Below are positions 1 to 64,000 of a DNA stretch of 64,000 nucleotides, piece by piece. This DNA is from Thalassobaculum sp. OXR-137 (GTDB taxonomy: Bacteria; Pseudomonadota; Alphaproteobacteria; Thalassobaculales; Thalassobaculaceae). Each line of letters begins with the position of its first letter. Positions within the stretch are counted from its first letter, which is position 1. Under the pieces are notes generated by a model. That model ran no database searches, was not told the origin of the DNA, and worked only from the letters and a program-made list of their open reading frames with translations. A program made the translations under genes and the position numbers. The stretch spans positions 3,270,001 through 3,334,000 of the forward strand of contig NZ_CP139715.1 in the NCBI RefSeq assembly GCF_034377285.1. Direction: 5' to 3'.

Positions 1-2046
1 GGCCAGCGAGCCGATCAGCGTGCCGTAGCCGCCGAAAATCGAGCCGCCGCCGATGATCACCGCGGCGATGGCGTCGAGCTCGCGGAACTGGCCGGCGACC
101 GGGTTGAAGCTGCGGAAATAGGCGACGTTGATCACCCCGGCCATGGCGGCGCAGAAGCCGCAGAGCAGCAGCGCCATGATCCGAACCCGGTTGGTGTTGA
201 TGCCGGCATAGTCGGCCGCCCGCCGATTGCCGCCGGTGGCGTAGACCGCCTGGCCGAGCGGCGTGCGGGCCAGCACGAGGCCGGCGAGGGCGGCGACGAT
301 GAGCAGCCAGACCGTCTGGACGCTGACCACGTCGGCCACCGACCCCAGCCATCCTCCGGGCGGGGCGATCCCGGCATAGTCCAGGATGTCGCCGACCTTG
401 CGGCCGATCAGGTTGAAGCCTTCCGACCAGCCGGTGAGCTGCTGGCCCGACACGATCCAGGCGGCCACCCCGCGGGCGATGTAGAACATGCCCAGGGTGG
501 CGATGAAGGAGGGCAGGCCGAAGCCGACCGTCACCAGCGCGTTGACCGAGGCGGCGAGGAACCCCGCCAGCAGCCCCAGCGCCATGGCCGAGACCGGGTC
601 GAGCCCCAGCACCTTCAGCCCGTAGGCCGCGGCACTGCCGGCGAGCGCCAGCACCGCGCCGACCGACAGGTCGATGTCGCCGCAGGCGATCACATAGGTC
701 AGCCCGACGGTGAGCAGGGCGAGCTCGGTATAGTTCAGCAGGATCGCGAAGCTGTTGGACAGGTGCCACCAATAGTCCGGTCGCAGCGCCATCCCGACCA
801 TCCACAGGGCCACGGTCAGCAGGATCGCCAGGGCGTCGCGCCGCGCCAGGAAACGGACAATCGGATTGGTCGACAGGCTGAGCTCGCCCCCACCGGACGC
901 CCGGGTCTGTGCCCCGACCAGGGCGATGCCGCCGACATCCGGTTTCGGCGGCGGCGGGCGGTTGCGCAGCCGCGCCCAGAGCCGGGCCAGCAGCCGCCGG
1001 CGAATCACATAGGGCTCGATCAGCACGGCGACGATCAGCAGGGTGCCGATGAAGGCGGGCACAGCACCCGCGGGCAGGGTGGAGACGGCGTTGACCTCGA
1101 TCTTCTGGCCGCCGATCTCAACGACCCGGGTGATCGGCACGCCCTCGCGCAGCACCTTGTTGATCAGCACGATCAGCAGCGCGCCGAGGAAGCTGCCGAT
1201 GACCCGGCCGCGTCCGCCGAGGATGGACGCGCCGCCGACGATCACCGCGGCGATCACCATCAGCTCGGTCAGCAGCCCGGCCTGGGAGGTCACGCCCTTG
1301 TCCTGGGCGACGGTCATAAGCGCCGCCAGGGTGGCGCAGAGCGAGGAAAGCACATAAGCGCGGATGCGCACGAGGTTGGTCGGGATGCCGGCATACTTGG
1401 CGGCCTGCTCGTTGCCGCCGGTGGCCATGGTCTCGTAGCCCCAGCGGGTCTTGCCGAGCACCACCGCGCCGAGCGCCACGCAGATCAGGGCGAGGACGAT
1501 CTGGTTGTTGAAGCCCCAACCGTTGGTCTCGCCGAGCTGGAAGAATGTCTCGTACTCCCGCGCCTTGATCGGATAGAGCACGGAGCGTCCGCTGGTCAGG
1601 CCGAGGACCAGCCCGCGGCCGATGAACAGCATGGTCAGGGTGGCGATGAAGGCCGGCACCCGCAGATAGGTGACCAGCACCCCGTTGATCACGCCGATCA
1701 GGGTCCCCAGCACGACGCAGACGGCGACGGCCGGAACCACGCCCATGTCCATCCGGTTCGGATCGAAGACGATGGAGAAGACCACCGCGACCAGCCCCAG
1801 GGTGGAGCCGACCGAGAGGTCGAGATCCTTGTTGGCGATGACGAAGGTCATGCCGACGGTCATCACCGCCACGCGGGCGCTGTCGCGGAACAGGGCGTGC
1901 AGGGCATCGGTGGTGCCGAAGAACGCGGGGTTGAGCACGGCGCCGGCGACGAACAGCAGGGCCATCATCGCAAGCAGCCCGGCCTCCCAGGCGCCGACAA
2001 GCTCGCCGGGCCGTCGCCAGGCCGGTCTCGCCAATGTGTCCGTCAT
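1..2046 (-). CDS. Tandem-fused ribose-type ABC transporter permease (3' end beyond window)
   Basis: Inner-membrane channel for a sugar-like substrate. The frame is open from ATG 2046 to the window edge (682 codons, no stop) and holds two complete-looking RbsC/BPD_transp_2-type units. Unit 1 carries LDLSVGSTLGL (about residues 74-84) and GGNEQAAKYAG; unit 2 carries DIDLSVGAVLAL (about 457-468) and GGNRRAADYAG. I checked that both lie in the same frame (positions 1824 and 675). They are joined by an Arg/Pro-rich linker around residues 350-375. Family members are normally single units of 310-350 residues that dimerise, so this looks like a covalent heterodimer. The binding-protein gene lies 73 bp upstream in the same direction; the ATPase gene is presumably to the left. 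Sugar specificity cannot be told from sequence. Confidence 0.9.
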   Translation of the reverse strand, partial: MTDTLARPAWRRPGELVGAWEAGLLAMMALLFVAGAVLNPAFFGTTDALHALFRDSARVAVMTVGMTFVIANKDLDLSVGSTLGLVAVVFSIVFDPNRMDMGVVPAVAVCVVLGTLIGVINGVLVTYLRVPAFIATLTMLFIGRGLVLGLTSGRSVLYPIKAREYETFFQLGETNGWGFNNQIVLALICVALGAVVLGKTRWGYETMATGGNEQAAKYAGIPTNLVRIRAYVLSSLCATLAALMTVAQDKGVTSQAGLLTELMVIAAVIVGGASILGGRGRVIGSFLGALLIVLINKVLREGVPITRVVEIGGQKIEVNAVSTLPAGAVPAFIGTLLIVAVLIEPYVIRRRLLARLWARLRNRPPPPKPDVGGIALVGAQTRASGGGELSLSTNPIVRFLARRDALAILLTVALWMVGMALRPDYWWHLSNSFAILLNYTELALLTVGLTYVIACGDIDLSVGAVLALAGSAAAYGLKVLGLDPVSAMALGLLAGFLAASVNALVTVGFGLPSFIATLGMFYIARGVAAWIVSGQQLTGWSEGFNLIGRKVGDILDYAGIAPPGGWLGSVADVVSVQTVWLLIVAALAGLVLARTPLGQAVYATGGNRRAADYAGINTNRVRIMALLLCGFCAAMAGVINVAYFRSFNPVAGQFRELDAIAAVIIGGGSIFGGYGTLIGSLA

Positions 2047-2119
2047 GGGGTGATCCGGTCCGGTTCCCAGGGGGCTTGGGCGGCGGGAGGAGGTATGCCC
2101 CTCCCGCCGGGGTGTCAGG

Positions 2120-3199
2120 CTAGTTCTCGAACCGCTTGCCGACGCTGCCGACGCTGTCCTTGGTGACGAGCTGGGCGCGGGTGTCGAGGTTGGCGGCGGA
2201 GATGCCCCGGTCGATCTGCAGGTAGAGCTGCATCACCGGCCAGAAGCCCTGCAGAAACGGCTGCTGACCCAGCGCGCCGGTCAGGTCGCCGGAGCGCAGC
2301 GCCTCCTGCTGTGCCGGCCCGAGGTCGAAGCCGTAGGCGCACATCTTGCCGCTGTTGCCGGTCTGGGCGACCGCCTTGGCCAGGGCCGGGGTGAAGACGT
2401 TGTTGCCGGCGAAGGCGCCGACCACGTCGCCGCGGCTCTCGATCAGGGAGATGATGCTGTTGACCGGATCGTTCATGTCGGCCGACACGCCCACGCTTTC
2501 CGGCCCGGCATCTACTTTGAAATTCCCAAGCGTTCCCGCCTTGGCCAGGTTGGCGACGATCGCCTCATAGGCAGCGGTGACCCGGTTGTTCACCTCGATA
2601 TTGCCCATGGCGGTATCGTTCGGCAGTAGGATCGTGCCGCCGGTCACGCCGCGCTCCTGCAGGCATTGCACCAGCGCCTCGCCGGCGATGGCGGCGGCGC
2701 TGGCGTCCTGGCCGGTATGGCTGATGGCGTTGCGGTTCAGGATCCCGCCGTCATAGGAGTTGGTGGTCGCCACCGGCAGGCCCTTGCCCATGGCCGCCTT
2801 GACGATGTCGTCATAGGCGCCGACCTGGGGCGTGGTCATGATAAGCCCGTCCAGGGTCGGATCCTGGATGATCTGGTTCAGGATCTCGATCTCGCGGGCC
2901 GGATCGTCGGCCGGGGATTCCGAGCCGAGCAGCAGCACCTTGGCGCCGATCATGTTGGCCGCCGTGAGCGCGCCGACATAGACCGGGTCGAAGAAGCCGT
3001 TGCCGGCGGTGTGGGTGACGATGGCGAAGGTCAGGACCCCGTCCTTGGAATGGAAGTCCTTGGTCCCCGGCGCCTCCTTGGCGGCGTCCTCGAAGCTGTA
3101 GCCGCCGACCGCGCGGTCGATGCTGCCGGACTGGGCCATCGCGCCGGTCGCGGCCAGGCTGAAGGCCGAGGCGAGAAGCAGTGTGCGTATCGCAGACAT
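2120..3199 (-). CDS. Periplasmic sugar-binding protein of ABC transporter (first of two)
   Basis: Type I periplasmic binding protein (Peripla_BP_4/RbsB-like), 359 aa, expected to deliver ligand to the fused permease encoded just downstream. A Sec signal peptide, MSAIRTLLLASAFSLAATGAMA, precedes QSGSIDRAV. The mature part shows FAIVTHTAGNGFFDPVYVGA and DPTLDGLIMTTPQ, typical of sugar-binding folds. I prefer ATG 3199 over an in-frame GTG at 3214 because GGAGGA sits at the right distance from ATG and would fall inside the longer protein. Ligand unknown. It is clearly different from the second binding protein at 4174-5184. Confidence 0.88.
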   Translation of the reverse strand: MSAIRTLLLASAFSLAATGAMAQSGSIDRAVGGYSFEDAAKEAPGTKDFHSKDGVLTFAIVTHTAGNGFFDPVYVGALTAANMIGAKVLLLGSESPADDPAREIEILNQIIQDPTLDGLIMTTPQVGAYDDIVKAAMGKGLPVATTNSYDGGILNRNAISHTGQDASAAAIAGEALVQCLQERGVTGGTILLPNDTAMGNIEVNNRVTAAYEAIVANLAKAGTLGNFKVDAGPESVGVSADMNDPVNSIISLIESRGDVVGAFAGNNVFTPALAKAVAQTGNSGKMCAYGFDLGPAQQEALRSGDLTGALGQQPFLQGFWPVMQLYLQIDRGISAANLDTRAQLVTKDSVGSVGKRFEN

Positions 3200-3292
3200 G
3201 GGCGTGTCCTCCACTCTCTCATTTTTTCTGTCGGCGTTTTGTCTCCTTGGCCGGACGGTCCCGCCGTTGTGACCGCCGTGTGCGCCGATCCG

Positions 3293-3324
3293 CCGGTCTC
3301 AGTGCCAGCCGGTCTCAATGCCAG
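3293..3324 (-). repeat. 16-bp tandem duplication at the SDR stop codon
   Basis: Two head-to-tail 16-bp units (3293-3308 and 3309-3324) with one mismatch. On the minus strand each unit encodes Leu/Trp-His-stop context, so the last codons and stop of the SDR gene are repeated just downstream. It looks like a small replication-slippage duplication with no coding effect. Confidence 0.8.
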
Positions 3325-4082
3325 CCGGCATCGACGATGTAGTGCTGGCCGGTGCAGCCCCGCGCTTCGTCGGAGGCGAGGAACAGGACAGGCCGGGCGA
3401 TGTCGATCGGGTAGAGCTTGTATTTCAGGCACTGGGCCTTCATCAGGGCGGCCTCGGCCTCGGGGGTCAGCCAGTTGTCGAGCTGGCGCTGGGTCATGAT
3501 CCAGCCGGGCACGACGCAGACCACCCTGATGTCGTCCGGGCCGAGATCGCGGGCGAGCGACCGGGTGAGGCCGAGCACGGCGGATTTCGCCGTGGTGTAG
3601 CCGGGCATTCCGCCCTGGCCGACCATCCAGGAAATCGAGCCGAGATTGACGATGGCGCCGCCGCCGGCCGCCTTCATGCCGGGGGCCACCGCCTGGGCGG
3701 CGAAGAACTGGTGCTTCAGGTTCACCGCCAGCCGGTCGTCCCAGTATTCCGGGGTGACGTCCTCCATCGGGTGGCGCTGGTCGTTGGCGGCGTTGTTGAC
3801 CAGGACCGTGATCGGCCCCTGGACGGCCGCCGCCGCGGCGATGGTCTCGCGCAGCTTCGGGATGTCGGTCAGGTCGCACTCGTAGAACGACACGGCCCCG
3901 CCGGCGGTCGTCAGTTCCTCGACCAGGGCCCCGGAGGCGTCGACGTCGATGTCGAGGAACGCGACCTGTGCGCCCTGGCGGGCGAACTGCCGGACGATCT
4001 CGGCCCCGATGCCGGAGCCGCCGCCGGTGACCAGCACGCTGCGGTGGGCCAGGCTCGGATATGTCGCCATCTGCTCGGTCAT
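3315..4082 (-). CDS. SDR-family NAD(P)-dependent dehydrogenase
   Basis: Short-chain dehydrogenase/reductase, 255 aa, the normal length for classical SDRs. The nucleotide-binding loop VLVTGGGSGIGAEI is near residues 16-29, an acidic LDID follows beta-2 (suggesting NAD preference), then NNAAND, a catalytic Ser in NLGSISW, and the YTTAK catalytic Tyr/Lys pair. It lies between two sugar-binding-protein genes, all leftward, so oxidation of an imported sugar or polyol is the likely role (inference). ATG 4082 is used; a second Met four codons in is also possible. Confidence 0.88.
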   Translation of the reverse strand: MTEQMATYPSLAHRSVLVTGGGSGIGAEIVRQFARQGAQVAFLDIDVDASGALVEELTTAGGAVSFYECDLTDIPKLRETIAAAAAVQGPITVLVNNAANDQRHPMEDVTPEYWDDRLAVNLKHQFFAAQAVAPGMKAAGGGAIVNLGSISWMVGQGGMPGYTTAKSAVLGLTRSLARDLGPDDIRVVCVVPGWIMTQRQLDNWLTPEAEAALMKAQCLKYKLYPIDIARPVLFLASDEARGCTGQHYIVDAGWH

Positions 4083-4173
4083 CGCGGTGTTCCTTCTGTC
4101 GCGAGGGTCCGGCCCCGGCGCCCGTTGGGAGCGCCGGGATCGGATCGGTTGGTCCTGGTCCGCGGAAGACCGG

Positions 4174-5184
4174 TTACTTCGCCAGACAGCTGTCGGCGGT
4201 CTCGGGCGTGCACTCGTCGAGGCCGGTATAGAGCGGGTCCTCGACCGTCTTGCCCTCGATCTGGTCGATCATGACGCTCGGCGCCCGGTAGCCCATCTCG
4301 AACGGCCGCTGGCCGACCTGGACACGGCTGCGCCCGGCCTTGAGCGCGTCCATCTGCGGCGGCAGGGTGTCGCCGGCGATGATGATCAGCTCCTTGCTCT
4401 TCAGCTTGTCCATCACCTGGTCGGTGACCTGGGCATAGGCCTGGGGCGCGAACTGGGCCCAGCCGCCGATCAGGACGAAGGCGTCCAGATCCGGGTTGGC
4501 GGTGAAGGTGTCGGCCATCTGCTGGTTGGCGAGGTCGACCTGGTCGTTGGTGAAGACCGGGCAGCCGTCGATCTCGGTCCAGCCGCTCTGGCCGGTGAGC
4601 CGGTCGGTGCCCTTGGCCCCGGCGATGGTGTCGCGGAAGCCGGCGGCGCGGGCGTTGATGTTGTCGGCCGCGACGTTGCCGAGCTGCAGGCAGACCGTGC
4701 CGCCCGACGGCTTCAGCTTGGCCGCGTGCTCGGCCATCTTCACGCCCATCAGGTAGTTGTCGGTGCCGAGATAGGTGACCCGCAGGCCGCGGTCGGCCTC
4801 GATGAAGTCGGCGTCGATGGTCATGACGGGGATGTCGGGCGCGCGCTGCTTGATCAGGTTGCCCATGGCCGGCGCGTTGGACGGCGAGATGGCGATGGCG
4901 GCCACGCCGCGGGTCAGCAGGTCGTCGACGATCTGCACCTCGCCGGCCTCGTCGGCGCTGGAGGCCGGGCCGGTATAGAGGCAGGTGTATTCGGAGTTCG
5001 GATTTTCCTTCTGCCACTTCTGGCAGCCGAGATTGATCTGCTCGAAGAAGGGGTTGTCGAGACCCTTCACCACGATGGCCAGGGTCTTCTTCTCCGCCGC
5101 GTCGCTGGTGCCCGCCGCCAGAGCGAGCATGAGGGCGACCGCGCCGAGGCCTGCAATACGCTTCATGCCTGCAATGCGTTTCAT
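4174..5184 (-). CDS. Periplasmic sugar-binding protein of ABC transporter (second of two)
   Basis: Ribose/xylose-type periplasmic binding protein, 336 aa. Signal peptide MKRIAGMKRIAGLGAVALML...SDA, then KKTLAIVVKGLDNPFFEQIN, the usual first strand and ligand loop. Several Cys residues (GCQKW, YTCLY, TVCLQL, DGCPV, DECTPETADSC) suggest periplasmic disulphides. Start ATG 5184 follows GGGAGGACACCACC. The MKRIAG start is duplicated, so translation could also begin at the second copy. It is 91 bp upstream of the SDR. Its partner permease could be the left-hand fused one or the plus-strand permease at 5493-6518. Confidence 0.88.
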   Translation of the reverse strand: MKRIAGMKRIAGLGAVALMLALAAGTSDAAEKKTLAIVVKGLDNPFFEQINLGCQKWQKENPNSEYTCLYTGPASSADEAGEVQIVDDLLTRGVAAIAISPSNAPAMGNLIKQRAPDIPVMTIDADFIEADRGLRVTYLGTDNYLMGVKMAEHAAKLKPSGGTVCLQLGNVAADNINARAAGFRDTIAGAKGTDRLTGQSGWTEIDGCPVFTNDQVDLANQQMADTFTANPDLDAFVLIGGWAQFAPQAYAQVTDQVMDKLKSKELIIIAGDTLPPQMDALKAGRSRVQVGQRPFEMGYRAPSVMIDQIEGKTVEDPLYTGLDECTPETADSCLAK

Positions 5185-5185
5185 G
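5150..5185 (-). repeat. 18-bp tandem duplication covering the start codon
   Basis: Two 18-bp direct repeats (5150-5167, 5168-5185; two mismatches) encode MKRIAG twice at the N-terminus of the binding-protein signal peptide. The duplication creates two in-frame ATGs and lengthens the positively charged n-region. Only the upstream ATG has a well-spaced Shine-Dalgarno sequence. Confidence 0.85.
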
Positions 5186-5492
5186 GTGGTGTCCTCCCGT
5201 CCGTTGGTTTGCTCCGCCGGTTTCGACGGTTCCACGGATTAATTAATTAACAAGAAAAATTATTTGCCGGCATACGGGGGGAGTCAAGCAAGATTGCTAT
5301 CTATACGGCAGGGTTGTTGGTTGCTTGGGTCTAAATAAGTTGATATTTTGAACAAAAAATGGAGCGCCGGCGTCGAAATCCGGCCTGCCAGGGAGGATCG
5401 GATGCCCTTCGGACCGCTGCGACGGCCACGTCGGTGTGTGGGATTAGTTCAGGTTGTGGTTGCTGTGCGGCTGCCGCGCCGGGGCGGTCGCC
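5186..5492. other. AT-richer divergent intergenic region
   Basis: About 300 bp between the leftward binding-protein gene and the rightward permease gene. It is far more AT-rich than its surroundings, with the palindromic run ATTAATTAATTAA near 5238-5250 and an A/T-rich stretch at 5327-5360. It probably holds promoters for both directions. I see no convincing coding region; a short open frame from ATG 5359 merely overlaps the permease in another frame. Confidence 0.5.
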
Positions 5493-6518
5493 ATGGCGGG
5501 TGAGGGCTTGGCGTCGGGGCCGGGAGACACGCTCAAGGCGGCCATCGGCGGCCGCGAACACGACACGTGGCTGCGCTGGTTGGCCGGACAGCAGACCTTC
5601 TGGATCTTCCTGGCGGCGGTGATCGCCTGCATCGTCCTGTCGCTCGCCACCGACACCTTCGCCACCGAGCGCAACCTGTTCAACGTCACCCGGAACTTCG
5701 CCTTCGTCGGCATCGTGGCCCTGGGGATGACGGCGGTGATCGCGTCCGGCGGCATCGACCTGTCGGTCGGCTCGACCCTGGTGCTGGCGGGCATCGTGGT
5801 CGGCGGCGCGATGGAGGCGGGGCAGCCGCTGATGGTCGCCATGCCCCTGGCGATCTTCGCCGCCCTCTGTGTCGGGCTGCTGAACGGCGTGCTGATCGCC
5901 TTCGTGGGTATGCCGCCCTTCGTGGTGACGCTGGGCACCCTGGCGCTGGCCCGCAGCCTCGCCATGGTGCTGTCCAACAACAAGATGATCTACCAGTTCG
6001 GTCCGGACCAGGCCCTGCTGCTGGCGCTGGGCGGCGGGACGACGTTCGGCATCGCCAACCCGGTGCTGATTCTGATCCTGCTCGCCGTTGTGATCGGTAT
6101 TGCCTTCCGCTGGACCCGCTGGGGCCGCCATCTCTTCGCCATCGGCGGCAACGAGGAGGCGGCGCGGATGACCGGGGTGCCGGTGCGGCTGGTCAAGCTG
6201 TCGGTCTATCTGCTCTGCGCCTTCTGCGCCGGGCTGACCGGCGTGCTGGAGGTCGGCTGGCTCGGCGGGGTGACCACCAATTTGGGGCAGGGGATGGAGC
6301 TGACGGTGATCGCCGCGGCGGTGATCGGCGGCGCCAACCTCGCCGGCGGGTCGGGCACGACCTTCGGTGCTGTGATCGGGGCGGCGCTGATCGAGGTGAT
6401 CCGCAACAGCCTGATCCTGCTCGGCATCAGCACCTTCTGGCAGGGAAGTTTCGTCGGCACCTTCATCATCGTCGCGGTCGCCATCGACCGGCTGCGCACG
6501 GTGCGGAAGACGGATTAG
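5493..6518 (+). CDS. Ribose-type ABC transporter permease (single unit)
   Basis: Inner-membrane permease of the RbsC family, 341 aa, the usual single-unit length. Seen: GIVALGMTAVIASGGIDLSV, the family signature near the end of the third membrane helix, the cytoplasmic GGNEEAARMTGV loop, and about eight to ten hydrophobic segments. Start ATG 5493 (MAGEGL) is preferred over in-frame TTG 5454. Unlike the other transport genes here it is on the plus strand, has no ATPase next to it, and converges with the GT9 gene 8 bp later. It may serve the binding protein at 4174-5184 with a shared ATPase outside the window (inference). Confidence 0.87.
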   Translation: MAGEGLASGPGDTLKAAIGGREHDTWLRWLAGQQTFWIFLAAVIACIVLSLATDTFATERNLFNVTRNFAFVGIVALGMTAVIASGGIDLSVGSTLVLAGIVVGGAMEAGQPLMVAMPLAIFAALCVGLLNGVLIAFVGMPPFVVTLGTLALARSLAMVLSNNKMIYQFGPDQALLLALGGGTTFGIANPVLILILLAVVIGIAFRWTRWGRHLFAIGGNEEAARMTGVPVRLVKLSVYLLCAFCAGLTGVLEVGWLGGVTTNLGQGMELTVIAAAVIGGANLAGGSGTTFGAVIGAALIEVIRNSLILLGISTFWQGSFVGTFIIVAVAIDRLRTVRKTD

Positions 6519-6526
6519 CGCCCGAG

Positions 6527-7693
6527 CTAGCGGATCACCCAGATCGGCGGCTCGTCGGCCAGGCTCGGGTCGAGATGGGCGTGCATGCAGATGTTGTTGC
6601 CCCGGCAGGGCGGCACCTCGGTCAGGTGGACGCAGGGCGAGCAGGCGAGCCGGCTGTAGTGCACCTCGTCGGTGCTGCCTTCCGGGAGCGGCAGCAGGAG
6701 CGTCTGCGGATCGGTCGGCCCCCAGAACGACACCGTCTCCACCCCGATCAGCCGGGCGATGTGCAGCAGCCCGCTGTCGATCGAGTAGAACCGGTCCATC
6801 CGGTCCAGCAGGCGCAGGCTGCCGGTCAGATCGTGGGCGCCGCACTCGTTCACGAACTCCGCGGTCGGCAGCGCCTGGGACAGCAGGGCGATGAAGCGGT
6901 CGGCGGCGGGCCGGTCCTGCTTGCCGCCGAACAGGTGCAGGGTGACCTTCTCCTCGCCCAGCCGGCCGGCGAGGATGCGCGCCCATTCCTGCGCGCTCAG
7001 CATCCGCTCCACGCTCAGATCCGAGCAGAAGCAGCCGAGGCCGATGCGGGTGGCCGGGCTCTGCGGGCTGCGCGCGGCGGGCAGGCCGTTGGCGGTGCGG
7101 TAGGCGGCTCGGACCTCCGCCATGGGCGCGATGGTGCCGCCGAGGGCGCGGGCGATCTGCTCGTAATGCACATGGCTGGCGCTGGCCCGGTTGTAGAAGA
7201 ACAGGTGGGTGGCCACGCCGCGGCGCCAGAAGGCGGTGTCCAGGTAGAAGCCGATCCGGTTGCGCGCGCAGGTCAGGCAGCCGAACACGGTGCTGAGCCG
7301 GCTGTGCACTTCCAGGTCGATGACCGTGTCGACCCGCCAGCAGCGCGTCAGCGCCCGCAGGCCGGAGACCAGCAGCGCCCGCGCCCCGCCATCGTCCACC
7401 ACGATGTAGTCGTCGAATACGCCCAGGGTCTCGGCGAAGGCCTTCGTTCCCCGGGTGCAGACGAGGCTGAGCCGGCGCGACGGATGGGCCCGGCGCAGGG
7501 ACAGCAAAGCGGGCAGGGCCAGCACCAGACTGCCGCCGCCCAGCAGCTTGATCACCACGATGTCGCCCTGGACGCTCAGCCCATGGTCGCGCCGCAGCAG
7601 GAAGCCGAGGGCGAGCGCCATCGGCTTCAGGATCGCGATCAGCAGACTGCCGAGCTTGTCGTCGATCCATTGCTTGGCGCGCAGGCTCGTCAT
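6527..7693 (-). CDS. Glycosyltransferase family 9 (heptosyltransferase-like)
   Basis: Cytoplasmic GT-B-fold glycosyltransferase, 388 aa, resembling ADP-heptose:LPS heptosyltransferases (GT9). The first Rossmann segment DIVVIKLLGGGSLVLALPAL follows a short membrane-associated N-terminus. The C-terminal half has LFGGKQD, a FYSIDSGLLHIARLIG acceptor/donor loop, and SFWGPTDP, all typical of GT9. A Cys-rich tail (ACSPCVH...PPCRGNNICMHAH) also occurs in many GT9 proteins. The start ATG overlaps the upstream stop as TGATG, showing translational coupling to the flippase-like gene. Donor and acceptor are unknown. Confidence 0.85.
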   Translation of the reverse strand: MTSLRAKQWIDDKLGSLLIAILKPMALALGFLLRRDHGLSVQGDIVVIKLLGGGSLVLALPALLSLRRAHPSRRLSLVCTRGTKAFAETLGVFDDYIVVDDGGARALLVSGLRALTRCWRVDTVIDLEVHSRLSTVFGCLTCARNRIGFYLDTAFWRRGVATHLFFYNRASASHVHYEQIARALGGTIAPMAEVRAAYRTANGLPAARSPQSPATRIGLGCFCSDLSVERMLSAQEWARILAGRLGEEKVTLHLFGGKQDRPAADRFIALLSQALPTAEFVNECGAHDLTGSLRLLDRMDRFYSIDSGLLHIARLIGVETVSFWGPTDPQTLLLPLPEGSTDEVHYSRLACSPCVHLTEVPPCRGNNICMHAHLDPSLADEPPIWVIR

Positions 7694-8682
7694 CAGGGGC
7701 GCTCTTCCTCGACCGGCGCGGTGCCGGTGCTGCGGAATAGGGTGGCGAGGTCGGTGCGGTCGAGCATCAGGGCGATGCCGCCCAGCAGCCCGCCGAACAG
7801 GGTCACCCCGCCCCAGAGCAGGGAGATGGCGACGGCGGCACTCGGTTCCACGTCGAGATAGCCGAGCGCGGTGACCATCAACCCCTCGCGCAGGCCCCAG
7901 CCGGCGATGGAGATCGGCACCGCCAGCAGCAGCATGACCGGCAGGATCAGCGCGAACAGTTTCAGCGGGTCGAGGGTCACCCCCATGGACAGGGCGATCA
8001 GCCAGACGGTGGCCACATGGCTGGTCAGGATCAGAACGCTGCAGACCGACAGCACGGCGGTGGTCGAGCCCCGGCGCCATAGGATCGCGCTCTGTCCGGC
8101 GGCGGCCATCAGCGGGCGCAGGATCCGGCGCTCGGGCAGGCGGGTGACCAGCCTGGACATCACCACCGGGGCCAGGGGTAGGACCACGGCGACGGCGGCG
8201 GCGCCCAGCAGCACCACCACTGTCAGGCTGGTCCGCGCCACGGCGTTGTCGACGATCGGCGTCAGGACAAGCAACAGCGGCACCGACAGCACCAGGATCA
8301 TGAAGATGGCGGCCGCCCGGTCCACGGCGACGGCGCCGAAGGCCCGGCTCCAGCCGATGCCCGTCCGCGCCGACAGCCAGACCCGCACCCCGTCGCCGCC
8401 GATGGTCGAGGGTAGGACCTGATTGAACAGCAGGCCGATCATCAGGAAGGAGAAGGCATCGCGGAACGGCATGGCCACCCCGTCCGCGGCCAGGATCATC
8501 CGCCAGCGCCAGGCGCCGACGGGGAATTGGGCGCATTGGGCGAGCACGGCGGCGATGCCGAAGACCGGATCGATGCGCGCGAGCTGGGCCAGCACCGCCT
8601 CGCGGTCGACCAGGGAGAACACCCAGGCGAGCAGGCCGAGGGTGACGCAGACCTTGAGGCCGGTCTTGAAGTAGCCGGCCAT
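7693..8682 (-). CDS. UPF0104 / LPG-synthase-TM-like integral membrane protein (flippase-like)
   Basis: Polytopic membrane protein, 329 aa, matching the lysylphosphatidylglycerol synthase transmembrane/UPF0104 family, whose members include MprF flippase domains and glycan-associated proteins. Seen: seven or eight hydrophobic helices, conserved LLFNQVLPSTIGGDGVRVW, and SIAGWGLREG near the C-terminus, both family hallmarks. ATG 8682 is chosen because it overlaps the preceding stop (TGATG) and removes a seven-residue extension. Between two glycosyltransferase-type genes, it may flip or help export a lipid-linked glycan (inference). Confidence 0.85.
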   Translation of the reverse strand: MAGYFKTGLKVCVTLGLLAWVFSLVDREAVLAQLARIDPVFGIAAVLAQCAQFPVGAWRWRMILAADGVAMPFRDAFSFLMIGLLFNQVLPSTIGGDGVRVWLSARTGIGWSRAFGAVAVDRAAAIFMILVLSVPLLLVLTPIVDNAVARTSLTVVVLLGAAAVAVVLPLAPVVMSRLVTRLPERRILRPLMAAAGQSAILWRRGSTTAVLSVCSVLILTSHVATVWLIALSMGVTLDPLKLFALILPVMLLLAVPISIAGWGLREGLMVTALGYLDVEPSAAVAISLLWGGVTLFGGLLGGIALMLDRTDLATLFRSTGTAPVEEERP

Positions 8683-11555
8683 CACGGAACCTTCCGCGAC
8701 CACACGGCCCCGTCCGTCATCGTGCAGCCCGCCGGCAGGGTCAGCGCGAACCGGGCCGTCGGTGCTGCCAGGGCGACGGCCTGGGGCGGCCAGATATCGA
8801 GGGGCAGAAGGGCCAAACCGGTGCTCGGGCTGAAGGTGAAGGACGGGGTCCGGGCGCCGACCGTCCAGGTCAGGGCGGCGTCGCCCACGTCACCCATACA
8901 GGTGAGGCGCAGGCCGAGGAAGTCGACCGTGCCGGGCGTCTCCAGGGTGACCTCCACCGAGCCGCCCGTCAGGGACACGGTGGCGGGCAGGGGCGTGAGG
9001 TCCTCGGCGATGGTGTCGGCCGACGCGCCCCAGGCGGTCGGGAGGTGCTCGAGGGGCGTCCGGCCCCAGATTGCGTCCAGCCGGGCGATGCCCTCTTCCC
9101 GCGACAGGGGCGGAGAGGGCGCGCGGCCGGGTTCGATCAGGGCGGTGAGGGTGCCGTCGCTCCACACCGCATAGCGGCCGGCGGCCAGCTCGGCCATCAG
9201 GTACCGGTACAGCAGCGGCGTGCGCAGGGGCGGTGGAAACGGGTTGCCGGCGGGATAGGCGGCGTCCAGCAGCACCAGCGGCGGCGGGTCGGCGCGTAGC
9301 CTGGCGATGGAGCGGGTCTGCATACCCTGGGTCGCCATGGTCGCCACAGCACCGCTCTCCACCGGCACCGGGCGGCGCAGGTAGAAGTAGTTGGCGTTGC
9401 GGTCGGTCAGGTCGAGATAGGTCTCGTCCTCGGCCAGCACGCTTTCGACCAGGGCGTGGACCGGCTTCACCAGCACGACCAGGCTGGGCGACATAAGGCC
9501 GGTGCCGAGGGAAGGGAGGCCTTCGGCGGCGCCGTCGATCCAGCGGCGCCCGGCCTCCTCACGGTCGCGGGCCTGATGCAGATGGGCCAGCGCCAGAGGA
9601 TTGAGGGTCGCGCGGAAGCTCGGGCTCAGCAGGGCGATGGGCACCAGCGCCAGCCACAGGGCGGCCAGCAGATGCCGGGGCGACAGCATCGCCGCGACCA
9701 TCGGCAGCAGGATGGCGAGGGCGAACACCGTCTGCGCCCCGGTACGCGACGGCCCGCCCAGGTCGATGCGGCCCAGCGTATGGCCGACGGTGCCGAGCAG
9801 GTAGACCAGCACCGCGACGGCCATGAAGATCCAAGCGCCCCCCGGCGCGCGGCGGGTCGCGGCCAGGACCAGCACTGCGACCAGGCCGGCGGCGACCGGG
9901 ATCCACAGCGCCCGCAGCACTTCCCAGGCGACCGGGCCGAGCGGCATGTCATGGGTGAAGGACGCCGTCCAGGGCAGGCCGTGCACCGCCTCATAGAGGG
10001 CGCGGTTCTCCAGGATGAAGCGGATCTGCCCCCAGAGGATCGGTCCCGGCCCGTGCCCGGCCAGACCGAGCGCGACGACCAGGGCGACCAGGGCCAGGAC
10101 GACGGACACCGCGACCAGCAGGGCGCGGCGCTGCGCCTGCCAGGCGCGCCACAGCATCAGCACGATCACCGGCAGCAGGGCGACGGACGCGATGGAGCCT
10201 TGTCCTGGCGCGAGGCCGACCAGGGCGATGCAGACCGCCAGGGCGGCGCAGAGCCAGGCGACCGGATGGCGGGTCTGTGTTCGGGCGATGAACCAGGCGA
10301 GGGCGGAGGCGACCAGCAGCAGGATGGGCGTGCGGCCGCTGAACGGCAGCAGAACCAGGGCCAGCAGGGCCGCCGGACCGCCGAGCAGCCGTCCCAGCAC
10401 CAGGGCTGCCACCGTCAGCGCCGCGCCGCGCACCAGCACCTGACCCTGCGCCAGCCCGACCATGGTGCCGTCGCCGACCAGGGCCGCCACGCCGCCGACA
10501 GCCAAGTTGATCAGGCCGTGGGACGGGGCGCTGTCCACATAGGGGATCACGCCGTGGCGCCAATACTGGTCCCAGGGGATCAGCCATTCGCCGTGATGGT
10601 AGAGATCCAGCGGGTTGTCCATCGCATAGGCGATGGCGCCGCCGTCGCCCAGCTTGAGGGCGGTCACTGCACCCGCGACGGCCCAGGGCGACAGGCTCGG
10701 CCCTTTGTGTTTACGGCAGCCGAGCAGGATGCCAACCGCCGCGCCGACCGCGACCAGCGCCAGCAGGATCGGCAGCGCCGGCCCGGTCAGCCCGCCCTGG
10801 CGCAGAAGGGTGCCGCCCACCTCGGCCGGCGGCAGCAGCAGGCACAGGAACCCGGCGGCGAGTGGGAGCTGGGCGGTGCGAAGCAGTCGGGCGAGAAAGG
10901 CCGCCCGCGCGTTTTCCGGCAGGCAGAAACCGACCAGGCCGAATACCGTCAGCAGGGCGGAAAACCACGCCAGATGCCAGGCGCTCACCTCCGACAGCAC
11001 CGCGAAGGCGCCGAGGTCGAGCCGTCCGATCCCTGTCAGCACCGCGATGCCGGACACGACTCCCAGCACCGGCAACAGCAGCGCCGAGCCGGCGTCGCGC
11101 GCCCAGCCCTGGGGATGGTGCCGCCCGATGCCCGCAAGCAGCACCGTCAGCAGGACCAGCCCCGCGGACACGAACAGCCAGGCGGTGTCCGCCAGCACCT
11201 CGGCGGTGGGGGTGGGCGGGGCGATGACGCGGGTGGCGAGCCAGTAGACCGCCGGCATCAGCGCCGGCCACAGCACCCGGTGCAGTTCCGGCTGGACCCG
11301 TGCCCGCAGCATCTCCAGCCCGGCGATGGCAAGGCCCGAGACCAGCAGGAGGGTCCACAGGAACCGCGTCTCCAGGCCCTTGCCCAGGCCGAGAAAGCTC
11401 GACTCGCCGGCGACGAAGCTGGGGTGATGGGCGGGGGCGGCAGGACCGGCAAACGCGACCGCCGCGATGGCCGCCGTAGCGCCCAGAACCAGCCCAGCGA
11501 TCAGCGACCCGGAAAGGGCGCTGACCGAAGGCGTTCCGGCTTTGGCATCAGGCAT
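8682..11555 (-). CDS. Large polytopic membrane protein, GT-C-like
   Basis: 957-aa integral membrane protein. About the first 690 residues carry well over a dozen hydrophobic helices; the last 260 form a soluble, probably periplasmic domain predicted to be rich in beta strands. In the helical part, KLGDGGAIAYAMDNPLDLYH followed by GEWLIPWDQYWRHG recalls acidic loop motifs of GT-C glycosyltransferases, which use polyprenyl-phosphate sugars. I do not recognise a precise family. It is first in a three-gene overlapping operon with the flippase-like and GT9 proteins, which supports a role in building an envelope glycan or modifying a glycolipid. Confidence 0.65.
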   Translation of the reverse strand: MPDAKAGTPSVSALSGSLIAGLVLGATAAIAAVAFAGPAAPAHHPSFVAGESSFLGLGKGLETRFLWTLLLVSGLAIAGLEMLRARVQPELHRVLWPALMPAVYWLATRVIAPPTPTAEVLADTAWLFVSAGLVLLTVLLAGIGRHHPQGWARDAGSALLLPVLGVVSGIAVLTGIGRLDLGAFAVLSEVSAWHLAWFSALLTVFGLVGFCLPENARAAFLARLLRTAQLPLAAGFLCLLLPPAEVGGTLLRQGGLTGPALPILLALVAVGAAVGILLGCRKHKGPSLSPWAVAGAVTALKLGDGGAIAYAMDNPLDLYHHGEWLIPWDQYWRHGVIPYVDSAPSHGLINLAVGGVAALVGDGTMVGLAQGQVLVRGAALTVAALVLGRLLGGPAALLALVLLPFSGRTPILLLVASALAWFIARTQTRHPVAWLCAALAVCIALVGLAPGQGSIASVALLPVIVLMLWRAWQAQRRALLVAVSVVLALVALVVALGLAGHGPGPILWGQIRFILENRALYEAVHGLPWTASFTHDMPLGPVAWEVLRALWIPVAAGLVAVLVLAATRRAPGGAWIFMAVAVLVYLLGTVGHTLGRIDLGGPSRTGAQTVFALAILLPMVAAMLSPRHLLAALWLALVPIALLSPSFRATLNPLALAHLHQARDREEAGRRWIDGAAEGLPSLGTGLMSPSLVVLVKPVHALVESVLAEDETYLDLTDRNANYFYLRRPVPVESGAVATMATQGMQTRSIARLRADPPPLVLLDAAYPAGNPFPPPLRTPLLYRYLMAELAAGRYAVWSDGTLTALIEPGRAPSPPLSREEGIARLDAIWGRTPLEHLPTAWGASADTIAEDLTPLPATVSLTGGSVEVTLETPGTVDFLGLRLTCMGDVGDAALTWTVGARTPSFTFSPSTGLALLPLDIWPPQAVALAAPTARFALTLPAGCTMTDGAVWSRKVP

Positions 11556-11673
11556 CGTGCAGGGTCTTCGTCGGTCCCGGGCGGCGCTTGATACCGTATA
11601 GGCTTCAGGGATTTCCAGGGGATACTGATTTCCCGCCGGATCCGGGCCGACGAAGGCCCCACCCGATGGCGGG

Positions 11674-12429
11674 TCAGATCGACTGGCCGCCGGAGACCTC
11701 GATCCGCTGGGCGTTGACCCACCGGTTCTCCTCCGACAACAGGCTGGCGATCATCCGGCCGATATCGTCCGGCACGCCGACCCGGCCCAGCGCCGTCATG
11801 CCGGCGAAGGTCTCGTTCAGGTCCGGGGTGTCGCGCACCGCGCCGCCCAGGAAGTCGGTCTCGATGGCGCCCGGAGCGACCGTGTTCACCGCGATGCCGC
11901 GGCTGCCGAGCTCCTTCGCCAGGTAGAGCGACAGGATCTCTACCGCGCCCTTGGCGGCCGAATAGGCGGCGAAGCCGGGGAAGGCGACCCGGGTCAGACC
12001 GGAGGACAGGTTCACGATCCGCCCGCCATCGGCGATCAGCGGCAGCAGCGCCTGGGTCAGGAAGAACACGCCCTTGAAATGGACGTTCACCAGAGCGTCG
12101 AACTGCGCCTCGGTGGTCTCGGCGATGGGGGCCATGTCGCCATGGCCGGCATTGTTCACCAGATTGTCGACGCTCTCGCGCTGCCAGGTCTCGGCGAGGG
12201 CAGTGCGGAGCCGGTCGGTGAAACTGGGGAACCCGGCGATGGTGCCGGTGTCGAGCTGCAGGGCGACCGCCTTGCGGCCCATCCGCTCAATCTCGGCGAC
12301 CACGGTGGCGGCCTCGTCGGCGTTGCTGCGGTAGGTGAGCACGACGTCGCCACCGGCCCGGGCGATGCTGAGGGCGGTGTTGCGGCCGAGGCCGCGGCTG
12401 GCGCCGGTGACGAGGGTGATCTTGGTCAT
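11674..12429 (-). CDS. SDR-family oxidoreductase under AraC control
   Basis: Classical short-chain dehydrogenase, 251 aa. ITLVTGASRGLGRNTA (residues 3-18) is the cofactor loop, NNAGHGD the structural motif, NLSSG the Ser, and YSAAK the catalytic Tyr/Lys. TYRSNADEA after beta-2 has Arg-Ser rather than an acidic residue, favouring NADPH. ATG 12429 gives the normal family length; the frame is open further upstream without family similarity. It is divergent from an AraC regulator with 158 bp between, a common arrangement in which the regulator controls the reductase. Confidence 0.88.
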   Translation of the reverse strand: MTKITLVTGASRGLGRNTALSIARAGGDVVLTYRSNADEAATVVAEIERMGRKAVALQLDTGTIAGFPSFTDRLRTALAETWQRESVDNLVNNAGHGDMAPIAETTEAQFDALVNVHFKGVFFLTQALLPLIADGGRIVNLSSGLTRVAFPGFAAYSAAKGAVEILSLYLAKELGSRGIAVNTVAPGAIETDFLGGAVRDTPDLNETFAGMTALGRVGVPDDIGRMIASLLSEENRWVNAQRIEVSGGQSI

Positions 12430-12587
12430 GGCGGGATCCTTCGGGTCAGGGGAGGCCACGGGAACGCCCCGTCGGCTGTCCCTGATGTCGCAAAGGTCGG
12501 CCCGCCTTTGTTGCCTGGGCCTCGGGGATTCTTGCCCGATCCTCCAAACCGGTTGGGCGGGCCGTCGCGCGGGACTACAGTGGCGGC

Positions 12588-13475
12588 ATGACGGAGACAC
12601 TCCTCGAACTGGTCCGCCGGTTCTCGCAGAGCCACGCGGATAGTAGCGGCACGGCCCGCACGCCGATCGCCGGGATCACGGCGATCCGGGCGACGGCTCC
12701 CAGCGCGCTGGACTATGCGATCTCCCGGCCGCTGGTTTGCCTGGTTCTCCAGGGGGCCAAGCGGGTCGCCACCGGGTCGCAGAGTGTGGACTTCGCGGCG
12801 GGGGACTCCCTGCTGATCACCGCCGACGTGCCGACGGTCAGCCAGATCACCCGGGCGACGGTGGTCGCACCCTACCAGTCGCTGGTGATCGATTTGGACG
12901 CCGACCTGATCGCCGACCTGGCGCTGGAGATGGAGGCGGTGCCGGCGGCCGACGGCGGGCCGGTGCGGGTGGAGCCGACCGACGGCGAGGTGGCCGATGC
13001 GGCCCTGCGGCTGATGCGGCTGCTCGACCGTCCGGCGGCCCTGCCGGTCCTGCAGGCTCAGCTGAGGCGGGAGCTGCATTACTGGCTGCTGGCCGGACGC
13101 CACGGCCCGGCGATCCGGCGGCTCGGCCTGCCCGACAGCCACGCCCAGCGCATCGCCAGGGCGGTGGCGGTCCTGCGCGCCGACTTCGCCCGGACGGTGC
13201 CGGCCGACCGTCTGGCGGCCGCCGCCGGAATGAGCCCGGCCGCCTTCTACCAGCACTTCCGCGCGGTCACCTCGCTGACGCCGCTGCAGTTCCAGAAGCA
13301 GCTCCGGCTGATCGAGGCCCGGCGGAAGCTGCTGGCCGAGGGGGCGTCGCCCGCAACGGCGGCCTTCGCCGTGGGCTACGAGAGCGTGTCCCAGTTCACC
13401 CGGGAATACGGACGGATGTTCGGCCGCCCGCCGGCCCGCGACCGGCGAGAGACCCGCATCGAGGCAGCCGAGTAG
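12588..13475 (+). CDS. AraC-family transcriptional regulator (AraC_N type)
   Basis: Regulator of 295 aa. The N-terminal half matches the AraC_N/cupin-like sensory domain (RPLVCLVLQGAKRVATG and LITADVPTVSQITRA are typical). The C-terminal half is a double helix-turn-helix: RLAAAAGMSPAAFYQHFRAV, then AAFAVGYESVSQFTREYGRM. Proteins of this type often control a divergent SDR or aldehyde reductase, as YqhC does for yqhD, and the divergent SDR here fits. No ligand can be named. Its stop lies only 3 bp from the convergent tauC stop. Confidence 0.88.
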   Translation: MTETLLELVRRFSQSHADSSGTARTPIAGITAIRATAPSALDYAISRPLVCLVLQGAKRVATGSQSVDFAAGDSLLITADVPTVSQITRATVVAPYQSLVIDLDADLIADLALEMEAVPAADGGPVRVEPTDGEVADAALRLMRLLDRPAALPVLQAQLRRELHYWLLAGRHGPAIRRLGLPDSHAQRIARAVAVLRADFARTVPADRLAAAAGMSPAAFYQHFRAVTSLTPLQFQKQLRLIEARRKLLAEGASPATAAFAVGYESVSQFTREYGRMFGRPPARDRRETRIEAAE

Positions 13476-13478
13476 CGC

Positions 13479-14744
13479 TCAGCTCCGGCCCTTCCAGGGC
13501 ACCAGCCAGCTCTCCAGCCTGCGCATCAGCACGTCGATGCCGAAGCCGATGACGCCGATCAGGATGATGCCCATGATCACGATATCGGTGAGCTGGAACT
13601 TGGAGGCCGCCACGATCATCTTGCCGGCCCCCTTCTCGGCGGCGACCAGTTCGGCGGCGACCACCGTGCCCCAGCACACGCCCATGGCGACCCGCGCGCC
13701 GGTGAAGATCTCCGGCAGGGAGTTCGGCACGATCACGTGCCACAGGATCTGCGTTTTGGACGCGCCGAGCGAATAGGCGGCGTGCACCTTGGATATGTTC
13801 ACCCCCGACACCCCGGCCCGCGCGGCGATGGTCATGATCCACAGGGCGGCGAGGAACAGCAGGATGACCTTGCCGGTCTCGCCGATGCCGAACCAGATGA
13901 TCACCAGCGGGATCAGGGCCAGCGGCGGCACCGGGCGCATGAACTCGACGATCGGGTCGAACCAGCCGCGGAACCAGCCGGACAGGCCCATGGCGTAGCC
14001 CAGCGGAATGCCGAGGATGCAGCCCGCCAGGAAACCCGCCAGCACCCGGATCAGCGACCAGCCCAGATGCTCGCCCAGGGTGATGCCCTGATAGCCCTCG
14101 CTCCAGATCTCCACGAAGCGGTGCCAGACCGCTTCCGGCGAGGGCAGCCAGATCGGCTCCATCTGCATCCCGGCCGTCGGGGTGAAGTTCAGCGAGCCCT
14201 TCGGCGTCATGGTAATCGCGCCATCGGCCACGGCGACCGTCCTGGTGTCGTCGATCGGCTGGCCGTCCACGGCGACGATCCGATAGCCGTCCTCCTTGCC
14301 GCCCTCGTCGTTGCGGTCCGGGCGGATCAGGCCGCTGCGCCAGGCGCCGACCTTGTCCACGTCGTTCCTGGCGAAGCCGGCGCCGGGCTCGATCTCCGGC
14401 AGGGCGACGTCCTCGCCGATCTTGTGGACCACCACTGTGACGGTCGCTTCGTCGGTCTCGCCGGCGGCGTTCTTGGCGGTATAGGTGAACTGGGTGGTGC
14501 CGATGAACGGCCCCGGCACATGGATCGGAACCAGACTGGAGCCGGTGAAGGCACCCCAGATCGCGAAGATCGCCAGAATGGACACGATGGAGGCGACCCG
14601 GTGCGGCTTGACCGCGGTCTCGTCGCCGAAGGTGACGGTCTTCAGGCTGGTGAAATCGTGGCGGGCGGCCATCAGGCGGCCGACGAAGCGCACGATCAGC
14701 ATGGACGCGACGAAGACGGCGATATAGGCGAACAGGATGATCAT
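13479..14744 (-). CDS. tauC: Taurine ABC transporter permease TauC with long N-terminal periplasmic extension
   Basis: Inner-membrane permease for taurine uptake, 421 aa against about 275 for usual TauC. The standard BPD_transp_1 core starts near residue 200 (PSPEAVWHRFVEIW), with the EAA-like loop AAYSLGASKTQILWHVIVP facing the ATPase. The first 200 residues are extra: a helix at 2-24, a second at about 50-68, then a likely periplasmic segment with an Ig/cadherin-like strand pattern (FTYTAKNAAGETDEATVTVV, about 86-105) and a DGYRIVAVDGQPI repeat-like stretch. ATG overlaps the tauB stop (ATGA). With tauA and tauB it forms the uptake operon. Confidence 0.85.
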   Translation of the reverse strand: MIILFAYIAVFVASMLIVRFVGRLMAARHDFTSLKTVTFGDETAVKPHRVASIVSILAIFAIWGAFTGSSLVPIHVPGPFIGTTQFTYTAKNAAGETDEATVTVVVHKIGEDVALPEIEPGAGFARNDVDKVGAWRSGLIRPDRNDEGGKEDGYRIVAVDGQPIDDTRTVAVADGAITMTPKGSLNFTPTAGMQMEPIWLPSPEAVWHRFVEIWSEGYQGITLGEHLGWSLIRVLAGFLAGCILGIPLGYAMGLSGWFRGWFDPIVEFMRPVPPLALIPLVIIWFGIGETGKVILLFLAALWIMTIAARAGVSGVNISKVHAAYSLGASKTQILWHVIVPNSLPEIFTGARVAMGVCWGTVVAAELVAAEKGAGKMIVAASKFQLTDIVIMGIILIGVIGFGIDVLMRRLESWLVPWKGRS

Positions 14745-15544
14745 GCCGCGGTCTCCGAGCGGCCCATGATCTCCTCTTCCATCTCCCAGATCATCGACAG
14801 GATCTCCTCCCGCCGCTCGCCGAATTCCGGCTGCTTCTTCACCGCGCGCAGGTCGGCGTTCACCGCACTGTCGGCGAAGGGGAGGGTGTATTCGCGGTGG
14901 ATCCGGCCCGGCCGCGGCGCCATGACCAGCAGGCGCTCGCCCAGCAGCAGGGCCTCCTCCACCGAGTGGGTGATCAGGATGACGGTCTTGCCGGTCTCCT
15001 TCCACAGCTTGAGCACCAGACCCTGCATCTTCTCGCGGGTCAGGGCGTCGAGCGCGCCCAGCGGCTCGTCCATGAGGATGATCTCGGGATCGTTGGCGAG
15101 GCAGCGGGCCAGGGCCACGCGCTGCTGCATGCCGCCGGAGAGTTCGTAGACCGCCTTCTCCTTGAAGTCCTGCAGACCCACGGTCTCCAGCAGATGGTCG
15201 GTGATGGCGTCCCGCTCGGCCTTCGGCATGCCCTTCATGCGCGGGCCGAAATCGACGTTCTGGCGCACGTTCATCCACTCGAACAGCGCGCCCTTCTGGA
15301 ACACCATGCCGCGCTCCGGGGCGGGACCGGTGACCGTTTCGCCGTTCAGCGCGACCCGTCCTTCGGTCGGCGCCAGGAAACCGGCGACGATGTTCAGCAG
15401 GGTGGTCTTGCCGCAGCCCGACGGGCCCAGAACCGACAGCAATTCGCCGTCGTTGAGGGAGAGCGAGACGTCCTTGAGCGCCTGGACCGCCGTGCCGTTC
15501 GGCAGGTCGAAGCGCATGGACAGGTTTTCGATGGTCAGCGTCAC
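14741..15544 (-). CDS. tauB: Taurine ABC transporter ATP-binding protein TauB
   Basis: Cytoplasmic ATPase of the nitrate/sulfonate/taurine (NitT/TauT) family, 267 aa. Walker A GPSGCGKTTLLN is near residues 41-52, the Q-loop follows, signature LSGGMQQRVALARCLA, Walker B IILMDEPLGALD, and the H-switch in ILITHSVEEAL. The ending GRSETAA overlaps the start of tauC by four bases, coupling their translation. It lies downstream of tauA with an intervening hairpin. Confidence 0.93.
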   Translation of the reverse strand: MTLTIENLSMRFDLPNGTAVQALKDVSLSLNDGELLSVLGPSGCGKTTLLNIVAGFLAPTEGRVALNGETVTGPAPERGMVFQKGALFEWMNVRQNVDFGPRMKGMPKAERDAITDHLLETVGLQDFKEKAVYELSGGMQQRVALARCLANDPEIILMDEPLGALDALTREKMQGLVLKLWKETGKTVILITHSVEEALLLGERLLVMAPRPGRIHREYTLPFADSAVNADLRAVKKQPEFGERREEILSMIWEMEEEIMGRSETAA

Positions 15545-15576
15545 CGCAGCGCCCCCTGGTCGCCGAAATGCGGGAA

Positions 15577-15604
15577 GGGTCGGGCGACCGTCGCCGCCCG
15601 ACCC
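15577..15604 (-). other. Intercistronic hairpin between tauA and tauB
   Basis: A perfect 10-bp inverted repeat (GGGTCGGGCG / CGCCCGACCC) with an 8-nt loop begins 17 nt after the tauA stop. There is no T-run after it on the minus strand, so it is unlikely to be a full terminator. Such hairpins often protect binding-protein mRNA and raise its level over the permease genes (inference). Confidence 0.6.
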
Positions 15605-15620
15605 GGATGGGAGAGAGGAC

Positions 15621-16622
15621 CTACATGGCGCTGGCGGCCTTCAGCGGGCCGGTATCCACGGCACCTTCATAGGTGTCGCGGGTGGACGGGATGCTGCCGG
15701 CGTCCAGGAATACCTTGGCCACGCCCTTCATGAACTCCTGGGCGCCGCCGCCGAGCCACTTGGCGCCGAGTTGCTCGTCCACCGACGGGAAGACGAAGGT
15801 CGCCATGGTGCTCTCGGTGGCTTCCTCGGACATACCGGCATCCTTGGCGATGACCGGGAGCATCTCGGCCTTGTGCTCGCCGGACTTCCACATGGCGTTC
15901 ATGTCGGCGGTGACCTTCAGGAACTTGGCCACCAGCTCGCTCTGCTCGGCGACGAACGAGGCCGGGGCGGAGGTGACGTCGAACACCAGGATGCCGAGCT
16001 CCTCCTTCTCCGCGCCGGTCAGCAGCACGTTGCCGTGCTCCTTCATGCGGCGCAGCGCACCGCCCCAGCCGCAGACCATGTCCAGGCTGCCCTGGGCGAA
16101 GGCGGCGGCCCCGTCGGCCGGCGCCATGTCGACGATCTCCATGGTGCCGATATCGACGCCGAAATGGGACATCTGCTTCAGGAAGCCGTAATGGGCGGCG
16201 GTGCCGATCGGCACGCCGACCTTCTTGCCTTCCAGTTCCTTGGCACTGGTCTTGTCGATCTCCAGCTTCTCGGCGACGACGCAGTTGTCGTTCTCCGAGT
16301 AGCTGACGGCGACGTCGACGATCTTCAGATCCTGGCCAGCCGAGGTGGCGACCACGAAGGGCGGCACGCCCTGGCTGACCGAAAGCTGGACGTCGCCCGA
16401 CGCCATGGCGGCCGACATGGCGGTGCCGGCGTCGAAGGACACCCAGTTGACCTTCACGCCCAGGGCCTCGTCATACTTGCCGGTGGCCTTGCCGTATTCG
16501 AACGGCATCGGCCATTCCAGGAAGTAGCCGACCGTGATCTCCTCCAGCGCCGAGGCGGACTGCGCGGACGATAGAAGGGCGAAAGCGGCGAGCGCCGCGC
16601 GTGCTGTGACTTTGAGCGACAT
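15621..16622 (-). CDS. tauA: Taurine-binding periplasmic protein TauA
   Basis: Substrate-binding protein of the taurine ABC transporter, 333 aa. Signal peptide MSLKVTARAALAAFALLSSAQSA, cut before LEEITVGYF. The motif GYFLEWPMPFEYGKATG, the SQGVPPFVVATSAG segment and MVCGWGGALRRM fit TauA of alphaproteobacteria. ATG 16622 is used; upstream in-frame sequence lacks a signal peptide. It is divergent from tpa, so uptake and the first catabolic step share one regulatory region. Confidence 0.9.
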   Translation of the reverse strand: MSLKVTARAALAAFALLSSAQSASALEEITVGYFLEWPMPFEYGKATGKYDEALGVKVNWVSFDAGTAMSAAMASGDVQLSVSQGVPPFVVATSAGQDLKIVDVAVSYSENDNCVVAEKLEIDKTSAKELEGKKVGVPIGTAAHYGFLKQMSHFGVDIGTMEIVDMAPADGAAAFAQGSLDMVCGWGGALRRMKEHGNVLLTGAEKEELGILVFDVTSAPASFVAEQSELVAKFLKVTADMNAMWKSGEHKAEMLPVIAKDAGMSEEATESTMATFVFPSVDEQLGAKWLGGGAQEFMKGVAKVFLDAGSIPSTRDTYEGAVDTGPLKAASAM

Positions 16623-16807
16623 GATTTTCTCTTTCTTGTTGCACCGACGGTGCCCGCTCGCCCATCGCCGACCCTGACGGAGCGTAGACAGCGGGCCCCG
16701 TGGCGGCCCCTGTTCCCGGCGGCGGACCCGTTGCCGACACCGTGTGTGCTGCAATGCAAAATAACGCTACGGTGGTCAGGTCTCGCGAGGCAAGGGGGTG
16801 CAGCGCT

Positions 16808-16843
16808 CTGGACTTATCTGTAATATCTTCCTGGCCCTATAAT
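16808..16843 (+). promoter_or_regulatory. Putative paired TauR boxes and -10 element of the tpa promoter
   Basis: In the 307-bp divergent tauA/tpa region, CTGGACTTAT (16808-16817) is followed 23 bp later by CTGGCCCTAT (16831-16840), direct repeats on about the same face of the helix. As I recall, MocR-type TauR of Rhodobacter binds direct repeats like CTGGACYTAA upstream of tpa; the first copy matches this closely and the second less well. TATAAT at 16838-16843 overlaps the second copy and is a good -10 for tpa. The rest of the region (16623-16800) shows no gene. Confidence 0.6.
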
Positions 16844-16929
16844 TTGGCGAAGGACTGTGCAAATTATGATTTGGGCGAACTGAATTGATTACTTTTTGAG
16901 CAGTCGCCATTTCCGGAGGGCAAAACGCC

Positions 16930-18318
16930 GTGGCTACCACCCATCTCGAGAACGACCTGTCCGATGCCGTCGCCGCCGACAAGGCGCATGTCTGGCACCA
17001 TCTGATGCAGCACAAGGCGCTGGAGACGACCGACCCGCGGGTCATGGTCGAAGGCCGCGGCATGAAGGTCTGGGACGCCGTCGGCAAGGAGCATCTGGAC
17101 GCGGTGTCCGGCGGCGTGTGGACGGTCAATGTGGGCTACGGGCGCGAGACCATCGCCGATGCGGTGCGCGACCAGTTGGTGAAGATGAATTACTTCGCCA
17201 ACACGGTCGGCTCGGTCCCCGGCGCGCGCTTCGCCGAGAAGCTGATCTCCAAGATGCCGGGCATGAGCCGGGTCTTCTATTCGAACTCCGGATCGGAGGC
17301 GAACGAGAAGGTCTTCAAGATGGTGCGGCAGATCTCGCAGCGCCATCACGGCGGCAGGAAGCACAAGATCCTGTACCGCGAGCGCGACTATCACGGCACC
17401 ACCATCACCGCGCTCTCCGCCGCCGGCCAGCCGCAGCGCCAGGCCCAGTACGGCCCGTTCACCCCGGGATTCGTCATGGTCCCGCACTGCCTGGAATACC
17501 GCAGCCAGTACGGCGCCATCGAGAATTACGGCGAGCGGGCGGCCGATGCGATCGAGGAGGTGATCCTGCGCGAGGGGCCTGACACGGTCGGCGCGATCTG
17601 CCTGGAGACCATCACGGCGGGCGGCGGCATCATCACCCCGCCGGAAGGCTACTGGGAGCGGGTGCAGGAGATCTGCACCAAATACGGCGTGCTGATCCAC
17701 CTGGACGAGGTGGTCTGCGGCGTTGGGCGTACCGGCGAATGGTTCGGCTACCAGCATTACGGCGTGAAGCCGGATTTCGTGACCATGGCCAAGGGTGTCG
17801 CGTCGGGCTACGCGGCGATCTCCTGCACGGTGACGACGGAAGCGATCTTCGACCTGTTCAAGGACGACGCGGCCGATCCGCTCGGCTATTTCCGCGACAT
17901 CTCCACCTTCGGCGGCTGCACGTCGGGCCCGGCGGCGGCCCTGGAGAACATGCGGATCATCGAGGACGAGGGGCTGCTGGCCAACACCACCGCCATGGGC
18001 AACCGGCTGATGGACAACCTGCGCGCCCTGCAGGACAAGCATCCGGCCATCGGCGAGGTCCGCGGCAAGGGCCTGCTCTGCGGCGTGGAGCTGGTCGCCG
18101 ACCGCGAGACCCGCGCCCCGGCCGAGGAATTCAAGGTGCAGGCGGTGGTCGGCCATTGCCTGTCCAACGGCGTGATCATCGGCATGACCAGCCGGTCGCT
18201 GGAGGGGCTGAACAACACGCTCTGCCTCGCCCCGGCACTGATCGCCACGCCCCAGGACATCGACCAGATCTCCGACGCCATCGGCAACGCGGTCGGCGCG
18301 GTCTTCGGCAACGGATAA
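16930..18318 (+). CDS. tpa: Taurine:pyruvate aminotransferase Tpa
   Basis: PLP-dependent class III aminotransferase, 462 aa, transferring the amino group of taurine to pyruvate to give sulfoacetaldehyde and alanine. Seen: VNVGYGRETIADAV, MNYFANT (typical of Tpa), the phosphate-binding NSGSEANEK, HLDEVVCGVGRTGEWFG, and the Schiff-base Lys in MAKGVASGYA. GTG 16930 is the start, 8-9 nt after GGAGGG. The sulfoacetaldehyde acetyltransferase gene (xsc) is not in the window. The substrate is supported by the divergent tauABC genes and adjacent tauR. Confidence 0.9.
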   Translation: MATTHLENDLSDAVAADKAHVWHHLMQHKALETTDPRVMVEGRGMKVWDAVGKEHLDAVSGGVWTVNVGYGRETIADAVRDQLVKMNYFANTVGSVPGARFAEKLISKMPGMSRVFYSNSGSEANEKVFKMVRQISQRHHGGRKHKILYRERDYHGTTITALSAAGQPQRQAQYGPFTPGFVMVPHCLEYRSQYGAIENYGERAADAIEEVILREGPDTVGAICLETITAGGGIITPPEGYWERVQEICTKYGVLIHLDEVVCGVGRTGEWFGYQHYGVKPDFVTMAKGVASGYAAISCTVTTEAIFDLFKDDAADPLGYFRDISTFGGCTSGPAAALENMRIIEDEGLLANTTAMGNRLMDNLRALQDKHPAIGEVRGKGLLCGVELVADRETRAPAEEFKVQAVVGHCLSNGVIIGMTSRSLEGLNNTLCLAPALIATPQDIDQISDAIGNAVGAVFGNG

Positions 18319-18338
18319 CGGCAATCCCAGGGAGCGCG

Positions 18339-19799
18339 ATGGGGATCCAGGCGACGCAGTTCCACCTCGAACCCGGGTTCGACGGCACGCTGCAACAGCA
18401 GATCCAGCAGATGGTCAGCCAGGGCATCCTGGCCGGCCGCTTCCTGCCCGGCGAGAAGATGCCGTCCAGCCGCGAGCTGGCGGTGCGGCTCGGCATCAGC
18501 CGGATCACCGTCACCCTGGCCTATGCCGAGCTGGTGGCGACCGAGTATCTGGTGGCGCGCGGGCGCTCGGGCTATTTCGTCTCCGAGAACGCGCCGCTGC
18601 CGCCGCACTACACGCTCGCCAATACCGATCCGGCAGAGCTGTTCGACTGGAACAAGGTGCTCGGCGACCGTTATGCCGGGCACCTGCATCTGCTGGCGCG
18701 GCCGCCGAACTGGCGCGAATACGAGTTCCCCTTCATCTACGGCCAGCCCGATCCCACGCTGTTCGACCACCACAACTGGCGGCGCTGCGCGCTGGAGGCG
18801 CATGGGCTGAGGGATTTCGACGCGGTCACCTCCGACAGCTACGAGCAGGACGATCCCAAGCTGATCGAGTACATCGTGCGCAACGTCCTGCCGCGCCGGG
18901 GGATCTCCGCCCACCAGGACGAGGTGCTGCTGACCCTGGGGGCGCAGAACGCCATCTGGATGTGCGCCCAGCTCCTGCTGAGCCGGGGCCGGACGGCGGT
19001 GATCGAGAATCCCTGCTATCCCGGCCTGCGCGAGGTGCTGCAACACACCAACTGCCCGGTCATCCCGATCGACGTGGATGCCGCCGGCCTGCCGCCGGAG
19101 CGCATTCCGGAGGGGGCCGGCGTGGTCTTCACCACCGCCAGCCACCAGTGTCCGACCAACACCACCATGCCGATGGAGCGCCGCCAGGATCTGCTCACCC
19201 GCTCGGCCGAGAAGGGCTTCGTCCTGGTGGAGGACGATTACGAGTTCGAGATGTCCTTCGCCAAGCAGCCGACCCCGGCGCTGAAGTCGCTCGATCGCGC
19301 CGGGTCGGTCGTCTATATCGGCTCCTTCTCCAAGTCGCTGTTTCCCGGGCTCCGGCTCGGCTACATCGTCGGCTCGCCCGCCTTCATCCGCGAGGCGCGG
19401 GGCCTGCGCTCCATCGTCATGCGCCACCCGCCGGGCAGCCTGCAGCGCACGACCGCCTATTTCCTGTCGCGCGGCTATCACGACAGCATGCTGAATCGGG
19501 TCGGCAAGGCCTATGGCCGGCGCCGGGCGGTGATGGACAAGGCGATCCGCGATTGCGGGCTGGAGGTGGCCGGGGCCGGCGCCTTCGGCGGGTCGAGCTT
19601 CTGGATGAAGGCGCCTGAGGGGGTGAACACCACCGAACTGGCCCTGTCGCTGCGCAAACAGGGCGTGCTGATCGAGCCGGGCCAGGCGTTCTTCGATCCG
19701 GCCGACGGCAACGTGCAGTTCTACCGGCTGGCCTATTCCTCCATCCCGTCCGCCCGCATCGCCGAGGGCATCGAGCGCATCGCCGCCGCGCTCCGCTGA
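18339..19799 (+). CDS. tauR: MocR/GntR-type regulator of taurine catabolism, TauR
   Basis: Chimeric MocR regulator, 486 aa. The N-terminal GntR winged helix (LQQQIQQMVSQGILAGRFLP, MPSSRELAVRLGISRITV) is joined to a class I aminotransferase-like domain. The PLP Lys is in GSFSKSLFPGLRLGY and the Asp-Tyr pair in VEDDYEFEM. MocR proteins sense a PLP adduct; TauR is known to activate tpa in response to taurine. It begins 20 bp after tpa with AGGGAG ahead of ATG 18339, so it is probably co-transcribed with the gene it activates. Confidence 0.88.
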   Translation: MGIQATQFHLEPGFDGTLQQQIQQMVSQGILAGRFLPGEKMPSSRELAVRLGISRITVTLAYAELVATEYLVARGRSGYFVSENAPLPPHYTLANTDPAELFDWNKVLGDRYAGHLHLLARPPNWREYEFPFIYGQPDPTLFDHHNWRRCALEAHGLRDFDAVTSDSYEQDDPKLIEYIVRNVLPRRGISAHQDEVLLTLGAQNAIWMCAQLLLSRGRTAVIENPCYPGLREVLQHTNCPVIPIDVDAAGLPPERIPEGAGVVFTTASHQCPTNTTMPMERRQDLLTRSAEKGFVLVEDDYEFEMSFAKQPTPALKSLDRAGSVVYIGSFSKSLFPGLRLGYIVGSPAFIREARGLRSIVMRHPPGSLQRTTAYFLSRGYHDSMLNRVGKAYGRRRAVMDKAIRDCGLEVAGAGAFGGSSFWMKAPEGVNTTELALSLRKQGVLIEPGQAFFDPADGNVQFYRLAYSSIPSARIAEGIERIAAALR

Positions 19800-19871
19800 T
19801 CGTCAGCCTGCAACTTCCGACCGCGTCCGGCGTTCTGCCATCGAAGGGGCGATATCCGACGGAGGATGGAC

Positions 19872-20120
19872 ATGGCGAAGAACCACGGACCCAGTGTGAA
19901 GGACGACGAGACCTACCAGGCGCTGCGCGAGGACGGCGCCAGCAAGGAGAAGGCGGCCCGCATCGCCAATGCCAAGGGCGCGTCGAAGAAGGGCGGCAAG
20001 GCCGACCCCTACGAGGAGTGGACCAAGGACGATCTCTACGACCGCGCCAAGGAGATCGGCATCGAGGGCCGCTCCGACATGAGCAAGCCGCAGTTGGTCA
20101 AGGCGCTGCGCAACCATTGA
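19872..20120 (+). CDS. Small charged protein, DUF7218 / Rho-N-like
   Basis: 82-aa, highly charged, probably cytosolic protein. The N-terminal half, SVKDDETYQALREDGASKEKAARIANA, is characteristic of DUF7218 proteins found beside stress and nucleoid genes. The C-terminal 35 residues (WTKDDLYDRAKEIGIEG...MSKPQLVKALR) resemble the Rho termination-factor N-terminal/SAP-like helical fold, suggesting nucleic-acid binding. GGAGGA at 19861 favours ATG 19872 over ATG 19866. Function unknown. Monocistronic in appearance. Confidence 0.75.
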   Translation: MAKNHGPSVKDDETYQALREDGASKEKAARIANAKGASKKGGKADPYEEWTKDDLYDRAKEIGIEGRSDMSKPQLVKALRNH

Positions 20121-20302
20121 CCCTGTCGGGTGCCGGATCGGCCGGCGGTAGTCTTGGTCGGGAATGCTGTACATTTGCCGCGCTGCGGCATATGGTGCGC
20201 GCCACTTTGACATGACCGTGCGCCGTTAGCGCAGGACTGCCGATCCCGCCTGGAGCGATCCACGTTCCGACCGGCCGATCGCAGGCACCCGAAAGACACG
20301 AA

Positions 20303-22579
20303 ATGACGGAAATCGAAGGCGTTGTTCCGGCGCTTGCCCAGGCTTTGGCGAAGCGTGGTTACGAGACGCTGACCCCCGTGCAGCAGGCGGTTCTGGGCGC
20401 GGAGATGGACGGCGCCGACGCGCTGGTGTCGGCCCAGACGGGCTCGGGCAAGACCGTGGCCTTCGGCCTCGCCATGGCGCCCACCCTTCTGGAGGGTGCC
20501 GAGCGGCTGCCCCGCGCCGACCTGCCGGTCGCGCTCGCGGTCGCGCCCACGCGCGAGTTGGCGCTTCAGGTGAAGCGCGAACTGGACTGGCTCTACGAAT
20601 TCGCCGGAGCGTCGGTGACGTCCTGCGTCGGCGGCATGGACATGCGCACCGAGCGCATGAACCTGCAGCGCGGCGCCCATATCGTCGTCGGCACCCCGGG
20701 CCGCCTGCGCGACCATATCGAGCGCGGCTCGCTGGACATGTCGGCCATGAAGGTCGTCGTGCTGGACGAGGCGGACGAGATGCTCGATCTCGGCTTCCGC
20801 GAGGATCTCGAGTTCATCCTGCAGTCGGCCCCGCAGACCCGGCGCACGCTGATGTTCTCGGCCACCGTGCCGCCGACCATCGCGTCCATGGCCAAGCGCT
20901 ACCAGCGCGATGCGGTGCGGCTGACGACGGCGAGCGAGAGCCGCCAGCACGGCGATATCGAGTACCGGGCCCTGACCTGCGCGCCGACCGACCGCGAGAA
21001 CGCGATCATCAATGTTCTGCGCCACGCCAATCCGAAATCGGCCATCGTGTTCTGCGGGACGCGGGCGACGGTGAACCATCTGACCAGCCGCTTCACCAAC
21101 CGCGGCCTGTCGGTCGTGGCGCTGTCGGGCGAGCTGAACCAGGGCGCGCGGACCCACGCCCTGCAGGCGCTCCGCGACGGCCGGGCGTCGGTCTGCATCG
21201 CCACCGACGTGGCGGCGCGGGGCATCGACCTGCCGAACCTGGAACTGGTGATCCACGCCGACCTGCCGAAGAACCCGGAATCCCTGCTCCACCGCAGCGG
21301 CCGGACCGGCCGGGCCGGGCGCAAGGGCATCTCGGCGCTGATCGTGCCGTATCCCCGACGCCGCCATACCGAGCGGCTGCTGGCCAATGCCAACATCAAG
21401 GCGACCTGGGGCAAGCCGCCGTCGGCCGACGAGGTCCTGGCGCTCGACCGTCAGCGGATCCTCGAGGATACCGATCTCACCGGAGAGACCACCGAGGAGG
21501 AACAGGCCTTCGCCGTCGAGCTGCTGGCGAAATACGACGCCAACGCGGTGGCCATCGCCTTCCTGCGCAAGCACATGGCCGGCCTGACCGCGCCCGAGGA
21601 ACTGCTGGACGGCCCCGCCGCCGGCGAGCGCCACGAGCGCCCGGAGCGCGGCGATCGGGGACGGCGCGACGACCGGGGCGACCGCGGTCCGCGTCCGGAT
21701 CGCGGCGACCGTCCGGAGCGCGACCGGGGTGACCGGGCGGGCAAGCGGCCGGGCGACTTTGACAGCGGCACCTGGATCCGCCTGTCGGTCGGCCGGCACC
21801 ACAGTGCCGAGCCGCGCTGGCTGCTGCCGATGCTGTGCCGCGCCGGCAATCTGACCAAGAACCACGTGGGCGCGATTCGCATCCACGAGAACGAGACCCA
21901 TGTTGAGCTGCATCCGGAGGCGGCGATCGCCTTCCTGGAAGCGGTCGGCCCGAGCCGGAAGATCGAGAAGAGCATCACCGTCGACAAGATCGAGGGGATG
22001 CCGACCGAGCCTGCCGCCGCGCCGCGCAAGGAGCGGGCCGAGCGGCCCGAGCGTGCCCCGCGCAAGCCGAAGCCGCAGGGCACCCTGCGGGCGGCGCCGC
22101 GCGCCGATGTCGCGGTCAGCGCCCCGGCACCGGCCGCAGCACCGCAGCCCGTTCAGCCGCAGCCCGTTCAGCCGCAGCCCGTTCAGCCGCCGGCCGAGAA
22201 GCCGCGGGAGGCTGCGGCACCCGGCGAGAAGCCGGTGCGCGAGAAGCTGTACAAGGACACGCGGGGCAGCGGCGCGCCCAGCTTCAAGCGGGAGGTGGTG
22301 CGCCGCGACGGCAACCCGGCCGAGCGGCCGCTGAAGCGCCGCCGCGATGGCGACACGGCCCCGGCCGCCCGGACGCCGTCCGCGCCGGTGGATGCCACGC
22401 CCATCGCCACGGCGCAGGAGCGTCCGAAGAAGGCCTGGAAGGGCAAAGAAGGGGCCGGCAAGGAAGGCGCCGGCAAGAGCGGCAAGAAGTTCGGCGACCG
22501 GAAATTCGGCAAGCCGCATCCCGCGAAGACCCGGCTCGGCCTCGACAAGCCGAAGAAGGCGCCCCACCGCAAGGGCTAG
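20303..22579 (+). CDS. DEAD-box ATP-dependent RNA helicase with DbpA-type RNA-binding domain
   Basis: Cold-shock/ribosome-assembly type RNA helicase related to DeaD/CsdA, 758 aa. Motifs in order: Q motif YETLTPVQQ, Walker A AQTGSGKT, PTRELALQ, GTPGRLRDHI, DEAD (VVLDEADEMLDLGF), SAT in MFSATVP, VAARGIDLPNLELVIHADLP, and HRSGRTGRAG. An Arg/Asp/Gly-rich linker (about 440-480) leads to a DbpA-like RRM (GTWIRLSVGRHHSAEPRWLL). A 180-residue low-complexity basic tail ends the protein, including a QPVQP repeat. A short 180-bp leader region precedes it. Confidence 0.93.
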   Translation: MTEIEGVVPALAQALAKRGYETLTPVQQAVLGAEMDGADALVSAQTGSGKTVAFGLAMAPTLLEGAERLPRADLPVALAVAPTRELALQVKRELDWLYEFAGASVTSCVGGMDMRTERMNLQRGAHIVVGTPGRLRDHIERGSLDMSAMKVVVLDEADEMLDLGFREDLEFILQSAPQTRRTLMFSATVPPTIASMAKRYQRDAVRLTTASESRQHGDIEYRALTCAPTDRENAIINVLRHANPKSAIVFCGTRATVNHLTSRFTNRGLSVVALSGELNQGARTHALQALRDGRASVCIATDVAARGIDLPNLELVIHADLPKNPESLLHRSGRTGRAGRKGISALIVPYPRRRHTERLLANANIKATWGKPPSADEVLALDRQRILEDTDLTGETTEEEQAFAVELLAKYDANAVAIAFLRKHMAGLTAPEELLDGPAAGERHERPERGDRGRRDDRGDRGPRPDRGDRPERDRGDRAGKRPGDFDSGTWIRLSVGRHHSAEPRWLLPMLCRAGNLTKNHVGAIRIHENETHVELHPEAAIAFLEAVGPSRKIEKSITVDKIEGMPTEPAAAPRKERAERPERAPRKPKPQGTLRAAPRADVAVSAPAPAAAPQPVQPQPVQPQPVQPPAEKPREAAAPGEKPVREKLYKDTRGSGAPSFKREVVRRDGNPAERPLKRRRDGDTAPAARTPSAPVDATPIATAQERPKKAWKGKEGAGKEGAGKSGKKFGDRKFGKPHPAKTRLGLDKPKKAPHRKG
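22145..22189 (+). repeat. Three 15-bp tandem repeats in helicase tail
   Basis: Exact 15-bp units at 22145-22159, 22160-22174 and 22175-22189 encode three copies of QPVQP in the disordered C-terminal tail. Because the unit is a multiple of three, copy-number change would keep the reading frame. Confidence 0.9.
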
Positions 22580-22597
22580 TCCGTCGAGCCCACGACT

Positions 22598-22639
22598 GCC
22601 GGCCGGGGCGAGACGGCATCTTGCCTGCGCCCCGCCGGC
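22598..22639 (+). terminator. GC-rich stem-loop after helicase gene
   Basis: Inverted repeat GCCGGCCGGGGCG (22598-22610) / CGCCCCGCCGGC (22628-22639), with one bulged base, starts 18 nt after the helicase stop. No T-run follows, so it may be a weak terminator or an mRNA 3'-end stabiliser. Confidence 0.35.
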
Positions 22640-22682
22640 CGCTCCATGATCGGGCCTCATCTCCGAAGACGAGGCTTCCAAC

Positions 22683-24014
22683 GTGACCGTATCCGATCCC
22701 TACCGCCTGACGGCCGGTGAGGCCGCCGCCGCCATGGCGCAAGGCAGCCTGACCGCCGTCGACCTGCTGACCAGCGTTCTGTCCCGCATCGACGCCCGCG
22801 AGCCGTCCGTGCGCGCCTGGCTCCATGTCGACCGCGAGGGCGCGATGGCGGAGGCGAAGCGGCTGGACGCCGAGCGCGCCGCCGGCACGGTGCGCGGCCC
22901 GCTGCACGGCATTCCCATCGGCATCAAGGACGTGATCGACGTCGCCGGCATGCCCGGCACCCACAACTCGCCCCTGCACCAGGGGCGGGTGCCGGTGGAC
23001 GATGCCGGCTGCGTGGCGCTGATGCGCGCGGCCGGGGCGATCCCGCTCGGCAAGCTCGACACGGTGGAGTTCGCCGCCCTCGGCCATCTGCCGAAAACGG
23101 TGAACCCGCACCGGCCGACCCACACCGCCGGCGGCTCGTCCAGCGGATCGGGGGCGGCGGTCGGCGACCTGCACGTGCCGATCAGCTTCGGGACCCAGAC
23201 GGGCGGGTCGGTGATGCGCCCGGCTTCCTATTGCGGCACCTACGCCCTGAAGCCGACCTGGGGCGTGGTCAGCCGGGAGGGCGCGAAGCTGTTCGCCGCC
23301 AGTCTGGACACCATCGGCTGGTATGCCCGCTCGGTGCAGGATCTGCGCCTGGTCGCGGCGGCCAGCGGTATCGCGGATCAGACCGGAACGCCGCGCGACG
23401 TCGCCTCCCTGCGTATCGCGATCTGCCTCACCCCCTATGCCGACAAGGCCCGCGACGGCGCGCTCGGCGTGCTGACTCGCGCCGCCGAGGCATTGACGGC
23501 GGCCGGTGCCACGGTGGAGCGGCTGGAACTGCCGGACTCCTTCGCCGGAATCGACGAGGCCAAGGACACGATCATGCGCGGCGAGGGCCGGGCGGCCTTC
23601 CTGCCGGCCCTGCTGACCCGCGGCGACGACCTGCACGACACCCTGCGCGGCATCGCCGAGTACCGCACCGGCATCACGCCGCTGACCCTGAAGGCGGCCC
23701 AGGACTACGCCGCCCATCTGCGGCTGGCCTATGAGGGCCATTACCGCGGCTTCGACGCGGTGCTGACCTTCGGTGCGACCGGCGAGGCGGATGAAGGGCT
23801 GGAGAGCACCGGCAATTCGGTCTTCAACTCGCTGTGGACCCTGCTGCACCTGCCGGTGGTCGGCGTGCCGGCGGGCGACGGGCCGACGGGGCTGCCGATC
23901 GGGGTGCAGTTCGTCGGCTTCCGCCACGGCGACGACGCGTTGCTCGACGTCGCGGCGGCGGCGGCCCCGGTGGTCGACCCGTGGCACGGCAAGGTGCGCG
24001 TCCCGGCGGGGTGA
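22683..24014 (+). CDS. Amidase-signature family hydrolase
   Basis: Amidase of the GatA/AS family, 443 aa, hydrolysing an amide bond with a Ser-cisSer-Lys triad. The Lys is in GIPIGIKDVIDVAGM, the first Ser in GGSSSGSGAAV, and the nucleophile region in FGTQTGGSVMRPASYCGTYA. It lacks the neighbours gatB and gatC, so it is a catabolic amidase rather than the tRNA amidotransferase subunit. GTG 22683 gives the expected start, with GAGG about nine bases upstream. Substrate unknown. It precedes the nitrogen/ureide-type island and could act in it. Confidence 0.88.
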   Translation: MTVSDPYRLTAGEAAAAMAQGSLTAVDLLTSVLSRIDAREPSVRAWLHVDREGAMAEAKRLDAERAAGTVRGPLHGIPIGIKDVIDVAGMPGTHNSPLHQGRVPVDDAGCVALMRAAGAIPLGKLDTVEFAALGHLPKTVNPHRPTHTAGGSSSGSGAAVGDLHVPISFGTQTGGSVMRPASYCGTYALKPTWGVVSREGAKLFAASLDTIGWYARSVQDLRLVAAASGIADQTGTPRDVASLRIAICLTPYADKARDGALGVLTRAAEALTAAGATVERLELPDSFAGIDEAKDTIMRGEGRAAFLPALLTRGDDLHDTLRGIAEYRTGITPLTLKAAQDYAAHLRLAYEGHYRGFDAVLTFGATGEADEGLESTGNSVFNSLWTLLHLPVVGVPAGDGPTGLPIGVQFVGFRHGDDALLDVAAAAAPVVDPWHGKVRVPAG

Positions 24015-24099
24015 CGCCGTCTCTGCATCAACCCCAACCGACCTCATCCGGAACCCGGCTCTTCGACACGTCCCCCGGCGGGGCGCCGGGCTCCTGCTC

Positions 24100-24139
24100 A
24101 GGGCGAGGTCTTGGGGTTTGAGAGTTTCGACCTCGCCCT
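24100..24139. terminator. Stem-loop in the 291-bp gap between amidase and deacetylase genes
   Basis: A perfect 11-bp inverted repeat (AGGGCGAGGTC / GACCTCGCCCT) with an 18-nt loop lies between two convergent genes and could end transcription from either side. Around it, pieces such as CCGGGGAGT near 24250 look like worn remnants of the hairpin repeats seen at 28805-29246. No coding region is evident in 24015-24305. Confidence 0.4.
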
Positions 24140-24305
24140 CTTCATTCCGCGGACCTGTTCCGGGGCAATCCGTCGAGCTGGCGTGGATGCGGAAGAATTC
24201 AATCCGGCGACCTGACGCGCGGGCGCGTTGCCCCGGCACGAGGCCGGGGAGTGTAAGATTGGGAATTGGGGGAGCGGATTTCTCTAGCTCCCCTACACAG
24301 CCGCC

Positions 24306-25199
24306 TCAAGACCCCGGAATCGTCCCTTCCGGCAAGCCGGCGCAGTACTTGGCGATCTCGCCCGGCGTGGTCACCCAGATGTCGTCGCGGTGCTTCAGGA
24401 TGTGTTCCATCGCCCGGCGCAGGGCGCGCAGGCGGAACGGCTGGCCGACCACGAACGGGTGCAGCACGGCGGTATAGACCAGCGGCCGCTTCTTCGACTG
24501 CACCAGCATCTCGTCGAACTGGTCGATCATCATCCGCTCGAATTCCTCGCCGGAATGCTGGCGGAACACCATGGCCGGGCTGTCGTTCAGCTCGATGGAG
24601 TAGGGGACCGACAGGATCCGGCCCTTGCGGGTGCGCATCCAGAACGGCTGGTCGTCCGCCGGCCAGTCCATCACGTAGTCGTAGCCGGCCTCGTCCAGCA
24701 GATCGAGGGTCACCGGGGTCTGCGCCAGATACGGACCGAGCCAGCCCTTCGGAGACGTCCCGAAATACGCCGCCAGAGTGTCGGTGGTCTCCTTGATCAG
24801 CGCCGCCTCGCCGGCCTCGTCCAGCACGTCCTGGCGCTCGGCATTGGTGCGGCCGTGGCCGACCACCTCGTCGCCGCGCGCCTTGATCTTCTCGCCGATC
24901 TGCGGGCAGTGCTCCATCAGCAGCGAGTTCAGGTTGTGCGAGGCCGGGACGCCGAACTCCTCGAACAGGTCGAACATGTACCACTGGCCGACCCGGTTGC
25001 CGTAGTCGCGCCAGGCGAAGTTGCGCGTGGTCTGCGGCGCGCCTATCACCGTGCTGTCCGTGCCGAGGCCCTCCAGGAAGGAGAACACCTCGATATTGTT
25101 GCAGAAGCACACCGCCAGGCGCTTGCCGCCGGGCCAGTCATAGACCGGGCGGTCGTCCAGGGGGATGTAGTCGTAGCGGTCGTGAACAGCGAGTTTCAT
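24306..25199 (-). CDS. Polysaccharide deacetylase-family protein, PuuE-like (copy 1 of 3)
   Basis: 297-aa protein of the NodB/polysaccharide-deacetylase fold in the subgroup of PuuE-type, metal-independent allantoinases. Seen: WRDYGNRVGQWYMFDLFEEF near residue 65, the GHGRTNAE loop in place of the classical zinc HxxxH, GYDYVMDWPADDQPF, and LHPFVVGQPFRLRAL. There is no signal peptide, so it is cytosolic and more likely acts on a small cyclic amide than on a polysaccharide. It is divergent from an isochorismatase-family gene across a shared palindromic operator. Two paralogues lie at 41383-43202. Confidence 0.82.
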   Translation of the reverse strand: MKLAVHDRYDYIPLDDRPVYDWPGGKRLAVCFCNNIEVFSFLEGLGTDSTVIGAPQTTRNFAWRDYGNRVGQWYMFDLFEEFGVPASHNLNSLLMEHCPQIGEKIKARGDEVVGHGRTNAERQDVLDEAGEAALIKETTDTLAAYFGTSPKGWLGPYLAQTPVTLDLLDEAGYDYVMDWPADDQPFWMRTRKGRILSVPYSIELNDSPAMVFRQHSGEEFERMMIDQFDEMLVQSKKRPLVYTAVLHPFVVGQPFRLRALRRAMEHILKHRDDIWVTTPGEIAKYCAGLPEGTIPGS

Positions 25200-25255
25200 G
25201 GCGTATAACCGGCGTTAGGGGTGAGCGGAATATTGACAAGGTCGGGGTCTGGATC

Positions 25256-25268
25256 GTCAACTGTCGAC
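25256..25268. promoter_or_regulatory. Palindromic operator GTCAACTGTCGAC (site 1 of 3)
   Basis: A 13-bp near-perfect palindrome in the 106-bp divergent region between deacetylase copy 1 and the isochorismatase-family gene. The same core occurs at 34844-34856 and 40402-40414, each time between divergent catabolic genes, so it is probably the binding site of one dimeric regulator. This copy has one mismatch (GTCGAC in place of GTTGAC). Confidence 0.65.
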
Positions 25269-25305
25269 ACTTTAGCAGGCCGTTAAGCATGATGGGGAGG
25301 GTGCT

Positions 25306-26013
25306 ATGAACCCGTGGTCGCAGACAATCACCGAAGATGAACAGAAGCGCTATGACGCTGCCGGCTTCGGCCGGTCGAGCGGCATCGGCAAGCGGCCCGC
25401 CCTGCTGATCATCGACGTCCAGTACCGCACCGTCGGCACCGAGCGCCGGCCGTACTGGGACGCCATCAAGGAATACCCGACCGCCTGCGGCGATGTCGGC
25501 TGGGAGGCGGTGGACAGCATCGTCCCGCTGCTCGCCGAGTTCCGCCGCCTGGGCCTGCCGGTGCTGTATCCCCATGTGGCGCCGAAGAACGTAGACACCG
25601 ATTCCGGCCGCCTGGCGGAGAAGGTGCCGGCGATCATGACCGTGGACGCCAAGGGCTACGAGTTCGTGAAGGAGATCGCGCCGGTGAAGGGCGACGTCCT
25701 GCTGCCCAAGAAGCATCCCAGCGCCTTCTTCGGCACGCCGCTGGTCAGCCACCTCATCGATCTCGGCGCCGACACCCTGTTCGTCACCGGCTGCACCACC
25801 AGCGGCTGCGTGCGCTCCTCGGTGACCGACGGGTTCGCCTATAACTTCAAATGCGTGGTGCCGCAGGAATGCGTCTACGACCGCAGCCCGACCAGCCACG
25901 CGGTCAACCTATTCGACATGAACGCCAAATACGCCGACGTCATGCCGACCGCCGACGCCATCGCCCTGCTGAAGGGCCTGGAAAGCGGCATCACCCGCGC
26001 GGCCGGAGAGTAA
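25306..26013 (+). CDS. Isochorismatase-fold cysteine amidohydrolase (N-carbamoylsarcosine amidase-like)
   Basis: Cysteine hydrolase, 235 aa. The catalytic triad is visible: Asp37 in LIIDVQY, Lys136 in PKKHPSAFF, and Cys168 in TTSGCVRSSV. The long N-terminus and PKKHPSAFFGTPL place it nearer N-carbamoylsarcosine amidase/RutB-type enzymes, which remove a carbamoyl group as NH3 and CO2, than nicotinamidases (inference by motif). It leads an operon with MmgE/PrpD (1-bp gap) and a flavoprotein (3-bp gap), under operator site 1. Confidence 0.85.
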   Translation: MNPWSQTITEDEQKRYDAAGFGRSSGIGKRPALLIIDVQYRTVGTERRPYWDAIKEYPTACGDVGWEAVDSIVPLLAEFRRLGLPVLYPHVAPKNVDTDSGRLAEKVPAIMTVDAKGYEFVKEIAPVKGDVLLPKKHPSAFFGTPLVSHLIDLGADTLFVTGCTTSGCVRSSVTDGFAYNFKCVVPQECVYDRSPTSHAVNLFDMNAKYADVMPTADAIALLKGLESGITRAAGE

Positions 26014-26014
26014 G

Positions 26015-27397
26015 ATGGACGGTGCCCCCCAGCCGACCGACCCCGCCCGCGAGATTGTCGCCGGCATCGACAGCCTGACCCGCTGGGCCGCGGATCTGCG
26101 TTTCGAGGACATCCCTGAGCCGATCCGGGTCCGCGCCGCCACGGTGCTGGCCGACGACCTCGCCGCCATCGTCGCCGCGCGGGAGGAGCCGGAACTGATC
26201 GGCCTGACCCAGGGCATGGCGACATCGTCGGGGGCGGCCGAGGCGACCGTGTTCGACGGCAGGGGCACGAGGCTCGACCGCTACTCCGCCGCCACGGTAA
26301 ACGGCAGCGCCGCCGACTGGTGCGAGCTGGACGAGGGCTACCGCCGGGTGATCTGCCATGCCGGCCTGTACTGCGTGCCCGCACTTCTGGCTGAGGCCGA
26401 GGCCAGCAGGGCGACGGCGCGCGATCTGCTGCGGGCGCTGACGGTGGGCTACGAGATTTCCGGCCGGGTCGCCCGCGCCTTCGGCTGGGCCACCCTGACC
26501 CTGCATCCCCATGGCAGCCTCGCCGCCGTCGGTGCCGCCGCGTCGGTGGCCGCCTTGCGCGGTTTGACGGCCGAGGAGATGGCCAAGGCGATCTCCACCG
26601 CCTGCACCCTCGTGGTGCCGGGACCCTTCAACCACACGGTGGAGGGCGCGCTGGTGCGCAACGTCTGGCCGGGCGTGGGCGCGTGGAGCGGGCTGCGGGC
26701 GGTCGACTGGACCCTGTGCGGCATCACCGGCCGTCCGGAAAGCCTGCACGACGTCTATGCCAGCGCCTTCAACGGCGAGCCGCATCCGGGCGAACTGACC
26801 GACGGGCTGGGGAAGGAGTGGGCGCTGTCCGACGGCTACCACAAGCTCCACGCCTGCTGCCAATACGCCCACTCCGCGGTGGAGGCGAGCCTGGCGCTGC
26901 ACGCCAAGGCCGATGCCTCGAAGATCCGCGAGATCCATATCGACACCCACTGGAAGGGCCGGCACCTGGACAACGCCCAGCCGGCGACGACCCTGGCGGC
27001 GAAGTTCTCCATGCAGCACATCCTGGCGGCGACGGCGCAGTTCGGCCATGCCGGGGCGGAGGCGTTCCATGCCTCCACCCTGACCGCGCCGGAGCTGGCG
27101 GCGATGCGGGAAAAGGTGACCATCGGCGCCTACGACCCCGAACCCGAATGGCCGAACGACCGGCCGGCCCGGGTGACCTGGGTGCTGTCCGACGGCGCGC
27201 GGGTGACCGAGGAATGCCTGAGCGCGCGCGGCGGCCCCGACCGGCCGTTCGACCCTTCGGAGGTGCGGGCCAAGATCCGCGGCATCGTCGACGCGCCGTA
27301 CCCGGCCATGGGCGCGGCGCTTGAGCGGCTGCTGGACCTGGACCCGGCGGCCCTCGACCGGTCCTGGGCCGACACCGTGACCGAGATGACGGCCTGA
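26015..27397 (+). CDS. MmgE/PrpD-family protein
   Basis: 460-aa protein of the MmgE/PrpD family, which includes 2-methylcitrate dehydratase and other enzymes acting on tricarboxylate-like or branched acids (IDS-epimerase, cis-aconitate decarboxylase). Seen: DDLAAIVAAREEPE, the conserved NGSAADWCELDEGYR loop near residues 94-108, HPHGSLAAVGAAAS, and FNGEPHPGELTDGLGKEW. Also DGYHKLHACCQYAHSAVEA, with the usual active-site His/Lys region. Fewer than five bases separate it from each neighbour. The specific reaction cannot be assigned. Confidence 0.85.
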   Translation: MDGAPQPTDPAREIVAGIDSLTRWAADLRFEDIPEPIRVRAATVLADDLAAIVAAREEPELIGLTQGMATSSGAAEATVFDGRGTRLDRYSAATVNGSAADWCELDEGYRRVICHAGLYCVPALLAEAEASRATARDLLRALTVGYEISGRVARAFGWATLTLHPHGSLAAVGAAASVAALRGLTAEEMAKAISTACTLVVPGPFNHTVEGALVRNVWPGVGAWSGLRAVDWTLCGITGRPESLHDVYASAFNGEPHPGELTDGLGKEWALSDGYHKLHACCQYAHSAVEASLALHAKADASKIREIHIDTHWKGRHLDNAQPATTLAAKFSMQHILAATAQFGHAGAEAFHASTLTAPELAAMREKVTIGAYDPEPEWPNDRPARVTWVLSDGARVTEECLSARGGPDRPFDPSEVRAKIRGIVDAPYPAMGAALERLLDLDPAALDRSWADTVTEMTA

Positions 27398-27400
27398 CAA

Positions 27401-28753
27401 ATGACTGACGTGGATACCGACCTGCTGGTCATCGGCGCCGGCGCCTGCGGGCTTGCCGGGGCCATCGCCGCCCATGACGCGGGCATCTCCGTCGCCATCG
27501 TGGAGAAGCTGGCCCGTCCCGGCGGCAACTCGTCGCTCAGCACCGGCTCGGTGCCGGGGGCGGGCAGCCGCTTCCAGCGCGCGGCCGGGATCGAGGATTC
27601 GCCGGAGCAGCTCGTCGCCGACTTGCTGGCGACCGCCGGGCATCACGACGCCGACGGTCTGACCCGGCGGATGGCCGAGCAGTCCGCCCCGCTGGTGGAA
27701 TGGCTGATCGACGATCTCGGCGCCCGCATGGAGCTGGTCACCGCCTACAAGCATGTGGGCCACAGCGTGCCGCGCCTGCACGCCCCGCGCTCGCGCCGGG
27801 GGCAGGATCTGGTGGACGACCTGCTGGGCTTCGTGGCCGACCGGGGCATTCCCCTGGCGGTGGGCAACCCGGTCGACCGGCTGATCGTCGAGGATGGTGC
27901 CGTGCAGGGCGCCATCGTCGCCGGTGAGCCGATCCGGGCTTCCAAGGTGCTGGTGGCGACCAACGGCTTCGCCGGCAACCGGGAGATGGTCGCCCGCTGG
28001 TGCCCGGAGATCGCGCCGGCGGAGTATTTCGGCGCACTGGGCAGCACCGGAGAGGCGGCTTCCTGGGGCGGGGAGATCGGCGCGGCCCTGGGCAATATGG
28101 GCGCCTATCAGGGCTATGCTGCGGTGGCGTACCCACAGGGCAGCCTGCTGTCCTGGACCACGATCGAGAAGGGCGGGATCCTGGTCTCCGCCAATGGCAA
28201 ACGTTTCGGCAACGAGGATGCCGGCTATTCCGGCTTCGCCCCCAACGTGATGGGGCAGGGCGAGATGGCCTATGCCGTCTACGACCGCCGCATCCACGAG
28301 ATCGCCGCCCAGGAGGAGGAATACGCCGAGCTGGCCGAGATGGGCGGCGTGCGCTGGGCCGACACGCCGGAAGGCTTGGCCGATCACATGGAGGTCGACG
28401 GGGCGGTGTTGGCCGACACGGTGGCCGCCTATAACGCGGCGGCGCGGGGCGATGCGGCGGACGGGTTCGGCCGCCGGAAGTTCGAACTGGCGCCGCTGGC
28501 CGCCCCCTTCGCCATCGTGCGGGTGAAGCCCGGCCTGTTCCACACCCAGGGCGGGCTGATGGTGGACGAAGACGCGCGGGTGCTGCGCCCGGACGGCAGC
28601 GTGGTGGAGAACCTCTTCGCCGGTGGCGGTGCCGCGGCCGGGATCAGCGGCCGGACCGGGGCGGGCGGGTATGCCTCGGGCAACGGGCTGCTGACGGCAC
28701 TCGCGCTTGGTCGCTTGGCGGGCCTGCGGGCGGCGAGGGATCTGCGGGGCTGA
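27401..28753 (+). CDS. FAD-dependent oxidoreductase (FAD_binding_2, fumarate reductase/tricarballylate dehydrogenase-like)
   Basis: Flavoprotein, 450 aa. Rossmann motif DLLVIGAGACGLAGAIAA (residues 7-24) with Glu in VAIVEKLARPGGNS; the C-terminal FAD motif TQGGLMVDEDARVL...NLFAGGGAAAGISG is typical of the succinate dehydrogenase/fumarate reductase/3-ketosteroid dehydrogenase superfamily. Soluble, with no heme or signal peptide seen. In an operon with MmgE/PrpD, a TcuA-like desaturation of a carboxylic acid is one possibility; this is inference only. Confidence 0.83.
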   Translation: MTDVDTDLLVIGAGACGLAGAIAAHDAGISVAIVEKLARPGGNSSLSTGSVPGAGSRFQRAAGIEDSPEQLVADLLATAGHHDADGLTRRMAEQSAPLVEWLIDDLGARMELVTAYKHVGHSVPRLHAPRSRRGQDLVDDLLGFVADRGIPLAVGNPVDRLIVEDGAVQGAIVAGEPIRASKVLVATNGFAGNREMVARWCPEIAPAEYFGALGSTGEAASWGGEIGAALGNMGAYQGYAAVAYPQGSLLSWTTIEKGGILVSANGKRFGNEDAGYSGFAPNVMGQGEMAYAVYDRRIHEIAAQEEEYAELAEMGGVRWADTPEGLADHMEVDGAVLADTVAAYNAAARGDAADGFGRRKFELAPLAAPFAIVRVKPGLFHTQGGLMVDEDARVLRPDGSVVENLFAGGGAAAGISGRTGAGGYASGNGLLTALALGRLAGLRAARDLRG

Positions 28754-28804
28754 GGCGGGGGTCTCCGGCACTCTTCACCCTCTCCACACTCCCAACCTTC
28801 TCAC

Positions 28805-29246
28805 ACTCCCCGGATTAATTCCGGGGCGAGGCTTCCGCGTGACGGGTCGGACGCCCGTCGGATCCCTGGCCTCGCCCCGGAATAAATCCGGGGAGTGGGG
28901 GAATGGGCGTGGAGTATGAGTTGTTTGCCCTCGGCGTGCCTGGACGAGCCTGCCTTCGTGCGACTCCCCAAACTTTGGCACTCCCCGGATTTATTCCGGG
29001 GCAAGGCGTCCGTGTGACGGGTCGGATGCCCGTCGGATCCCAGGTCTCGGCCCGGAACAAGTCCGGGGAGTGGGGGAATGGGTGCGGAGTATGAGTTGTT
29101 TGCCCTCGGCGTGCCTGGACGAGCCTGCCTTCGTGCGACTCCCCAAACTCTGACACTCCCCGGATTTATTCCGGGGCAAGGCTTCCGCGTGACGGGTCGG
29201 ATGCCCGTCAGATCCCTGGCCTCGCCCCGGAAAAAATCCGGGGAGT
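28805..29246. repeat. Three 92-bp hairpin repeats at 175-bp period
   Basis: Units at 28805-28896, 28980-29071 and 29155-29246, each from ACTCCCCGG to CCGGGGAGT. The outer arms (about 28 bp, CCCCGGATTTATTCCGGGGC...) pair with each other, and each arm is itself nearly palindromic; an inner GACGGG/CCCGTC hairpin sits in the centre, so the transcript could form a cruciform or long stem. The 83-bp spacers are also nearly identical, making a true tandem array. The 613-bp region from 28754 to 29366 contains no credible gene. Confidence 0.9.
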
Positions 29247-29366
29247 GGGGGAGGAGGGGGAATGTGCACATCCCCCGCGGAACCGGTTTGCGGACATCCG
29301 GGTTTCTCGGCGGCCCGCCGCAGCGCTAGCATTCCCGCATACCGAAACCGCATGAGGCCGAGCGCC

Positions 29367-31331
29367 ATGACCCGGATCGCGTTTCCCGGTCGCATCCTGT
29401 TCCTGTCGGACGACCCGGCCAAGCTCGCGCGCCAGTTCGCCGGCGAGGACCTCTCCGCGGAGGAGGCCGCGCCCCTGCGCACCGACATCTCCACCGACGA
29501 GATCACCCCGATCCCCACCGTGGTGCATTACGACGACACCATCGCCCGCTTCGCCCATATCGGCTTCGAGACCCAGGGGCAGCGGCCGATCGGCGAGGCG
29601 GCGATCCTCGATGGCGGCTTCTCGGTCCTCGTCGGCGGCAACCGCTACGGCAAGGGCTCCTCGCGCGAGCACAGCCCGCTGGCCGAGGTGCGGGCCGGCA
29701 TCCGGCTGATCGTCGCCGAGGGGTTCGAGCGGCTGTACCGCCAGAACGCCGACAATCTCGGCCTGTTCACCGCCACCGATTTCGGGCTGATCGCGCGCAT
29801 CCGCGCCGGCGAGGCGATCCCGATCGAGGATCTGCTGGCCGGCCGCGACCCCCAGGCCCAGGCGATCCTGCGCGCCGGCGGACTGCTCGGCTACGGCCGC
29901 GCCGTCGCGCCGACCGCCACGCCGCTGCGGGCCGAGCGCCTGGCGAACAGCGGCCCGAAAACCCTGGCCCCGAAGACCCTGGCCGAGAAGATCATCGCCC
30001 GCCACGCCGTGGAAATCGGCGGCGAGAGCTGGAGCCTGGCGCCCGGCTCGGCCGGGTTCGTGCGTCCGGCCTGGCGCTATTTCCACGACATCTACACCGC
30101 CATGTGCGGCCACATGCTGGAAAAGGCCTATGGCGAGGATCTGGTCTTCGCGGACCCGGCGAGCGTGGTGTCCTTCGAGGACCATTACTCCTACGCCCAT
30201 CGCCCGGAGGTGAACGCCAAGACCGACCGCATGCCCGGCATCCGCCGCATGTCGACCGGCCACCGGGCCTTCGTGGGGAAGTACGGGCTGCGCGACCACG
30301 GCTATCTGGACGGCGAGGAGGGCTCCGAAGGCATCTCCCACGCGATGATGACCGAGCAGTACGTGCTGCCCGGACAGCTCGCGGCGGGGACGGATTCCCA
30401 CACGCCCCATTGCGGCGCGCTCGGCTGCCTCGCCTACGGGATCGGCAGCACCGAGATGGCGAACGCCCTGATGACCGGGCTGACCCGGATCAAGGTGCCG
30501 CAGACGGTGCGGGTGACCCTGAGCGGCAACATCCCGGCCGGGGTGATGGCCAAGGACATCGTGCTGCATCTGCTGGCCGACCCGTTCGTGCGCGGCGGCG
30601 GCGGCATCGGCTGCGTGTTCGAGTTCTGCGGCCCGGCCGCGGCCCAGCTCTCCACCGACGAGCGGGCGACCTTCACCAACATGACCGCCGAGATGGGCGG
30701 GCTGACCGGCCTGTTCGAGCCGGATGCGGAGACCTGCCGCTTCCTGAAGGAACGGCGCGGGATCGATGTGGTGCTCGAACCCTGGATGAAGAGCGACGCC
30801 GGGGCGGCCTATGCCCACGAGATCGAGATCGACTGCGCCGCCCTGGTGCCGATGCTGGCGGCACCGGGCGATCCGGGGAACGGGGTGCGGCTGTCCGATC
30901 TGGCCGAGACGGTGTTCGTCGACATCGCCTATGGCGGGTCCTGCACCGCCGGCAAGCGCGAGGATTTCGACGGCTATCACGAGGTGCTGCGCTGGGCCGC
31001 CGACCAGGGCCTCACGGTGCCGGACGGTGTGAAGCTGTACCTGCAGTTCGGGACCACGGCGGTGCGGGAATACTGTCGGGAGCGGGGCTATCTCGAGGCG
31101 TTCGAGGCGGTCGGGGCGGAGATCCTGCAGCCGGCCTGCGGCGCCTGTGCCGGCTGCGGGCCGGGCCTGTCGCTGGAGAGCGACCAGGTGACGGTGAGCG
31201 CCATCAACCGCAACTTCCCCGGACGCTCCGGCCCGGGCAAGGTCTGGCTCGCCAGCCCGAAGACGGTCGCCGCCAGCGCCATCGCCGGGCGCATCGTGTC
31301 GTTCGACGAATTGCGGAGCGGGCGCGGCTGA
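29367..31331 (+). CDS. Aconitase-superfamily hydro-lyase with swivel domain first
   Basis: [4Fe-4S] hydro-lyase, 654 aa, combining LeuD-like and LeuC-like parts in reversed order. The swivel domain is N-terminal (VGGNRYGKGSSREHSPLAEV, residues 89-108). The catalytic domains follow: GTDSHTPHCGALGCLAYGIG (341-360), then cluster ligands Cys525 (GGSCTAGK) and Cys591/Cys594 (PACGACAGCG). Ordinary AcnA has the swivel at the C-terminus; AcnB has it before the catalytic domains but with a HEAT-like domain absent here. Reaction unknown: hydration/dehydration of a citrate- or dimethylmaleate-type acid is likely. ATG 29367 (MTRIAFPG) is chosen; ATG 29352 is possible. Confidence 0.85.
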   Translation: MTRIAFPGRILFLSDDPAKLARQFAGEDLSAEEAAPLRTDISTDEITPIPTVVHYDDTIARFAHIGFETQGQRPIGEAAILDGGFSVLVGGNRYGKGSSREHSPLAEVRAGIRLIVAEGFERLYRQNADNLGLFTATDFGLIARIRAGEAIPIEDLLAGRDPQAQAILRAGGLLGYGRAVAPTATPLRAERLANSGPKTLAPKTLAEKIIARHAVEIGGESWSLAPGSAGFVRPAWRYFHDIYTAMCGHMLEKAYGEDLVFADPASVVSFEDHYSYAHRPEVNAKTDRMPGIRRMSTGHRAFVGKYGLRDHGYLDGEEGSEGISHAMMTEQYVLPGQLAAGTDSHTPHCGALGCLAYGIGSTEMANALMTGLTRIKVPQTVRVTLSGNIPAGVMAKDIVLHLLADPFVRGGGGIGCVFEFCGPAAAQLSTDERATFTNMTAEMGGLTGLFEPDAETCRFLKERRGIDVVLEPWMKSDAGAAYAHEIEIDCAALVPMLAAPGDPGNGVRLSDLAETVFVDIAYGGSCTAGKREDFDGYHEVLRWAADQGLTVPDGVKLYLQFGTTAVREYCRERGYLEAFEAVGAEILQPACGACAGCGPGLSLESDQVTVSAINRNFPGRSGPGKVWLASPKTVAASAIAGRIVSFDELRSGRG

Positions 31332-31355
31332 CGTTTACCACCCACATCCACACGT

Positions 31356-31622
31356 ACTCCCCGGATTCATTCCGGGGCAAGGCTTCCGCGTGACGGGGCG
31401 GACGCCCGTCAGATCCCCGGCCTTACCCCGGAATGAATCCGGGGAGTGCGAGAGTGGGAAGGGGAGGTGAGTGGTTCGGCCTCGGCGGCTCCGGACCGAG
31501 TCGGCCGTCGTGCGACCCCCACCCACGGATACTCCCCGGATTTATTCCGGGGCGAGGCTTCCGCGTGACGGGGCGGACGCCCGCCAGATCCCCGGCCTTA
31601 CCCCGGAATAAATCCGGGGAGT
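31356..31622. repeat. Two more 92-bp hairpin repeats, same 175-bp period
   Basis: Units at 31356-31447 and 31531-31622 have the same outer arms and inner hairpin as 28805-29246, and again start exactly 175 bp apart. The 83-bp spacer has diverged from the left array but ends with similar TCGTGCGAC sequence. They fill the gap between the aconitase gene and the convergent TRAP operon; no gene is seen in it. Confidence 0.88.
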
Positions 31623-31640
31623 GCGCGAGGGCGGGGAAAC

Positions 31641-31673
31641 GAAAACGGCCGCGCCGGGTCCCCGGTGCGGCCG
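31641..31673 (-). terminator. Rho-independent terminator of the TRAP operon
   Basis: Inverted repeat CGGCCGCGCCGGG / CCGGTGCGGCCG (31646-31673) is followed on the minus strand by TTTTCGTTTC. It lies 25 nt after the dctM stop. Confidence 0.75.
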
Positions 31674-31697
31674 CTTGCGTTGGGAGGTGGTGCCCGT

Positions 31698-33008
31698 CTA
31701 GCGCATCAGTTCCGGCAGGAAGGTGACGATGGCCGGGAAGGCGATCAGCAGGCCGAGGGTGATCACGTCCATCAGCACGAACGGCATGACCCCGGAGAAC
31801 ACCTCCTCCAACGTCAGCGGGATCGGCGAGGCGCTGCGCACCACATAGACGTTCAGGCCAACCGGCGGGGTCATCAGCGAGATTTCCGCCAGCTTGATCG
31901 AGATCACGCCCAGCCAGATCGGGTCGAAACCGACGCTGGTCAGGATCGGGAACATCACCGGCAGGGTCATCACCATGATCGCGATCGGCTCGATGAACAT
32001 GCCGAGGATCAGATAGATCACCGCGAAGGCCAGCAGATACAGATACGGGTTCAGGTCCCAGGCCAGCAGGATCGTCGAGATGTCGGCGATCAGCCCGGTA
32101 TAGGTCAGGAACCGGGCGAACAGGATGCCGCCGATCACGATGATGAAGATCACCGAGGTCGTCACGCCCGCGTCCTTGAAGGTCTCCACCATCGACTTGC
32201 CGGAGAACCGGCCCTTGGCAAGGACGATCAGGAAGGCGCCGAACGCGCCGACCGCGCCGGCATAGGTCGGCACGAAGAAGCCGGTGTAGATGCCGCCGAT
32301 GACCAGCGTGAACAGGAAGATGATGCCCCACACACCGTAGAGCGACTGGTAGCGCTCGCGGGCGGAGGGACGGGTCTCCAGGGTCGGCGCCATATCCGGT
32401 CGGCGCAGCGCCCAAATATAGATGCCGACCACGAAAACGGCGGCGGACAGCAGGCCCGGAACCAGGCCGGCCATCAGCAGCACGGCGATCGACTGCTCGG
32501 TGATGATCGCGTAGATCACCATCAGAATGCTCGGCGGAATCAGCGAGGCCAGCGTGCCCGACGCGGCGATACAGCCCGCGCTCAACCGCTTGTCGTAGCC
32601 GAACTTCGTCATCTCCGGCAGGGCCATGCGGGTGAAGACCGCGGCGTTGACCACGGTTGAGCCGCAGGCCGCTCCGAAGGCGGCGGAGGCCAGCGTCGTG
32701 GCGATGGCGAGACCGCCGCGCAGATGGCCCAGCCAGTTATAGGCCGCCTTGTACAGATCGGTGGTTATCCCGGCGGTCGTCGCGAGCGAGCCCATCAGGA
32801 TGAACAGCGGGATGACCGCCAGCGTGAACTCGTTGGTCGTGCTGAACGGGATGGTGGCGAGCTGCGCCCAGGCGGCGTCCGGTCCGATGGCCAGATACAT
32901 GCCCAGAATGCCGCCCAGGCCGAGCGCGACGCCGATATGGACGCCGACGGCCAGGAAGAACAGCAGCAGGATGCCGACAAGGATGCCTGTCGTGGCGGGA
33001 TCGAGCAT
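31698..33008 (-). CDS. dctM: TRAP transporter large permease (DctM type)
   Basis: Large membrane subunit of a tripartite ATP-independent periplasmic transporter, 436 aa with about 12 hydrophobic segments. Seen: FSTTNEFTLAVIPLFILMGS, ASAAFGAACGSTVVNAAVFT, CIAASGTLASLIPPS and LITPPVG-like SLMTPPVGLNVYVV, all conserved in DctM. It uses an ion gradient to import a carboxylate or related solute delivered by DctP. It follows dctQ after 10 bp and ends at a terminator. Confidence 0.93.
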   Translation of the reverse strand: MLDPATTGILVGILLLFFLAVGVHIGVALGLGGILGMYLAIGPDAAWAQLATIPFSTTNEFTLAVIPLFILMGSLATTAGITTDLYKAAYNWLGHLRGGLAIATTLASAAFGAACGSTVVNAAVFTRMALPEMTKFGYDKRLSAGCIAASGTLASLIPPSILMVIYAIITEQSIAVLLMAGLVPGLLSAAVFVVGIYIWALRRPDMAPTLETRPSARERYQSLYGVWGIIFLFTLVIGGIYTGFFVPTYAGAVGAFGAFLIVLAKGRFSGKSMVETFKDAGVTTSVIFIIVIGGILFARFLTYTGLIADISTILLAWDLNPYLYLLAFAVIYLILGMFIEPIAIMVMTLPVMFPILTSVGFDPIWLGVISIKLAEISLMTPPVGLNVYVVRSASPIPLTLEEVFSGVMPFVLMDVITLGLLIAFPAIVTFLPELMR

Positions 33009-33018
33009 TCGGGGGTCC

Positions 33019-33564
33019 TCAGTCGGTGCCGGGGGGGCGCGTGGGGTCGAAGTCTTCGGCCGGAACGTATTCGCTGCCGTCGATCACCCGTCTGGTATCG
33101 GTGATCAGGTCGAGGATCAGCTGCAGGATCAGCAGCCCCGTGCCGACCGCCAGGATGATCCGCGCGGGATACAGCGGGAAGCGGATCAGCCCGACCGTGG
33201 CCTCGCCGATCTGCAGGCTGTACTGGGCCTCGTTATAGGCCTGCCACAGCAGCAGCGAGAAGAACACCAGGCCGCAGAGGTCGGCGAAGACGTCCATGCC
33301 GGCCCGAACCCGCGGACCCATGTTGGTGTAGATCAGCTCGACGCGGATGTGGCTGCGCCGGATCTGGGCGTAGCACAGGGCGCCGAACACGATGAGCACC
33401 ATGGTGCTTTCGGTCAGTTCGAGCGCGCCCGGCACCGGCGTGTGGAGGATCTGCGTCCCCACCACTTCGATGGTTCCCAGGAACATGGCCGCCATGGTGC
33501 CTATCCCGCCGATCAGCAGGATGGCGAGCGCGAGGCGCCGCAGAATGCCAGAAAGAAGAACCAT
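33019..33564 (-). CDS. dctQ: TRAP transporter small permease (DctQ type)
   Basis: Small membrane subunit, 181 aa with four hydrophobic helices, the DctQ pattern: AILLIGGIGTMAAMF, LTESTMVLIVFGALCYAQIR, GLVFFSLLLWQAYN and ILAVGTGLLILQLIL, with RRSHIRVELI after helix two. ATG 33564 gives the family length; the frame is open upstream but reads through the intercistronic terminator. Confidence 0.9.
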   Translation of the reverse strand: MVLLSGILRRLALAILLIGGIGTMAAMFLGTIEVVGTQILHTPVPGALELTESTMVLIVFGALCYAQIRRSHIRVELIYTNMGPRVRAGMDVFADLCGLVFFSLLLWQAYNEAQYSLQIGEATVGLIRFPLYPARIILAVGTGLLILQLILDLITDTRRVIDGSEYVPAEDFDPTRPPGTD

Positions 33565-33611
33565 GGTTCCGCCGTGCCGGTTTGAATGAAAGGGTCTAAC
33601 AGAAGGGATCA

Positions 33612-33646
33612 ATAAAAGATCCCGGCCGCCGAAAGCGGCGGCCGGG
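33612..33646 (-). terminator. Terminator/attenuator between dctP and dctQ
   Basis: CCCGGCCGCC-loop-GGCGGCCGGG (33621-33646) is a very strong stem followed on the minus strand by ATCTTTTATTG. It begins 16 nt after the dctP stop and would let only part of the transcripts continue into dctQM, giving excess binding protein. Confidence 0.75.
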
Positions 33647-33661
33647 AGGGTGTGCGTCAGA

Positions 33662-34687
33662 TCAGTGGCCGAGCCAGGCGTGCCACTGGTCGTAGACCTT
33701 CTTGGCCTCGGCGCCGAGGCCACGGCCTTCCATGTCCTTCACCCAGTCGCCGAGGAGGTCCGGAGCCATCTCCTTCCACTTGGCGAGCTCGGCATCCGGG
33801 AACGGCTTCACCGTGCCGCCATTGGCCTTGATCTGCTCGACGGCGTTGCTTTCGAAGGCGTCGATCCAGTCGAGATAAGCCTGCTGCGCGATCTTGGCCT
33901 CTTCCATGAAGATCGCCTGCGTCTCCGGGGTCAGCTTGTCCCAGGCGCGCTTGCCGATGGTGATCAGGTGGCCGGTGATCGCCATGACCGGGCCGCAGCT
34001 GAACTTGCCCGGCTCGTAGAAGCGGTTGGTGACGATGTTGCCCGGATTGATGAACGAGTAGTCCAGCGTACCGCGCTCCAGCGCCTCGTAGATGTCGCCC
34101 ACGCCGATGGTGACCGGCACCGCGCCCACCGCGTTATGCAGCTTGGGGATGTCCGCGCCGAAGCTGCGGATCTTCTTGTCCTTCAGGCCGGCGACCGTGT
34201 CGCAGCTCTCGTTCGGGCCGGTCAGGTAGTACTGGCCGAGCGGCTGGTGGAACAGGAACTTGACGTTGAACTTGTCGAGCTCCTCGCCGAACATCGGCAG
34301 CTCCGCGAAGGAGTTGCGCGACAGGGTCATCGCCTCGGCCGGCGTGTCGAACACGAACGGGATCTGGAAGGCGCGGATGAACAGAAGCTGGTCGGCGTAG
34401 TAGCCCGGCACGACCGAGGCCATGTCGATGGCGCCGCGACCGGCGAGGGTCATCAGCTCGTTGCCCTTGCCGAGGCCACCCGCATAGGTGATGTCGATCT
34501 TCACCTTGCCGTCGGTGCGCTCCTCGATCTTCTTGGCGAAGGTCTGCTCGACCTCGAGGAAGGGGCTGTTCGGCAGATAGTGGCCCCAGCGCAGCGTGAC
34601 CTGATCCTGCGCCAGCGCGCTGCCGGCGATGCCGAGCGATGCGGCGACCGCGGCACCCTTGATGAAGGTTCCGATATATTTGTTCAT
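33662..34687 (-). CDS. dctP: TRAP transporter substrate-binding protein (DctP type)
   Basis: Periplasmic solute receptor, 341 aa. Signal peptide MNKYIGTFIKGAAVAASLGIAGSALA, then QDQVTLRWGHYLPNSPFLE. The TRAP-family segment KDKKIRSFGADIPKL carries the conserved Arg that usually binds the ligand carboxylate; further on are GDIYEALERGTLDYSF and NIVTNRFYEPGKF. The likely ligand is an organic acid, exact identity unknown. It is divergent from the nitroreductase-methyltransferase gene over a region holding operator site 2. Confidence 0.92.
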   Translation of the reverse strand: MNKYIGTFIKGAAVAASLGIAGSALAQDQVTLRWGHYLPNSPFLEVEQTFAKKIEERTDGKVKIDITYAGGLGKGNELMTLAGRGAIDMASVVPGYYADQLLFIRAFQIPFVFDTPAEAMTLSRNSFAELPMFGEELDKFNVKFLFHQPLGQYYLTGPNESCDTVAGLKDKKIRSFGADIPKLHNAVGAVPVTIGVGDIYEALERGTLDYSFINPGNIVTNRFYEPGKFSCGPVMAITGHLITIGKRAWDKLTPETQAIFMEEAKIAQQAYLDWIDAFESNAVEQIKANGGTVKPFPDAELAKWKEMAPDLLGDWVKDMEGRGLGAEAKKVYDQWHAWLGH

Positions 34688-34843
34688 AGAGTTCTCCGTC
34701 TCCCTGTTTCAGCGCCTGATTTGGCGGGATGTCCGCTGGACCTCGGCGCCGATCCGGCATCATCTGCGGTTCGGCCCGTCGGGTCGACCTGATTTTCCGG
34801 CCCCGGCACGCCGACAGGCATGCGCGTCGGAGGCGCCAGAATA

Positions 34844-34856
34844 GTCAACTGTTGAC
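34844..34856. promoter_or_regulatory. Palindromic operator GTCAACTGTTGAC (site 2 of 3)
   Basis: Perfect 13-bp palindrome in the 249-bp divergent region between dctP (leftward) and the nitroreductase fusion (rightward). Same core as at 25256 and 40402. It suggests that substrate uptake is co-regulated with the two catabolic operons. Confidence 0.75.
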
Positions 34857-34936
34857 ATTTTTCCGCCCCGACAGCCTTCTGTCAACGCCTCGTCTGCCGG
34901 GGTAATCTAAGGGAAATGGCCACCAGGAGACTAGGG

Positions 34937-36319
34937 ATGGATGACGCGCATACGCGCCCGCATTCGATGGAAACCCATGCCGTCGAGGCCCATGCCACGG
35001 AAGATTGGCGCCGGATCCTCGGGATCCTGGCCGACCGCCGGTCGTGCCGCGACTTCGACGGCTCGCCGATGGATCGCGGGCTGCTGGCCGAGATCGTGCG
35101 AGACGGGATGCAGGCGCCGTCGTCGTGCAATCAGCAGCAGTGGCATTTCATCATCGTCGACGACCGCGACCTGCTGCAGCGGTGCCACGACATCTCCGGC
35201 GGCAACCACCACTTCGCCGAGTGCTCGGCGCTGATCTACCTGTGTTTCCAGAAGGGCTGGACCCACGGCAACTTCTCGGTTGTCCAATCGGTCGCCGGTG
35301 CCTGTTATCACATGATGCTGAGCGCCCATCTGCGGGGATACGACTCGATCTGGAACGCGGGAATCGGCGACAACAAGGCGCTGGCCGAACTGTTCGACGT
35401 GCCGCCGATCTTCGAGATCACCGGCGCCCTGGCGATCGGCCGGGCGCGGCCGACCGCGCCGGCCATGAAGGCGCCGCGCCGGCCGTTCGAGGAGGTGCAT
35501 TCCTGGAACGGCTTCGCCCGGCCGTCCCACACGATCTATCCGGCGAAGCCGGCCAAGGCCTATCCGTATTTCGAGATCACCAACCCGTCCAACCCCTTCG
35601 CCGTGTGGGATCCGCGCGGCTGGTCCTGGGCGCAGCTCGGCGATTTCCGGGGCTATGCGGTCTGGGCCAAGTCGCCGCTTGCGGGCGTCTATGTCTCGCG
35701 CCGCCAGGGCGAGGCGACGGCGGCCGAGATGGCGCTGCTGCCCGATCTGAAGCCGGGAACCAAGGCGGTCGAACTGATGCCGTGGGGCGGGACCTACAGT
35801 GCGGAGATCCGCCGCCGGCTCGATCCTGGCGTGGACTTCCATCTGGCCGAACTGTCCCAGGGCAACCTGACTTTCATCCTGGAGCGGCTGAAGCGGGAGG
35901 GCTTCGCCATGGACCGCACCCATGCGGACCGGATCGACGGCCCGAAGCTGCCCTATGTCGATGCGAGCGTGGACGCGGTCGTCCTGCCCCAGGTGCTGGA
36001 GCAGATGCCGGAGCCGGAGAAGATGCTGGACGAGGTGCGCCGGGTGCTGAAGCCGGGCGGGGCGGTGGTCGCGAGCGTGCGGAACCTGGATTCCGACTAC
36101 GGCGACCACTGGAGCGAGGTGGAGTCCCTGGGCTGCATTCCGAACCAGGGGCCGTTCACCCCGCTGTCGGCGGAGACCGTGCGCGGCTGGCTGGCCGCCC
36201 GGTTCACGCCGGAGGTGGAGCAGGGCATCGGGACGGCGGTCAGCCAGGATGCGACCGTCGTCACCGATGACAAGCGTACCGCCTGCCGGCTGTATGCCGG
36301 CCGCTGGCGGGTCGCCTGA
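34937..36319 (+). CDS. Nitroreductase-methyltransferase fusion protein
   Basis: 460 aa. Residues 22-200 form an FMN nitroreductase-like domain: RRSCRDFDGSPM (34-45) and MQAPSSCNQQQWHFIIVDD (58-76) match the FMN-binding loops. Residues 265-460 form a class I SAM-methyltransferase-like domain with VDASVDAVVLPQVLEQM and RRVLKPGGAVVASVRN, but motif I reads AVELMPWGGTYSAE rather than the usual glycine-rich loop, so SAM binding may be altered. AGGAGA at 34925 supports ATG 34937. Divergent from the TRAP operon and under operator site 2. I do not know a characterised protein with this architecture. Confidence 0.78.
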   Translation: MDDAHTRPHSMETHAVEAHATEDWRRILGILADRRSCRDFDGSPMDRGLLAEIVRDGMQAPSSCNQQQWHFIIVDDRDLLQRCHDISGGNHHFAECSALIYLCFQKGWTHGNFSVVQSVAGACYHMMLSAHLRGYDSIWNAGIGDNKALAELFDVPPIFEITGALAIGRARPTAPAMKAPRRPFEEVHSWNGFARPSHTIYPAKPAKAYPYFEITNPSNPFAVWDPRGWSWAQLGDFRGYAVWAKSPLAGVYVSRRQGEATAAEMALLPDLKPGTKAVELMPWGGTYSAEIRRRLDPGVDFHLAELSQGNLTFILERLKREGFAMDRTHADRIDGPKLPYVDASVDAVVLPQVLEQMPEPEKMLDEVRRVLKPGGAVVASVRNLDSDYGDHWSEVESLGCIPNQGPFTPLSAETVRGWLAARFTPEVEQGIGTAVSQDATVVTDDKRTACRLYAGRWRVA

Positions 36320-36323
36320 GAGG

Positions 36324-37715
36324 TCAGGCGAGGGTGCGGGCCATGAACCGGCCGGTGCCCTCGCTGCCGTCCGTCAGGGCGCCGTCGCGCACCACGAAAT
36401 TGCCGCGCACGACCGTGTGCAGCACCTTGCACGCCATCTCCTGGCCTTCCCAGACGGAGTAGCCGGCATCGCTCTGCAGGCTGGATTTCTCCACCGTCCA
36501 CGGCGCCTTCATGTCGAGGATCGCGAAGTCCGCGTCCGCGCCCGGCGTGATCCGGCCCTTGCGCGGCGCCAGACCCATGGCGTCGGCCGGCTGGCAGGTG
36601 ACCAGTTTCGCGAGCTGCTCCAGCGGGATGCCGCGCTTGGCGTGACCCTCGGTGAAGAAGGCCGGCAGGAAGGCGTCGAGCCCCGGGAAGCCCGGCTGAG
36701 CCTTCCAGATGCCGCCGTCCTTGCTGGAGACCGGGCGGTGGATGTGGTCGGTGCCCAGCGTGTCGATGTCTCCGCGGCGGATGCCCTCCCACAGCGCCTC
36801 CCGGTCGGCCGGGTCGCGCAGCGGCGGGTTCACCTTGGCGACGGGACCCCAGTGGGACGTGGTGTCGTGGGTCAGGTAGTGGGTGCAGGTCTCGATGGTC
36901 AGCTTCGAGCCGGCCTTGCGCTGCTCGACGGCGGCGGCCAGCGCCTCGCCGGAGGAGGTGTGGACGGTGTAGACCCTGGCACCGGTCACTCGGCCGAAAT
37001 AGGCCGCCCGGCGGATGGCGTCGGCCTCCACGAAGGGCGGGCGGGTGGCGTTCCAGCTCGCCAGGCCGTTCCTGCCCTCGGGATCGGCGGCCATCACCCG
37101 GTCGCGCAGCACCCAGGCCGCCTCGATGTTCTCCGGGTGCGGACACATCATGCCGCCATGCTCGGCCAGCACCTCCAGGAGCCGCAGCATGAAACCGTCA
37201 TCGGTGCCGGGCAGGCCGAGCCGCTTGCCCTCGTCGCCGCGGATGTTCATGAACAGCTTCGCCGTAGGAACCCCGAACTCCTTGATGTAGCGCGGCAGTT
37301 CGGCGAGCTGGTCGTCGGTGGCGATGACGAAGTGGAAGCCGAAATCGATCCGCGCGCCAGCCTCGGTCACCGACTTCAGCTCTTCGAACTGGGCGCCGTA
37401 GGGATCCGGACTCATCACGTAGGGGATGAAGGAGGTCACGCCGCCGATCGCCGCCGCCGCCGTCTCGCTGGCGGCGTCGGAGGGCACGCGCGGCTTGGAG
37501 ATGTCGCTGCCGTGACCCAGATGCAGGTGGACGTCGCAGGCACCTGGCAGGACGGTCAGGCCGCCGAGCTGGACCGTCTCCGTGGCCTCCGGTCCGCTGC
37601 CCGGCTCGGTCACCGCGGCGATCCGGCCGTCGGCGACCAGCACATCGACATCGCGGAATCCCTGTCCAGGCAACAGCACCGATCCGCCGGCCAGCCTCAG
37701 GTCCATCTTGGTCAT
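36324..37715 (-). CDS. Dihydroorotase/hydantoinase-type amidohydrolase
   Basis: Metal-dependent cyclic amidohydrolase, 463 aa. Metal ligands appear in DVHLHLGHGSD, the likely carboxylated Lys in TAKLFMNIRGDEG, His residues in MMCPHPENIEA and YTVHTSSGEA, and the Asp in GTDHIHRPV. CQPADAMGLAPRKGRITPGADAD is the usual C-terminal motif. It probably opens a cyclic imide, hydantoin or allantoin-like ring; substrate not determined. ATG 37715 (MTKMDLRLAGG) is used. Four bases separate its stop from the convergent fusion gene. The GntR regulator is divergent from it. Confidence 0.85.
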   Translation of the reverse strand: MTKMDLRLAGGSVLLPGQGFRDVDVLVADGRIAAVTEPGSGPEATETVQLGGLTVLPGACDVHLHLGHGSDISKPRVPSDAASETAAAAIGGVTSFIPYVMSPDPYGAQFEELKSVTEAGARIDFGFHFVIATDDQLAELPRYIKEFGVPTAKLFMNIRGDEGKRLGLPGTDDGFMLRLLEVLAEHGGMMCPHPENIEAAWVLRDRVMAADPEGRNGLASWNATRPPFVEADAIRRAAYFGRVTGARVYTVHTSSGEALAAAVEQRKAGSKLTIETCTHYLTHDTTSHWGPVAKVNPPLRDPADREALWEGIRRGDIDTLGTDHIHRPVSSKDGGIWKAQPGFPGLDAFLPAFFTEGHAKRGIPLEQLAKLVTCQPADAMGLAPRKGRITPGADADFAILDMKAPWTVEKSSLQSDAGYSVWEGQEMACKVLHTVVRGNFVVRDGALTDGSEGTGRFMARTLA

Positions 37716-37951
37716 CGTGTCCTCTCCATCGGGTTCTTGTCCGCCGGGCGCGCGGCCCCTCGGCATGGGTGGTTCCGCCGTTCGCGATGTTGGTGCAAAT
37801 TATGGGCGGATAGGCAAGGCGACGTGGCGAATTCATTGCCAAATAGGCGGATTTCGCACAGATGCGCAGGCAATCCCGCGCTAGACTGGTTAGAATGACA
37901 AGCAAATCGGGCAGGCCCAACTGCCCGGGCATAGGGCGAGGGGCCGTAGCT

Positions 37952-38638
37952 GTGGCGACGATTGAGACGATGCAACCGATCACTTCGACGAATCTGTCGA
38001 CTCTGGCCTTCGAGCGGCTGGAGCAGGCGATCATGTCCGGCGAGCTGAAGCCGGGGGAGCGGCTGTCCGAGGTCACCCTGGCCCGGCGCTACGGCATCAG
38101 CCGCGGCCCGCTGCGCGAGGCGATCGGCCGGCTCGAGGGCCGCAATCTGGTGGAGCGCCAGGCCAATCAGGGCGCGCGGGTGGTCTCCCTGGACCAGGCG
38201 CAGATCCTCGACCTGCTGGTGATCCGCGAGAGCCTGGAGGGCATGGCCTGCCGTCTGGCGGCGACCCGGATGAAGCCGGCCGAGCTGAAGCGGCTGCAGC
38301 GGATGATCGAAGGGCATGCCCAGGACGAACAGGTCGTGGCCGGGAAGGGATACTTCCAGGGCGGCGGCGACATGGACTTCCACTACCGCATCGTGCGGGC
38401 CAGCCGGAACGACCGGCTGATCAAGATGCTGGACGAGGACCTGTACTCGCTGCTGCGCCTGTTCCGTCAGCGGCTGAGCACGGCCCCGGGCCGCCCGGCC
38501 CAGGCGCTGGAGGAGCACCGGGCGGTGCTGGCGGCGCTGGAGGCGCGCGATCCCGACGCGGCGGAGGCGGCCATGCGCACGCATATCCGCAACAGCCGCG
38601 CCAGCATCAATCACCTGGTCGCCGCCGACGTGGCCTGA
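37952..38638 (+). CDS. GntR-family regulator, FCD subgroup
   Basis: 228-aa regulator. The winged-helix domain shows MSGELKPGERLSEVTLARRYGISRGPLREAI; the FCD effector domain shows VIRESLEGMACRLAA, DMDFHYRIVRASRNDRL (with metal-binding Asp/His) and EEHRAVLAALEARD. Such regulators usually sense small carboxylates. GTG 37952, with GAGGGG about eight bases upstream, is preferred; in-frame ATGs at 37862, 37895 and 37970 are alternatives. It sits centrally among the genes carrying the GTCAAC-N-GTTGAC palindrome and is the best local candidate to bind it, although its own promoter lacks a copy. Confidence 0.83.
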   Translation: MATIETMQPITSTNLSTLAFERLEQAIMSGELKPGERLSEVTLARRYGISRGPLREAIGRLEGRNLVERQANQGARVVSLDQAQILDLLVIRESLEGMACRLAATRMKPAELKRLQRMIEGHAQDEQVVAGKGYFQGGGDMDFHYRIVRASRNDRLIKMLDEDLYSLLRLFRQRLSTAPGRPAQALEEHRAVLAALEARDPDAAEAAMRTHIRNSRASINHLVAADVA

Positions 38639-38648
38639 CCGGTCCGGT

Positions 38649-38978
38649 TCAGGCCGCCGGCACATCGTTGATCGGGATGTCGACATCGAGCATCGGGGCG
38701 TGCTGCTGGCAGCCATAGACGTCGGTGTCGCCCAGATCTCCCGCCGGCGTATGCCGCGGGATCGTCGCCTTGAACGCCAGACCCGCCGGATAGGGCGTGA
38801 ACAGCACGTCCTCCTCGGCCACGTCGTAGAGTTCGGCGATCAGTTTCGGGGTCAGCACGCCGGTCGCCGCCACCGCGTCGTAGGTGGCGCGGGTCTCGAA
38901 CACCACGTCGATGGTGAGCTGGAACGGGCCGGCGTTCTTCGACTTGCAGACCTTGGCGATATCGCGGATCCGGGGCAT
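38649..38978 (-). CDS. DUF4387-family protein
   Basis: 109-aa protein. IRDIAKVCKSKNAGPFQLTI and VLTPKLIAELYDVAEEDVLF are characteristic of DUF4387, a small family almost always encoded next to AtuA-like proteins. Its start overlaps the atuA stop (TGATG), so the two are probably made together and may form a complex. No activity is established to my knowledge. Confidence 0.83.
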   Translation of the reverse strand: MPRIRDIAKVCKSKNAGPFQLTIDVVFETRATYDAVAATGVLTPKLIAELYDVAEEDVLFTPYPAGLAFKATIPRHTPAGDLGDTDVYGCQQHAPMLDVDIPINDVPAA

Positions 38979-40345
38979 CACAGGTCCTCGTAGCTGATCG
39001 GGAACGGGGCGAGGGGATCGTCCACGGCCATGGTCTGGAACACCGAGAACCGGTACACCGGCCCCGCCTGGATGTCCGAGGGCGAGTAGGGGAAGGCCAT
39101 GTTGCCCTCGCGGCAGAGCCGGCCGGGGAAGTCGGTGTGCAGCATGGTCACCCGCGCGACCGACAGCACCGCGTCGGCGGTGTCCTGGTCGTCGGCGACC
39201 GCCTCCACCACGAAGCCGATCTCGTGCGGCTTGGCCGTGCTCCGCAGCGGCTCGGCGGCCCCCATGACCCCGTCCAGCCCGTAGCGGCGGATGATGAGCT
39301 TGTAGTCGTCCGGCGTGACCCCGAGATTGCCGACCTTGGTGGCGGTCGACTCGTGGATCGCCTTCAGGAAATCGTCCAGCGTGTCGATCAGCAGCGGGTC
39401 GCGGGTGCCGCAGATGCTGATCGCCCGGTAGCCGACCAGTTCCACGCCCTCCAGTTTCACCGTGTAGGGCGAGGGGGTCCAGGTCATGCCGGAGACCCGC
39501 ACCGCCCGGTCGTTCACCGCGTCGAAGCGGCAGTCGGTGGTGTCGAGGATGCCGCCCGGCTCCACATGGATACAGGGGCTCGGGTTCTCGTGCAGCGCGT
39601 GGTTGGCGACGGAGGAGGGGGTGCAGGCTCGCTCCGGCGCGGTCGGCTCCAGCACCACGCCGTCGTCGTCCACGGTCACGTAGAGGCAGTCGTGGCCCTT
39701 GGGAATCGACGGGGTGGCGCCGCATTCCAGCATCTTGCCGGCATACCAGGCCGGGGCCGGCGCCTTGCCGGCGCGGATCGCCATGGCGGCCCAGGGGGCG
39801 GGATCGCTCGACCGGCCGGCGAGCACCACGTCGGCGCCGCCGTCCAGGGCGGCGGCGAAGGGCTCCGGACCCATCATGCCGACCACCCGCTCGGCCCGGT
39901 CGATGGAAGCGGCGTCGATCGCCGGCCCGCCGGTGAGCGTCTTCATCCTGCCGTCGGCGGTCGCCCGTTTCAGCGCCGCCTTGTCCTGCTCGGCCTCGAT
40001 GGTGGCGAGCCGCAGGTGGATGCCGTCCTCGCGGCAGATCTCGCGCACGATGTCGGCGGTGATCTGCAGATGCGGGGCGCCGCCCGCCCCGCCGGCCGTG
40101 CCGATGACCACCGGAACGCCTTGGCGCCGGCCGGCCTGGACCATCAGCCGCAGGTCCCGCTTCATGGCGCGGCGCGAGCTCAGCGTCTTGCCTGAGCCGA
40201 GGTAGAACGGCCCCGGATCGGTGCTGCCCCCGTCGACTCCGATCATGTCGACTCCGCGCTCCTCGCCCCGCGTCAGTGACGCTTCTGGGAACCCATAGCC
40301 GAGGATGCCGCTGGTCGATAACATGCGGTAGACGGCGCTGCTCAC
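38978..40345 (-). CDS. AtuA-like (acyclic terpene utilisation, DUF1446) protein
   Basis: 455-aa protein of the AtuA/DUF1446 family. Seen: GVDGGSTDPGPFYLGSG, VVIGTAGGAGGAPHL, DVVLAGRSSDPAPWA and SVFQTMAVDDPLAPFPISYEDL. AtuA is required for citronellol/geraniol degradation in Pseudomonas, but the family also occurs in many carboxylic-acid catabolic clusters and no other atu genes are here, so terpene use is not implied. GTG 40345 follows GGAGGA by seven bases and is preferred to the upstream in-frame start at 40381. Divergent from the lyase gene across operator site 3. Confidence 0.82.
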   Translation of the reverse strand: MSSAVYRMLSTSGILGYGFPEASLTRGEERGVDMIGVDGGSTDPGPFYLGSGKTLSSRRAMKRDLRLMVQAGRRQGVPVVIGTAGGAGGAPHLQITADIVREICREDGIHLRLATIEAEQDKAALKRATADGRMKTLTGGPAIDAASIDRAERVVGMMGPEPFAAALDGGADVVLAGRSSDPAPWAAMAIRAGKAPAPAWYAGKMLECGATPSIPKGHDCLYVTVDDDGVVLEPTAPERACTPSSVANHALHENPSPCIHVEPGGILDTTDCRFDAVNDRAVRVSGMTWTPSPYTVKLEGVELVGYRAISICGTRDPLLIDTLDDFLKAIHESTATKVGNLGVTPDDYKLIIRRYGLDGVMGAAEPLRSTAKPHEIGFVVEAVADDQDTADAVLSVARVTMLHTDFPGRLCREGNMAFPYSPSDIQAGPVYRFSVFQTMAVDDPLAPFPISYEDL

Positions 40346-40401
40346 GATGGTTTCCTCCTTATTTTCTTGGCGCCGGATCATCCCTGCGAGGATCGATAAC
40401 T

Positions 40402-40414
40402 GTCAACAGTTGAC
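40402..40414. promoter_or_regulatory. Palindromic operator GTCAACAGTTGAC (site 3 of 3)
   Basis: Perfect palindrome, extended to TGTCAACAGTTGACG, in the 144-bp divergent region between the AtuA-like gene and the isocitrate-lyase/PEP-mutase operon. Same core as sites 1 and 2. Confidence 0.75.
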
Positions 40415-40489
40415 GATATTGTTCGTCCCCGCTGTAATCCGAACGGGCATTAAGTCCCGATAGAAACAGGCCTGGGAGGTTTGGACCAG

Positions 40490-41371
40490 ATGACGACGCT
40501 TGCTGATCGCCGAAAGAAATTCAGGGCGATGCTGGAGGAACGGCGCGCCGTTCTGGTGCCGGGGGCCGCGAATTCGCTGACCGCCCGGGTGATCGAGGAT
40601 CAGGGCTTCGAGGCCTGCTACGTGACGGGGGCCGGCATTGCCAACACCCTGCTCGGCGTGCCGGATATCGGCCTGGTCACCATGAGCGAGATCCAGACCA
40701 CCACCGCCGCGATCGCCGAGATCAGCAGCCTGCCGCTGTTCGTCGACATGGACACCGGATTCGGCAACGCCATCAACACCCACCGCACGGTGCGGGTGCT
40801 TGAGCGGGCGGGCGCCTGCGCCGTTCAGATCGAGGACCAGGTCTTCCCGAAGAAATGCGGCCATTTCGACGGCAAGGCGGTGATCCCCGCCAAGGAGATG
40901 GCGACCAAGGTCCGCGCCGCCGCCGACGCGCGCGAGGACGAGAACTTTCTCATCATCGCTCGCACCGACGCCCGCGCCATCGAGGGGATCGACGGCGCCC
41001 TGGACCGTGCCCGGATGTATATCGAGGCGGGGGCCGACGTGACCTTCGTGGAAGCGCCGACCTCGGTCGAGGAGATGACCCGGATCTGCGCCGAGCTGCC
41101 GGTGCCGCAGGTGGCGAACCTGGTGGTCGGCGGCCGCACCCCGATGCTGTCCCAGGAAGAGCTGGCGAAGATCGGTTTCGCCATCGTGCTCTATGCCAAC
41201 ACGCCGCTGCAGGCCGCGATGCGGGCCATGAGCGAGGTGCTGGGTGCGCTGAAGCGCGACGGCAATCTGGACGCCGTGCAGGACCGTCTCGCCGATTTCG
41301 TCGAGCGCCAGCGGCTGGTCCACAAGTCGACCTACGACGCCATGGAAAAGCACTACGCCGTCGAGGACTAG
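40490..41371 (+). CDS. Isocitrate lyase/PEP mutase superfamily enzyme (methylisocitrate or dimethylmalate lyase-like)
   Basis: 293-aa TIM-barrel enzyme. Mg-binding VDMDTGFGNAIN, the catalytic loop KKCGHFDGK, and IIARTDARAIEG identify the superfamily. The KKCGH loop is typical of C-C lyases (2-methylisocitrate lyase, 2,3-dimethylmalate lyase) and oxaloacetate decarboxylase-like members, not of PEP mutase itself. ATG 40490 is preferred to TTG 40481, which is too close to GGGAGG. It leads an operon with two deacetylase paralogues and an isochorismatase, under operator site 3. Confidence 0.85.
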   Translation: MTTLADRRKKFRAMLEERRAVLVPGAANSLTARVIEDQGFEACYVTGAGIANTLLGVPDIGLVTMSEIQTTTAAIAEISSLPLFVDMDTGFGNAINTHRTVRVLERAGACAVQIEDQVFPKKCGHFDGKAVIPAKEMATKVRAAADAREDENFLIIARTDARAIEGIDGALDRARMYIEAGADVTFVEAPTSVEEMTRICAELPVPQVANLVVGGRTPMLSQEELAKIGFAIVLYANTPLQAAMRAMSEVLGALKRDGNLDAVQDRLADFVERQRLVHKSTYDAMEKHYAVED

Positions 41372-41382
41372 GAGAGCCCCGC

Positions 41383-42300
41383 ATGACGTTCGCGCACGAG
41401 GATAGGGCCCCGTATTCCGCCATCGTCGACCGCCCGAAGCTGACCTGGCCGAACGGCGCGAAGATCGCGGTATGGGTGGTGCCCAATGTGGAGCATTACG
41501 AGTTCCTGCCGCGGCCGTCGCGGATCCGCGATCCCTGGCCGCGCACGCCCCATCCGGACGTGCACGGCTACGGGGTGCGGGACTACGGCAACCGGGTCGG
41601 TCTGTGGCGGATGATGGAAGTCATGGACGCCCACGGCGTGCGCGGCACCCTGTCGCTCAGCATGTCGAACTTCGTGCACTACCCCGAGATCTTCGAGGCC
41701 TGCGAGGCCCGCAAGTGGGCGATCATGTCCCACGGCATGTACAACACCCGCTACCACTGGGGCTACTCCGAGGAGGAGGAGCGGGACGCGATCCATGAGA
41801 GCATGGATCTGCACACCAAGCTCACCGGCCGCAAGCTGCGCGGCTGGTTCTCGCCGGCCGGTTCCTGGACCTTCAACACGCCCGACCTCGTGGCCGAGGC
41901 GGGGATCGACTATTACTGCGACTGGTACCACGACGATCAGCCGTTCCCGATGCGCACCCGCTCGGGCCGCACCCTGGTGACCATCCCCTACACGATGGAG
42001 CTGAACGACGCGGTCATGTACCGCAACCAGTTCGACGGCGAGGATTTCGCCAACTGGACCTGCGACGCCTTCGACACCCTGTACAAGGAGGGCGAGGAGC
42101 AGCCGCGGGTGCTCTGTCTGGCGCTGCACCCCTACATCCTGGGCCAGCCGCACCGGATCAAGCATCTGGACCGCACGCTCGCCTACATCACCGGCCACGA
42201 CAAGGTCTGGCTGGCCACCGGCGAGGAGATTGCCGACTGGTACATCGCCAATCACCTCGACACGATGAAAGCCCATCTGGGCTGGGAGGACGCGCCATGA
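41383..42300 (+). CDS. Polysaccharide deacetylase-family protein, PuuE-like (copy 2 of 3)
   Basis: 305 aa, cytosolic. VRDYGNRVGLWRMMEVMDAH and MSHGMYNTRYHWG, DYYCDWYHDDQPF and LHPYILGQPHRIKHL correspond point for point to copy 1, but the sequences are well diverged. AGGAGA lies eight bases before ATG 41383, and the stop overlaps the next paralogue by four bases (ATGA). Likely hydrolysis of a C-N bond in a small cyclic amide, or a related reaction; true substrate unknown. Confidence 0.83.
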   Translation: MTFAHEDRAPYSAIVDRPKLTWPNGAKIAVWVVPNVEHYEFLPRPSRIRDPWPRTPHPDVHGYGVRDYGNRVGLWRMMEVMDAHGVRGTLSLSMSNFVHYPEIFEACEARKWAIMSHGMYNTRYHWGYSEEEERDAIHESMDLHTKLTGRKLRGWFSPAGSWTFNTPDLVAEAGIDYYCDWYHDDQPFPMRTRSGRTLVTIPYTMELNDAVMYRNQFDGEDFANWTCDAFDTLYKEGEEQPRVLCLALHPYILGQPHRIKHLDRTLAYITGHDKVWLATGEEIADWYIANHLDTMKAHLGWEDAP

Positions 42301-43202
42301 CCGAACCGCGTCCCGGCATGGACCATGATCTCTATCGCTATTCGGCGATGGACCGGCGTCCGGCGATCTCCTGGCCCGACGGCAACGGGCTCGCCTTCAC
42401 CGTGCTGCTGCACCTGGAGTTCTGGCGGCTCGAGCCGCCCAAGGAGGATTGGCGCGACCCGCGCTATCAGGGCGCGTTCGGCAATTTCTACCCGGACTAC
42501 ACCGGCTACACCCAGCGCGAATACGGCAACCGCATCGGCATCTTCCGGGTGCTCGACCGGCTCGACCGGTTCGGCCTGAAGCTGACGGTGCCGGCCAACG
42601 CCTCGGCGCTGAAGCGCTATCCGGCCATCGTCGAGCGTCTGATGGACCGCAAGGTCGAGTTCGTCGCCGCCGGCACCCATTCCGACCGGATGATCACCTC
42701 CAAGCTCGACGCCGACGCCCAGCGCTGGATGATCGACGAGAGCCTGGAGACGGTGGAGCGCATCACCGGCCAGCGGCCGACCGGCTGGGCCGGCCCGGCC
42801 TATGGCGAGAGCGAGATCACCGCCGGCCTGCTGGCCGAGTTCGGGCTCGACTACGTCATGGACTGGCCGAACGACGACCAGCCCTACATGCTCACCACCA
42901 AGCCGTCCCTGGTCTCCATCCCGCGCCAGCCCGAATGGGACGACGGCGAGATCATGTGGCTGCGCAAGGTGCCGCGCGAGACCTGGGAGGAGATGGTCGT
43001 CTCAGCCTTCGACCGGCTCTACGAGGAGCGGGCGGGGGGACGGTATTTCTCGCTGTCCCTGCATCCCTGGATCGTCGGCCAGTTCCACCGCATCCGCTTC
43101 CTGGAGCAGGTGCTGGAGCGCATCGCGCCGGCGCGCGACGGCGTCTGGCAGACCACCGCCGGCGACGTCGCCCGGCACTTCCGCTCCCTGCAATCCGACT
43201 GA
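42297..43202 (+). CDS. Polysaccharide deacetylase-family protein, PuuE-like (copy 3 of 3)
   Basis: 301 aa. QREYGNRIGIFRVLDRLDRF, DYVMDWPNDDQPYMLTT and LHPWIVGQFHRIRFL align with copies 1 and 2. The His-Gly loop (SHGMYN / GHGRTN) is changed to AAGTHSDRM, so its active site differs and it could be a non-catalytic partner or have another specificity. Translation is coupled to copy 2 (ATGA overlap), suggesting a heteromeric complex. Confidence 0.82.
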   Translation: MTEPRPGMDHDLYRYSAMDRRPAISWPDGNGLAFTVLLHLEFWRLEPPKEDWRDPRYQGAFGNFYPDYTGYTQREYGNRIGIFRVLDRLDRFGLKLTVPANASALKRYPAIVERLMDRKVEFVAAGTHSDRMITSKLDADAQRWMIDESLETVERITGQRPTGWAGPAYGESEITAGLLAEFGLDYVMDWPNDDQPYMLTTKPSLVSIPRQPEWDDGEIMWLRKVPRETWEEMVVSAFDRLYEERAGGRYFSLSLHPWIVGQFHRIRFLEQVLERIAPARDGVWQTTAGDVARHFRSLQSD

Positions 43203-43240
43203 CTTTTCGCGCCCGACGGCGCCCCTAAGGAGAGACTGAC

Positions 43241-43921
43241 ATGGCCACCGCAGGCATCGACAATGTCGACTACATCCGCGCGTTCATGACCGAGCGCCCG
43301 GTGGAGTTCGAGCGCTCCGCCCTGGTGATCGTCGACATGCAGAACGCGTCGGGCTCGCGCACCGGCGCGCTCGGCCGCCGGATGAAGGCGGAGGGGTCGA
43401 CCTCCACCGATTACCGCTTCGACCGGATCGAGAAGCTCGTGGTGCCGAACATCCGCCGCATGCTGGACGGCTTCCGCGCCAAGGGCGGCGGCGTGGTCTA
43501 CGTCACCCTCGGCGCCCAGCGCGAGGATGCCGCCGACGCCCCGCCGCACATGCGCAAGATGTTCCAGGAGACCAACAACTGGGTCGGCAGCGAGGAGCAC
43601 AAGGTCGTCGCCGGCCTGGAACCGCAGCCGGGCGAACTGATCGTGCGCAAGACCAGCATCGGCGCCTTCGCCTCCACCGGGCTCGACCACCTGCTGCGCT
43701 CGATGGGTTGGGACAATCTCTACATGACCGGCGTGTCGACCAACATGTGCGTGGAGACCACGGCCCGCGAGGCGGCCGACCGCGGCTATCACGTGACCAT
43801 GGTGGAAGACGGCTGCGCCACGACGCGGAAAGAGCTGCACGAGGGCACGATGCAGAACTTCCAGCGCCTCTTCGGCCGGGTGCGCAGCACCGATGAGGTG
43901 ATGTCGGAGTTGAATCTCTGA
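43241..43921 (+). CDS. Isochorismatase-fold cysteine hydrolase (second)
   Basis: 226 aa. Triad: Asp32 in LVIVDMQNASG, Lys137 in LIVRKTSIGAFASTGL, Cys170 in TGVSTNMCVETTAREA. The cis-peptide region GVSTNMC and DMQN fit ureidoacrylate/peroxyureidoacrylate (RutB-like) and related amidases. AAGGAGA precedes ATG 43241. Last gene of the lyase operon; parallels the deacetylase + isochorismatase pairing at 24306-26013. Confidence 0.85.
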   Translation: MATAGIDNVDYIRAFMTERPVEFERSALVIVDMQNASGSRTGALGRRMKAEGSTSTDYRFDRIEKLVVPNIRRMLDGFRAKGGGVVYVTLGAQREDAADAPPHMRKMFQETNNWVGSEEHKVVAGLEPQPGELIVRKTSIGAFASTGLDHLLRSMGWDNLYMTGVSTNMCVETTAREAADRGYHVTMVEDGCATTRKELHEGTMQNFQRLFGRVRSTDEVMSELNL

Positions 43922-43951
43922 TTCAGGATAGATTCGCAAAATACTGAAAAC

Positions 43952-44154
43952 AACCGACTTCCCGGCTCAATCCCGGATGAGATCCGGGATCGTCCGGGAA
44001 GTCGGTTTGGGGGTAGGGAAGAAGCCGGGCTCGGCACCAGGCTCTACATTCACCTGCAAATACAACCGACTTCCTGGAAGCGCCGGAGGCGCTGTCCAGG
44101 ACCGTGCCTCTGCAGCGTCCGCGGCACGATCCTGGATCAAGTCCAGGAAGTCGG
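43952..44154. repeat. Two hairpins of a second repeat family
   Basis: 43952-44007 and 44064-44154 both start with ACCGACTTCCYGG and end with its complement. In each, further inner inverted repeats sit inside the outer stem (for example ATCCCGGAT/ATCCGGGAT in the first; GCGCC/GGCGC and GTCCAGGA/TCCTGGA elements in the second). They fill the 243-bp gap between convergent genes and could end transcription both ways. They differ in sequence from the 92-bp family but share its nested design. Confidence 0.75.
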
Positions 44155-44164
44155 TGACGGGGGA

Positions 44165-45430
44165 TCACCGCGCCGCCGCCAGCTCCACCGAGGCGAGGCC
44201 GGCGATCACGTCCTCGATGGTGTCCAGCGCCTGGGTGAGGGCGTCGATCGGGATGGTCAGGGGCGGCAGCAGCTTCAGCACCTCGTCGTCCGGCCCGCAG
44301 GTCTCCGCAATCACGTCGCGCGCGAAAAGCTGCCGCGAGACCAGGGCGGCGGTGCCCGGTCCCTGCAGCACCAGCCCGCGCATGAACCCGCGTCCGCGCA
44401 GCCCGGCCACATGCTCCGGCCAGCGGGCGGCGATGGCCTCCAAGCGGTCGTCCAGAATGTCGATCTTCTGCGCCAGGTCGTCCTGGAACGCCCGGTCCTC
44501 CCAGTAGCCCAGCGCCGCCTCCGCCGCGACGAAGGCGAGATTGTTGCCCCGGAACGTGCCGTTATGCTCCCCCGGCTCCCAGACGTCGCGCGACGGCTCG
44601 ATCAGCAGCAGCGCCATGGGCAGGCCGATGCCGCCGATGGATTTCGACAGACAGACCAGATCCGGCTTAAGGCCGAACGGCTCGAAGCTGAAGAAACTGC
44701 CGGTGCGCCCGCATCCCGCCTGGATGTCGTCGATCGCGAGCAGGGCGCCCGACCGCTCGGCCAGGGCCTGCACCCGCAGCAGCCAGTCGGCGGACGCCGC
44801 CCGCAGGCCGCCTTCGCCCTGCACCGTCTCCACCAGGAAGCAGGCCGGCGCGTCGATGCCGCTGCCCGGATCCTCGATGGCGCGTTCCAGGAAATCGAGC
44901 ATGTCGGCGGTGCCGTAGCCGTCAAAGGGCAGGCGCAGCACCCCCGGCAGCGGCTGGCCGGCGCCGCGCCGCTTGTCCCGGTTGGCGGTGGCGGCGAGCG
45001 CGCCGAGGGTCATGCCGTGGAACCCGCCGGTGAAGGCCACGATCGTGGCGCGGCCGGTCGCCTTGCGCGCCAGCTTCAGCGCCGCCTCCACCGCGTTGGT
45101 GCCGGTCGGGCCGGTGAACATGACCCGATGCGGCATCCCGCGCGGCTCCAGGATCACCCGGCGGAAGCGTCGTAGGAATGCCGCCTTGGCCTCGGTGTGC
45201 AGGTCCATGGCCTGCACGATCCCGTCATGGGCGAGATAGTCGAGCACCGCCCGTTTCAGGGTCGGATTGTTGTGGCCGTAGTTTAGGGCGCCGCAGCCGG
45301 TGAGCAGGTCGGTCAGGCAGCGGCCGTCCTCGGTGAAGACCTGATGCCCGATCGCCCGGGTGAACAGGGCGGGGAAGCTGCGGCAGTAGGAGCGGACACG
45401 GGATTCGGCGAGGTCGAAGATGTCGTGCAT
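44165..45430 (-). CDS. Diaminobutyrate-2-oxoglutarate aminotransferase (EctB-like)
   Basis: PLP class III aminotransferase, 421 aa. ESRVRSYCRSFPALFTRA and GCGALNYGHNNPTLKRAVLDY are hallmarks of EctB/DABA aminotransferases, which make L-2,4-diaminobutyrate from aspartate semialdehyde. PLP contacts appear in GPTGTNAVEAALKLARK, IDDIQAGCGRTG, and the Lys in LSKSIGGIG. No ectA or ectC is adjacent. It lies 76 bp downstream of the NRPS operon in the same direction, so supplying a diaminobutyrate building block is a strong possibility. An AT-rich stretch (about 45460-45485) upstream may hold its own promoter. Confidence 0.85.
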   Translation of the reverse strand: MHDIFDLAESRVRSYCRSFPALFTRAIGHQVFTEDGRCLTDLLTGCGALNYGHNNPTLKRAVLDYLAHDGIVQAMDLHTEAKAAFLRRFRRVILEPRGMPHRVMFTGPTGTNAVEAALKLARKATGRATIVAFTGGFHGMTLGALAATANRDKRRGAGQPLPGVLRLPFDGYGTADMLDFLERAIEDPGSGIDAPACFLVETVQGEGGLRAASADWLLRVQALAERSGALLAIDDIQAGCGRTGSFFSFEPFGLKPDLVCLSKSIGGIGLPMALLLIEPSRDVWEPGEHNGTFRGNNLAFVAAEAALGYWEDRAFQDDLAQKIDILDDRLEAIAARWPEHVAGLRGRGFMRGLVLQGPGTAALVSRQLFARDVIAETCGPDDEVLKLLPPLTIPIDALTQALDTIEDVIAGLASVELAAAR

Positions 45431-45506
45431 GGGTCGGACTCCCGGACCGAAGCTGGCTTGAATAATATATTACTCTATTCTGAAAATGCGCGTCATGCGA
45501 GCATAA

Positions 45507-46589
45507 CTATCGAACGGCTCGAAAATCCTGGCCGATGCAGAGATAGTCGCCGGTGCCGGTCATCTCCAAGCGCGGCGGACTGACGGTCAGGGCGAAGTCG
45601 TGCGCCAGCAGGTCGCGCAGCCAGCGGTCCTCGGCCCGGGTCCAGGGGCCGTAATGGAACTCCCCCAGGATCCAGGTGGCGCCGCGCAGCACGTCGCGCG
45701 CCGGCGCCAGGTCGAATTCTCCCCCCTCGATGTCGAGCTTCAGACCGTAGGGCCGCCGAGGATCGAAAAGCGTGCCGAGGTCGACCGCCGCCACCCGGGT
45801 CGTCGAGGCCTGGGCATGAGAGGTCACGGTGGAATGGATCATGCTGGTCGCCTCGGCGGAGGCGGCGAGGCTCGACAGGGCGACCGTCCCTGCCGAGGCG
45901 GCGACCGCGCCCTCCACCACCCGATGCCGGATCGGCTGGCCCGATCCGCGGAGATTGGCCCGCAGATAGCGCAGGTTGGCCGGGTCCGGCTCGACCGCCA
46001 CGATCTCGGCTTCCGGGTAACAGCTATGCAGGTACAGCGCCGACAGGCCGATATAGCCGCCCAGGTCGTAGATCGCGTCCACCGGCCGGCGCGCGTGGTC
46101 GTAATTGGCCTGCAGCAGGACCTCGAACAGGTTGCCGTAGGCCATCCAGTCGGCTGGCATGTCGATGCGGTAGCGCCGCTCGTTGATCAGCACCGACAGG
46201 GTGGTCGGCCGCAGCTGGAAGTCCCGGCACAGCGCGGCGGCGGCCTGGGCCACGCGGGTCAGCCAGTCGGCGGTATCCGCATCGGCGGCGACCGTCCCGA
46301 TCGCCTCCGGCGCCCGGGCCAGACCGTCCGTCAGCTCCGCTGCATCCCGGGCGGCCTCCTCCCGGCCGCGGTCGAGCTGGTCCGGCGACAGACCGCCGAT
46401 GCGGCACAGGATCGGATCCGCGGTGTCGCCCATCTCCGATTTCCCGCCGTATTGCGCCAGGCAGACGGCGAGCTCGTCGCGCGGCAGGCACCGGGCGATG
46501 CGGCGAAACCCATCGTGGAAGCGCCGCGCCGGATGGTCCGGCGTCTCCATGCATAGCCGGCAGTCGCAGCTTTCGGCCAGGTCCGTCAT
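45507..46589 (-). CDS. FkbM-family methyltransferase with Cys-rich N-terminal extension
   Basis: 360 aa. The C-terminal 230 residues are a FkbM SAM-methyltransferase: IYDLGGYIGLSALYLHS (motif I), IVAVEPDPANLRYLRANL, the family-typical KLDIEGGEFDLAP and GEFHYGPWT. The first 130 residues are extra and start with a CDCRLC cluster. The start overlaps the TPR-glycosyltransferase stop (ATGA) with GGAGG upstream, placing it in the NRPS operon as a likely tailoring enzyme, perhaps O-methylating the peptide or an attached sugar (inference). Confidence 0.83.
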   Translation of the reverse strand: MTDLAESCDCRLCMETPDHPARRFHDGFRRIARCLPRDELAVCLAQYGGKSEMGDTADPILCRIGGLSPDQLDRGREEAARDAAELTDGLARAPEAIGTVAADADTADWLTRVAQAAAALCRDFQLRPTTLSVLINERRYRIDMPADWMAYGNLFEVLLQANYDHARRPVDAIYDLGGYIGLSALYLHSCYPEAEIVAVEPDPANLRYLRANLRGSGQPIRHRVVEGAVAASAGTVALSSLAASAEATSMIHSTVTSHAQASTTRVAAVDLGTLFDPRRPYGLKLDIEGGEFDLAPARDVLRGATWILGEFHYGPWTRAEDRWLRDLLAHDFALTVSPPRLEMTGTGDYLCIGQDFRAVR

Positions 46590-47689
46590 CGCCCTGCCTC
46601 CACCAGCGCGGCGAGATCCGCCGCCATGGCTTCGAACACGCCGCGCCAGTCGCCCGGTCCGGCCTGCCGGTAGACCCGGGCGGTCGGGAACCAGGGGGTC
46701 CGGTCTCCGTCCCGGCCCCAGCGCCAGTCGGGGATGAAGGGGGCGGCGACCCAGACGGCGGCTCCCATGGCGCCGGCGAGATTGGCGACGGCGGTGTCGA
46801 TGGCGACGACCAGGTCGAGCCCGGCGATGGCGGCGGCGGTATCGGCGAAATCGCGCAGACCGCCGGCCAGGTCTTCCACCGCCATGCCCGTCGGCGGGGG
46901 CGAGAGCTGCGTGCGGGGGGCGCCGACCTGCAGGCTGTAGAGACGGACGCCGGGGACTTGCGCCAGCGGCGCCATGGCGGCCAGGGCGGCGCTCTTGTCG
47001 CCGACCTCCCAATGGGCCGCGGCACTGGCCCAGACCAACCCGACCTTCAGCCCGCCGGAGGGCAGAGGCCGCGGATCGGCGTGGAGATAGGGGCCGGACC
47101 AGGTCTCGCCCTGGAGCAGGCCGTACAGCGCGGCAACTTCCGCGGTCTGGACCTGGTAGTCGCTCTCCGGCACGTCCGCATCCAGCGGCAGCACCCGGGC
47201 GACGCCCGACAGCGACCGGAACAGCCGCACCAGGGCCGGGCGGCATTGCAGGGTCACCTCGGCTCCGGTCCGCTCGGCCAGCATCGAAACGAACCGGGCG
47301 TAGAGGATGTCGTCTCCGTACCCGCCGCCCCAGGCGACGACGGACTTTCCCGCCAGCGGCTCGCCGGTCCAGCGCGGGACCGGGTGCAGCGGCGGGCCGA
47401 AGGCGTCGGCCCGGCAGCAGTCGAGGAGAAGCTGCCCGCCGCGCCGGACGTCGCCTGCCAGCAGATGCAGGCGGATCAGCAGGGAGACGGCGGCGTCGCC
47501 GGCGCCGTCGAGGGATTCCAGCAGGCGGATCGCGGTGGCGTAGTCGCGCCGCTGATAGGCGATCACCGCGGCGAGCTGGCGGATCGGTCCGTAGCCGCCG
47601 TCCAGCGCCGCCTGGGCATGGGCGGCGGCGGCCTCCAGGTCCTTGTCCTCGAAGGCGGCGAAGGCGAGGGCGGCCCGATGTGCGCTCAT
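46586..47689 (-). CDS. TPR-repeat protein with glycosyltransferase (GT-B) domain
   Basis: 367 aa. About the first 90 residues are helical TPR-like repeats (AALAFAAFEDKDLEAAAAHA, IAYQRRDYATAIRLLESLDG). The rest resembles the C-terminal domain of TPR-glycosyltransferases related to GT9/GT41: VVAWGGGYGDDILYARFVSM, KVGLVWASAAAH and GLDLVVAIDTAVANLAGAMG, where the Asp-Thr-Ala loop corresponds to the nucleotide-sugar site. ATG 47689 overlaps the thioesterase stop (ATGA) and has GGGAGG. It may glycosylate the peptide product, or be a related non-sugar enzyme. Confidence 0.78.
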   Translation of the reverse strand: MSAHRAALAFAAFEDKDLEAAAAHAQAALDGGYGPIRQLAAVIAYQRRDYATAIRLLESLDGAGDAAVSLLIRLHLLAGDVRRGGQLLLDCCRADAFGPPLHPVPRWTGEPLAGKSVVAWGGGYGDDILYARFVSMLAERTGAEVTLQCRPALVRLFRSLSGVARVLPLDADVPESDYQVQTAEVAALYGLLQGETWSGPYLHADPRPLPSGGLKVGLVWASAAAHWEVGDKSAALAAMAPLAQVPGVRLYSLQVGAPRTQLSPPPTGMAVEDLAGGLRDFADTAAAIAGLDLVVAIDTAVANLAGAMGAAVWVAAPFIPDWRWGRDGDRTPWFPTARVYRQAGPGDWRGVFEAMAADLAALVEAGR

Positions 47690-48474
47690 GACCGGCCTCC
47701 CGGGGTCTCCGCCGCGACCGGCGCGTGGCCGCGCAGGCACCGGGCGACCGTGTCGAGCAGGACGCGGCGCTGGCCGTGCAGGAAGAAGTGGTCGCCGGCG
47801 AACATGCGGATCTCCGCCGGTCCTCTCGTGGTTTCTCGCCAGGCCTCCACCCCCGCCGGATCGACCTCGCCGTCGTCGCGGCCGCCGAGCGCGGTGATCG
47901 GACAGGCCAGCGGCTCGGCCCGCTGCCGTCGGTAGGTTTCGCTCAGTTCGAAATCGCAGCGCAGCAGCGGCAGGACCATCTTCATCAGTTCGGGCTCCTG
48001 AAGCACCGGGGCCGGCGTGCCGTTGAGGACCCGCAGTCGCTCCTGGAACGCCGGCTCGGACAGGTGGTAGCTGGGGGGGCGGTTCAGGGGCAGGTGCGGG
48101 GCCCGCTGGCCGGAGACGATCAGATGCACCGGCCCGCCGCCCTCGGCCTCGAGGGCGCGTGCGGTCTCGTAGGCGATGACCGCGCCCATGGAATGGCCGA
48201 ACAGAGCGTAGGGGCGGTCCAGATGCGGCCGCAGCCGGTCGAGCAGCACGGGAAGCAGCCGGTCGACCTGGCGGAAGGCCGGCTCGCCGATCCGTTCCTC
48301 GCGCCCCGGCAACTGCACCGCGCAGACCTCCAGCCAGTCCGGCAGGGCCTCGCCCCAGGTGCGGTAGATCGAGGCGCCGCCGCCGGCATAGGGCAGGCAG
48401 AACAGGCGCAGGGCGGCGTCGGGACGGGGCTGGGCGGGGCGGATCCACGGATCGGAGGGCAGGGGGGCGGTCAT
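47686..48474 (-). CDS. Type II (editing) thioesterase of NRPS cluster
   Basis: Alpha/beta hydrolase, 262 aa, typical GrsT/SrfAD-like size. LFCLPYAGGGASIYRTW is the conserved N-terminal motif, Ser95 is the nucleophile in LFGHSMGAVIAYE, and GDHFFLHGQ carries the catalytic His. Such enzymes clear wrongly primed or stalled carrier domains. It overlaps both neighbours by four bases, and GGGGAGG precedes ATG 48474. Confidence 0.92.
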   Translation of the reverse strand: MTAPLPSDPWIRPAQPRPDAALRLFCLPYAGGGASIYRTWGEALPDWLEVCAVQLPGREERIGEPAFRQVDRLLPVLLDRLRPHLDRPYALFGHSMGAVIAYETARALEAEGGGPVHLIVSGQRAPHLPLNRPPSYHLSEPAFQERLRVLNGTPAPVLQEPELMKMVLPLLRCDFELSETYRRQRAEPLACPITALGGRDDGEVDPAGVEAWRETTRGPAEIRMFAGDHFFLHGQRRVLLDTVARCLRGHAPVAAETPGGRS

Positions 48475-51053
48475 GCCGACCTCCCCGTTCTGGCCAGCAC
48501 CGCCTGCAGCAGAGCGAGGTTGGCGCTGAAATGCGGCTCGATCAGCATCTCGCCATGGCCGCCGGCGCCGTTGCAGGCGGTGAAGCGTCCGGTCGTCGCT
48601 TCCACCCAGGCGGATTGGCTGGACAGCACGGTGCCGGCCGCGTCGCGGTGCTCGTCCGCGCCGCCGGCGCTGCGGATCAGGTGGATGTCGGCGGCGACCG
48701 GCCGGTCCTCCGAGAGGGACGACAGATAGGCGTAGTACCGCCGGATCCGTCTGCGGGCCTTGTCCCGCAGGACGCCGGTGCCGACCGCCGCGGCGACGCT
48801 CTCATCGGCGAGGAAGGAATCCGCCAGCCGGTCGGCCTCCTCCGGCGGAAAGGCGAAGGGCCGCAGGAAGCGGGAGGCGTCCAGCATCACGATGTCGCTG
48901 ACCGTCCGGCCCCGCCGCTCGAGCTCCGACGTCACCTGGAACGCGATGTTGCCGCCGCCGGAATAACCGAAGAGCAGGACCGGCCCCTCAGGCTGCACCT
49001 CGGCGATCAGGTCGGCGATGTCGGCGATCCGTGTCTCTGCCTCGATGAAGTTGAAGGCGTGGACGTCGACTCCGTCCAGCCCCGCCGCCAGCCGGGCGTA
49101 GCCGAGCGTGTCGCTGGTGCCGGGGGGCAGGGCGAAAAGCGGACGACCGCCCCTCGGCGCGTTCAGCAGCACCCGGGGCCGGTCGAGGGCGTCGATCCCG
49201 AACCTTGCGGCGTCGAGGATCGCCTCGGCCTGGCTGCGGATCGTGGGATGGGTGAAGATGGAGGCGAGCGGCAGGGCGACCCCAAGCTCGCCGGCGATCA
49301 GCGACACCAGCTTGGCGGCGGTGAGGCTGTGGCCGCCCAGGGCGAAGAAATCGTCGGTGACGCCGATCCTTTCGCGGTCGAGCACCCGTTCCCAGAGACT
49401 GACCAGCGAGGTTTCGGTCTCGCTTGCCGGCGGTTCCGGGGGCTGGGCGCCGTCCGGGTTCGAGGCGGCCGGGAGGGGCAGGGCGGCGCGGTCGACCTTG
49501 CCGTTCGCGTTCAGGGGCAGGGCGTCGAGCCGGACGATATGGGCCGGGACCATGAAGTCCGGCAGGGTCGCGCCGAGATGCCGGTGCAGGTCGCCCGTCC
49601 CGATGGCTTCACTCGCTGCCACGTAGGCGACGAGCTCCCGGCGCCCCGGCGCGATCTCCCGGGCCAGCGCGACGGCCGCGGTGACGCCGGGATACCGCAA
49701 GAGGGCCTCTTCGATCTCTCCCGGCTCGATGCGGAAACCGCGGATCTTGATCTGGTCGTCGAGCCGGCCGAGGAACTCGATCGTGCCGTCGCTGCGCCAG
49801 CAGGCGAGGTCGCCGCTGCGGTAGAGCCGTTCGCCGGGCAGGGCCGGGCTGGCCACGAAGCGCTCGGCGGTCAGCTCCGGATCGTTCCAGTAGCCGAGCG
49901 CGAGGCCGTCGCCGCCCAGATAGAGTTCCCCGGCGGTGCCCGGCGGCAGCGGCCGGCGCTCCTCGTCCAGGACATAGGCGGTGGAATTGGCGATCGGGCG
50001 GCCGATCGGGATCGAGCCCCGGTAGTCGCCGGGCGCGATCGGGAAGCAGCAGGAGAAGGTGGTGTTCTCGGTCGGGCCATAGCCGTTGACGAGGGCGCAC
50101 TTCGGCAGCAGCTCCAGGGCCCGTCGGATATGGGCGACCGACAACGCCTCGCCGCCGACCAGCAGCTGTTTGAGCGGGTGCAGGCCCTCCGGGTGCTCGT
50201 CCATCATCAGGTTGAACAGACCGGCGGTAAGCCACAGGGTCGTCACCCCTTCGTCGGCGATCACCGCGCCCAGCTCCCGTGGGCCGAGCCGTCCCTCCGG
50301 CGCCAGGGCCAGACGGGCGCCGTTCAGCAGCGGCCCCCAGATCTCGAACGTGGCCGCGTCGAAGGCCGCCGGCGCGTATTGCAGGAAGATCCGGTCCGGC
50401 GAGAAATCGGCGTAATCGGCGTTGCGGACCAGCCGGACGACGGCACGATGGGGCACGGCGACGGCCTTGGGACGGCCAGTGGAGCCGGAGGTGTACATGA
50501 CATAGGCGAGCTCGCCGCCGGCGGCCGTGACGGGCGGAGTGTCGTCCGGACCGGCGTCGATGGCAGACCGCTCGGCGTCGAGGCGGATCCGGCGGACCGG
50601 CGGCGGTGCCGCGTCGTCCGTCCCGCCGTCTCGGTCGATCACGGCCAGCGCCCCGGAATGCGACACAATCAGATCCCGGCGCGCCGCCGGATAGGCCGGG
50701 TCGAGCGGCAGATAGCCGGCCCCGGCCTTGAGGGTCGCCAGCATCGCGACGATCAGGTCGACCGATCGCGGCAGCGCGAGCGCGATCAGCCTGCCCCGGC
50801 AGTCCGGCAGCCGCGCGCGGAGATACCGGGCGAGCCGGTTGGCGCGGCGGTCCAGTTCGGCGTAGGTCACGGCCCGGCCGCCCCGGCTGAGGGCGACCGC
50901 CTGCGGTGTGCGCGCCGCCTGCTCGGCGAACAGGTCGGCGACGCCGCGGTCGCGCGGGTAGGGCCGCGTCGTCGCGTTGAAACGCGCGGCCAGGGCCGCG
51001 GCCTCCGCCGATCCCGCCGCGTCGTCGATCAGGGTGAATTTAGACAGTCTCAT
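48471..51053 (-). CDS. NRPS terminal protein A-T-TE (valine-type adenylation)
   Basis: 860 aa, the termination part of the assembly line. Residues 1-35 resemble a condensation-adenylation linker (LAARFNATTRPYPRD); adenylation about 36-525 with YTSGSTGRPKAVAVP, YRSGDLACW and NANGKVDR; carrier Ser576 in FFALGGHSLTAAKL; type I thioesterase about 620-860 with Ser698 (GYSGGG), Asp725 and His833. Specificity residues by alignment to GrsA are D232 A233 F236 W274 L298 G300 G324 T332 F333 K519, close to the valine code. ATG 51053 has GGGAGGA five bases upstream and overlaps the previous gene by 14 bp. It lacks its own condensation domain, which ends the preceding protein. Confidence 0.92.
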   Translation of the reverse strand: MRLSKFTLIDDAAGSAEAAALAARFNATTRPYPRDRGVADLFAEQAARTPQAVALSRGGRAVTYAELDRRANRLARYLRARLPDCRGRLIALALPRSVDLIVAMLATLKAGAGYLPLDPAYPAARRDLIVSHSGALAVIDRDGGTDDAAPPPVRRIRLDAERSAIDAGPDDTPPVTAAGGELAYVMYTSGSTGRPKAVAVPHRAVVRLVRNADYADFSPDRIFLQYAPAAFDAATFEIWGPLLNGARLALAPEGRLGPRELGAVIADEGVTTLWLTAGLFNLMMDEHPEGLHPLKQLLVGGEALSVAHIRRALELLPKCALVNGYGPTENTTFSCCFPIAPGDYRGSIPIGRPIANSTAYVLDEERRPLPPGTAGELYLGGDGLALGYWNDPELTAERFVASPALPGERLYRSGDLACWRSDGTIEFLGRLDDQIKIRGFRIEPGEIEEALLRYPGVTAAVALAREIAPGRRELVAYVAASEAIGTGDLHRHLGATLPDFMVPAHIVRLDALPLNANGKVDRAALPLPAASNPDGAQPPEPPASETETSLVSLWERVLDRERIGVTDDFFALGGHSLTAAKLVSLIAGELGVALPLASIFTHPTIRSQAEAILDAARFGIDALDRPRVLLNAPRGGRPLFALPPGTSDTLGYARLAAGLDGVDVHAFNFIEAETRIADIADLIAEVQPEGPVLLFGYSGGGNIAFQVTSELERRGRTVSDIVMLDASRFLRPFAFPPEEADRLADSFLADESVAAAVGTGVLRDKARRRIRRYYAYLSSLSEDRPVAADIHLIRSAGGADEHRDAAGTVLSSQSAWVEATTGRFTACNGAGGHGEMLIEPHFSANLALLQAVLARTGRSA

Positions 51054-54000
51054 CGGAATCCTCCCGTGGCGGTCCGGCCGCGATGTCTTCGGCGAAGCGG
51101 TTCAGGCTGTGCAGGTAGCGCTCGACCGTCGCGGCGGTGAGCAGGCCGGCGTCGAACTCCAGGGTGAGGTCGAGATGCGGGCCGGGATCCTCGACGATCA
51201 GGCTCAGGTCGAACTTGGCGAAGGGGAAGCTGAGCGGGACCGTGGTCGCGGCCGGCTCGGCCATGCCATCCGGCTCCGCCGCGTTCTGGAAGGCGTAGAC
51301 CACTCGCACGAGGTCGCCGGACCCGGCGTCTCGGCGCTGCGCCCTCAGGATGAGGTCGTAGGGGTGGTCCTGGTGGTCCAGCGCGGCATAGGCGGTGCGG
51401 GTCACCGCCTGGAGGAGTGCCGCGACGTCCATGTCGTCCTCGATCCGGATGCGGATCGGCAGCAGGTTCACGAACATGCCGAGCAGCGGTTCCAGCTCCG
51501 GCCGGCCGCGATTGGCCACCGCCATGCCGATGCACAGGTCGTCCTGGCGGGTCAGCCGGTGCAGGAACAGGGTGAAGATCGTCAGGATCAGCGCCGACAG
51601 GGTGCTGCCCTGGGCCGCGGCGAGGGCGCGCAGCCTGGCGGTGCAGGCCGGCGACAGCCTGAGGCTGCGCCGGTCGCCGCCGGCGCCGTCGGTCGCGTCC
51701 CGGGGCAGTCGGATCGGGCCGTCGAGCCCCGCCAGGTGATCGGCCCAGAACGCCGCATCCGCCTCGCGGTCCCGCTGCTGCTGGGCGACCGCGTAGTCCC
51801 GGTACTGGATCGCCAGCGGTGCCAGGTCGGGGGTGCCGCCGGTCCGGGCGGCGGCGTAGAAGGCGGCCAGTTCCCGGTGGAATACCTGCATCGTCCAGCC
51901 ATCGCCGATGATGTGGTGCATCGCCAGGATCAGAACGGGCGGTAGGGCGGTCCGGCGGACCAGGGTGATGCGGAACAGCGGCGGGCGGTCGAGGTCGAAG
52001 CGCCGGCGGCTCTCCCGCTCGACGATGGCGCTTGCGTCGTCGTCGCCGGCCGGCAGATCGACGACGTCCAGCGGCACCTCGATGCGGTTCAGGACCGTCT
52101 GCCGGGGCTCGCCCGCCACCTCCACGAAGACCGTCCGCAGGGTTTCGTGCCGCTCGATCAGCCGGCCCAGGGCCAGGCGTAGCGCGTCCGGATCGAGCGG
52201 CTCCCGCAGCTCGACCGCCGCCGGCATGGTGTAGCGGGCGTCGCCGTGCAGCCGGTCCTCCAGCCACAGCCGGTGCTGGGCATGGGACAACGGATAGTCG
52301 GCCCGGTCCGCTACCGGCGCGATGGCGCCGTCGGCGGTGCTTGGCCCGCCCGTGAGCGGGGCGAGGGCGGCGATCGTCGGCCGGCGCAGGAACGCCGCCA
52401 GGGAGACCTCGACCCCGAACTCCCGGCGGATGCGGGCCACCACCTGCACGGCTTTCAGGCTGTGGCCGCCCAGATCGAAGAACCCGTCATCGATCCCCGC
52501 AACCTCGACGCCGAGGACGTCGCGCCAGATCGCGGCGAGCCGCCGTTCGGTCTCGGTCCCGGGCGGCACCCCGGCGGCCGCCTCCACGGACCGCGACGTC
52601 TCGGGCCGGGGCAGCGCGCGGTGGTCGAGCTTGCCGTTGCGGGTCAGGGGGACGGCGTCGATCGGCACGACCAGCGCCGGCACCATGTACGCGGGCAGGC
52701 GGGTGGAGGCCCAGTCGCGGAGTTCCGCGGCCGTCTCCGGGTCGGCCACCGCATAGGCGATCAGCCGGCCTTCGTCCTGCTGTGCGACCACCACGGCCTG
52801 ACGCACCCCGGGATGCCGGCTCAGCACCGCCTCGATCTCGCCGGTCTCGATCCGGTACCCGCGCAGCTTCACCTGCCGGTCGGCGCGGCCCAGAAATTCC
52901 AGATCGCCGTCGGGCCGCCGCCGGGCCAGGTCGCCGCTGCGGTAGAGGCGGGTCGGTTCCCCGTCGATCTCGCGCACCACGAAGCGTTCGGCGGTCAGCT
53001 CCGGGCGGTTCAGATAGCCGCGCGCCAGGCCGGCGCCGCCCACATGGATCTCGCCCGTGACCCCGTCCGGCACCGGCTCTCCCCGCCGGTCGAGCAGATG
53101 CAGGTCCAGGTCGCGCAGCGGTCGTCCGATCAGGCTGGCCGGAGTGTCGCAATCCGCCTCGCACAGCCGCCGCCAAGTCACATGGACCGTGGTCTCGGTG
53201 ATGCCGTACATGTTGACGAGCAGCGGGGCGCTGTCGCCGTAGAGCGCGAACCAGGGGCGCAGCGACGGCAGATCCAGTGCCTCGCCGCCGAAGATCACCA
53301 TCCGAAGGGCGAGGCACGCGCCGCGTTCCCGGGCGACCGGGATGAGCTGGCGGAAGGCCGAGGGCGTCTGGTTCAGCACCGTCACCCGTTCCCGCTCGAG
53401 CAGCCCGTGGAACAGGGTCGGGTCGCGCTGCACCTCCTCCGGTACGACGACCAGCCGTCCGCCATGGAGCAGGGCGCCCCAGATTTCCCAGACCGAGAAG
53501 TCGAAGGCGGCGGAATGGAACAGCGTCCAAACGTCCTGCGGCCCGAATCCGCAGTCGGGGTTGGTGGCGTCGAACAGCCGCAGAACGTTGGCGTGGCTGA
53601 TCATCACGCCCTTGGGGGTGCCGGTCGAGCCCGAGGTGTAGATCACATAGGCGAGGTCGTCGGGCGCAGGGGCGGGGGCAGGGGCAGGGACAGGGCCCGA
53701 CGGGTCGGCCGCATCGGGGCAGAGCGCATCGACGCAGAGGGCATCCAGGCAGAGACAGGGCAGATCCAGCTCTCCGAGCCCGGCCCGCAGTCCCGTCTCG
53801 GTGACCAGGGCGACGGCCCCCGCATCGCGCAGCATGAACGCCACCCGCTCGGCGGGCGTTGCCGGGTCGATCGGCAGATAGGCGGCGCCGGCCTTCAGGA
53901 TCCCCAGCATCCCGGCGACGAGGTCGGCAGAGCGGGGCAGGTAGAGCCCCACGATCTTCTCCGGGCCCGCATCCAGTTTCCGCAGATGCCGGCCGATCGC

Positions 54001-57000
54001 CTCGGCGCGCGCGTCCAGTTGCGCATAGGTCAGGGACTGCGCGCCGCAGGTCACCGCGATCCGGTCGGGGCCCTCGGCGGTCTGCGCCGCGACCCTGGAC
54101 GTCAGCGTCTCCCCCACATCCAGCCGCACCTGGGCACCGCCGGCGGCCAGAAGCCCCTGCCGTTCCGCTCGGGTGAGAATGCCGATGGCATCGAGCGGGT
54201 CCTCCGGCTCGGCCTCCGCCAGGCGCCTCAGGGCCACCCGCAGGAACCCGACGATCCGCTCGATGTCGCGCGGCGCGAACCGGGTTGCGTCATAGCCGAC
54301 GCGCAGCCGCAGCCGGTCCTCCACCGACGCGGCGATCAGCGTCAGCGGATAGTTGGTGTGGTCGATCGCCTGCCCGTCGGCGAAGGACGGCCCGCCCGCG
54401 GCGGCGGCGCCTTCGGCCGGCTCGCTCGGATAGTTCTCGAAGACCAGAAGGCTGTCGAACAGGGCGTCGCCGGCCGGCACGGCGCTGCCGCGCTGGATCT
54501 CGGCGAGGGGAAGGAAGCCGTGCAGGCTGTTCTCCTGGTGCCGGTCCTGCAGGGCCTGCAGCCAGGCGCCGACCGGACCGTCTTCCGTGGAAACCCGCAG
54601 CGGCACGGTGTTGATGAACAGTCCCACCATCCGCTCGATGCCCGGCAGGTCGATGTCGCGGCCGGACAGGGTGGTGCCGAACACCACGTCGCTCTCGCCG
54701 CTGGTCCGGCTCAGCACGACCGCCCAGGCCGCCTGGAGCAGCGTGCTCAGGGTGAGCCGCCGGCGGCGGGTCGTGTCGCTCAGCAGCTGGCTGTCCTCGG
54801 CATCCAGCGCGAACAGCATCTCGCCGCGCGCCCCGGCGCCGTCGGCTTCCGGCACGGGGCCGAGCGCCGGTGGCAGCGGGGTCGGCGCCTCCACATCGCC
54901 CACCGCCGCGTGCCAGTGGTCCCGGGCCGCCCCGTGATCCTGGCGCTGCAGCCAGGCGATGTAGTCCTCGTAGGGGGCGGCCGGCGCCAGGTCGGCCGCC
55001 GGTGCCGCGTAAAGCGCCATCAGATCGGCGAACAGCAGGGGCAGGCTCCACCCGTCGAGCAGCAGGTGGTGGAAGCCGAGCACGAAGCGCCAGGAGTCTG
55101 CGCCCAGCCGGATCAGGGTGCAGCGCAGAAGCGGGGCGCGGGACAGGTCGACACCCCGACGCCGGTCGGACGCCAGAAGCGTCTCCAGTTCCGCTTTCTG
55201 CGCCTCGGCGCCGCGGTCGTGCCAGTCCAACTCGCGCCAGGGCAGGTCGACCGACCGGCGCACGATCTGCAGCGGCGGCTCGGTTTCCAGCCACAGGGCG
55301 GTGCGCAGGACCGGGTGGCGTTCGACCAGGGCGGTCCAGGCCCGCCGGAAGGCCGACGGGTCGAACGGCGGACCGATCCGCCAGGTCATCTGCTCGAAAT
55401 AGGCCGCGTCCGTCTGCCGCTCCGGCGAGGCGTCGAGGAGGCTGTGATAGGCCATGCCCTGCTGCATCGGGCTCAGCGGGTAGAGGGCGGCGATCCCGCG
55501 TCCCTCGCGCCGGGCCAGGGCGTCGAGCCGACCCTGGTCCAGCCGGGCCAGAGGGAAGTCGCTCGGCGTATAGCCGCAGCGCGCCGGGTCGCAGCACAGG
55601 GCGATCAGCCGGTCGAGGGCGTCTTCCAGGTGCCGGGCCAGCGCCTCGACATTGGCGCGCCGGTACTGCCGGTCGCTGTAGCTGATCGACACGCGCAGGG
55701 TGCCGCCGACGACCATGGCGTTGACGTCGAGCGCGTGGGGCCGGGTCCCGTCGAGGCACTGGGTCTCGCCGGTGCCTTCCCGTGCCGGCAGGAAGAACCC
55801 GCCGCCGCTCTCGCCGACTGCCATGCCGATATCGAGTTGTCCCAGATAGTTGAAGGCGATCTCCGCCTCGGGAAGCGGACCCGGGACCGCCCATGGCCCG
55901 TGCCGGGCGATCCCGTAGGCGAGCCCGTCGCCCGGCACCGCGCGGAGCCGTTCCTTGACCGCCTTCACGGTCGCGGCGGGATCGCCGTCCTCCGGCAGGT
56001 CGAAGCGGACCGGATACAGGGCGGTGAACCAGCCGACGGTCGCGGTCAGGTCCGGCGCGTCCGGATCGGCGGGGCGGCCGTGGCTCTCCAGGACGATGGG
56101 CCAGTCGGTGCGGCCGGTCCAGTCGCCCAGGGCCAGGGCGAGGGCGGCGAGCAGCAGGTCGTTGATCCGGGTGTTGAAGGCGGCCGGCGCGCGCTCCAGC
56201 AGGTCGGCGGTGCGGGGTCGGGAGAGCGCGAACCGGACATGGGCGGTGCTGTCCCAGCGCGCCGGGGCGTCCGGGTCGTCCTTGGGCAGGGGCGCTGCGG
56301 CCGGCCAGCCGCGCCAATGGTCCAGCTCTGCGGCGCGGGCGGGATCCTGCGCCCGGCGGTGGAGATAACCGATCCAGTCGGCGATGCCGGCCGTCGGCGG
56401 CGGCAGGACTGGCGTGGTGCCGGCCCGGGCCTGGAGGCAGGCGCTTTCCAGATCGGCCAGCAGGATGCGCCAGGACACCGCGTCCACCGCCAGGTGGTGG
56501 ATGCACCAAAGCAGCCGCTGCCCGTCCGGCAGCTCGAACAGGACCAGGCGGGTGAGCGGCCCGGCGGCGAGGTCGAGGCTGCGGTTCCAACGGGTCGCCC
56601 GGTCGGTCAGGGCGGTCGTCCGGTCCGATTCCGGCAGGTCCCGCAGGTCCCGCAGGTCTTCGCGATGGACCGGCAGGACGTCCGGCATCGGCGCCACGGT
56701 CTGACGCCAGCCCTCGGGCCCCCGTTCGAACCGGAGACGCAGGGCGCCGTGCCGGGCCAGGACCGCGCGGGCGGCGGCGGCCAGGGCGTCCGGCGCGATC
56801 CGGTCGCGGGGCCGCAGCAGCAGGGCCTGGTTGAAATGCCCCGGCTTCGCCAGGTCCCAGGCGAAGAACCAGGACTGGACGGGGCTGAGGGCGACCGGAC
56901 CGGACGTCTCCGCCGGGTCGCTGTCCGCGGCGAGCGGCAGTCCGGCTTCCGACACGTGCGGGGCGAGGGCGGCGACCGACTGGTGGCGGAACAGGTCGCG

Positions 57001-60000
57001 CACGCCGAACGCCAGCCCGGCCCGGCGGGCCTGGGCGACGATCTGGACGCTGAGGATCGAGTCCCCGCCCAGGGCGAAGAAGTTGTCGTCCCGCCCGACG
57101 CGGTCGCGGCCCAGCACCGCCGCCCAGATCCCGGCCAGCACCGTCTCGCGCGGCGTGCGCGGTGGGGTGTAGTCCTCCGGCGCGGCCCCGGGCGCGGGTT
57201 CCGGCAGGGCCTTGCGGTCGAGCTTGCCATTGGCATTGAGCGGCAGGGCGTCGAGCACGATCAGGTGGGCCGGGACCATGTAGTCGGGCAGGTCGGCCCG
57301 CAGCTCGGCGCGCAGTGCGTCGGCATCGAGGCCGGGGCCGGCGGCATAGCCGACCAGCCGTCGGTGTTCGCCCTCGCCGGTCAGCAGGACCACGGCATCG
57401 TCGACGCCCCGGCAGCGGCGCAGGGCGGTCTCCACTTCGCCGAGCTCGATGCGGAAGCCGCGCAGCTTGATCTGGTGGTCGCTGCGGCCGAGGTATTCCA
57501 CGGCGCCGTCCTCACGCCACCGGCACAGGTCGCCGGTGCGGTAGAGCCGGCCGAGCTCCGGATGGGCGACGAACCGGTCCGCCGTCAGCTCCGGCTGTCC
57601 CAGGTAGCCGTCGGCGAGGCCGTCGCCGCCCAGATGGAGTTCTCCCGCGACCCCGACCGGGACCGGCTGGCCGTCGGGGTCGAGGATATGGGCGGTGGTG
57701 TTGGCGAGCGGCCGGCCGATGGGGACGGTGACGGCGCCCTGCGGCACGTCCGTCACATGCTGCCAGGTGGCGAAGGTGGTGCATTCGGTGGGGCCATAGA
57801 CGTGGAGCAGGCGGGTCGGTCCGCCGGCGGCGAGCACGGCGCGCACCGGGCGGGGGTCGACCGCCTCGCCGCCGAACAGCAGCGTGTCGAGCCCGGCGAA
57901 GACGGCCGGGTCTATCTGGGCGAGGCGGTTGAACAGGGCGGTGGTCAGGAACAGGATGTCGACGGTCTTCGCCCGCAGCAGCCCGGCGAAGCGGTCGGGG
58001 TCGAGCACATCGTCGCGCGCCAACAGGACCAGCGCGGCACCGTTCAGCAGGGCGCCCCAGATCTCGAAGGTGGCGGCGTCGAAGGCGGTGTTGGCCGCCT
58101 GGGCGATCCGCTGGCCGGGGCGGATGTCGACATAGTCGGTATCGCGCACCAGCCTGGTCACAGCCCGCTGGGGGATGAGCACGCCCTTGGGCTGGCCGGT
58201 GGAGCCGGAGGTGTACATGACATAGGCGCGGTTGGAGCCGTCCGTCGTCACCGCCGGGACCGCGGCGGTGCAGGCGGCGATCGCCTCGGCTTCCTGGCCG
58301 AGGAGCACCACCGGACAGGGCAACCCGTCCAGCCCGTCGGCGAAGGCGTATTCCGTCAGGACCAACGCGGCACCGGCATCGTCCACCATGTAGCGCCGGC
58401 GGGCGTCCGGCAGTTCCGGGTCCAGCGGCAGGTAGGCGGCTCCGACCTTCAGAACCGCGACCATCGCGACGATCAGCTCCGGTCCGCGCTCCAGGCACAG
58501 GCCGATCACCCGGCTGCGGAGATCGCCCGCCTGGTCGCAGAGATAGGCGGCCAGCCGGTCGGAGCGCGCGTCCAGCTCGGCATAGGTCAGGGTGCGGTCG
58601 CCCCAGCGCAGTGCCACGGCCTGCGGATCGGCGGCGACCCGCTCGGCGAACAGGGCCGCCAGGCTCTCGTCGCGCGGATAGGGGCTCGCCCCGCCGCTCC
58701 ACGACGCGATGCGGGCCTGCTCGTCGGCGTCGAGCAGCGGCAGGCGGCCGACGGCCCGCTCCGGCGCCTCCGCCACCGCCTGCAGCAGGCGGACATACTG
58801 TCGGGCCAGGCGCTCGATGCGCGGCCGGTCGAACAGGTCGGTGCTGTATTCCCAGCTGACGCTCAGCCCGCCCGGTCCGGCCTGGGCGCTGACGGTCAGG
58901 TCGAACTTTGCGGTGCCGGTCTGCGGCGCCAGGGCGCGGACCGCGAGGTCGCCCAGGGTGAGGTTCTCCTCCGGGGCGTTCTGCAGGCCGAACATGACCT
59001 GGAACAGCGGCGTGTGGGACAAGGAGCGCTCCGGGCGAAGCTCGGAGACCAGGGTCTCGAAGGGCAGGTCCTGATGGGCATAGGCGTCCAGCGCGGTCGC
59101 CCGGACCTGGGCCAGCAGCTCGGCGAAGGGGTCGTCGCGCTGCACGGCGGTCCGCAGGACCAGGGTGTTGACGAAGAAGCCGACGAGATCCTCGGTCTGG
59201 CGCTGGGTGCGGTTGGCGATCGGGCTGCCGACCAGGATGTCGCTCTCGCAGGTGTGGCGGTGCAGCAGGGCGGCGAAGCCGGCCAGCAGGGTCATGAACA
59301 GGGTGGCGCCGCGGGACCTGCCGAGCGCCTCCAGCCGGGCGAGCAGATCGGGCTCGATTGTGACGGCGAGCTGGGCGCCGCGGGCGGACCTGAGTGCGGG
59401 GCGTTTGCGGTCGGCGGGCAGGTCGAGCAGCAGGGGAGCGTCGGCCAGCTGCGACCGCCAGTAGCCGAGCTGGCGGTCGAGAACCGTCCCCTCCAGCCAG
59501 CCGCGCTGCCAGGCGGCGTAGTCGGCATAGTGCAGGGCAGGTGCGGGCAGGCCAGGCCCCTGACCCAGGGCCTCGGCGTAGAGCGCGCCGAGATCGCGGA
59601 CCAGCACGCCGAGAGACCAGCCGTCGGCGGCGATGTGGTGCAGGTTGACCAACAGCACATGGCGGTCCGGACAGAGCCGCAGCAGGGTCAGGCGCAGCAG
59701 CGGGTCGGCCTCCAGGTCGAAGGGCTGGGCGGCATGGGCGGCGACGCGCGCGTCCACGGCGGCGTCTCGATCGGTTGGGTCCAGGGCGGACAGATCCTCC
59801 ACCAGCAGCGGGTCGAAGGGGTCGCGCAGGGAGAGGACGGGCTGGCCGGCCTGTTCGTGCAGGGACAGGCGCAAGCTCTCGTGGCGCCCGGTCAGCGCGA
59901 TCAGCGCCCGGCGCAGGGCCGCCTGGTCCATCGCGCCGTCCAGCGCCAGGGCGGCGGTGACGTTATAGGCCGCACTCGACGCGGACCCGTCCAGCTGGCC

Positions 60001-63000
60001 CCTGTCCATCTGGCTGAGGAACCAGAGCCTTTGCTGGGCGAAGGAGAGCGGCAGGCTGTCGCGGTGCGCGCGCGGCGTGATCGGCGGTGGCGGGGGAGCG
60101 TCGGCGCCTCTGCGCGCGGCCTCGATCGCGGCGGCCTGATCGCCAAGCACCGGGTGCTCGAACAGCAGGCGCAGGGGAATGTCGACGTCGAAGGCCTGGC
60201 GGATGCGGGAGACCAGCTGGGTCGCCAGCAGGGAGTGGCCGCCCAGATCGAAGAAGTTCTGCCCGCGGCCGACACGCTCCAGCCCCAGCACCTCGGCCCA
60301 GAGCCCGGCCAGCAGCTCCTCCTGCGGCGTCGCGGGGCGGTCGTCGGCGGGACCCTCGGCGCTCTCGGCCGGCGCCGGCAGGGCATTCCGGTCGAGCTTG
60401 CCGTTGGCATTGAGCGGCATCGCGTCGAGCACGATCAGGTGGGCCGGGACCATGTAGTCGGGCAGGTCGGCCCGCAGCTCGGCCCGGATCGCGTCGGCAT
60501 CGAGACCGGGACCGGCGGCATAGCCGACCAGCCGGCGGTGTTCGCCCTCGCCGGTCAGTGCGACCACGGCATCGTCGACGCCGCGGCAGCGGCGCAGGGC
60601 GGTCTCCACTTCGCCGAGCTCGATGCGGAAACCGCGCAGCTTGATCTGGTGGTCGCTGCGGCCGAGGTATTCCACGGTACCGTCTTCGGTCCAGCGGCAC
60701 AGGTCGCCGGTGCGGTAGAGCCGGCCGAGGGTCGGATGGGGGATGAACTTCTGTGCCGTCAGGTCGGGCTGTCCGAGGTAGCCCTCGGCCAACCCGTCGC
60801 CGCCCAGATGCAGCTCGCCGGCGATCCCGACCGGCACCGGCTGGCCGTCTGTATCGAGGATATGGACGGTGGTGTTGGCGAGCGGCCGGCCGACGGGGAC
60901 GGTGACGGCGTCGTCCGGCACGGCCGTCACCTGGTGCCAGGTGGCGAAGGTGGTGCATTCGGTGGGGCCGTAGACATGCAGCAGGCGGGTCGGCCCGCCG
61001 GCCGCCAGGATCGAGCGGACGGGTCGCGGATCGACTGTCTCGCCGCCGAACAGCAGGCTGTCCAGCCCGCCGAACACGCCCGGATCGATCTGGGCGAGGC
61101 GGTTGAACAGGGCGGTGGTCAGGAACAGGATGTCCACCCTCTGCGCCCGCAGCAGCCCGGCGAAGCGGTCGGGGTCGAGCACGTCGTCGCGGGACAGCAG
61201 GACGAGGGCGGCGCCGTTCAGCAGCGCGCCCCAGATCTCGAAGGTTGCGGCGTCGAAGGCGGTGTTGGCCGCCTGGGCGATCCGGTGGTGGGGGCGGATG
61301 TCGATATAGTCGGTATCGCGGACCAGCCTGGTCACGGCCCGCTGGGGGATCAGCACGCCCTTGGGCTGACCGGTGGAGCCCGAGGTGTACATGACATAGG
61401 CGAGGCTGGACCCGGCGGTCGCCACGGCCGGGACCGGATCCGTGCAGGCGGCGATGGCGTCGGCGTCGCGGTCGAGCCGGATGACCGGGCAGGGCAACCC
61501 GTCCAGCGCGTCGGCGAAGGCGTCTTCGGTGACGACCAGGGCGGCGCCGGCATCGTCCACCATGTAGCGCCGCCTTGAGTCGGGCAGCTCCGGGTCCAGC
61601 GGCAGGTAGGCGGCCCCGACCTTCAGAACCGCGACCATCGCCACGATCAACTCCGGTCCGCGCTCCAGGCACAGGCCGATCACCCGCCCACAGAGATCGC
61701 CTTCTTGTGCGGTCAGATAAGCCGCCAGCCTGTCGGATCGGGCGTCCAGCTCGGCATAGGTCAGGGTGCGGTCGCCCCGGCGCAGCGCCACCGCCTGCGG
61801 TTCGGCGGCGACCCGTTCGGCGAACAGGGCGGCGAGGCTCTTGTCGCGCGGATAGGGGCTCGCCCCGCCGCTCCAGGACGCGATGCGGCGGCGTTCCCCG
61901 CGGTCGAGCAGGGCGAGGCGTCCCACCGCAATCTCCGGGTCTGCCAGCGCGCCTTCCAGCAGCCGGATCAGATGGCGGCCCATCCGGGCGATCCCCACCT
62001 CGGCGAAGCGGGCGGCGTCGTAGGTGAGCGTGAGGAGCAGGCCGCCGTCATGCTCGGCGAACTCGAAGATCAGAGCGTATTTCGCCGGACCGGGGGCGGT
62101 GGGAAACCCCTCGACCCGCAACCCCGCGATCGGGGCGGACGCGCCCGTCATGTTCTGCAGCGCCACCAGCACGTCGAAGACCGGCGGCCGGCCGCCGTCG
62201 CGCGGGACGCCGAGCTCCTCCACCAGCCGGTCGAACGGGTAGTCCTGGCGCTCGAGCGCCGCGTAGACGGTGCCGGCGACCCGGTCGAGCAAGGAGTGGA
62301 ACCCCAGGGCCGGATCGATCTCGTCCCGCAGGGCGACGAGATTGACGAACTGGCCCACCAGAGGTTCGAGCGCCGCGCTGTCCCGGCCGGCCACCGGCGA
62401 TCCGACCGTCACGTCGCGCTCGCCGCCGTAGCGATGCAGCAGCAGCTTCACCAGGGCGGTCAGGGCCATGAACAGGGAGGCGTCGTGGCGGGTGGCGAGC
62501 CGGCGCAGGCCGGCGGTGTGGACCGCGTCGAGGTGGATCTGATGGCTGGCGGCCGGCGCCGGGCCCGGTTGCGGCCGGCGGGACAGCGCCGGCAAGTCGA
62601 GATGCGGCGGCAGGGGCGTCAGGACCTTTCGCCAGTAGTCCCGCGCCGCGTCCGTCGCGGCCAGCGCCTCCGGCCGGCGCTGCCCGGCGGCATGGGCGCC
62701 GTAGCTGGCGCTCAGGTCGGGAAGGTCGGGCTCGCGTCCGTCGAGATGAGCCCGGTAGCGCAGGGCGAGTTCCTGCTGGATCAGTTCCAGGGACCAGCCG
62801 TCGGCGACGCTGTGATGGATGTGCAGGGCGAGGACCCAGTCCGCCTCCGCCAGGCGGCAGAGCTGCACCCGCCAGAGCGGCGCGCGGCCGAGATCGAACG
62901 GACGTCGCGCCGCCGTCTCCAGCAGCGCCCGGCAGGCGGCCTCCGGCTCGGCCGCATCGCGCAGGTCGACCGGTTCCAGCGGCAGGGCGATCGCCGGCTC

Positions 63001-63312
63001 GACGATCTGGGTCAACTCCCCGTCGGCCTCGGCGAAGCGGGTGCGCAGGCTGTCGTGCCGGCGGGCGATGCCCTCGAGGGCGGCGCGGACCGCCGCGTCG
63101 TCCAGCGGCCCGCGCAGGCGCAGGGCGCGGGTGATACCGTAGGCATCCGCCGCGCGATCCATCTGGGCGAGGATCCAGATCCGCTGCTGGGCGAAGGAGG
63201 CGGGATAGACGCGGGGCGCCGAGGCGTCCGCAGTCCGGCGCGGCGGAGGGGTGCCGGATTTCGCGGTGGCGGGCGGCGTCTCGAGATCCGCGGGAAGGGC
63301 GTTGTCCGACAT
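51040..63312 (-). CDS. Multimodular NRPS, C-A-T-C-A-T-E-C-A-T-C
   Basis: 4,090 aa. C1 (HHSVADG, 166-172), A1 (480-975), T1 Ser1027; C2 (HHIAADG, 1225-1231), A2 (1538-2033), T2 Ser2085 (LGGDS, usual before E); epimerase E (HHLAVDAVSW, 2272-2281; NYLGQLD 2488-2494); C3 (HHLLLDG, 2748-2754, expected D-L type), A3 (3065-3565), T3 Ser3618; C4 (HHIIGDG, 3799-3805). A1 and A2 share code DAFFLGVTFK (near Ile/Val codes); A3 reads D3271 F3272 W3275 N3314 I3340 G3342 M3368 V3376 H3377 K3561, the threonine code. ATG 63312 follows AGGAGGG, 3 bp after the upstream NRPS stop. A3 holds a Pro-Ala linker insert (3206-3217). Confidence 0.95.
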   Translation of the reverse strand: MSDNALPADLETPPATAKSGTPPPRRTADASAPRVYPASFAQQRIWILAQMDRAADAYGITRALRLRGPLDDAAVRAALEGIARRHDSLRTRFAEADGELTQIVEPAIALPLEPVDLRDAAEPEAACRALLETAARRPFDLGRAPLWRVQLCRLAEADWVLALHIHHSVADGWSLELIQQELALRYRAHLDGREPDLPDLSASYGAHAAGQRRPEALAATDAARDYWRKVLTPLPPHLDLPALSRRPQPGPAPAASHQIHLDAVHTAGLRRLATRHDASLFMALTALVKLLLHRYGGERDVTVGSPVAGRDSAALEPLVGQFVNLVALRDEIDPALGFHSLLDRVAGTVYAALERQDYPFDRLVEELGVPRDGGRPPVFDVLVALQNMTGASAPIAGLRVEGFPTAPGPAKYALIFEFAEHDGGLLLTLTYDAARFAEVGIARMGRHLIRLLEGALADPEIAVGRLALLDRGERRRIASWSGGASPYPRDKSLAALFAERVAAEPQAVALRRGDRTLTYAELDARSDRLAAYLTAQEGDLCGRVIGLCLERGPELIVAMVAVLKVGAAYLPLDPELPDSRRRYMVDDAGAALVVTEDAFADALDGLPCPVIRLDRDADAIAACTDPVPAVATAGSSLAYVMYTSGSTGQPKGVLIPQRAVTRLVRDTDYIDIRPHHRIAQAANTAFDAATFEIWGALLNGAALVLLSRDDVLDPDRFAGLLRAQRVDILFLTTALFNRLAQIDPGVFGGLDSLLFGGETVDPRPVRSILAAGGPTRLLHVYGPTECTTFATWHQVTAVPDDAVTVPVGRPLANTTVHILDTDGQPVPVGIAGELHLGGDGLAEGYLGQPDLTAQKFIPHPTLGRLYRTGDLCRWTEDGTVEYLGRSDHQIKLRGFRIELGEVETALRRCRGVDDAVVALTGEGEHRRLVGYAAGPGLDADAIRAELRADLPDYMVPAHLIVLDAMPLNANGKLDRNALPAPAESAEGPADDRPATPQEELLAGLWAEVLGLERVGRGQNFFDLGGHSLLATQLVSRIRQAFDVDIPLRLLFEHPVLGDQAAAIEAARRGADAPPPPPITPRAHRDSLPLSFAQQRLWFLSQMDRGQLDGSASSAAYNVTAALALDGAMDQAALRRALIALTGRHESLRLSLHEQAGQPVLSLRDPFDPLLVEDLSALDPTDRDAAVDARVAAHAAQPFDLEADPLLRLTLLRLCPDRHVLLVNLHHIAADGWSLGVLVRDLGALYAEALGQGPGLPAPALHYADYAAWQRGWLEGTVLDRQLGYWRSQLADAPLLLDLPADRKRPALRSARGAQLAVTIEPDLLARLEALGRSRGATLFMTLLAGFAALLHRHTCESDILVGSPIANRTQRQTEDLVGFFVNTLVLRTAVQRDDPFAELLAQVRATALDAYAHQDLPFETLVSELRPERSLSHTPLFQVMFGLQNAPEENLTLGDLAVRALAPQTGTAKFDLTVSAQAGPGGLSVSWEYSTDLFDRPRIERLARQYVRLLQAVAEAPERAVGRLPLLDADEQARIASWSGGASPYPRDESLAALFAERVAADPQAVALRWGDRTLTYAELDARSDRLAAYLCDQAGDLRSRVIGLCLERGPELIVAMVAVLKVGAAYLPLDPELPDARRRYMVDDAGAALVLTEYAFADGLDGLPCPVVLLGQEAEAIAACTAAVPAVTTDGSNRAYVMYTSGSTGQPKGVLIPQRAVTRLVRDTDYVDIRPGQRIAQAANTAFDAATFEIWGALLNGAALVLLARDDVLDPDRFAGLLRAKTVDILFLTTALFNRLAQIDPAVFAGLDTLLFGGEAVDPRPVRAVLAAGGPTRLLHVYGPTECTTFATWQHVTDVPQGAVTVPIGRPLANTTAHILDPDGQPVPVGVAGELHLGGDGLADGYLGQPELTADRFVAHPELGRLYRTGDLCRWREDGAVEYLGRSDHQIKLRGFRIELGEVETALRRCRGVDDAVVLLTGEGEHRRLVGYAAGPGLDADALRAELRADLPDYMVPAHLIVLDALPLNANGKLDRKALPEPAPGAAPEDYTPPRTPRETVLAGIWAAVLGRDRVGRDDNFFALGGDSILSVQIVAQARRAGLAFGVRDLFRHQSVAALAPHVSEAGLPLAADSDPAETSGPVALSPVQSWFFAWDLAKPGHFNQALLLRPRDRIAPDALAAAARAVLARHGALRLRFERGPEGWRQTVAPMPDVLPVHREDLRDLRDLPESDRTTALTDRATRWNRSLDLAAGPLTRLVLFELPDGQRLLWCIHHLAVDAVSWRILLADLESACLQARAGTTPVLPPPTAGIADWIGYLHRRAQDPARAAELDHWRGWPAAAPLPKDDPDAPARWDSTAHVRFALSRPRTADLLERAPAAFNTRINDLLLAALALALGDWTGRTDWPIVLESHGRPADPDAPDLTATVGWFTALYPVRFDLPEDGDPAATVKAVKERLRAVPGDGLAYGIARHGPWAVPGPLPEAEIAFNYLGQLDIGMAVGESGGGFFLPAREGTGETQCLDGTRPHALDVNAMVVGGTLRVSISYSDRQYRRANVEALARHLEDALDRLIALCCDPARCGYTPSDFPLARLDQGRLDALARREGRGIAALYPLSPMQQGMAYHSLLDASPERQTDAAYFEQMTWRIGPPFDPSAFRRAWTALVERHPVLRTALWLETEPPLQIVRRSVDLPWRELDWHDRGAEAQKAELETLLASDRRRGVDLSRAPLLRCTLIRLGADSWRFVLGFHHLLLDGWSLPLLFADLMALYAAPAADLAPAAPYEDYIAWLQRQDHGAARDHWHAAVGDVEAPTPLPPALGPVPEADGAGARGEMLFALDAEDSQLLSDTTRRRRLTLSTLLQAAWAVVLSRTSGESDVVFGTTLSGRDIDLPGIERMVGLFINTVPLRVSTEDGPVGAWLQALQDRHQENSLHGFLPLAEIQRGSAVPAGDALFDSLLVFENYPSEPAEGAAAAGGPSFADGQAIDHTNYPLTLIAASVEDRLRLRVGYDATRFAPRDIERIVGFLRVALRRLAEAEPEDPLDAIGILTRAERQGLLAAGGAQVRLDVGETLTSRVAAQTAEGPDRIAVTCGAQSLTYAQLDARAEAIGRHLRKLDAGPEKIVGLYLPRSADLVAGMLGILKAGAAYLPIDPATPAERVAFMLRDAGAVALVTETGLRAGLGELDLPCLCLDALCVDALCPDAADPSGPVPAPAPAPAPDDLAYVIYTSGSTGTPKGVMISHANVLRLFDATNPDCGFGPQDVWTLFHSAAFDFSVWEIWGALLHGGRLVVVPEEVQRDPTLFHGLLERERVTVLNQTPSAFRQLIPVARERGACLALRMVIFGGEALDLPSLRPWFALYGDSAPLLVNMYGITETTVHVTWRRLCEADCDTPASLIGRPLRDLDLHLLDRRGEPVPDGVTGEIHVGGAGLARGYLNRPELTAERFVVREIDGEPTRLYRSGDLARRRPDGDLEFLGRADRQVKLRGYRIETGEIEAVLSRHPGVRQAVVVAQQDEGRLIAYAVADPETAAELRDWASTRLPAYMVPALVVPIDAVPLTRNGKLDHRALPRPETSRSVEAAAGVPPGTETERRLAAIWRDVLGVEVAGIDDGFFDLGGHSLKAVQVVARIRREFGVEVSLAAFLRRPTIAALAPLTGGPSTADGAIAPVADRADYPLSHAQHRLWLEDRLHGDARYTMPAAVELREPLDPDALRLALGRLIERHETLRTVFVEVAGEPRQTVLNRIEVPLDVVDLPAGDDDASAIVERESRRRFDLDRPPLFRITLVRRTALPPVLILAMHHIIGDGWTMQVFHRELAAFYAAARTGGTPDLAPLAIQYRDYAVAQQQRDREADAAFWADHLAGLDGPIRLPRDATDGAGGDRRSLRLSPACTARLRALAAAQGSTLSALILTIFTLFLHRLTRQDDLCIGMAVANRGRPELEPLLGMFVNLLPIRIRIEDDMDVAALLQAVTRTAYAALDHQDHPYDLILRAQRRDAGSGDLVRVVYAFQNAAEPDGMAEPAATTVPLSFPFAKFDLSLIVEDPGPHLDLTLEFDAGLLTAATVERYLHSLNRFAEDIAAGPPREDSDETV

Positions 63313-63315
63313 GAC

Positions 63316-64000
63316 CTAGCCCTCCTGTCCGGCGACGGCCGGCTGCCGGGGGTCCGCCGTGGGTGCCGGCAGGGTGGCGTTCAGGGTTGCGGCCAGGGAG
63401 CGCACGGTGCCGTGGGGGAACAGGTCGGGCAGCGTCGCCTCGACGCCGAAGGCCTGATAGAGCCGGGACAGGACGCGGATCGCCTTCAGGGAGTCGCCGC
63501 CCAGATCGACGAAGCCGTGGGTCGCGCCGACCTTCTCCAGCTCCAGCACCTCGCCCCAGATCGCCGCGATCCGCGTCTCGGTCTCGCCTTGGGGGGCGAC
63601 ATAGGGCGCGTCGCGGTACAGCAGGTCCGCCGGCCGGGGCAGGGCGCGCCGGTCCACCTTGCCGTGCAGGTTCAGCGGAAACCGGTCCAGCTGCATCAGG
63701 TAGGCCGGCTGCATCGCGGCGGGCAGCCAGTCGTCCAGGTGCCGGCGCAGGTCGGCGGCGGCGACCGGCGCGTCGGCGATGTAGTAGGCGGTCAGGCTCG
63801 GGTCTCGGGCGGTGGCGGGGTTGACCGCGACGACGGCCGCCCGGACCGCGGGATGCTTCAGGATCGCCCCCTCGACCTCGGCCAGTTCGATCCGGGTGCC
63901 GGCGATCTTGACCTGCCCGTCCCGGCGGCCGAGCAGTTCGACCACATGGCCGGCGAGATACCGTCCCAGGTCGCCGCTGCGGTAGATCGTGTCCGGGGTC
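63316..64000 (-). CDS. Upstream NRPS protein, C-terminal part (A-T; 5' end beyond window)
   Basis: Only the last 227 codons are in the window. IYRSGDLGRYLAGH and GRRDGQVKIAGTRIELAEVE are adenylation core motifs A8 and neighbours; LNLHGKVDRRALPRP is A10. The carrier follows with DLGGDSLKAIRVLSRL (Ser for phosphopantetheine), then a 35-residue tail. The substrate-determining region lies outside, so residue X cannot be predicted. The stop is 3 bp from the next start, so the proteins should be co-translated. Confidence 0.93.
   Translation of the reverse strand, partial: TPDTIYRSGDLGRYLAGHVVELLGRRDGQVKIAGTRIELAEVEGAILKHPAVRAAVVAVNPATARDPSLTAYYIADAPVAAADLRRHLDDWLPAAMQPAYLMQLDRFPLNLHGKVDRRALPRPADLLYRDAPYVAPQGETETRIAAIWGEVLELEKVGATHGFVDLGGDSLKAIRVLSRLYQAFGVEATLPDLFPHGTVRSLAATLNATLPAPTADPRQPAVAGQEG

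Follow-up and report, generated by a model that had tools for sequence, protein, structure and literature searches.

The terminal third of a predicted FAAL/PKS/NRPS lipopeptide assembly line in Thalassobaculum sp. OXR-137

The closest described system is the NRPS/PKS cluster of genomic island GI13 in Thalassobaculum sp. OXR-137 (Major et al. 2025, PMC12016528), which is almost certainly the cluster analyzed here. The published antiSMASH results, as given in the available text of that paper, comprise 12 NRPS and 3 PKS modules with one AT missing, an N-methyltransferase, an E domain and two TEs, the same set that we find, and an ABC exporter of the cyclic-peptide family ahead of a prohibitin/SPFH gene, again with no difference seen. 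Its best matches were in Nisaea, and the figure legend lists CAL and carrier domains (PMC12016528). The product is given as unknown, with tubulysin A as the closest known cluster at 6% similarity by antiSMASH (PMC12016528); an earlier statement that no known product could be recognized agrees with this, but the cluster itself is in print and, for that reason, is no longer a discovery as such. The main text, as available, makes no mention of asparagine, FkbM, glycosyltransferase or diaminobutyrate, and neither an AsnB-linked A-T station nor homogenization of adenylation domains, both presented below, is described there (PMC12016528).

Within the window, meaning the whole 64-kb stretch of DNA analyzed, Pfam matches and motifs give the order C-A-T, C-A-T-E, C-A-T, C // A-T-TE on the minus strand at 48471-63312. 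Pfam and the GrsA-aligned adenylation codes agree with the domain order, codes and location of the preliminary description. Following the contig past the right edge of the window, as proposed there, revealed the rest of the line, its FAAL/PKS start included, and the window plus flanking chromosome carry 12 NRPS and 3 PKS modules in total. As the window holds only the last four complete modules and the tail of the one before, it represents the last third of the line, not a C-terminal half as first thought; the module initially called unknown does exist, but is the tail of a separate 610-aa A-T protein extending beyond the window. Because a FAAL and PKS modules open the pathway, we read it as a hybrid lipopeptide assembly line with a probability of roughly 0.85, a prediction made from sequence. 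The features of the window are as follows, with domain limits within g6 approximate.

63316..64000, minus strand: g5, C-terminal 227 residues of a discrete 610-aa A-T protein (end of A plus carrier); whole gene at genome C1 3333316-3335148
51040..63312, minus strand: g6, 4090-aa NRPS, C-A-T, C-A-T-E, C-A-T, C (Pfam: five condensation-family stretches, four C and one E by motif, with three AMP-binding and three carrier domains)
61873..63207, minus strand: g6 C1
60313..61815, minus strand: g6 A1, DAFFLGVTFK, predicted Ile (or Val)
60103..60300, minus strand: g6 T1 carrier domain
58708..60060, minus strand: g6 C2
57139..58641, minus strand: g6 A2, DAFFLGVTFK, predicted Ile (or Val)
56929..57126, minus strand: g6 T2 carrier domain
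55513..56865, minus strand: g6 E, epimerization domain, HHLAVDAVS at residue 2272
54133..55461, minus strand: g6 C3, start resembling the type for D-configured donors, judged by eye from its motif
52630..54087, minus strand: g6 A3, DFWNIGMVHK, predicted Thr from its code (PMC12283262, PMC2533009)
52360..52542, minus strand: g6 T3 carrier domain
51073..52305, minus strand: g6 C4, presumed partner of the A-T in g7
48471..51053, minus strand: g7, A-T-TE, 860 aa (Pfam), A code DAFWLGGTFK, predicted Val
about 48474-49145, minus strand: g7 type I thioesterase
47686..48474, minus strand: stand-alone (type II) thioesterase, 262 aa
46586..47689, minus strand: 367-aa protein, with 66-67% identical counterparts at the corresponding position in two further species
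45507..46589, minus strand: FkbM-family methyltransferase, 360 aa, over its curated cut-offs
44165..45430, minus strand: class III aminotransferase, EctB/DAT type, 421 aa, with 70-71% identical counterparts at the corresponding position in two further species

All seven assembly-line genes (g1-g7) have domain matches, and the transcription order runs from a FAAL with two PKS modules through seven NRPS modules, a PKS module ending in a C domain, AsnB and an A-T protein to the window proteins. g1 matches PF00501, PF23024 (DIP2-like) and PP-binding; we take the DIP2-like domain to mark a FAAL, so that the line would begin with a fatty acyl-AMP ligase and an ACP, as in FAAL-initiated clusters. Repeated C, A and carrier modules and the terminal thioesterase (PF00975 in g7) are those of a modular type I NRPS, and the type I TE stands after the last module, where the preliminary description had put it. 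All 13 condensation-family matches found by the search of the 5.65 Mb genome lie inside the cluster, so chance is not an issue. A divergent ABC exporter of cyclic-peptide type (TIGR01194, 351.8 bits against a cut-off of 286.2) sits at the opposite end of the gene row from EctB, with the prohibitin/SPFH gene next after it. A promoter/terminator scan of the divergent start gave no promoter-like site, and Rfam and tRNA scans of the 64-kb window gave no matches. Open frames on the plus strand, the longest of 3110 aa opposite g6, were taken as antisense frames of high-GC DNA and not as genes.

Adenylation codes were aligned to GrsA. In g2, module 2 carries a homoserine code and module 6 a methyltransferase domain between A8 and A10, and we tentatively read DIWEMTADDK, which had no exact match in the literature searched, as a Dab code. 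DLKNVGSDVK has been published in Hse/Hsl domains, and Val236/Gln239 are frequent in Pro domains according to published work. The window codes (DAFFLGVTFK twice, then DFWNIGMVHK, in g6 A1-A3; DAFWLGGTFK in g7) point to an end of Ile, D-Ile, Thr and Val, with Ile/Val alternatives at the first two positions; DAFFLGVTFK is found in a cyanopeptolin synthetase for Ile and some Val, and DFWNIGMVHK is a published Thr code (PMC2533009). This supports the X-(Ile/Val)-D-(Ile/Val)-Thr-Val end predicted previously, with the E domain following the second module and the Thr code coming next.

In the proposed pathway, the FAAL of g1 would activate a fatty acid and two PKS modules would extend the chain, after which the seven NRPS modules of g2 would add Pro (with a query), Hse, one further residue, Ile, Ile, perhaps N-methyl-Dab, and Thr. 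A single ketide unit would be added to this Thr by g3 and then reduced, giving a statine-like unit, and the C domain of g3 would join the chain to the residue carried by g5; AsnB probably supplies or amidates the building block of this residue. The window proteins would next add Ile and then D-Ile, epimerized by the E domain, followed by Thr and Val, before the g7 TE releases the chain, either by cyclization or by hydrolysis. We infer every substrate in this scheme, together with the action of AsnB, of the FkbM protein and of the 367-aa protein. A blueprint of the whole line, with a mass series open to test, takes the place of a fragment, and two misreadings, a half pathway and a ring on Thr, are removed.

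The EctB-type enzyme that closes the gene row, a predicted supplier of 2,4-diaminobutyrate, may provide the Dab for the line. This aminotransferase passes TIGR02407 narrowly (553.1 and 552.8 against 552.2 bits) and the broader DAT model PRK09264 comfortably (577.7 against 438 bits), and is the sole match over the TIGR02407 cut-off in the genome. A role in ectoine biosynthesis was rejected, since no ectoine synthase match was found, but only weakly, because the same search matched no control genome. The FkbM gene named in the preliminary description is present in the gene row, whereas the neighboring label of TPR-glycosyltransferase was not confirmed: the 367-aa protein has no Pfam match at E<=5, no NCBIfam match and no credible PDB match (best E 0.34). 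Of its two orthologues, one matches TPR_16 below threshold (E 0.55), and in a single-sequence model (mean pLDDT 46, poor beyond the first ~50 residues) those first ~50 residues are confident and form paired helices as in TPRs, which lends the label weak support.

An unusual-looking part of the line is the A-T protein g5 and the AsnB that precedes it. The full code of g5 is DVRHLALLAK, and all six of six loci share the pocket DVRHLALLA unchanged, even where protein identity falls to 39%. The order C // AsnB // A-T recurs in all five loci with enough flank, one of which (L021) has a methyltransferase gene between AsnB and A-T, and Cys2 and the SGGLDSS motif are intact in AsnB in 5/5. The station was seen in a distant MAG and, within the window's class, in two families; the pocket was seen in a third family as well, each time identical. 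A plasmid search with g5 gave 1896 records, all below 60% identity, the best 15 of the 1896 at no more than 37.8%. A tie between AsnB and the preceding PKS module was rejected because in genome G280 (L056) and in L021 AsnB follows a protein that closes with an NRPS module and a C domain. The Pfam matches in g5 (610 aa) are A and carrier domains alone, which would leave little room for an insert such as AMDH. With its invariant pocket, this station is a small, defined target for biochemistry, and one assay would name its substrate.

It is a serious possibility, if short of even odds, that AsnB makes ordinary asparagine or tops up its pool, with Asn or a close analogue being loaded by g5 in the usual manner. 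Against the general asparagine synthase model, AsnB scores 423 bits where the cut-off is 267, and DPRHVSLLAK is listed for Asn domains; however, a second asparagine synthase elsewhere in the genome scores better (456 bits), and the g5 pocket is unlike the printed Asn codes DATKVGEVGK and DLTKIGEVGK.

A more unusual reading, which we consider unlikely, is that an acidic amino acid is attached to g5 by its side-chain carboxyl, leaving the alpha-carboxyl free for amidation by AsnB; an isoasparagine/isoglutamine-type residue would then follow the statine-like unit and precede the window Ile. Arg239 occurs in side-chain-activating adenylation domains. The fixed gene order, the invariant pocket and the intact AsnB motifs would all fit, as would the nearest printed codes in the available sources, DPRHLALLAK (predicted for 2-aminoadipate) and DPRHVSLLAK (Asn), both for acidic or amide residues; two side-chain-activating codes had no match in the literature searched, including the available part of a microcystin paper. 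The fabclavine cluster is homologous to the zeamine cluster. Against this reading, the zeamine assignment of 2-aminoadipate is itself a prediction, fabclavine contains 2,3-diaminobutyrate at a position that the accessible text does not give, and the only printed isoasparagine route found, that of cystobactamid, uses an aminomutase domain and not AsnB (PMC7966384, as available). Side-chain-tethered Asp does exist, according to the available text of PMC13126170. Generalized to all loci, C // AsnB // A-T could be a portable station at which a glutamine-dependent amidotransferase turns a side-chain-loaded acidic residue into a backbone isoasparagine/isoglutamine-type amide, a speculative proposal that we regard as rather unlikely.

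That the cluster is decayed or mutationally silent appears improbable. No product is known, the second PKS module of g1 is without an AT, and C domains 1 and 2 of g2 read HHSIVDFRS and HHIVSDRWS instead of HHxxxDG, but the large frames are open, most of the core motifs examined are present, and gene order and most codes have been maintained elsewhere. A cyclic depsipeptide closed on the window Thr, as the preliminary description had suggested, deserves almost no credence despite the type I TE and an exporter of the cyclic-peptide family, because g6 A3 (Thr) directly precedes the terminal Val of g7 and the lactone would have only seven ring atoms, and because better candidate nucleophiles lie upstream, outside the window (module 2 with its homoserine code, the PKS hydroxyls and the module 7 Thr).

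In two species of a second genus, the genes from exporter to EctB have counterparts arranged as they are here, at 52-76% identity among the matches listed, and most codes are conserved across the homologous loci; both genomes are drafts in which the cluster is split over contigs, with gaps inside g2 and g6. Genes, domain order, codes and this common gene order are direct observations. Within each of two genomes the aliphatic A domains are homogenized, with the Thr domains serving as control, a natural case in which a line keeps several of its positions alike while species diverge.

The first A domain of zeamine, DPRHLALLAK, differs from g5 at one of ten positions, and the Thr code is common to both clusters (PMC3547906), but zeamine and fabclavine have another architecture, with a fatty-acid/polyketide polyamine part (PMC3547906, PMC5709968), and the available text of PMC3547906 makes no mention of asparagine synthase/synthetase or amidotransferase. 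The cystobactamid isoasparagine linker resembles the proposed g5 step in involving a stand-alone NRPS module and an unusual Asn-derived residue, but that residue is made by the AMDH domain of CysH rather than by an AsnB (PMC7966384, as available). Finally, the recombining McyB1/McyC adenylation domains of microcystin synthetase were exchanged without their C domains, as here (PMC2174460, as available), whereas in the present case it is the aliphatic A domains within a single line that have been homogenized genome by genome.

The modules described previously are real and were read correctly. They form part of a hybrid lipopeptide assembly line that extends beyond the window, which spans bases 3270001-3334000 of contig C1 (5.46 Mb; genome 5.65 Mb). 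A search of the whole genome placed all 13 of its condensation-family matches within 3321046-3366502, and the line totals 12 NRPS and three PKS modules, of which four lie wholly inside the window and a fifth is present there only with its tail.

Assembly-line genes, in transcription order
g1: 3320 aa; FAAL-ACP, KS-AT-KR-ACP, KS-KR-ACP, the second PKS module without AT
g2: C1 3342929-3366721; 7930 aa, seven NRPS modules, methyltransferase domain in module 6 (domains scanned on two overlapping pieces)
g3: C1 3337065-3342932; 1955 aa, KS-AT-KR-ACP-C
g4 (AsnB): C1 3335191-3337062; asparagine-synthase-type amidotransferase
g5: C1 3333316-3335148, across the right end of the window; 610 aa, A-T
g6 (P0001): window 51040-63312, minus; C-A-T, C-A-T-E, C-A-T, C
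g7 (P0003): window 48471-51053, minus; A-T-TE

Genes for a stand-alone type II thioesterase (TEII), a 367-aa protein, FkbM and an EctB-type transaminase follow g7 in that order, and at the upstream end lie a divergent ABC exporter, scoring above the cyclic-peptide exporter cut-off, and a Band 7/SPFH gene. Past the EctB gene, on the opposite strand, are an isochorismatase-family gene (window 43241-43921, plus) and two polysaccharide-deacetylase-type genes (40855-43202, plus). A 3110-aa open frame antisense to g6 (window 52246-61578, plus) is attributed to the high GC content of the coding DNA and is not counted as a gene.

The domain reading of the preliminary description holds for both proteins: P0001 has three A and three carrier domains together with five stretches of the condensation family, the E domain coming after the second module, and P0003 is A-T-TE. 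Aligned to GrsA, the window A domains give, in order, DAFFLGVTFK, DAFFLGVTFK, DFWNIGMVHK and DAFWLGGTFK. In a cyanopeptolin synthetase the first of these codes is assigned to Ile with some Val, and DFWNIGMVHK to Thr (PMC2533009); the g7 code is read as Val because it is close to the Val codes DALWIGGTFK and DAWWLGGTFK (PMC12283262). The Thr of g6 stands immediately before the terminal Val. Ring closure on it would give a seven-membered lactone, and the suggested depsipeptide would need a different nucleophile.

Upstream, g2 module 1 (DVQFVAHVV) would load Pro, judging by Val236 and Gln239, which most Pro domains in PMC12283262 also have, and the module 2 code, DLKNVGSDVK, is given for homoserine domains in the same paper. 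Module 3, the source of X in the chain below, reads DAMHVGGVTK, modules 4 and 5 both DAFFLGVTFK, and module 7 DFWNIGMVHK. The code of the methyltransferase-bearing module 6, DIWEMTADDK, had no exact match in the published literature that we found; we tentatively read it as a 2,4-diaminobutyrate (Dab) code. The EctB-type enzyme, the predicted source of Dab, is the only match in the genome above the TIGR02407 cut-off, by a narrow margin, and lies far above that of the broader DAT model; a search for ectoine synthase found none in the genome and matched no control genome either. The predicted chain would be acyl-Pro-Hse-X-Ile-Ile-(NMe)Dab-Thr-ketide-Y-Ile-D-Ile-Thr-Val, where Y is the residue loaded by g5 and every substrate is a prediction. 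In the first two g2 C domains (modules 1 and 2) HHxxxDG is replaced, by HHSIVDFRS and HHIVSDRWS, and the g3 AT motif is HGFH (HAFH in both orthologues).

Two genomes from another genus of the family, G006 and G030, match the exporter-to-EctB genes in parts and in the same order. In both, the cluster lies on several contigs, and the breaks between these leave gaps in g2 and g6. Identities over the alignments shown are 58-67% for g1, 63-66% for g2, 59% for g3, 73% for AsnB, 66-68% for g5, 58-62% for g6 (not counting the lone contig end L032, a part of g2 that matches at 54%), 61% for g7, 66% each for TEII and the 367-aa protein, 70-71% for EctB and 72-76% for the exporter; FkbM is 52% identical in G030 and under 52% in G006. 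Among the matches listed (61 genomes, including the source), only the source, G006 and G030 have a best g5 match of at least 66%, and the five other genomes of the same genus have none better than E 2.5e-81. Matches at E<=1e-120 occur in four of 385 genomes of the class sample (the source, G006, G280 and G375), and at E<=1e-110 in two of 398 of the phylum sample (the source and G006). Scanning genome contigs with g5 added one relevant locus, L021 (39% identity), an NRPS gene row with AsnB and a methyltransferase in a MAG labelled Helicobacter cetorum (isolate SulCav), a label that looks doubtful; a weaker match, L022 (25%), was set aside.

A cluster reported in Thalassobaculum sp. has tubulysin A (6%) as its closest known cluster and its best matches in Nisaea and other Thalassobaculaceae, with none in other Thalassobaculum, and a figure legend names hydroxymalonyl-CoA for it (PMC12016528). 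Ours agrees on every point tested and is almost certainly the same cluster; that the strain is the same is inferred. The main text of that report does not mention asparagine, FkbM, glycosyltransferase or diaminobutyrate, and we found no description there of either the station linked to AsnB or the homogenisation of the aliphatic domains.

At the AsnB station, all five loci with enough flank have a C domain at the end of the protein ahead of AsnB and A-T at the start of the NRPS protein that follows. They are the source, L029, L031, L056 and L021, representing three genomes of one family, one genome of another family of the class, and the MAG (a sixth, L058, is too short upstream for AsnB to be seen). 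A methyltransferase gene lies between AsnB and A-T in L021, where, as in L056, the A-T protein also contains additional modules. AsnB keeps Cys2 and SGGLDSS in 5/5, and the g5 pocket, DVRHLALLA, is identical in 6/6 loci, unlike the aliphatic codes in these assembly lines, which differ between species. A second asparagine synthase (C1 3478948-3480504) scores 456 bits with the general model, against 423.5 for the cluster AsnB. Of the published codes that turned up, two come closest: DPRHLALLAK, for which 2-aminoadipate is the prediction in zeamine synthetase (PMC3547906), and DPRHVSLLAK, given for Asn (PMC12283262). Literature searches did not find the g5 code itself and matched only the DPRHLALLAK form. 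Fabclavine is a sister compound of zeamine. That g5 would load an acidic residue is opposed by fabclavine, which contains 2,3-diaminobutyrate (PMC5709968), and by cystobactamid, where the known route makes isoasparagine with an enzyme other than AsnB (PMC7966384).

Finally, a comparison of some 1.0-1.2 kb on and around the A5 motif shows the aliphatic A domains to be homogenised within each of two genomes, the source and G006. The four Ile domains of the source (window 57139-58641 and 60313-61815, and g2 modules 4 and 5) share 87-89% identity and four aliphatic domains of G006 81-87%, with 71-75% between the genomes; neighbouring sequence fixes the place of three G006 domains (one adjoins g5, one adjoins module 6 and one precedes an E-type stretch), and the position of the fourth, on the lone contig L036, is deduced. 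The two Thr domains show the opposite pattern and follow orthology, at 75-77% between the source and G006 or G030 and 67-72% among paralogues within a genome. The first g6 module of the source resembles the others in its second part only, where the match begins around base 1331-1425 of 3195, which means that its C domain has not been exchanged. Repeated independent duplication is a possible source of this within-genome likeness, but the four kept positions favour conversion. This pattern resembles the A-domain replacement in microcystin synthetase (PMC2174460).
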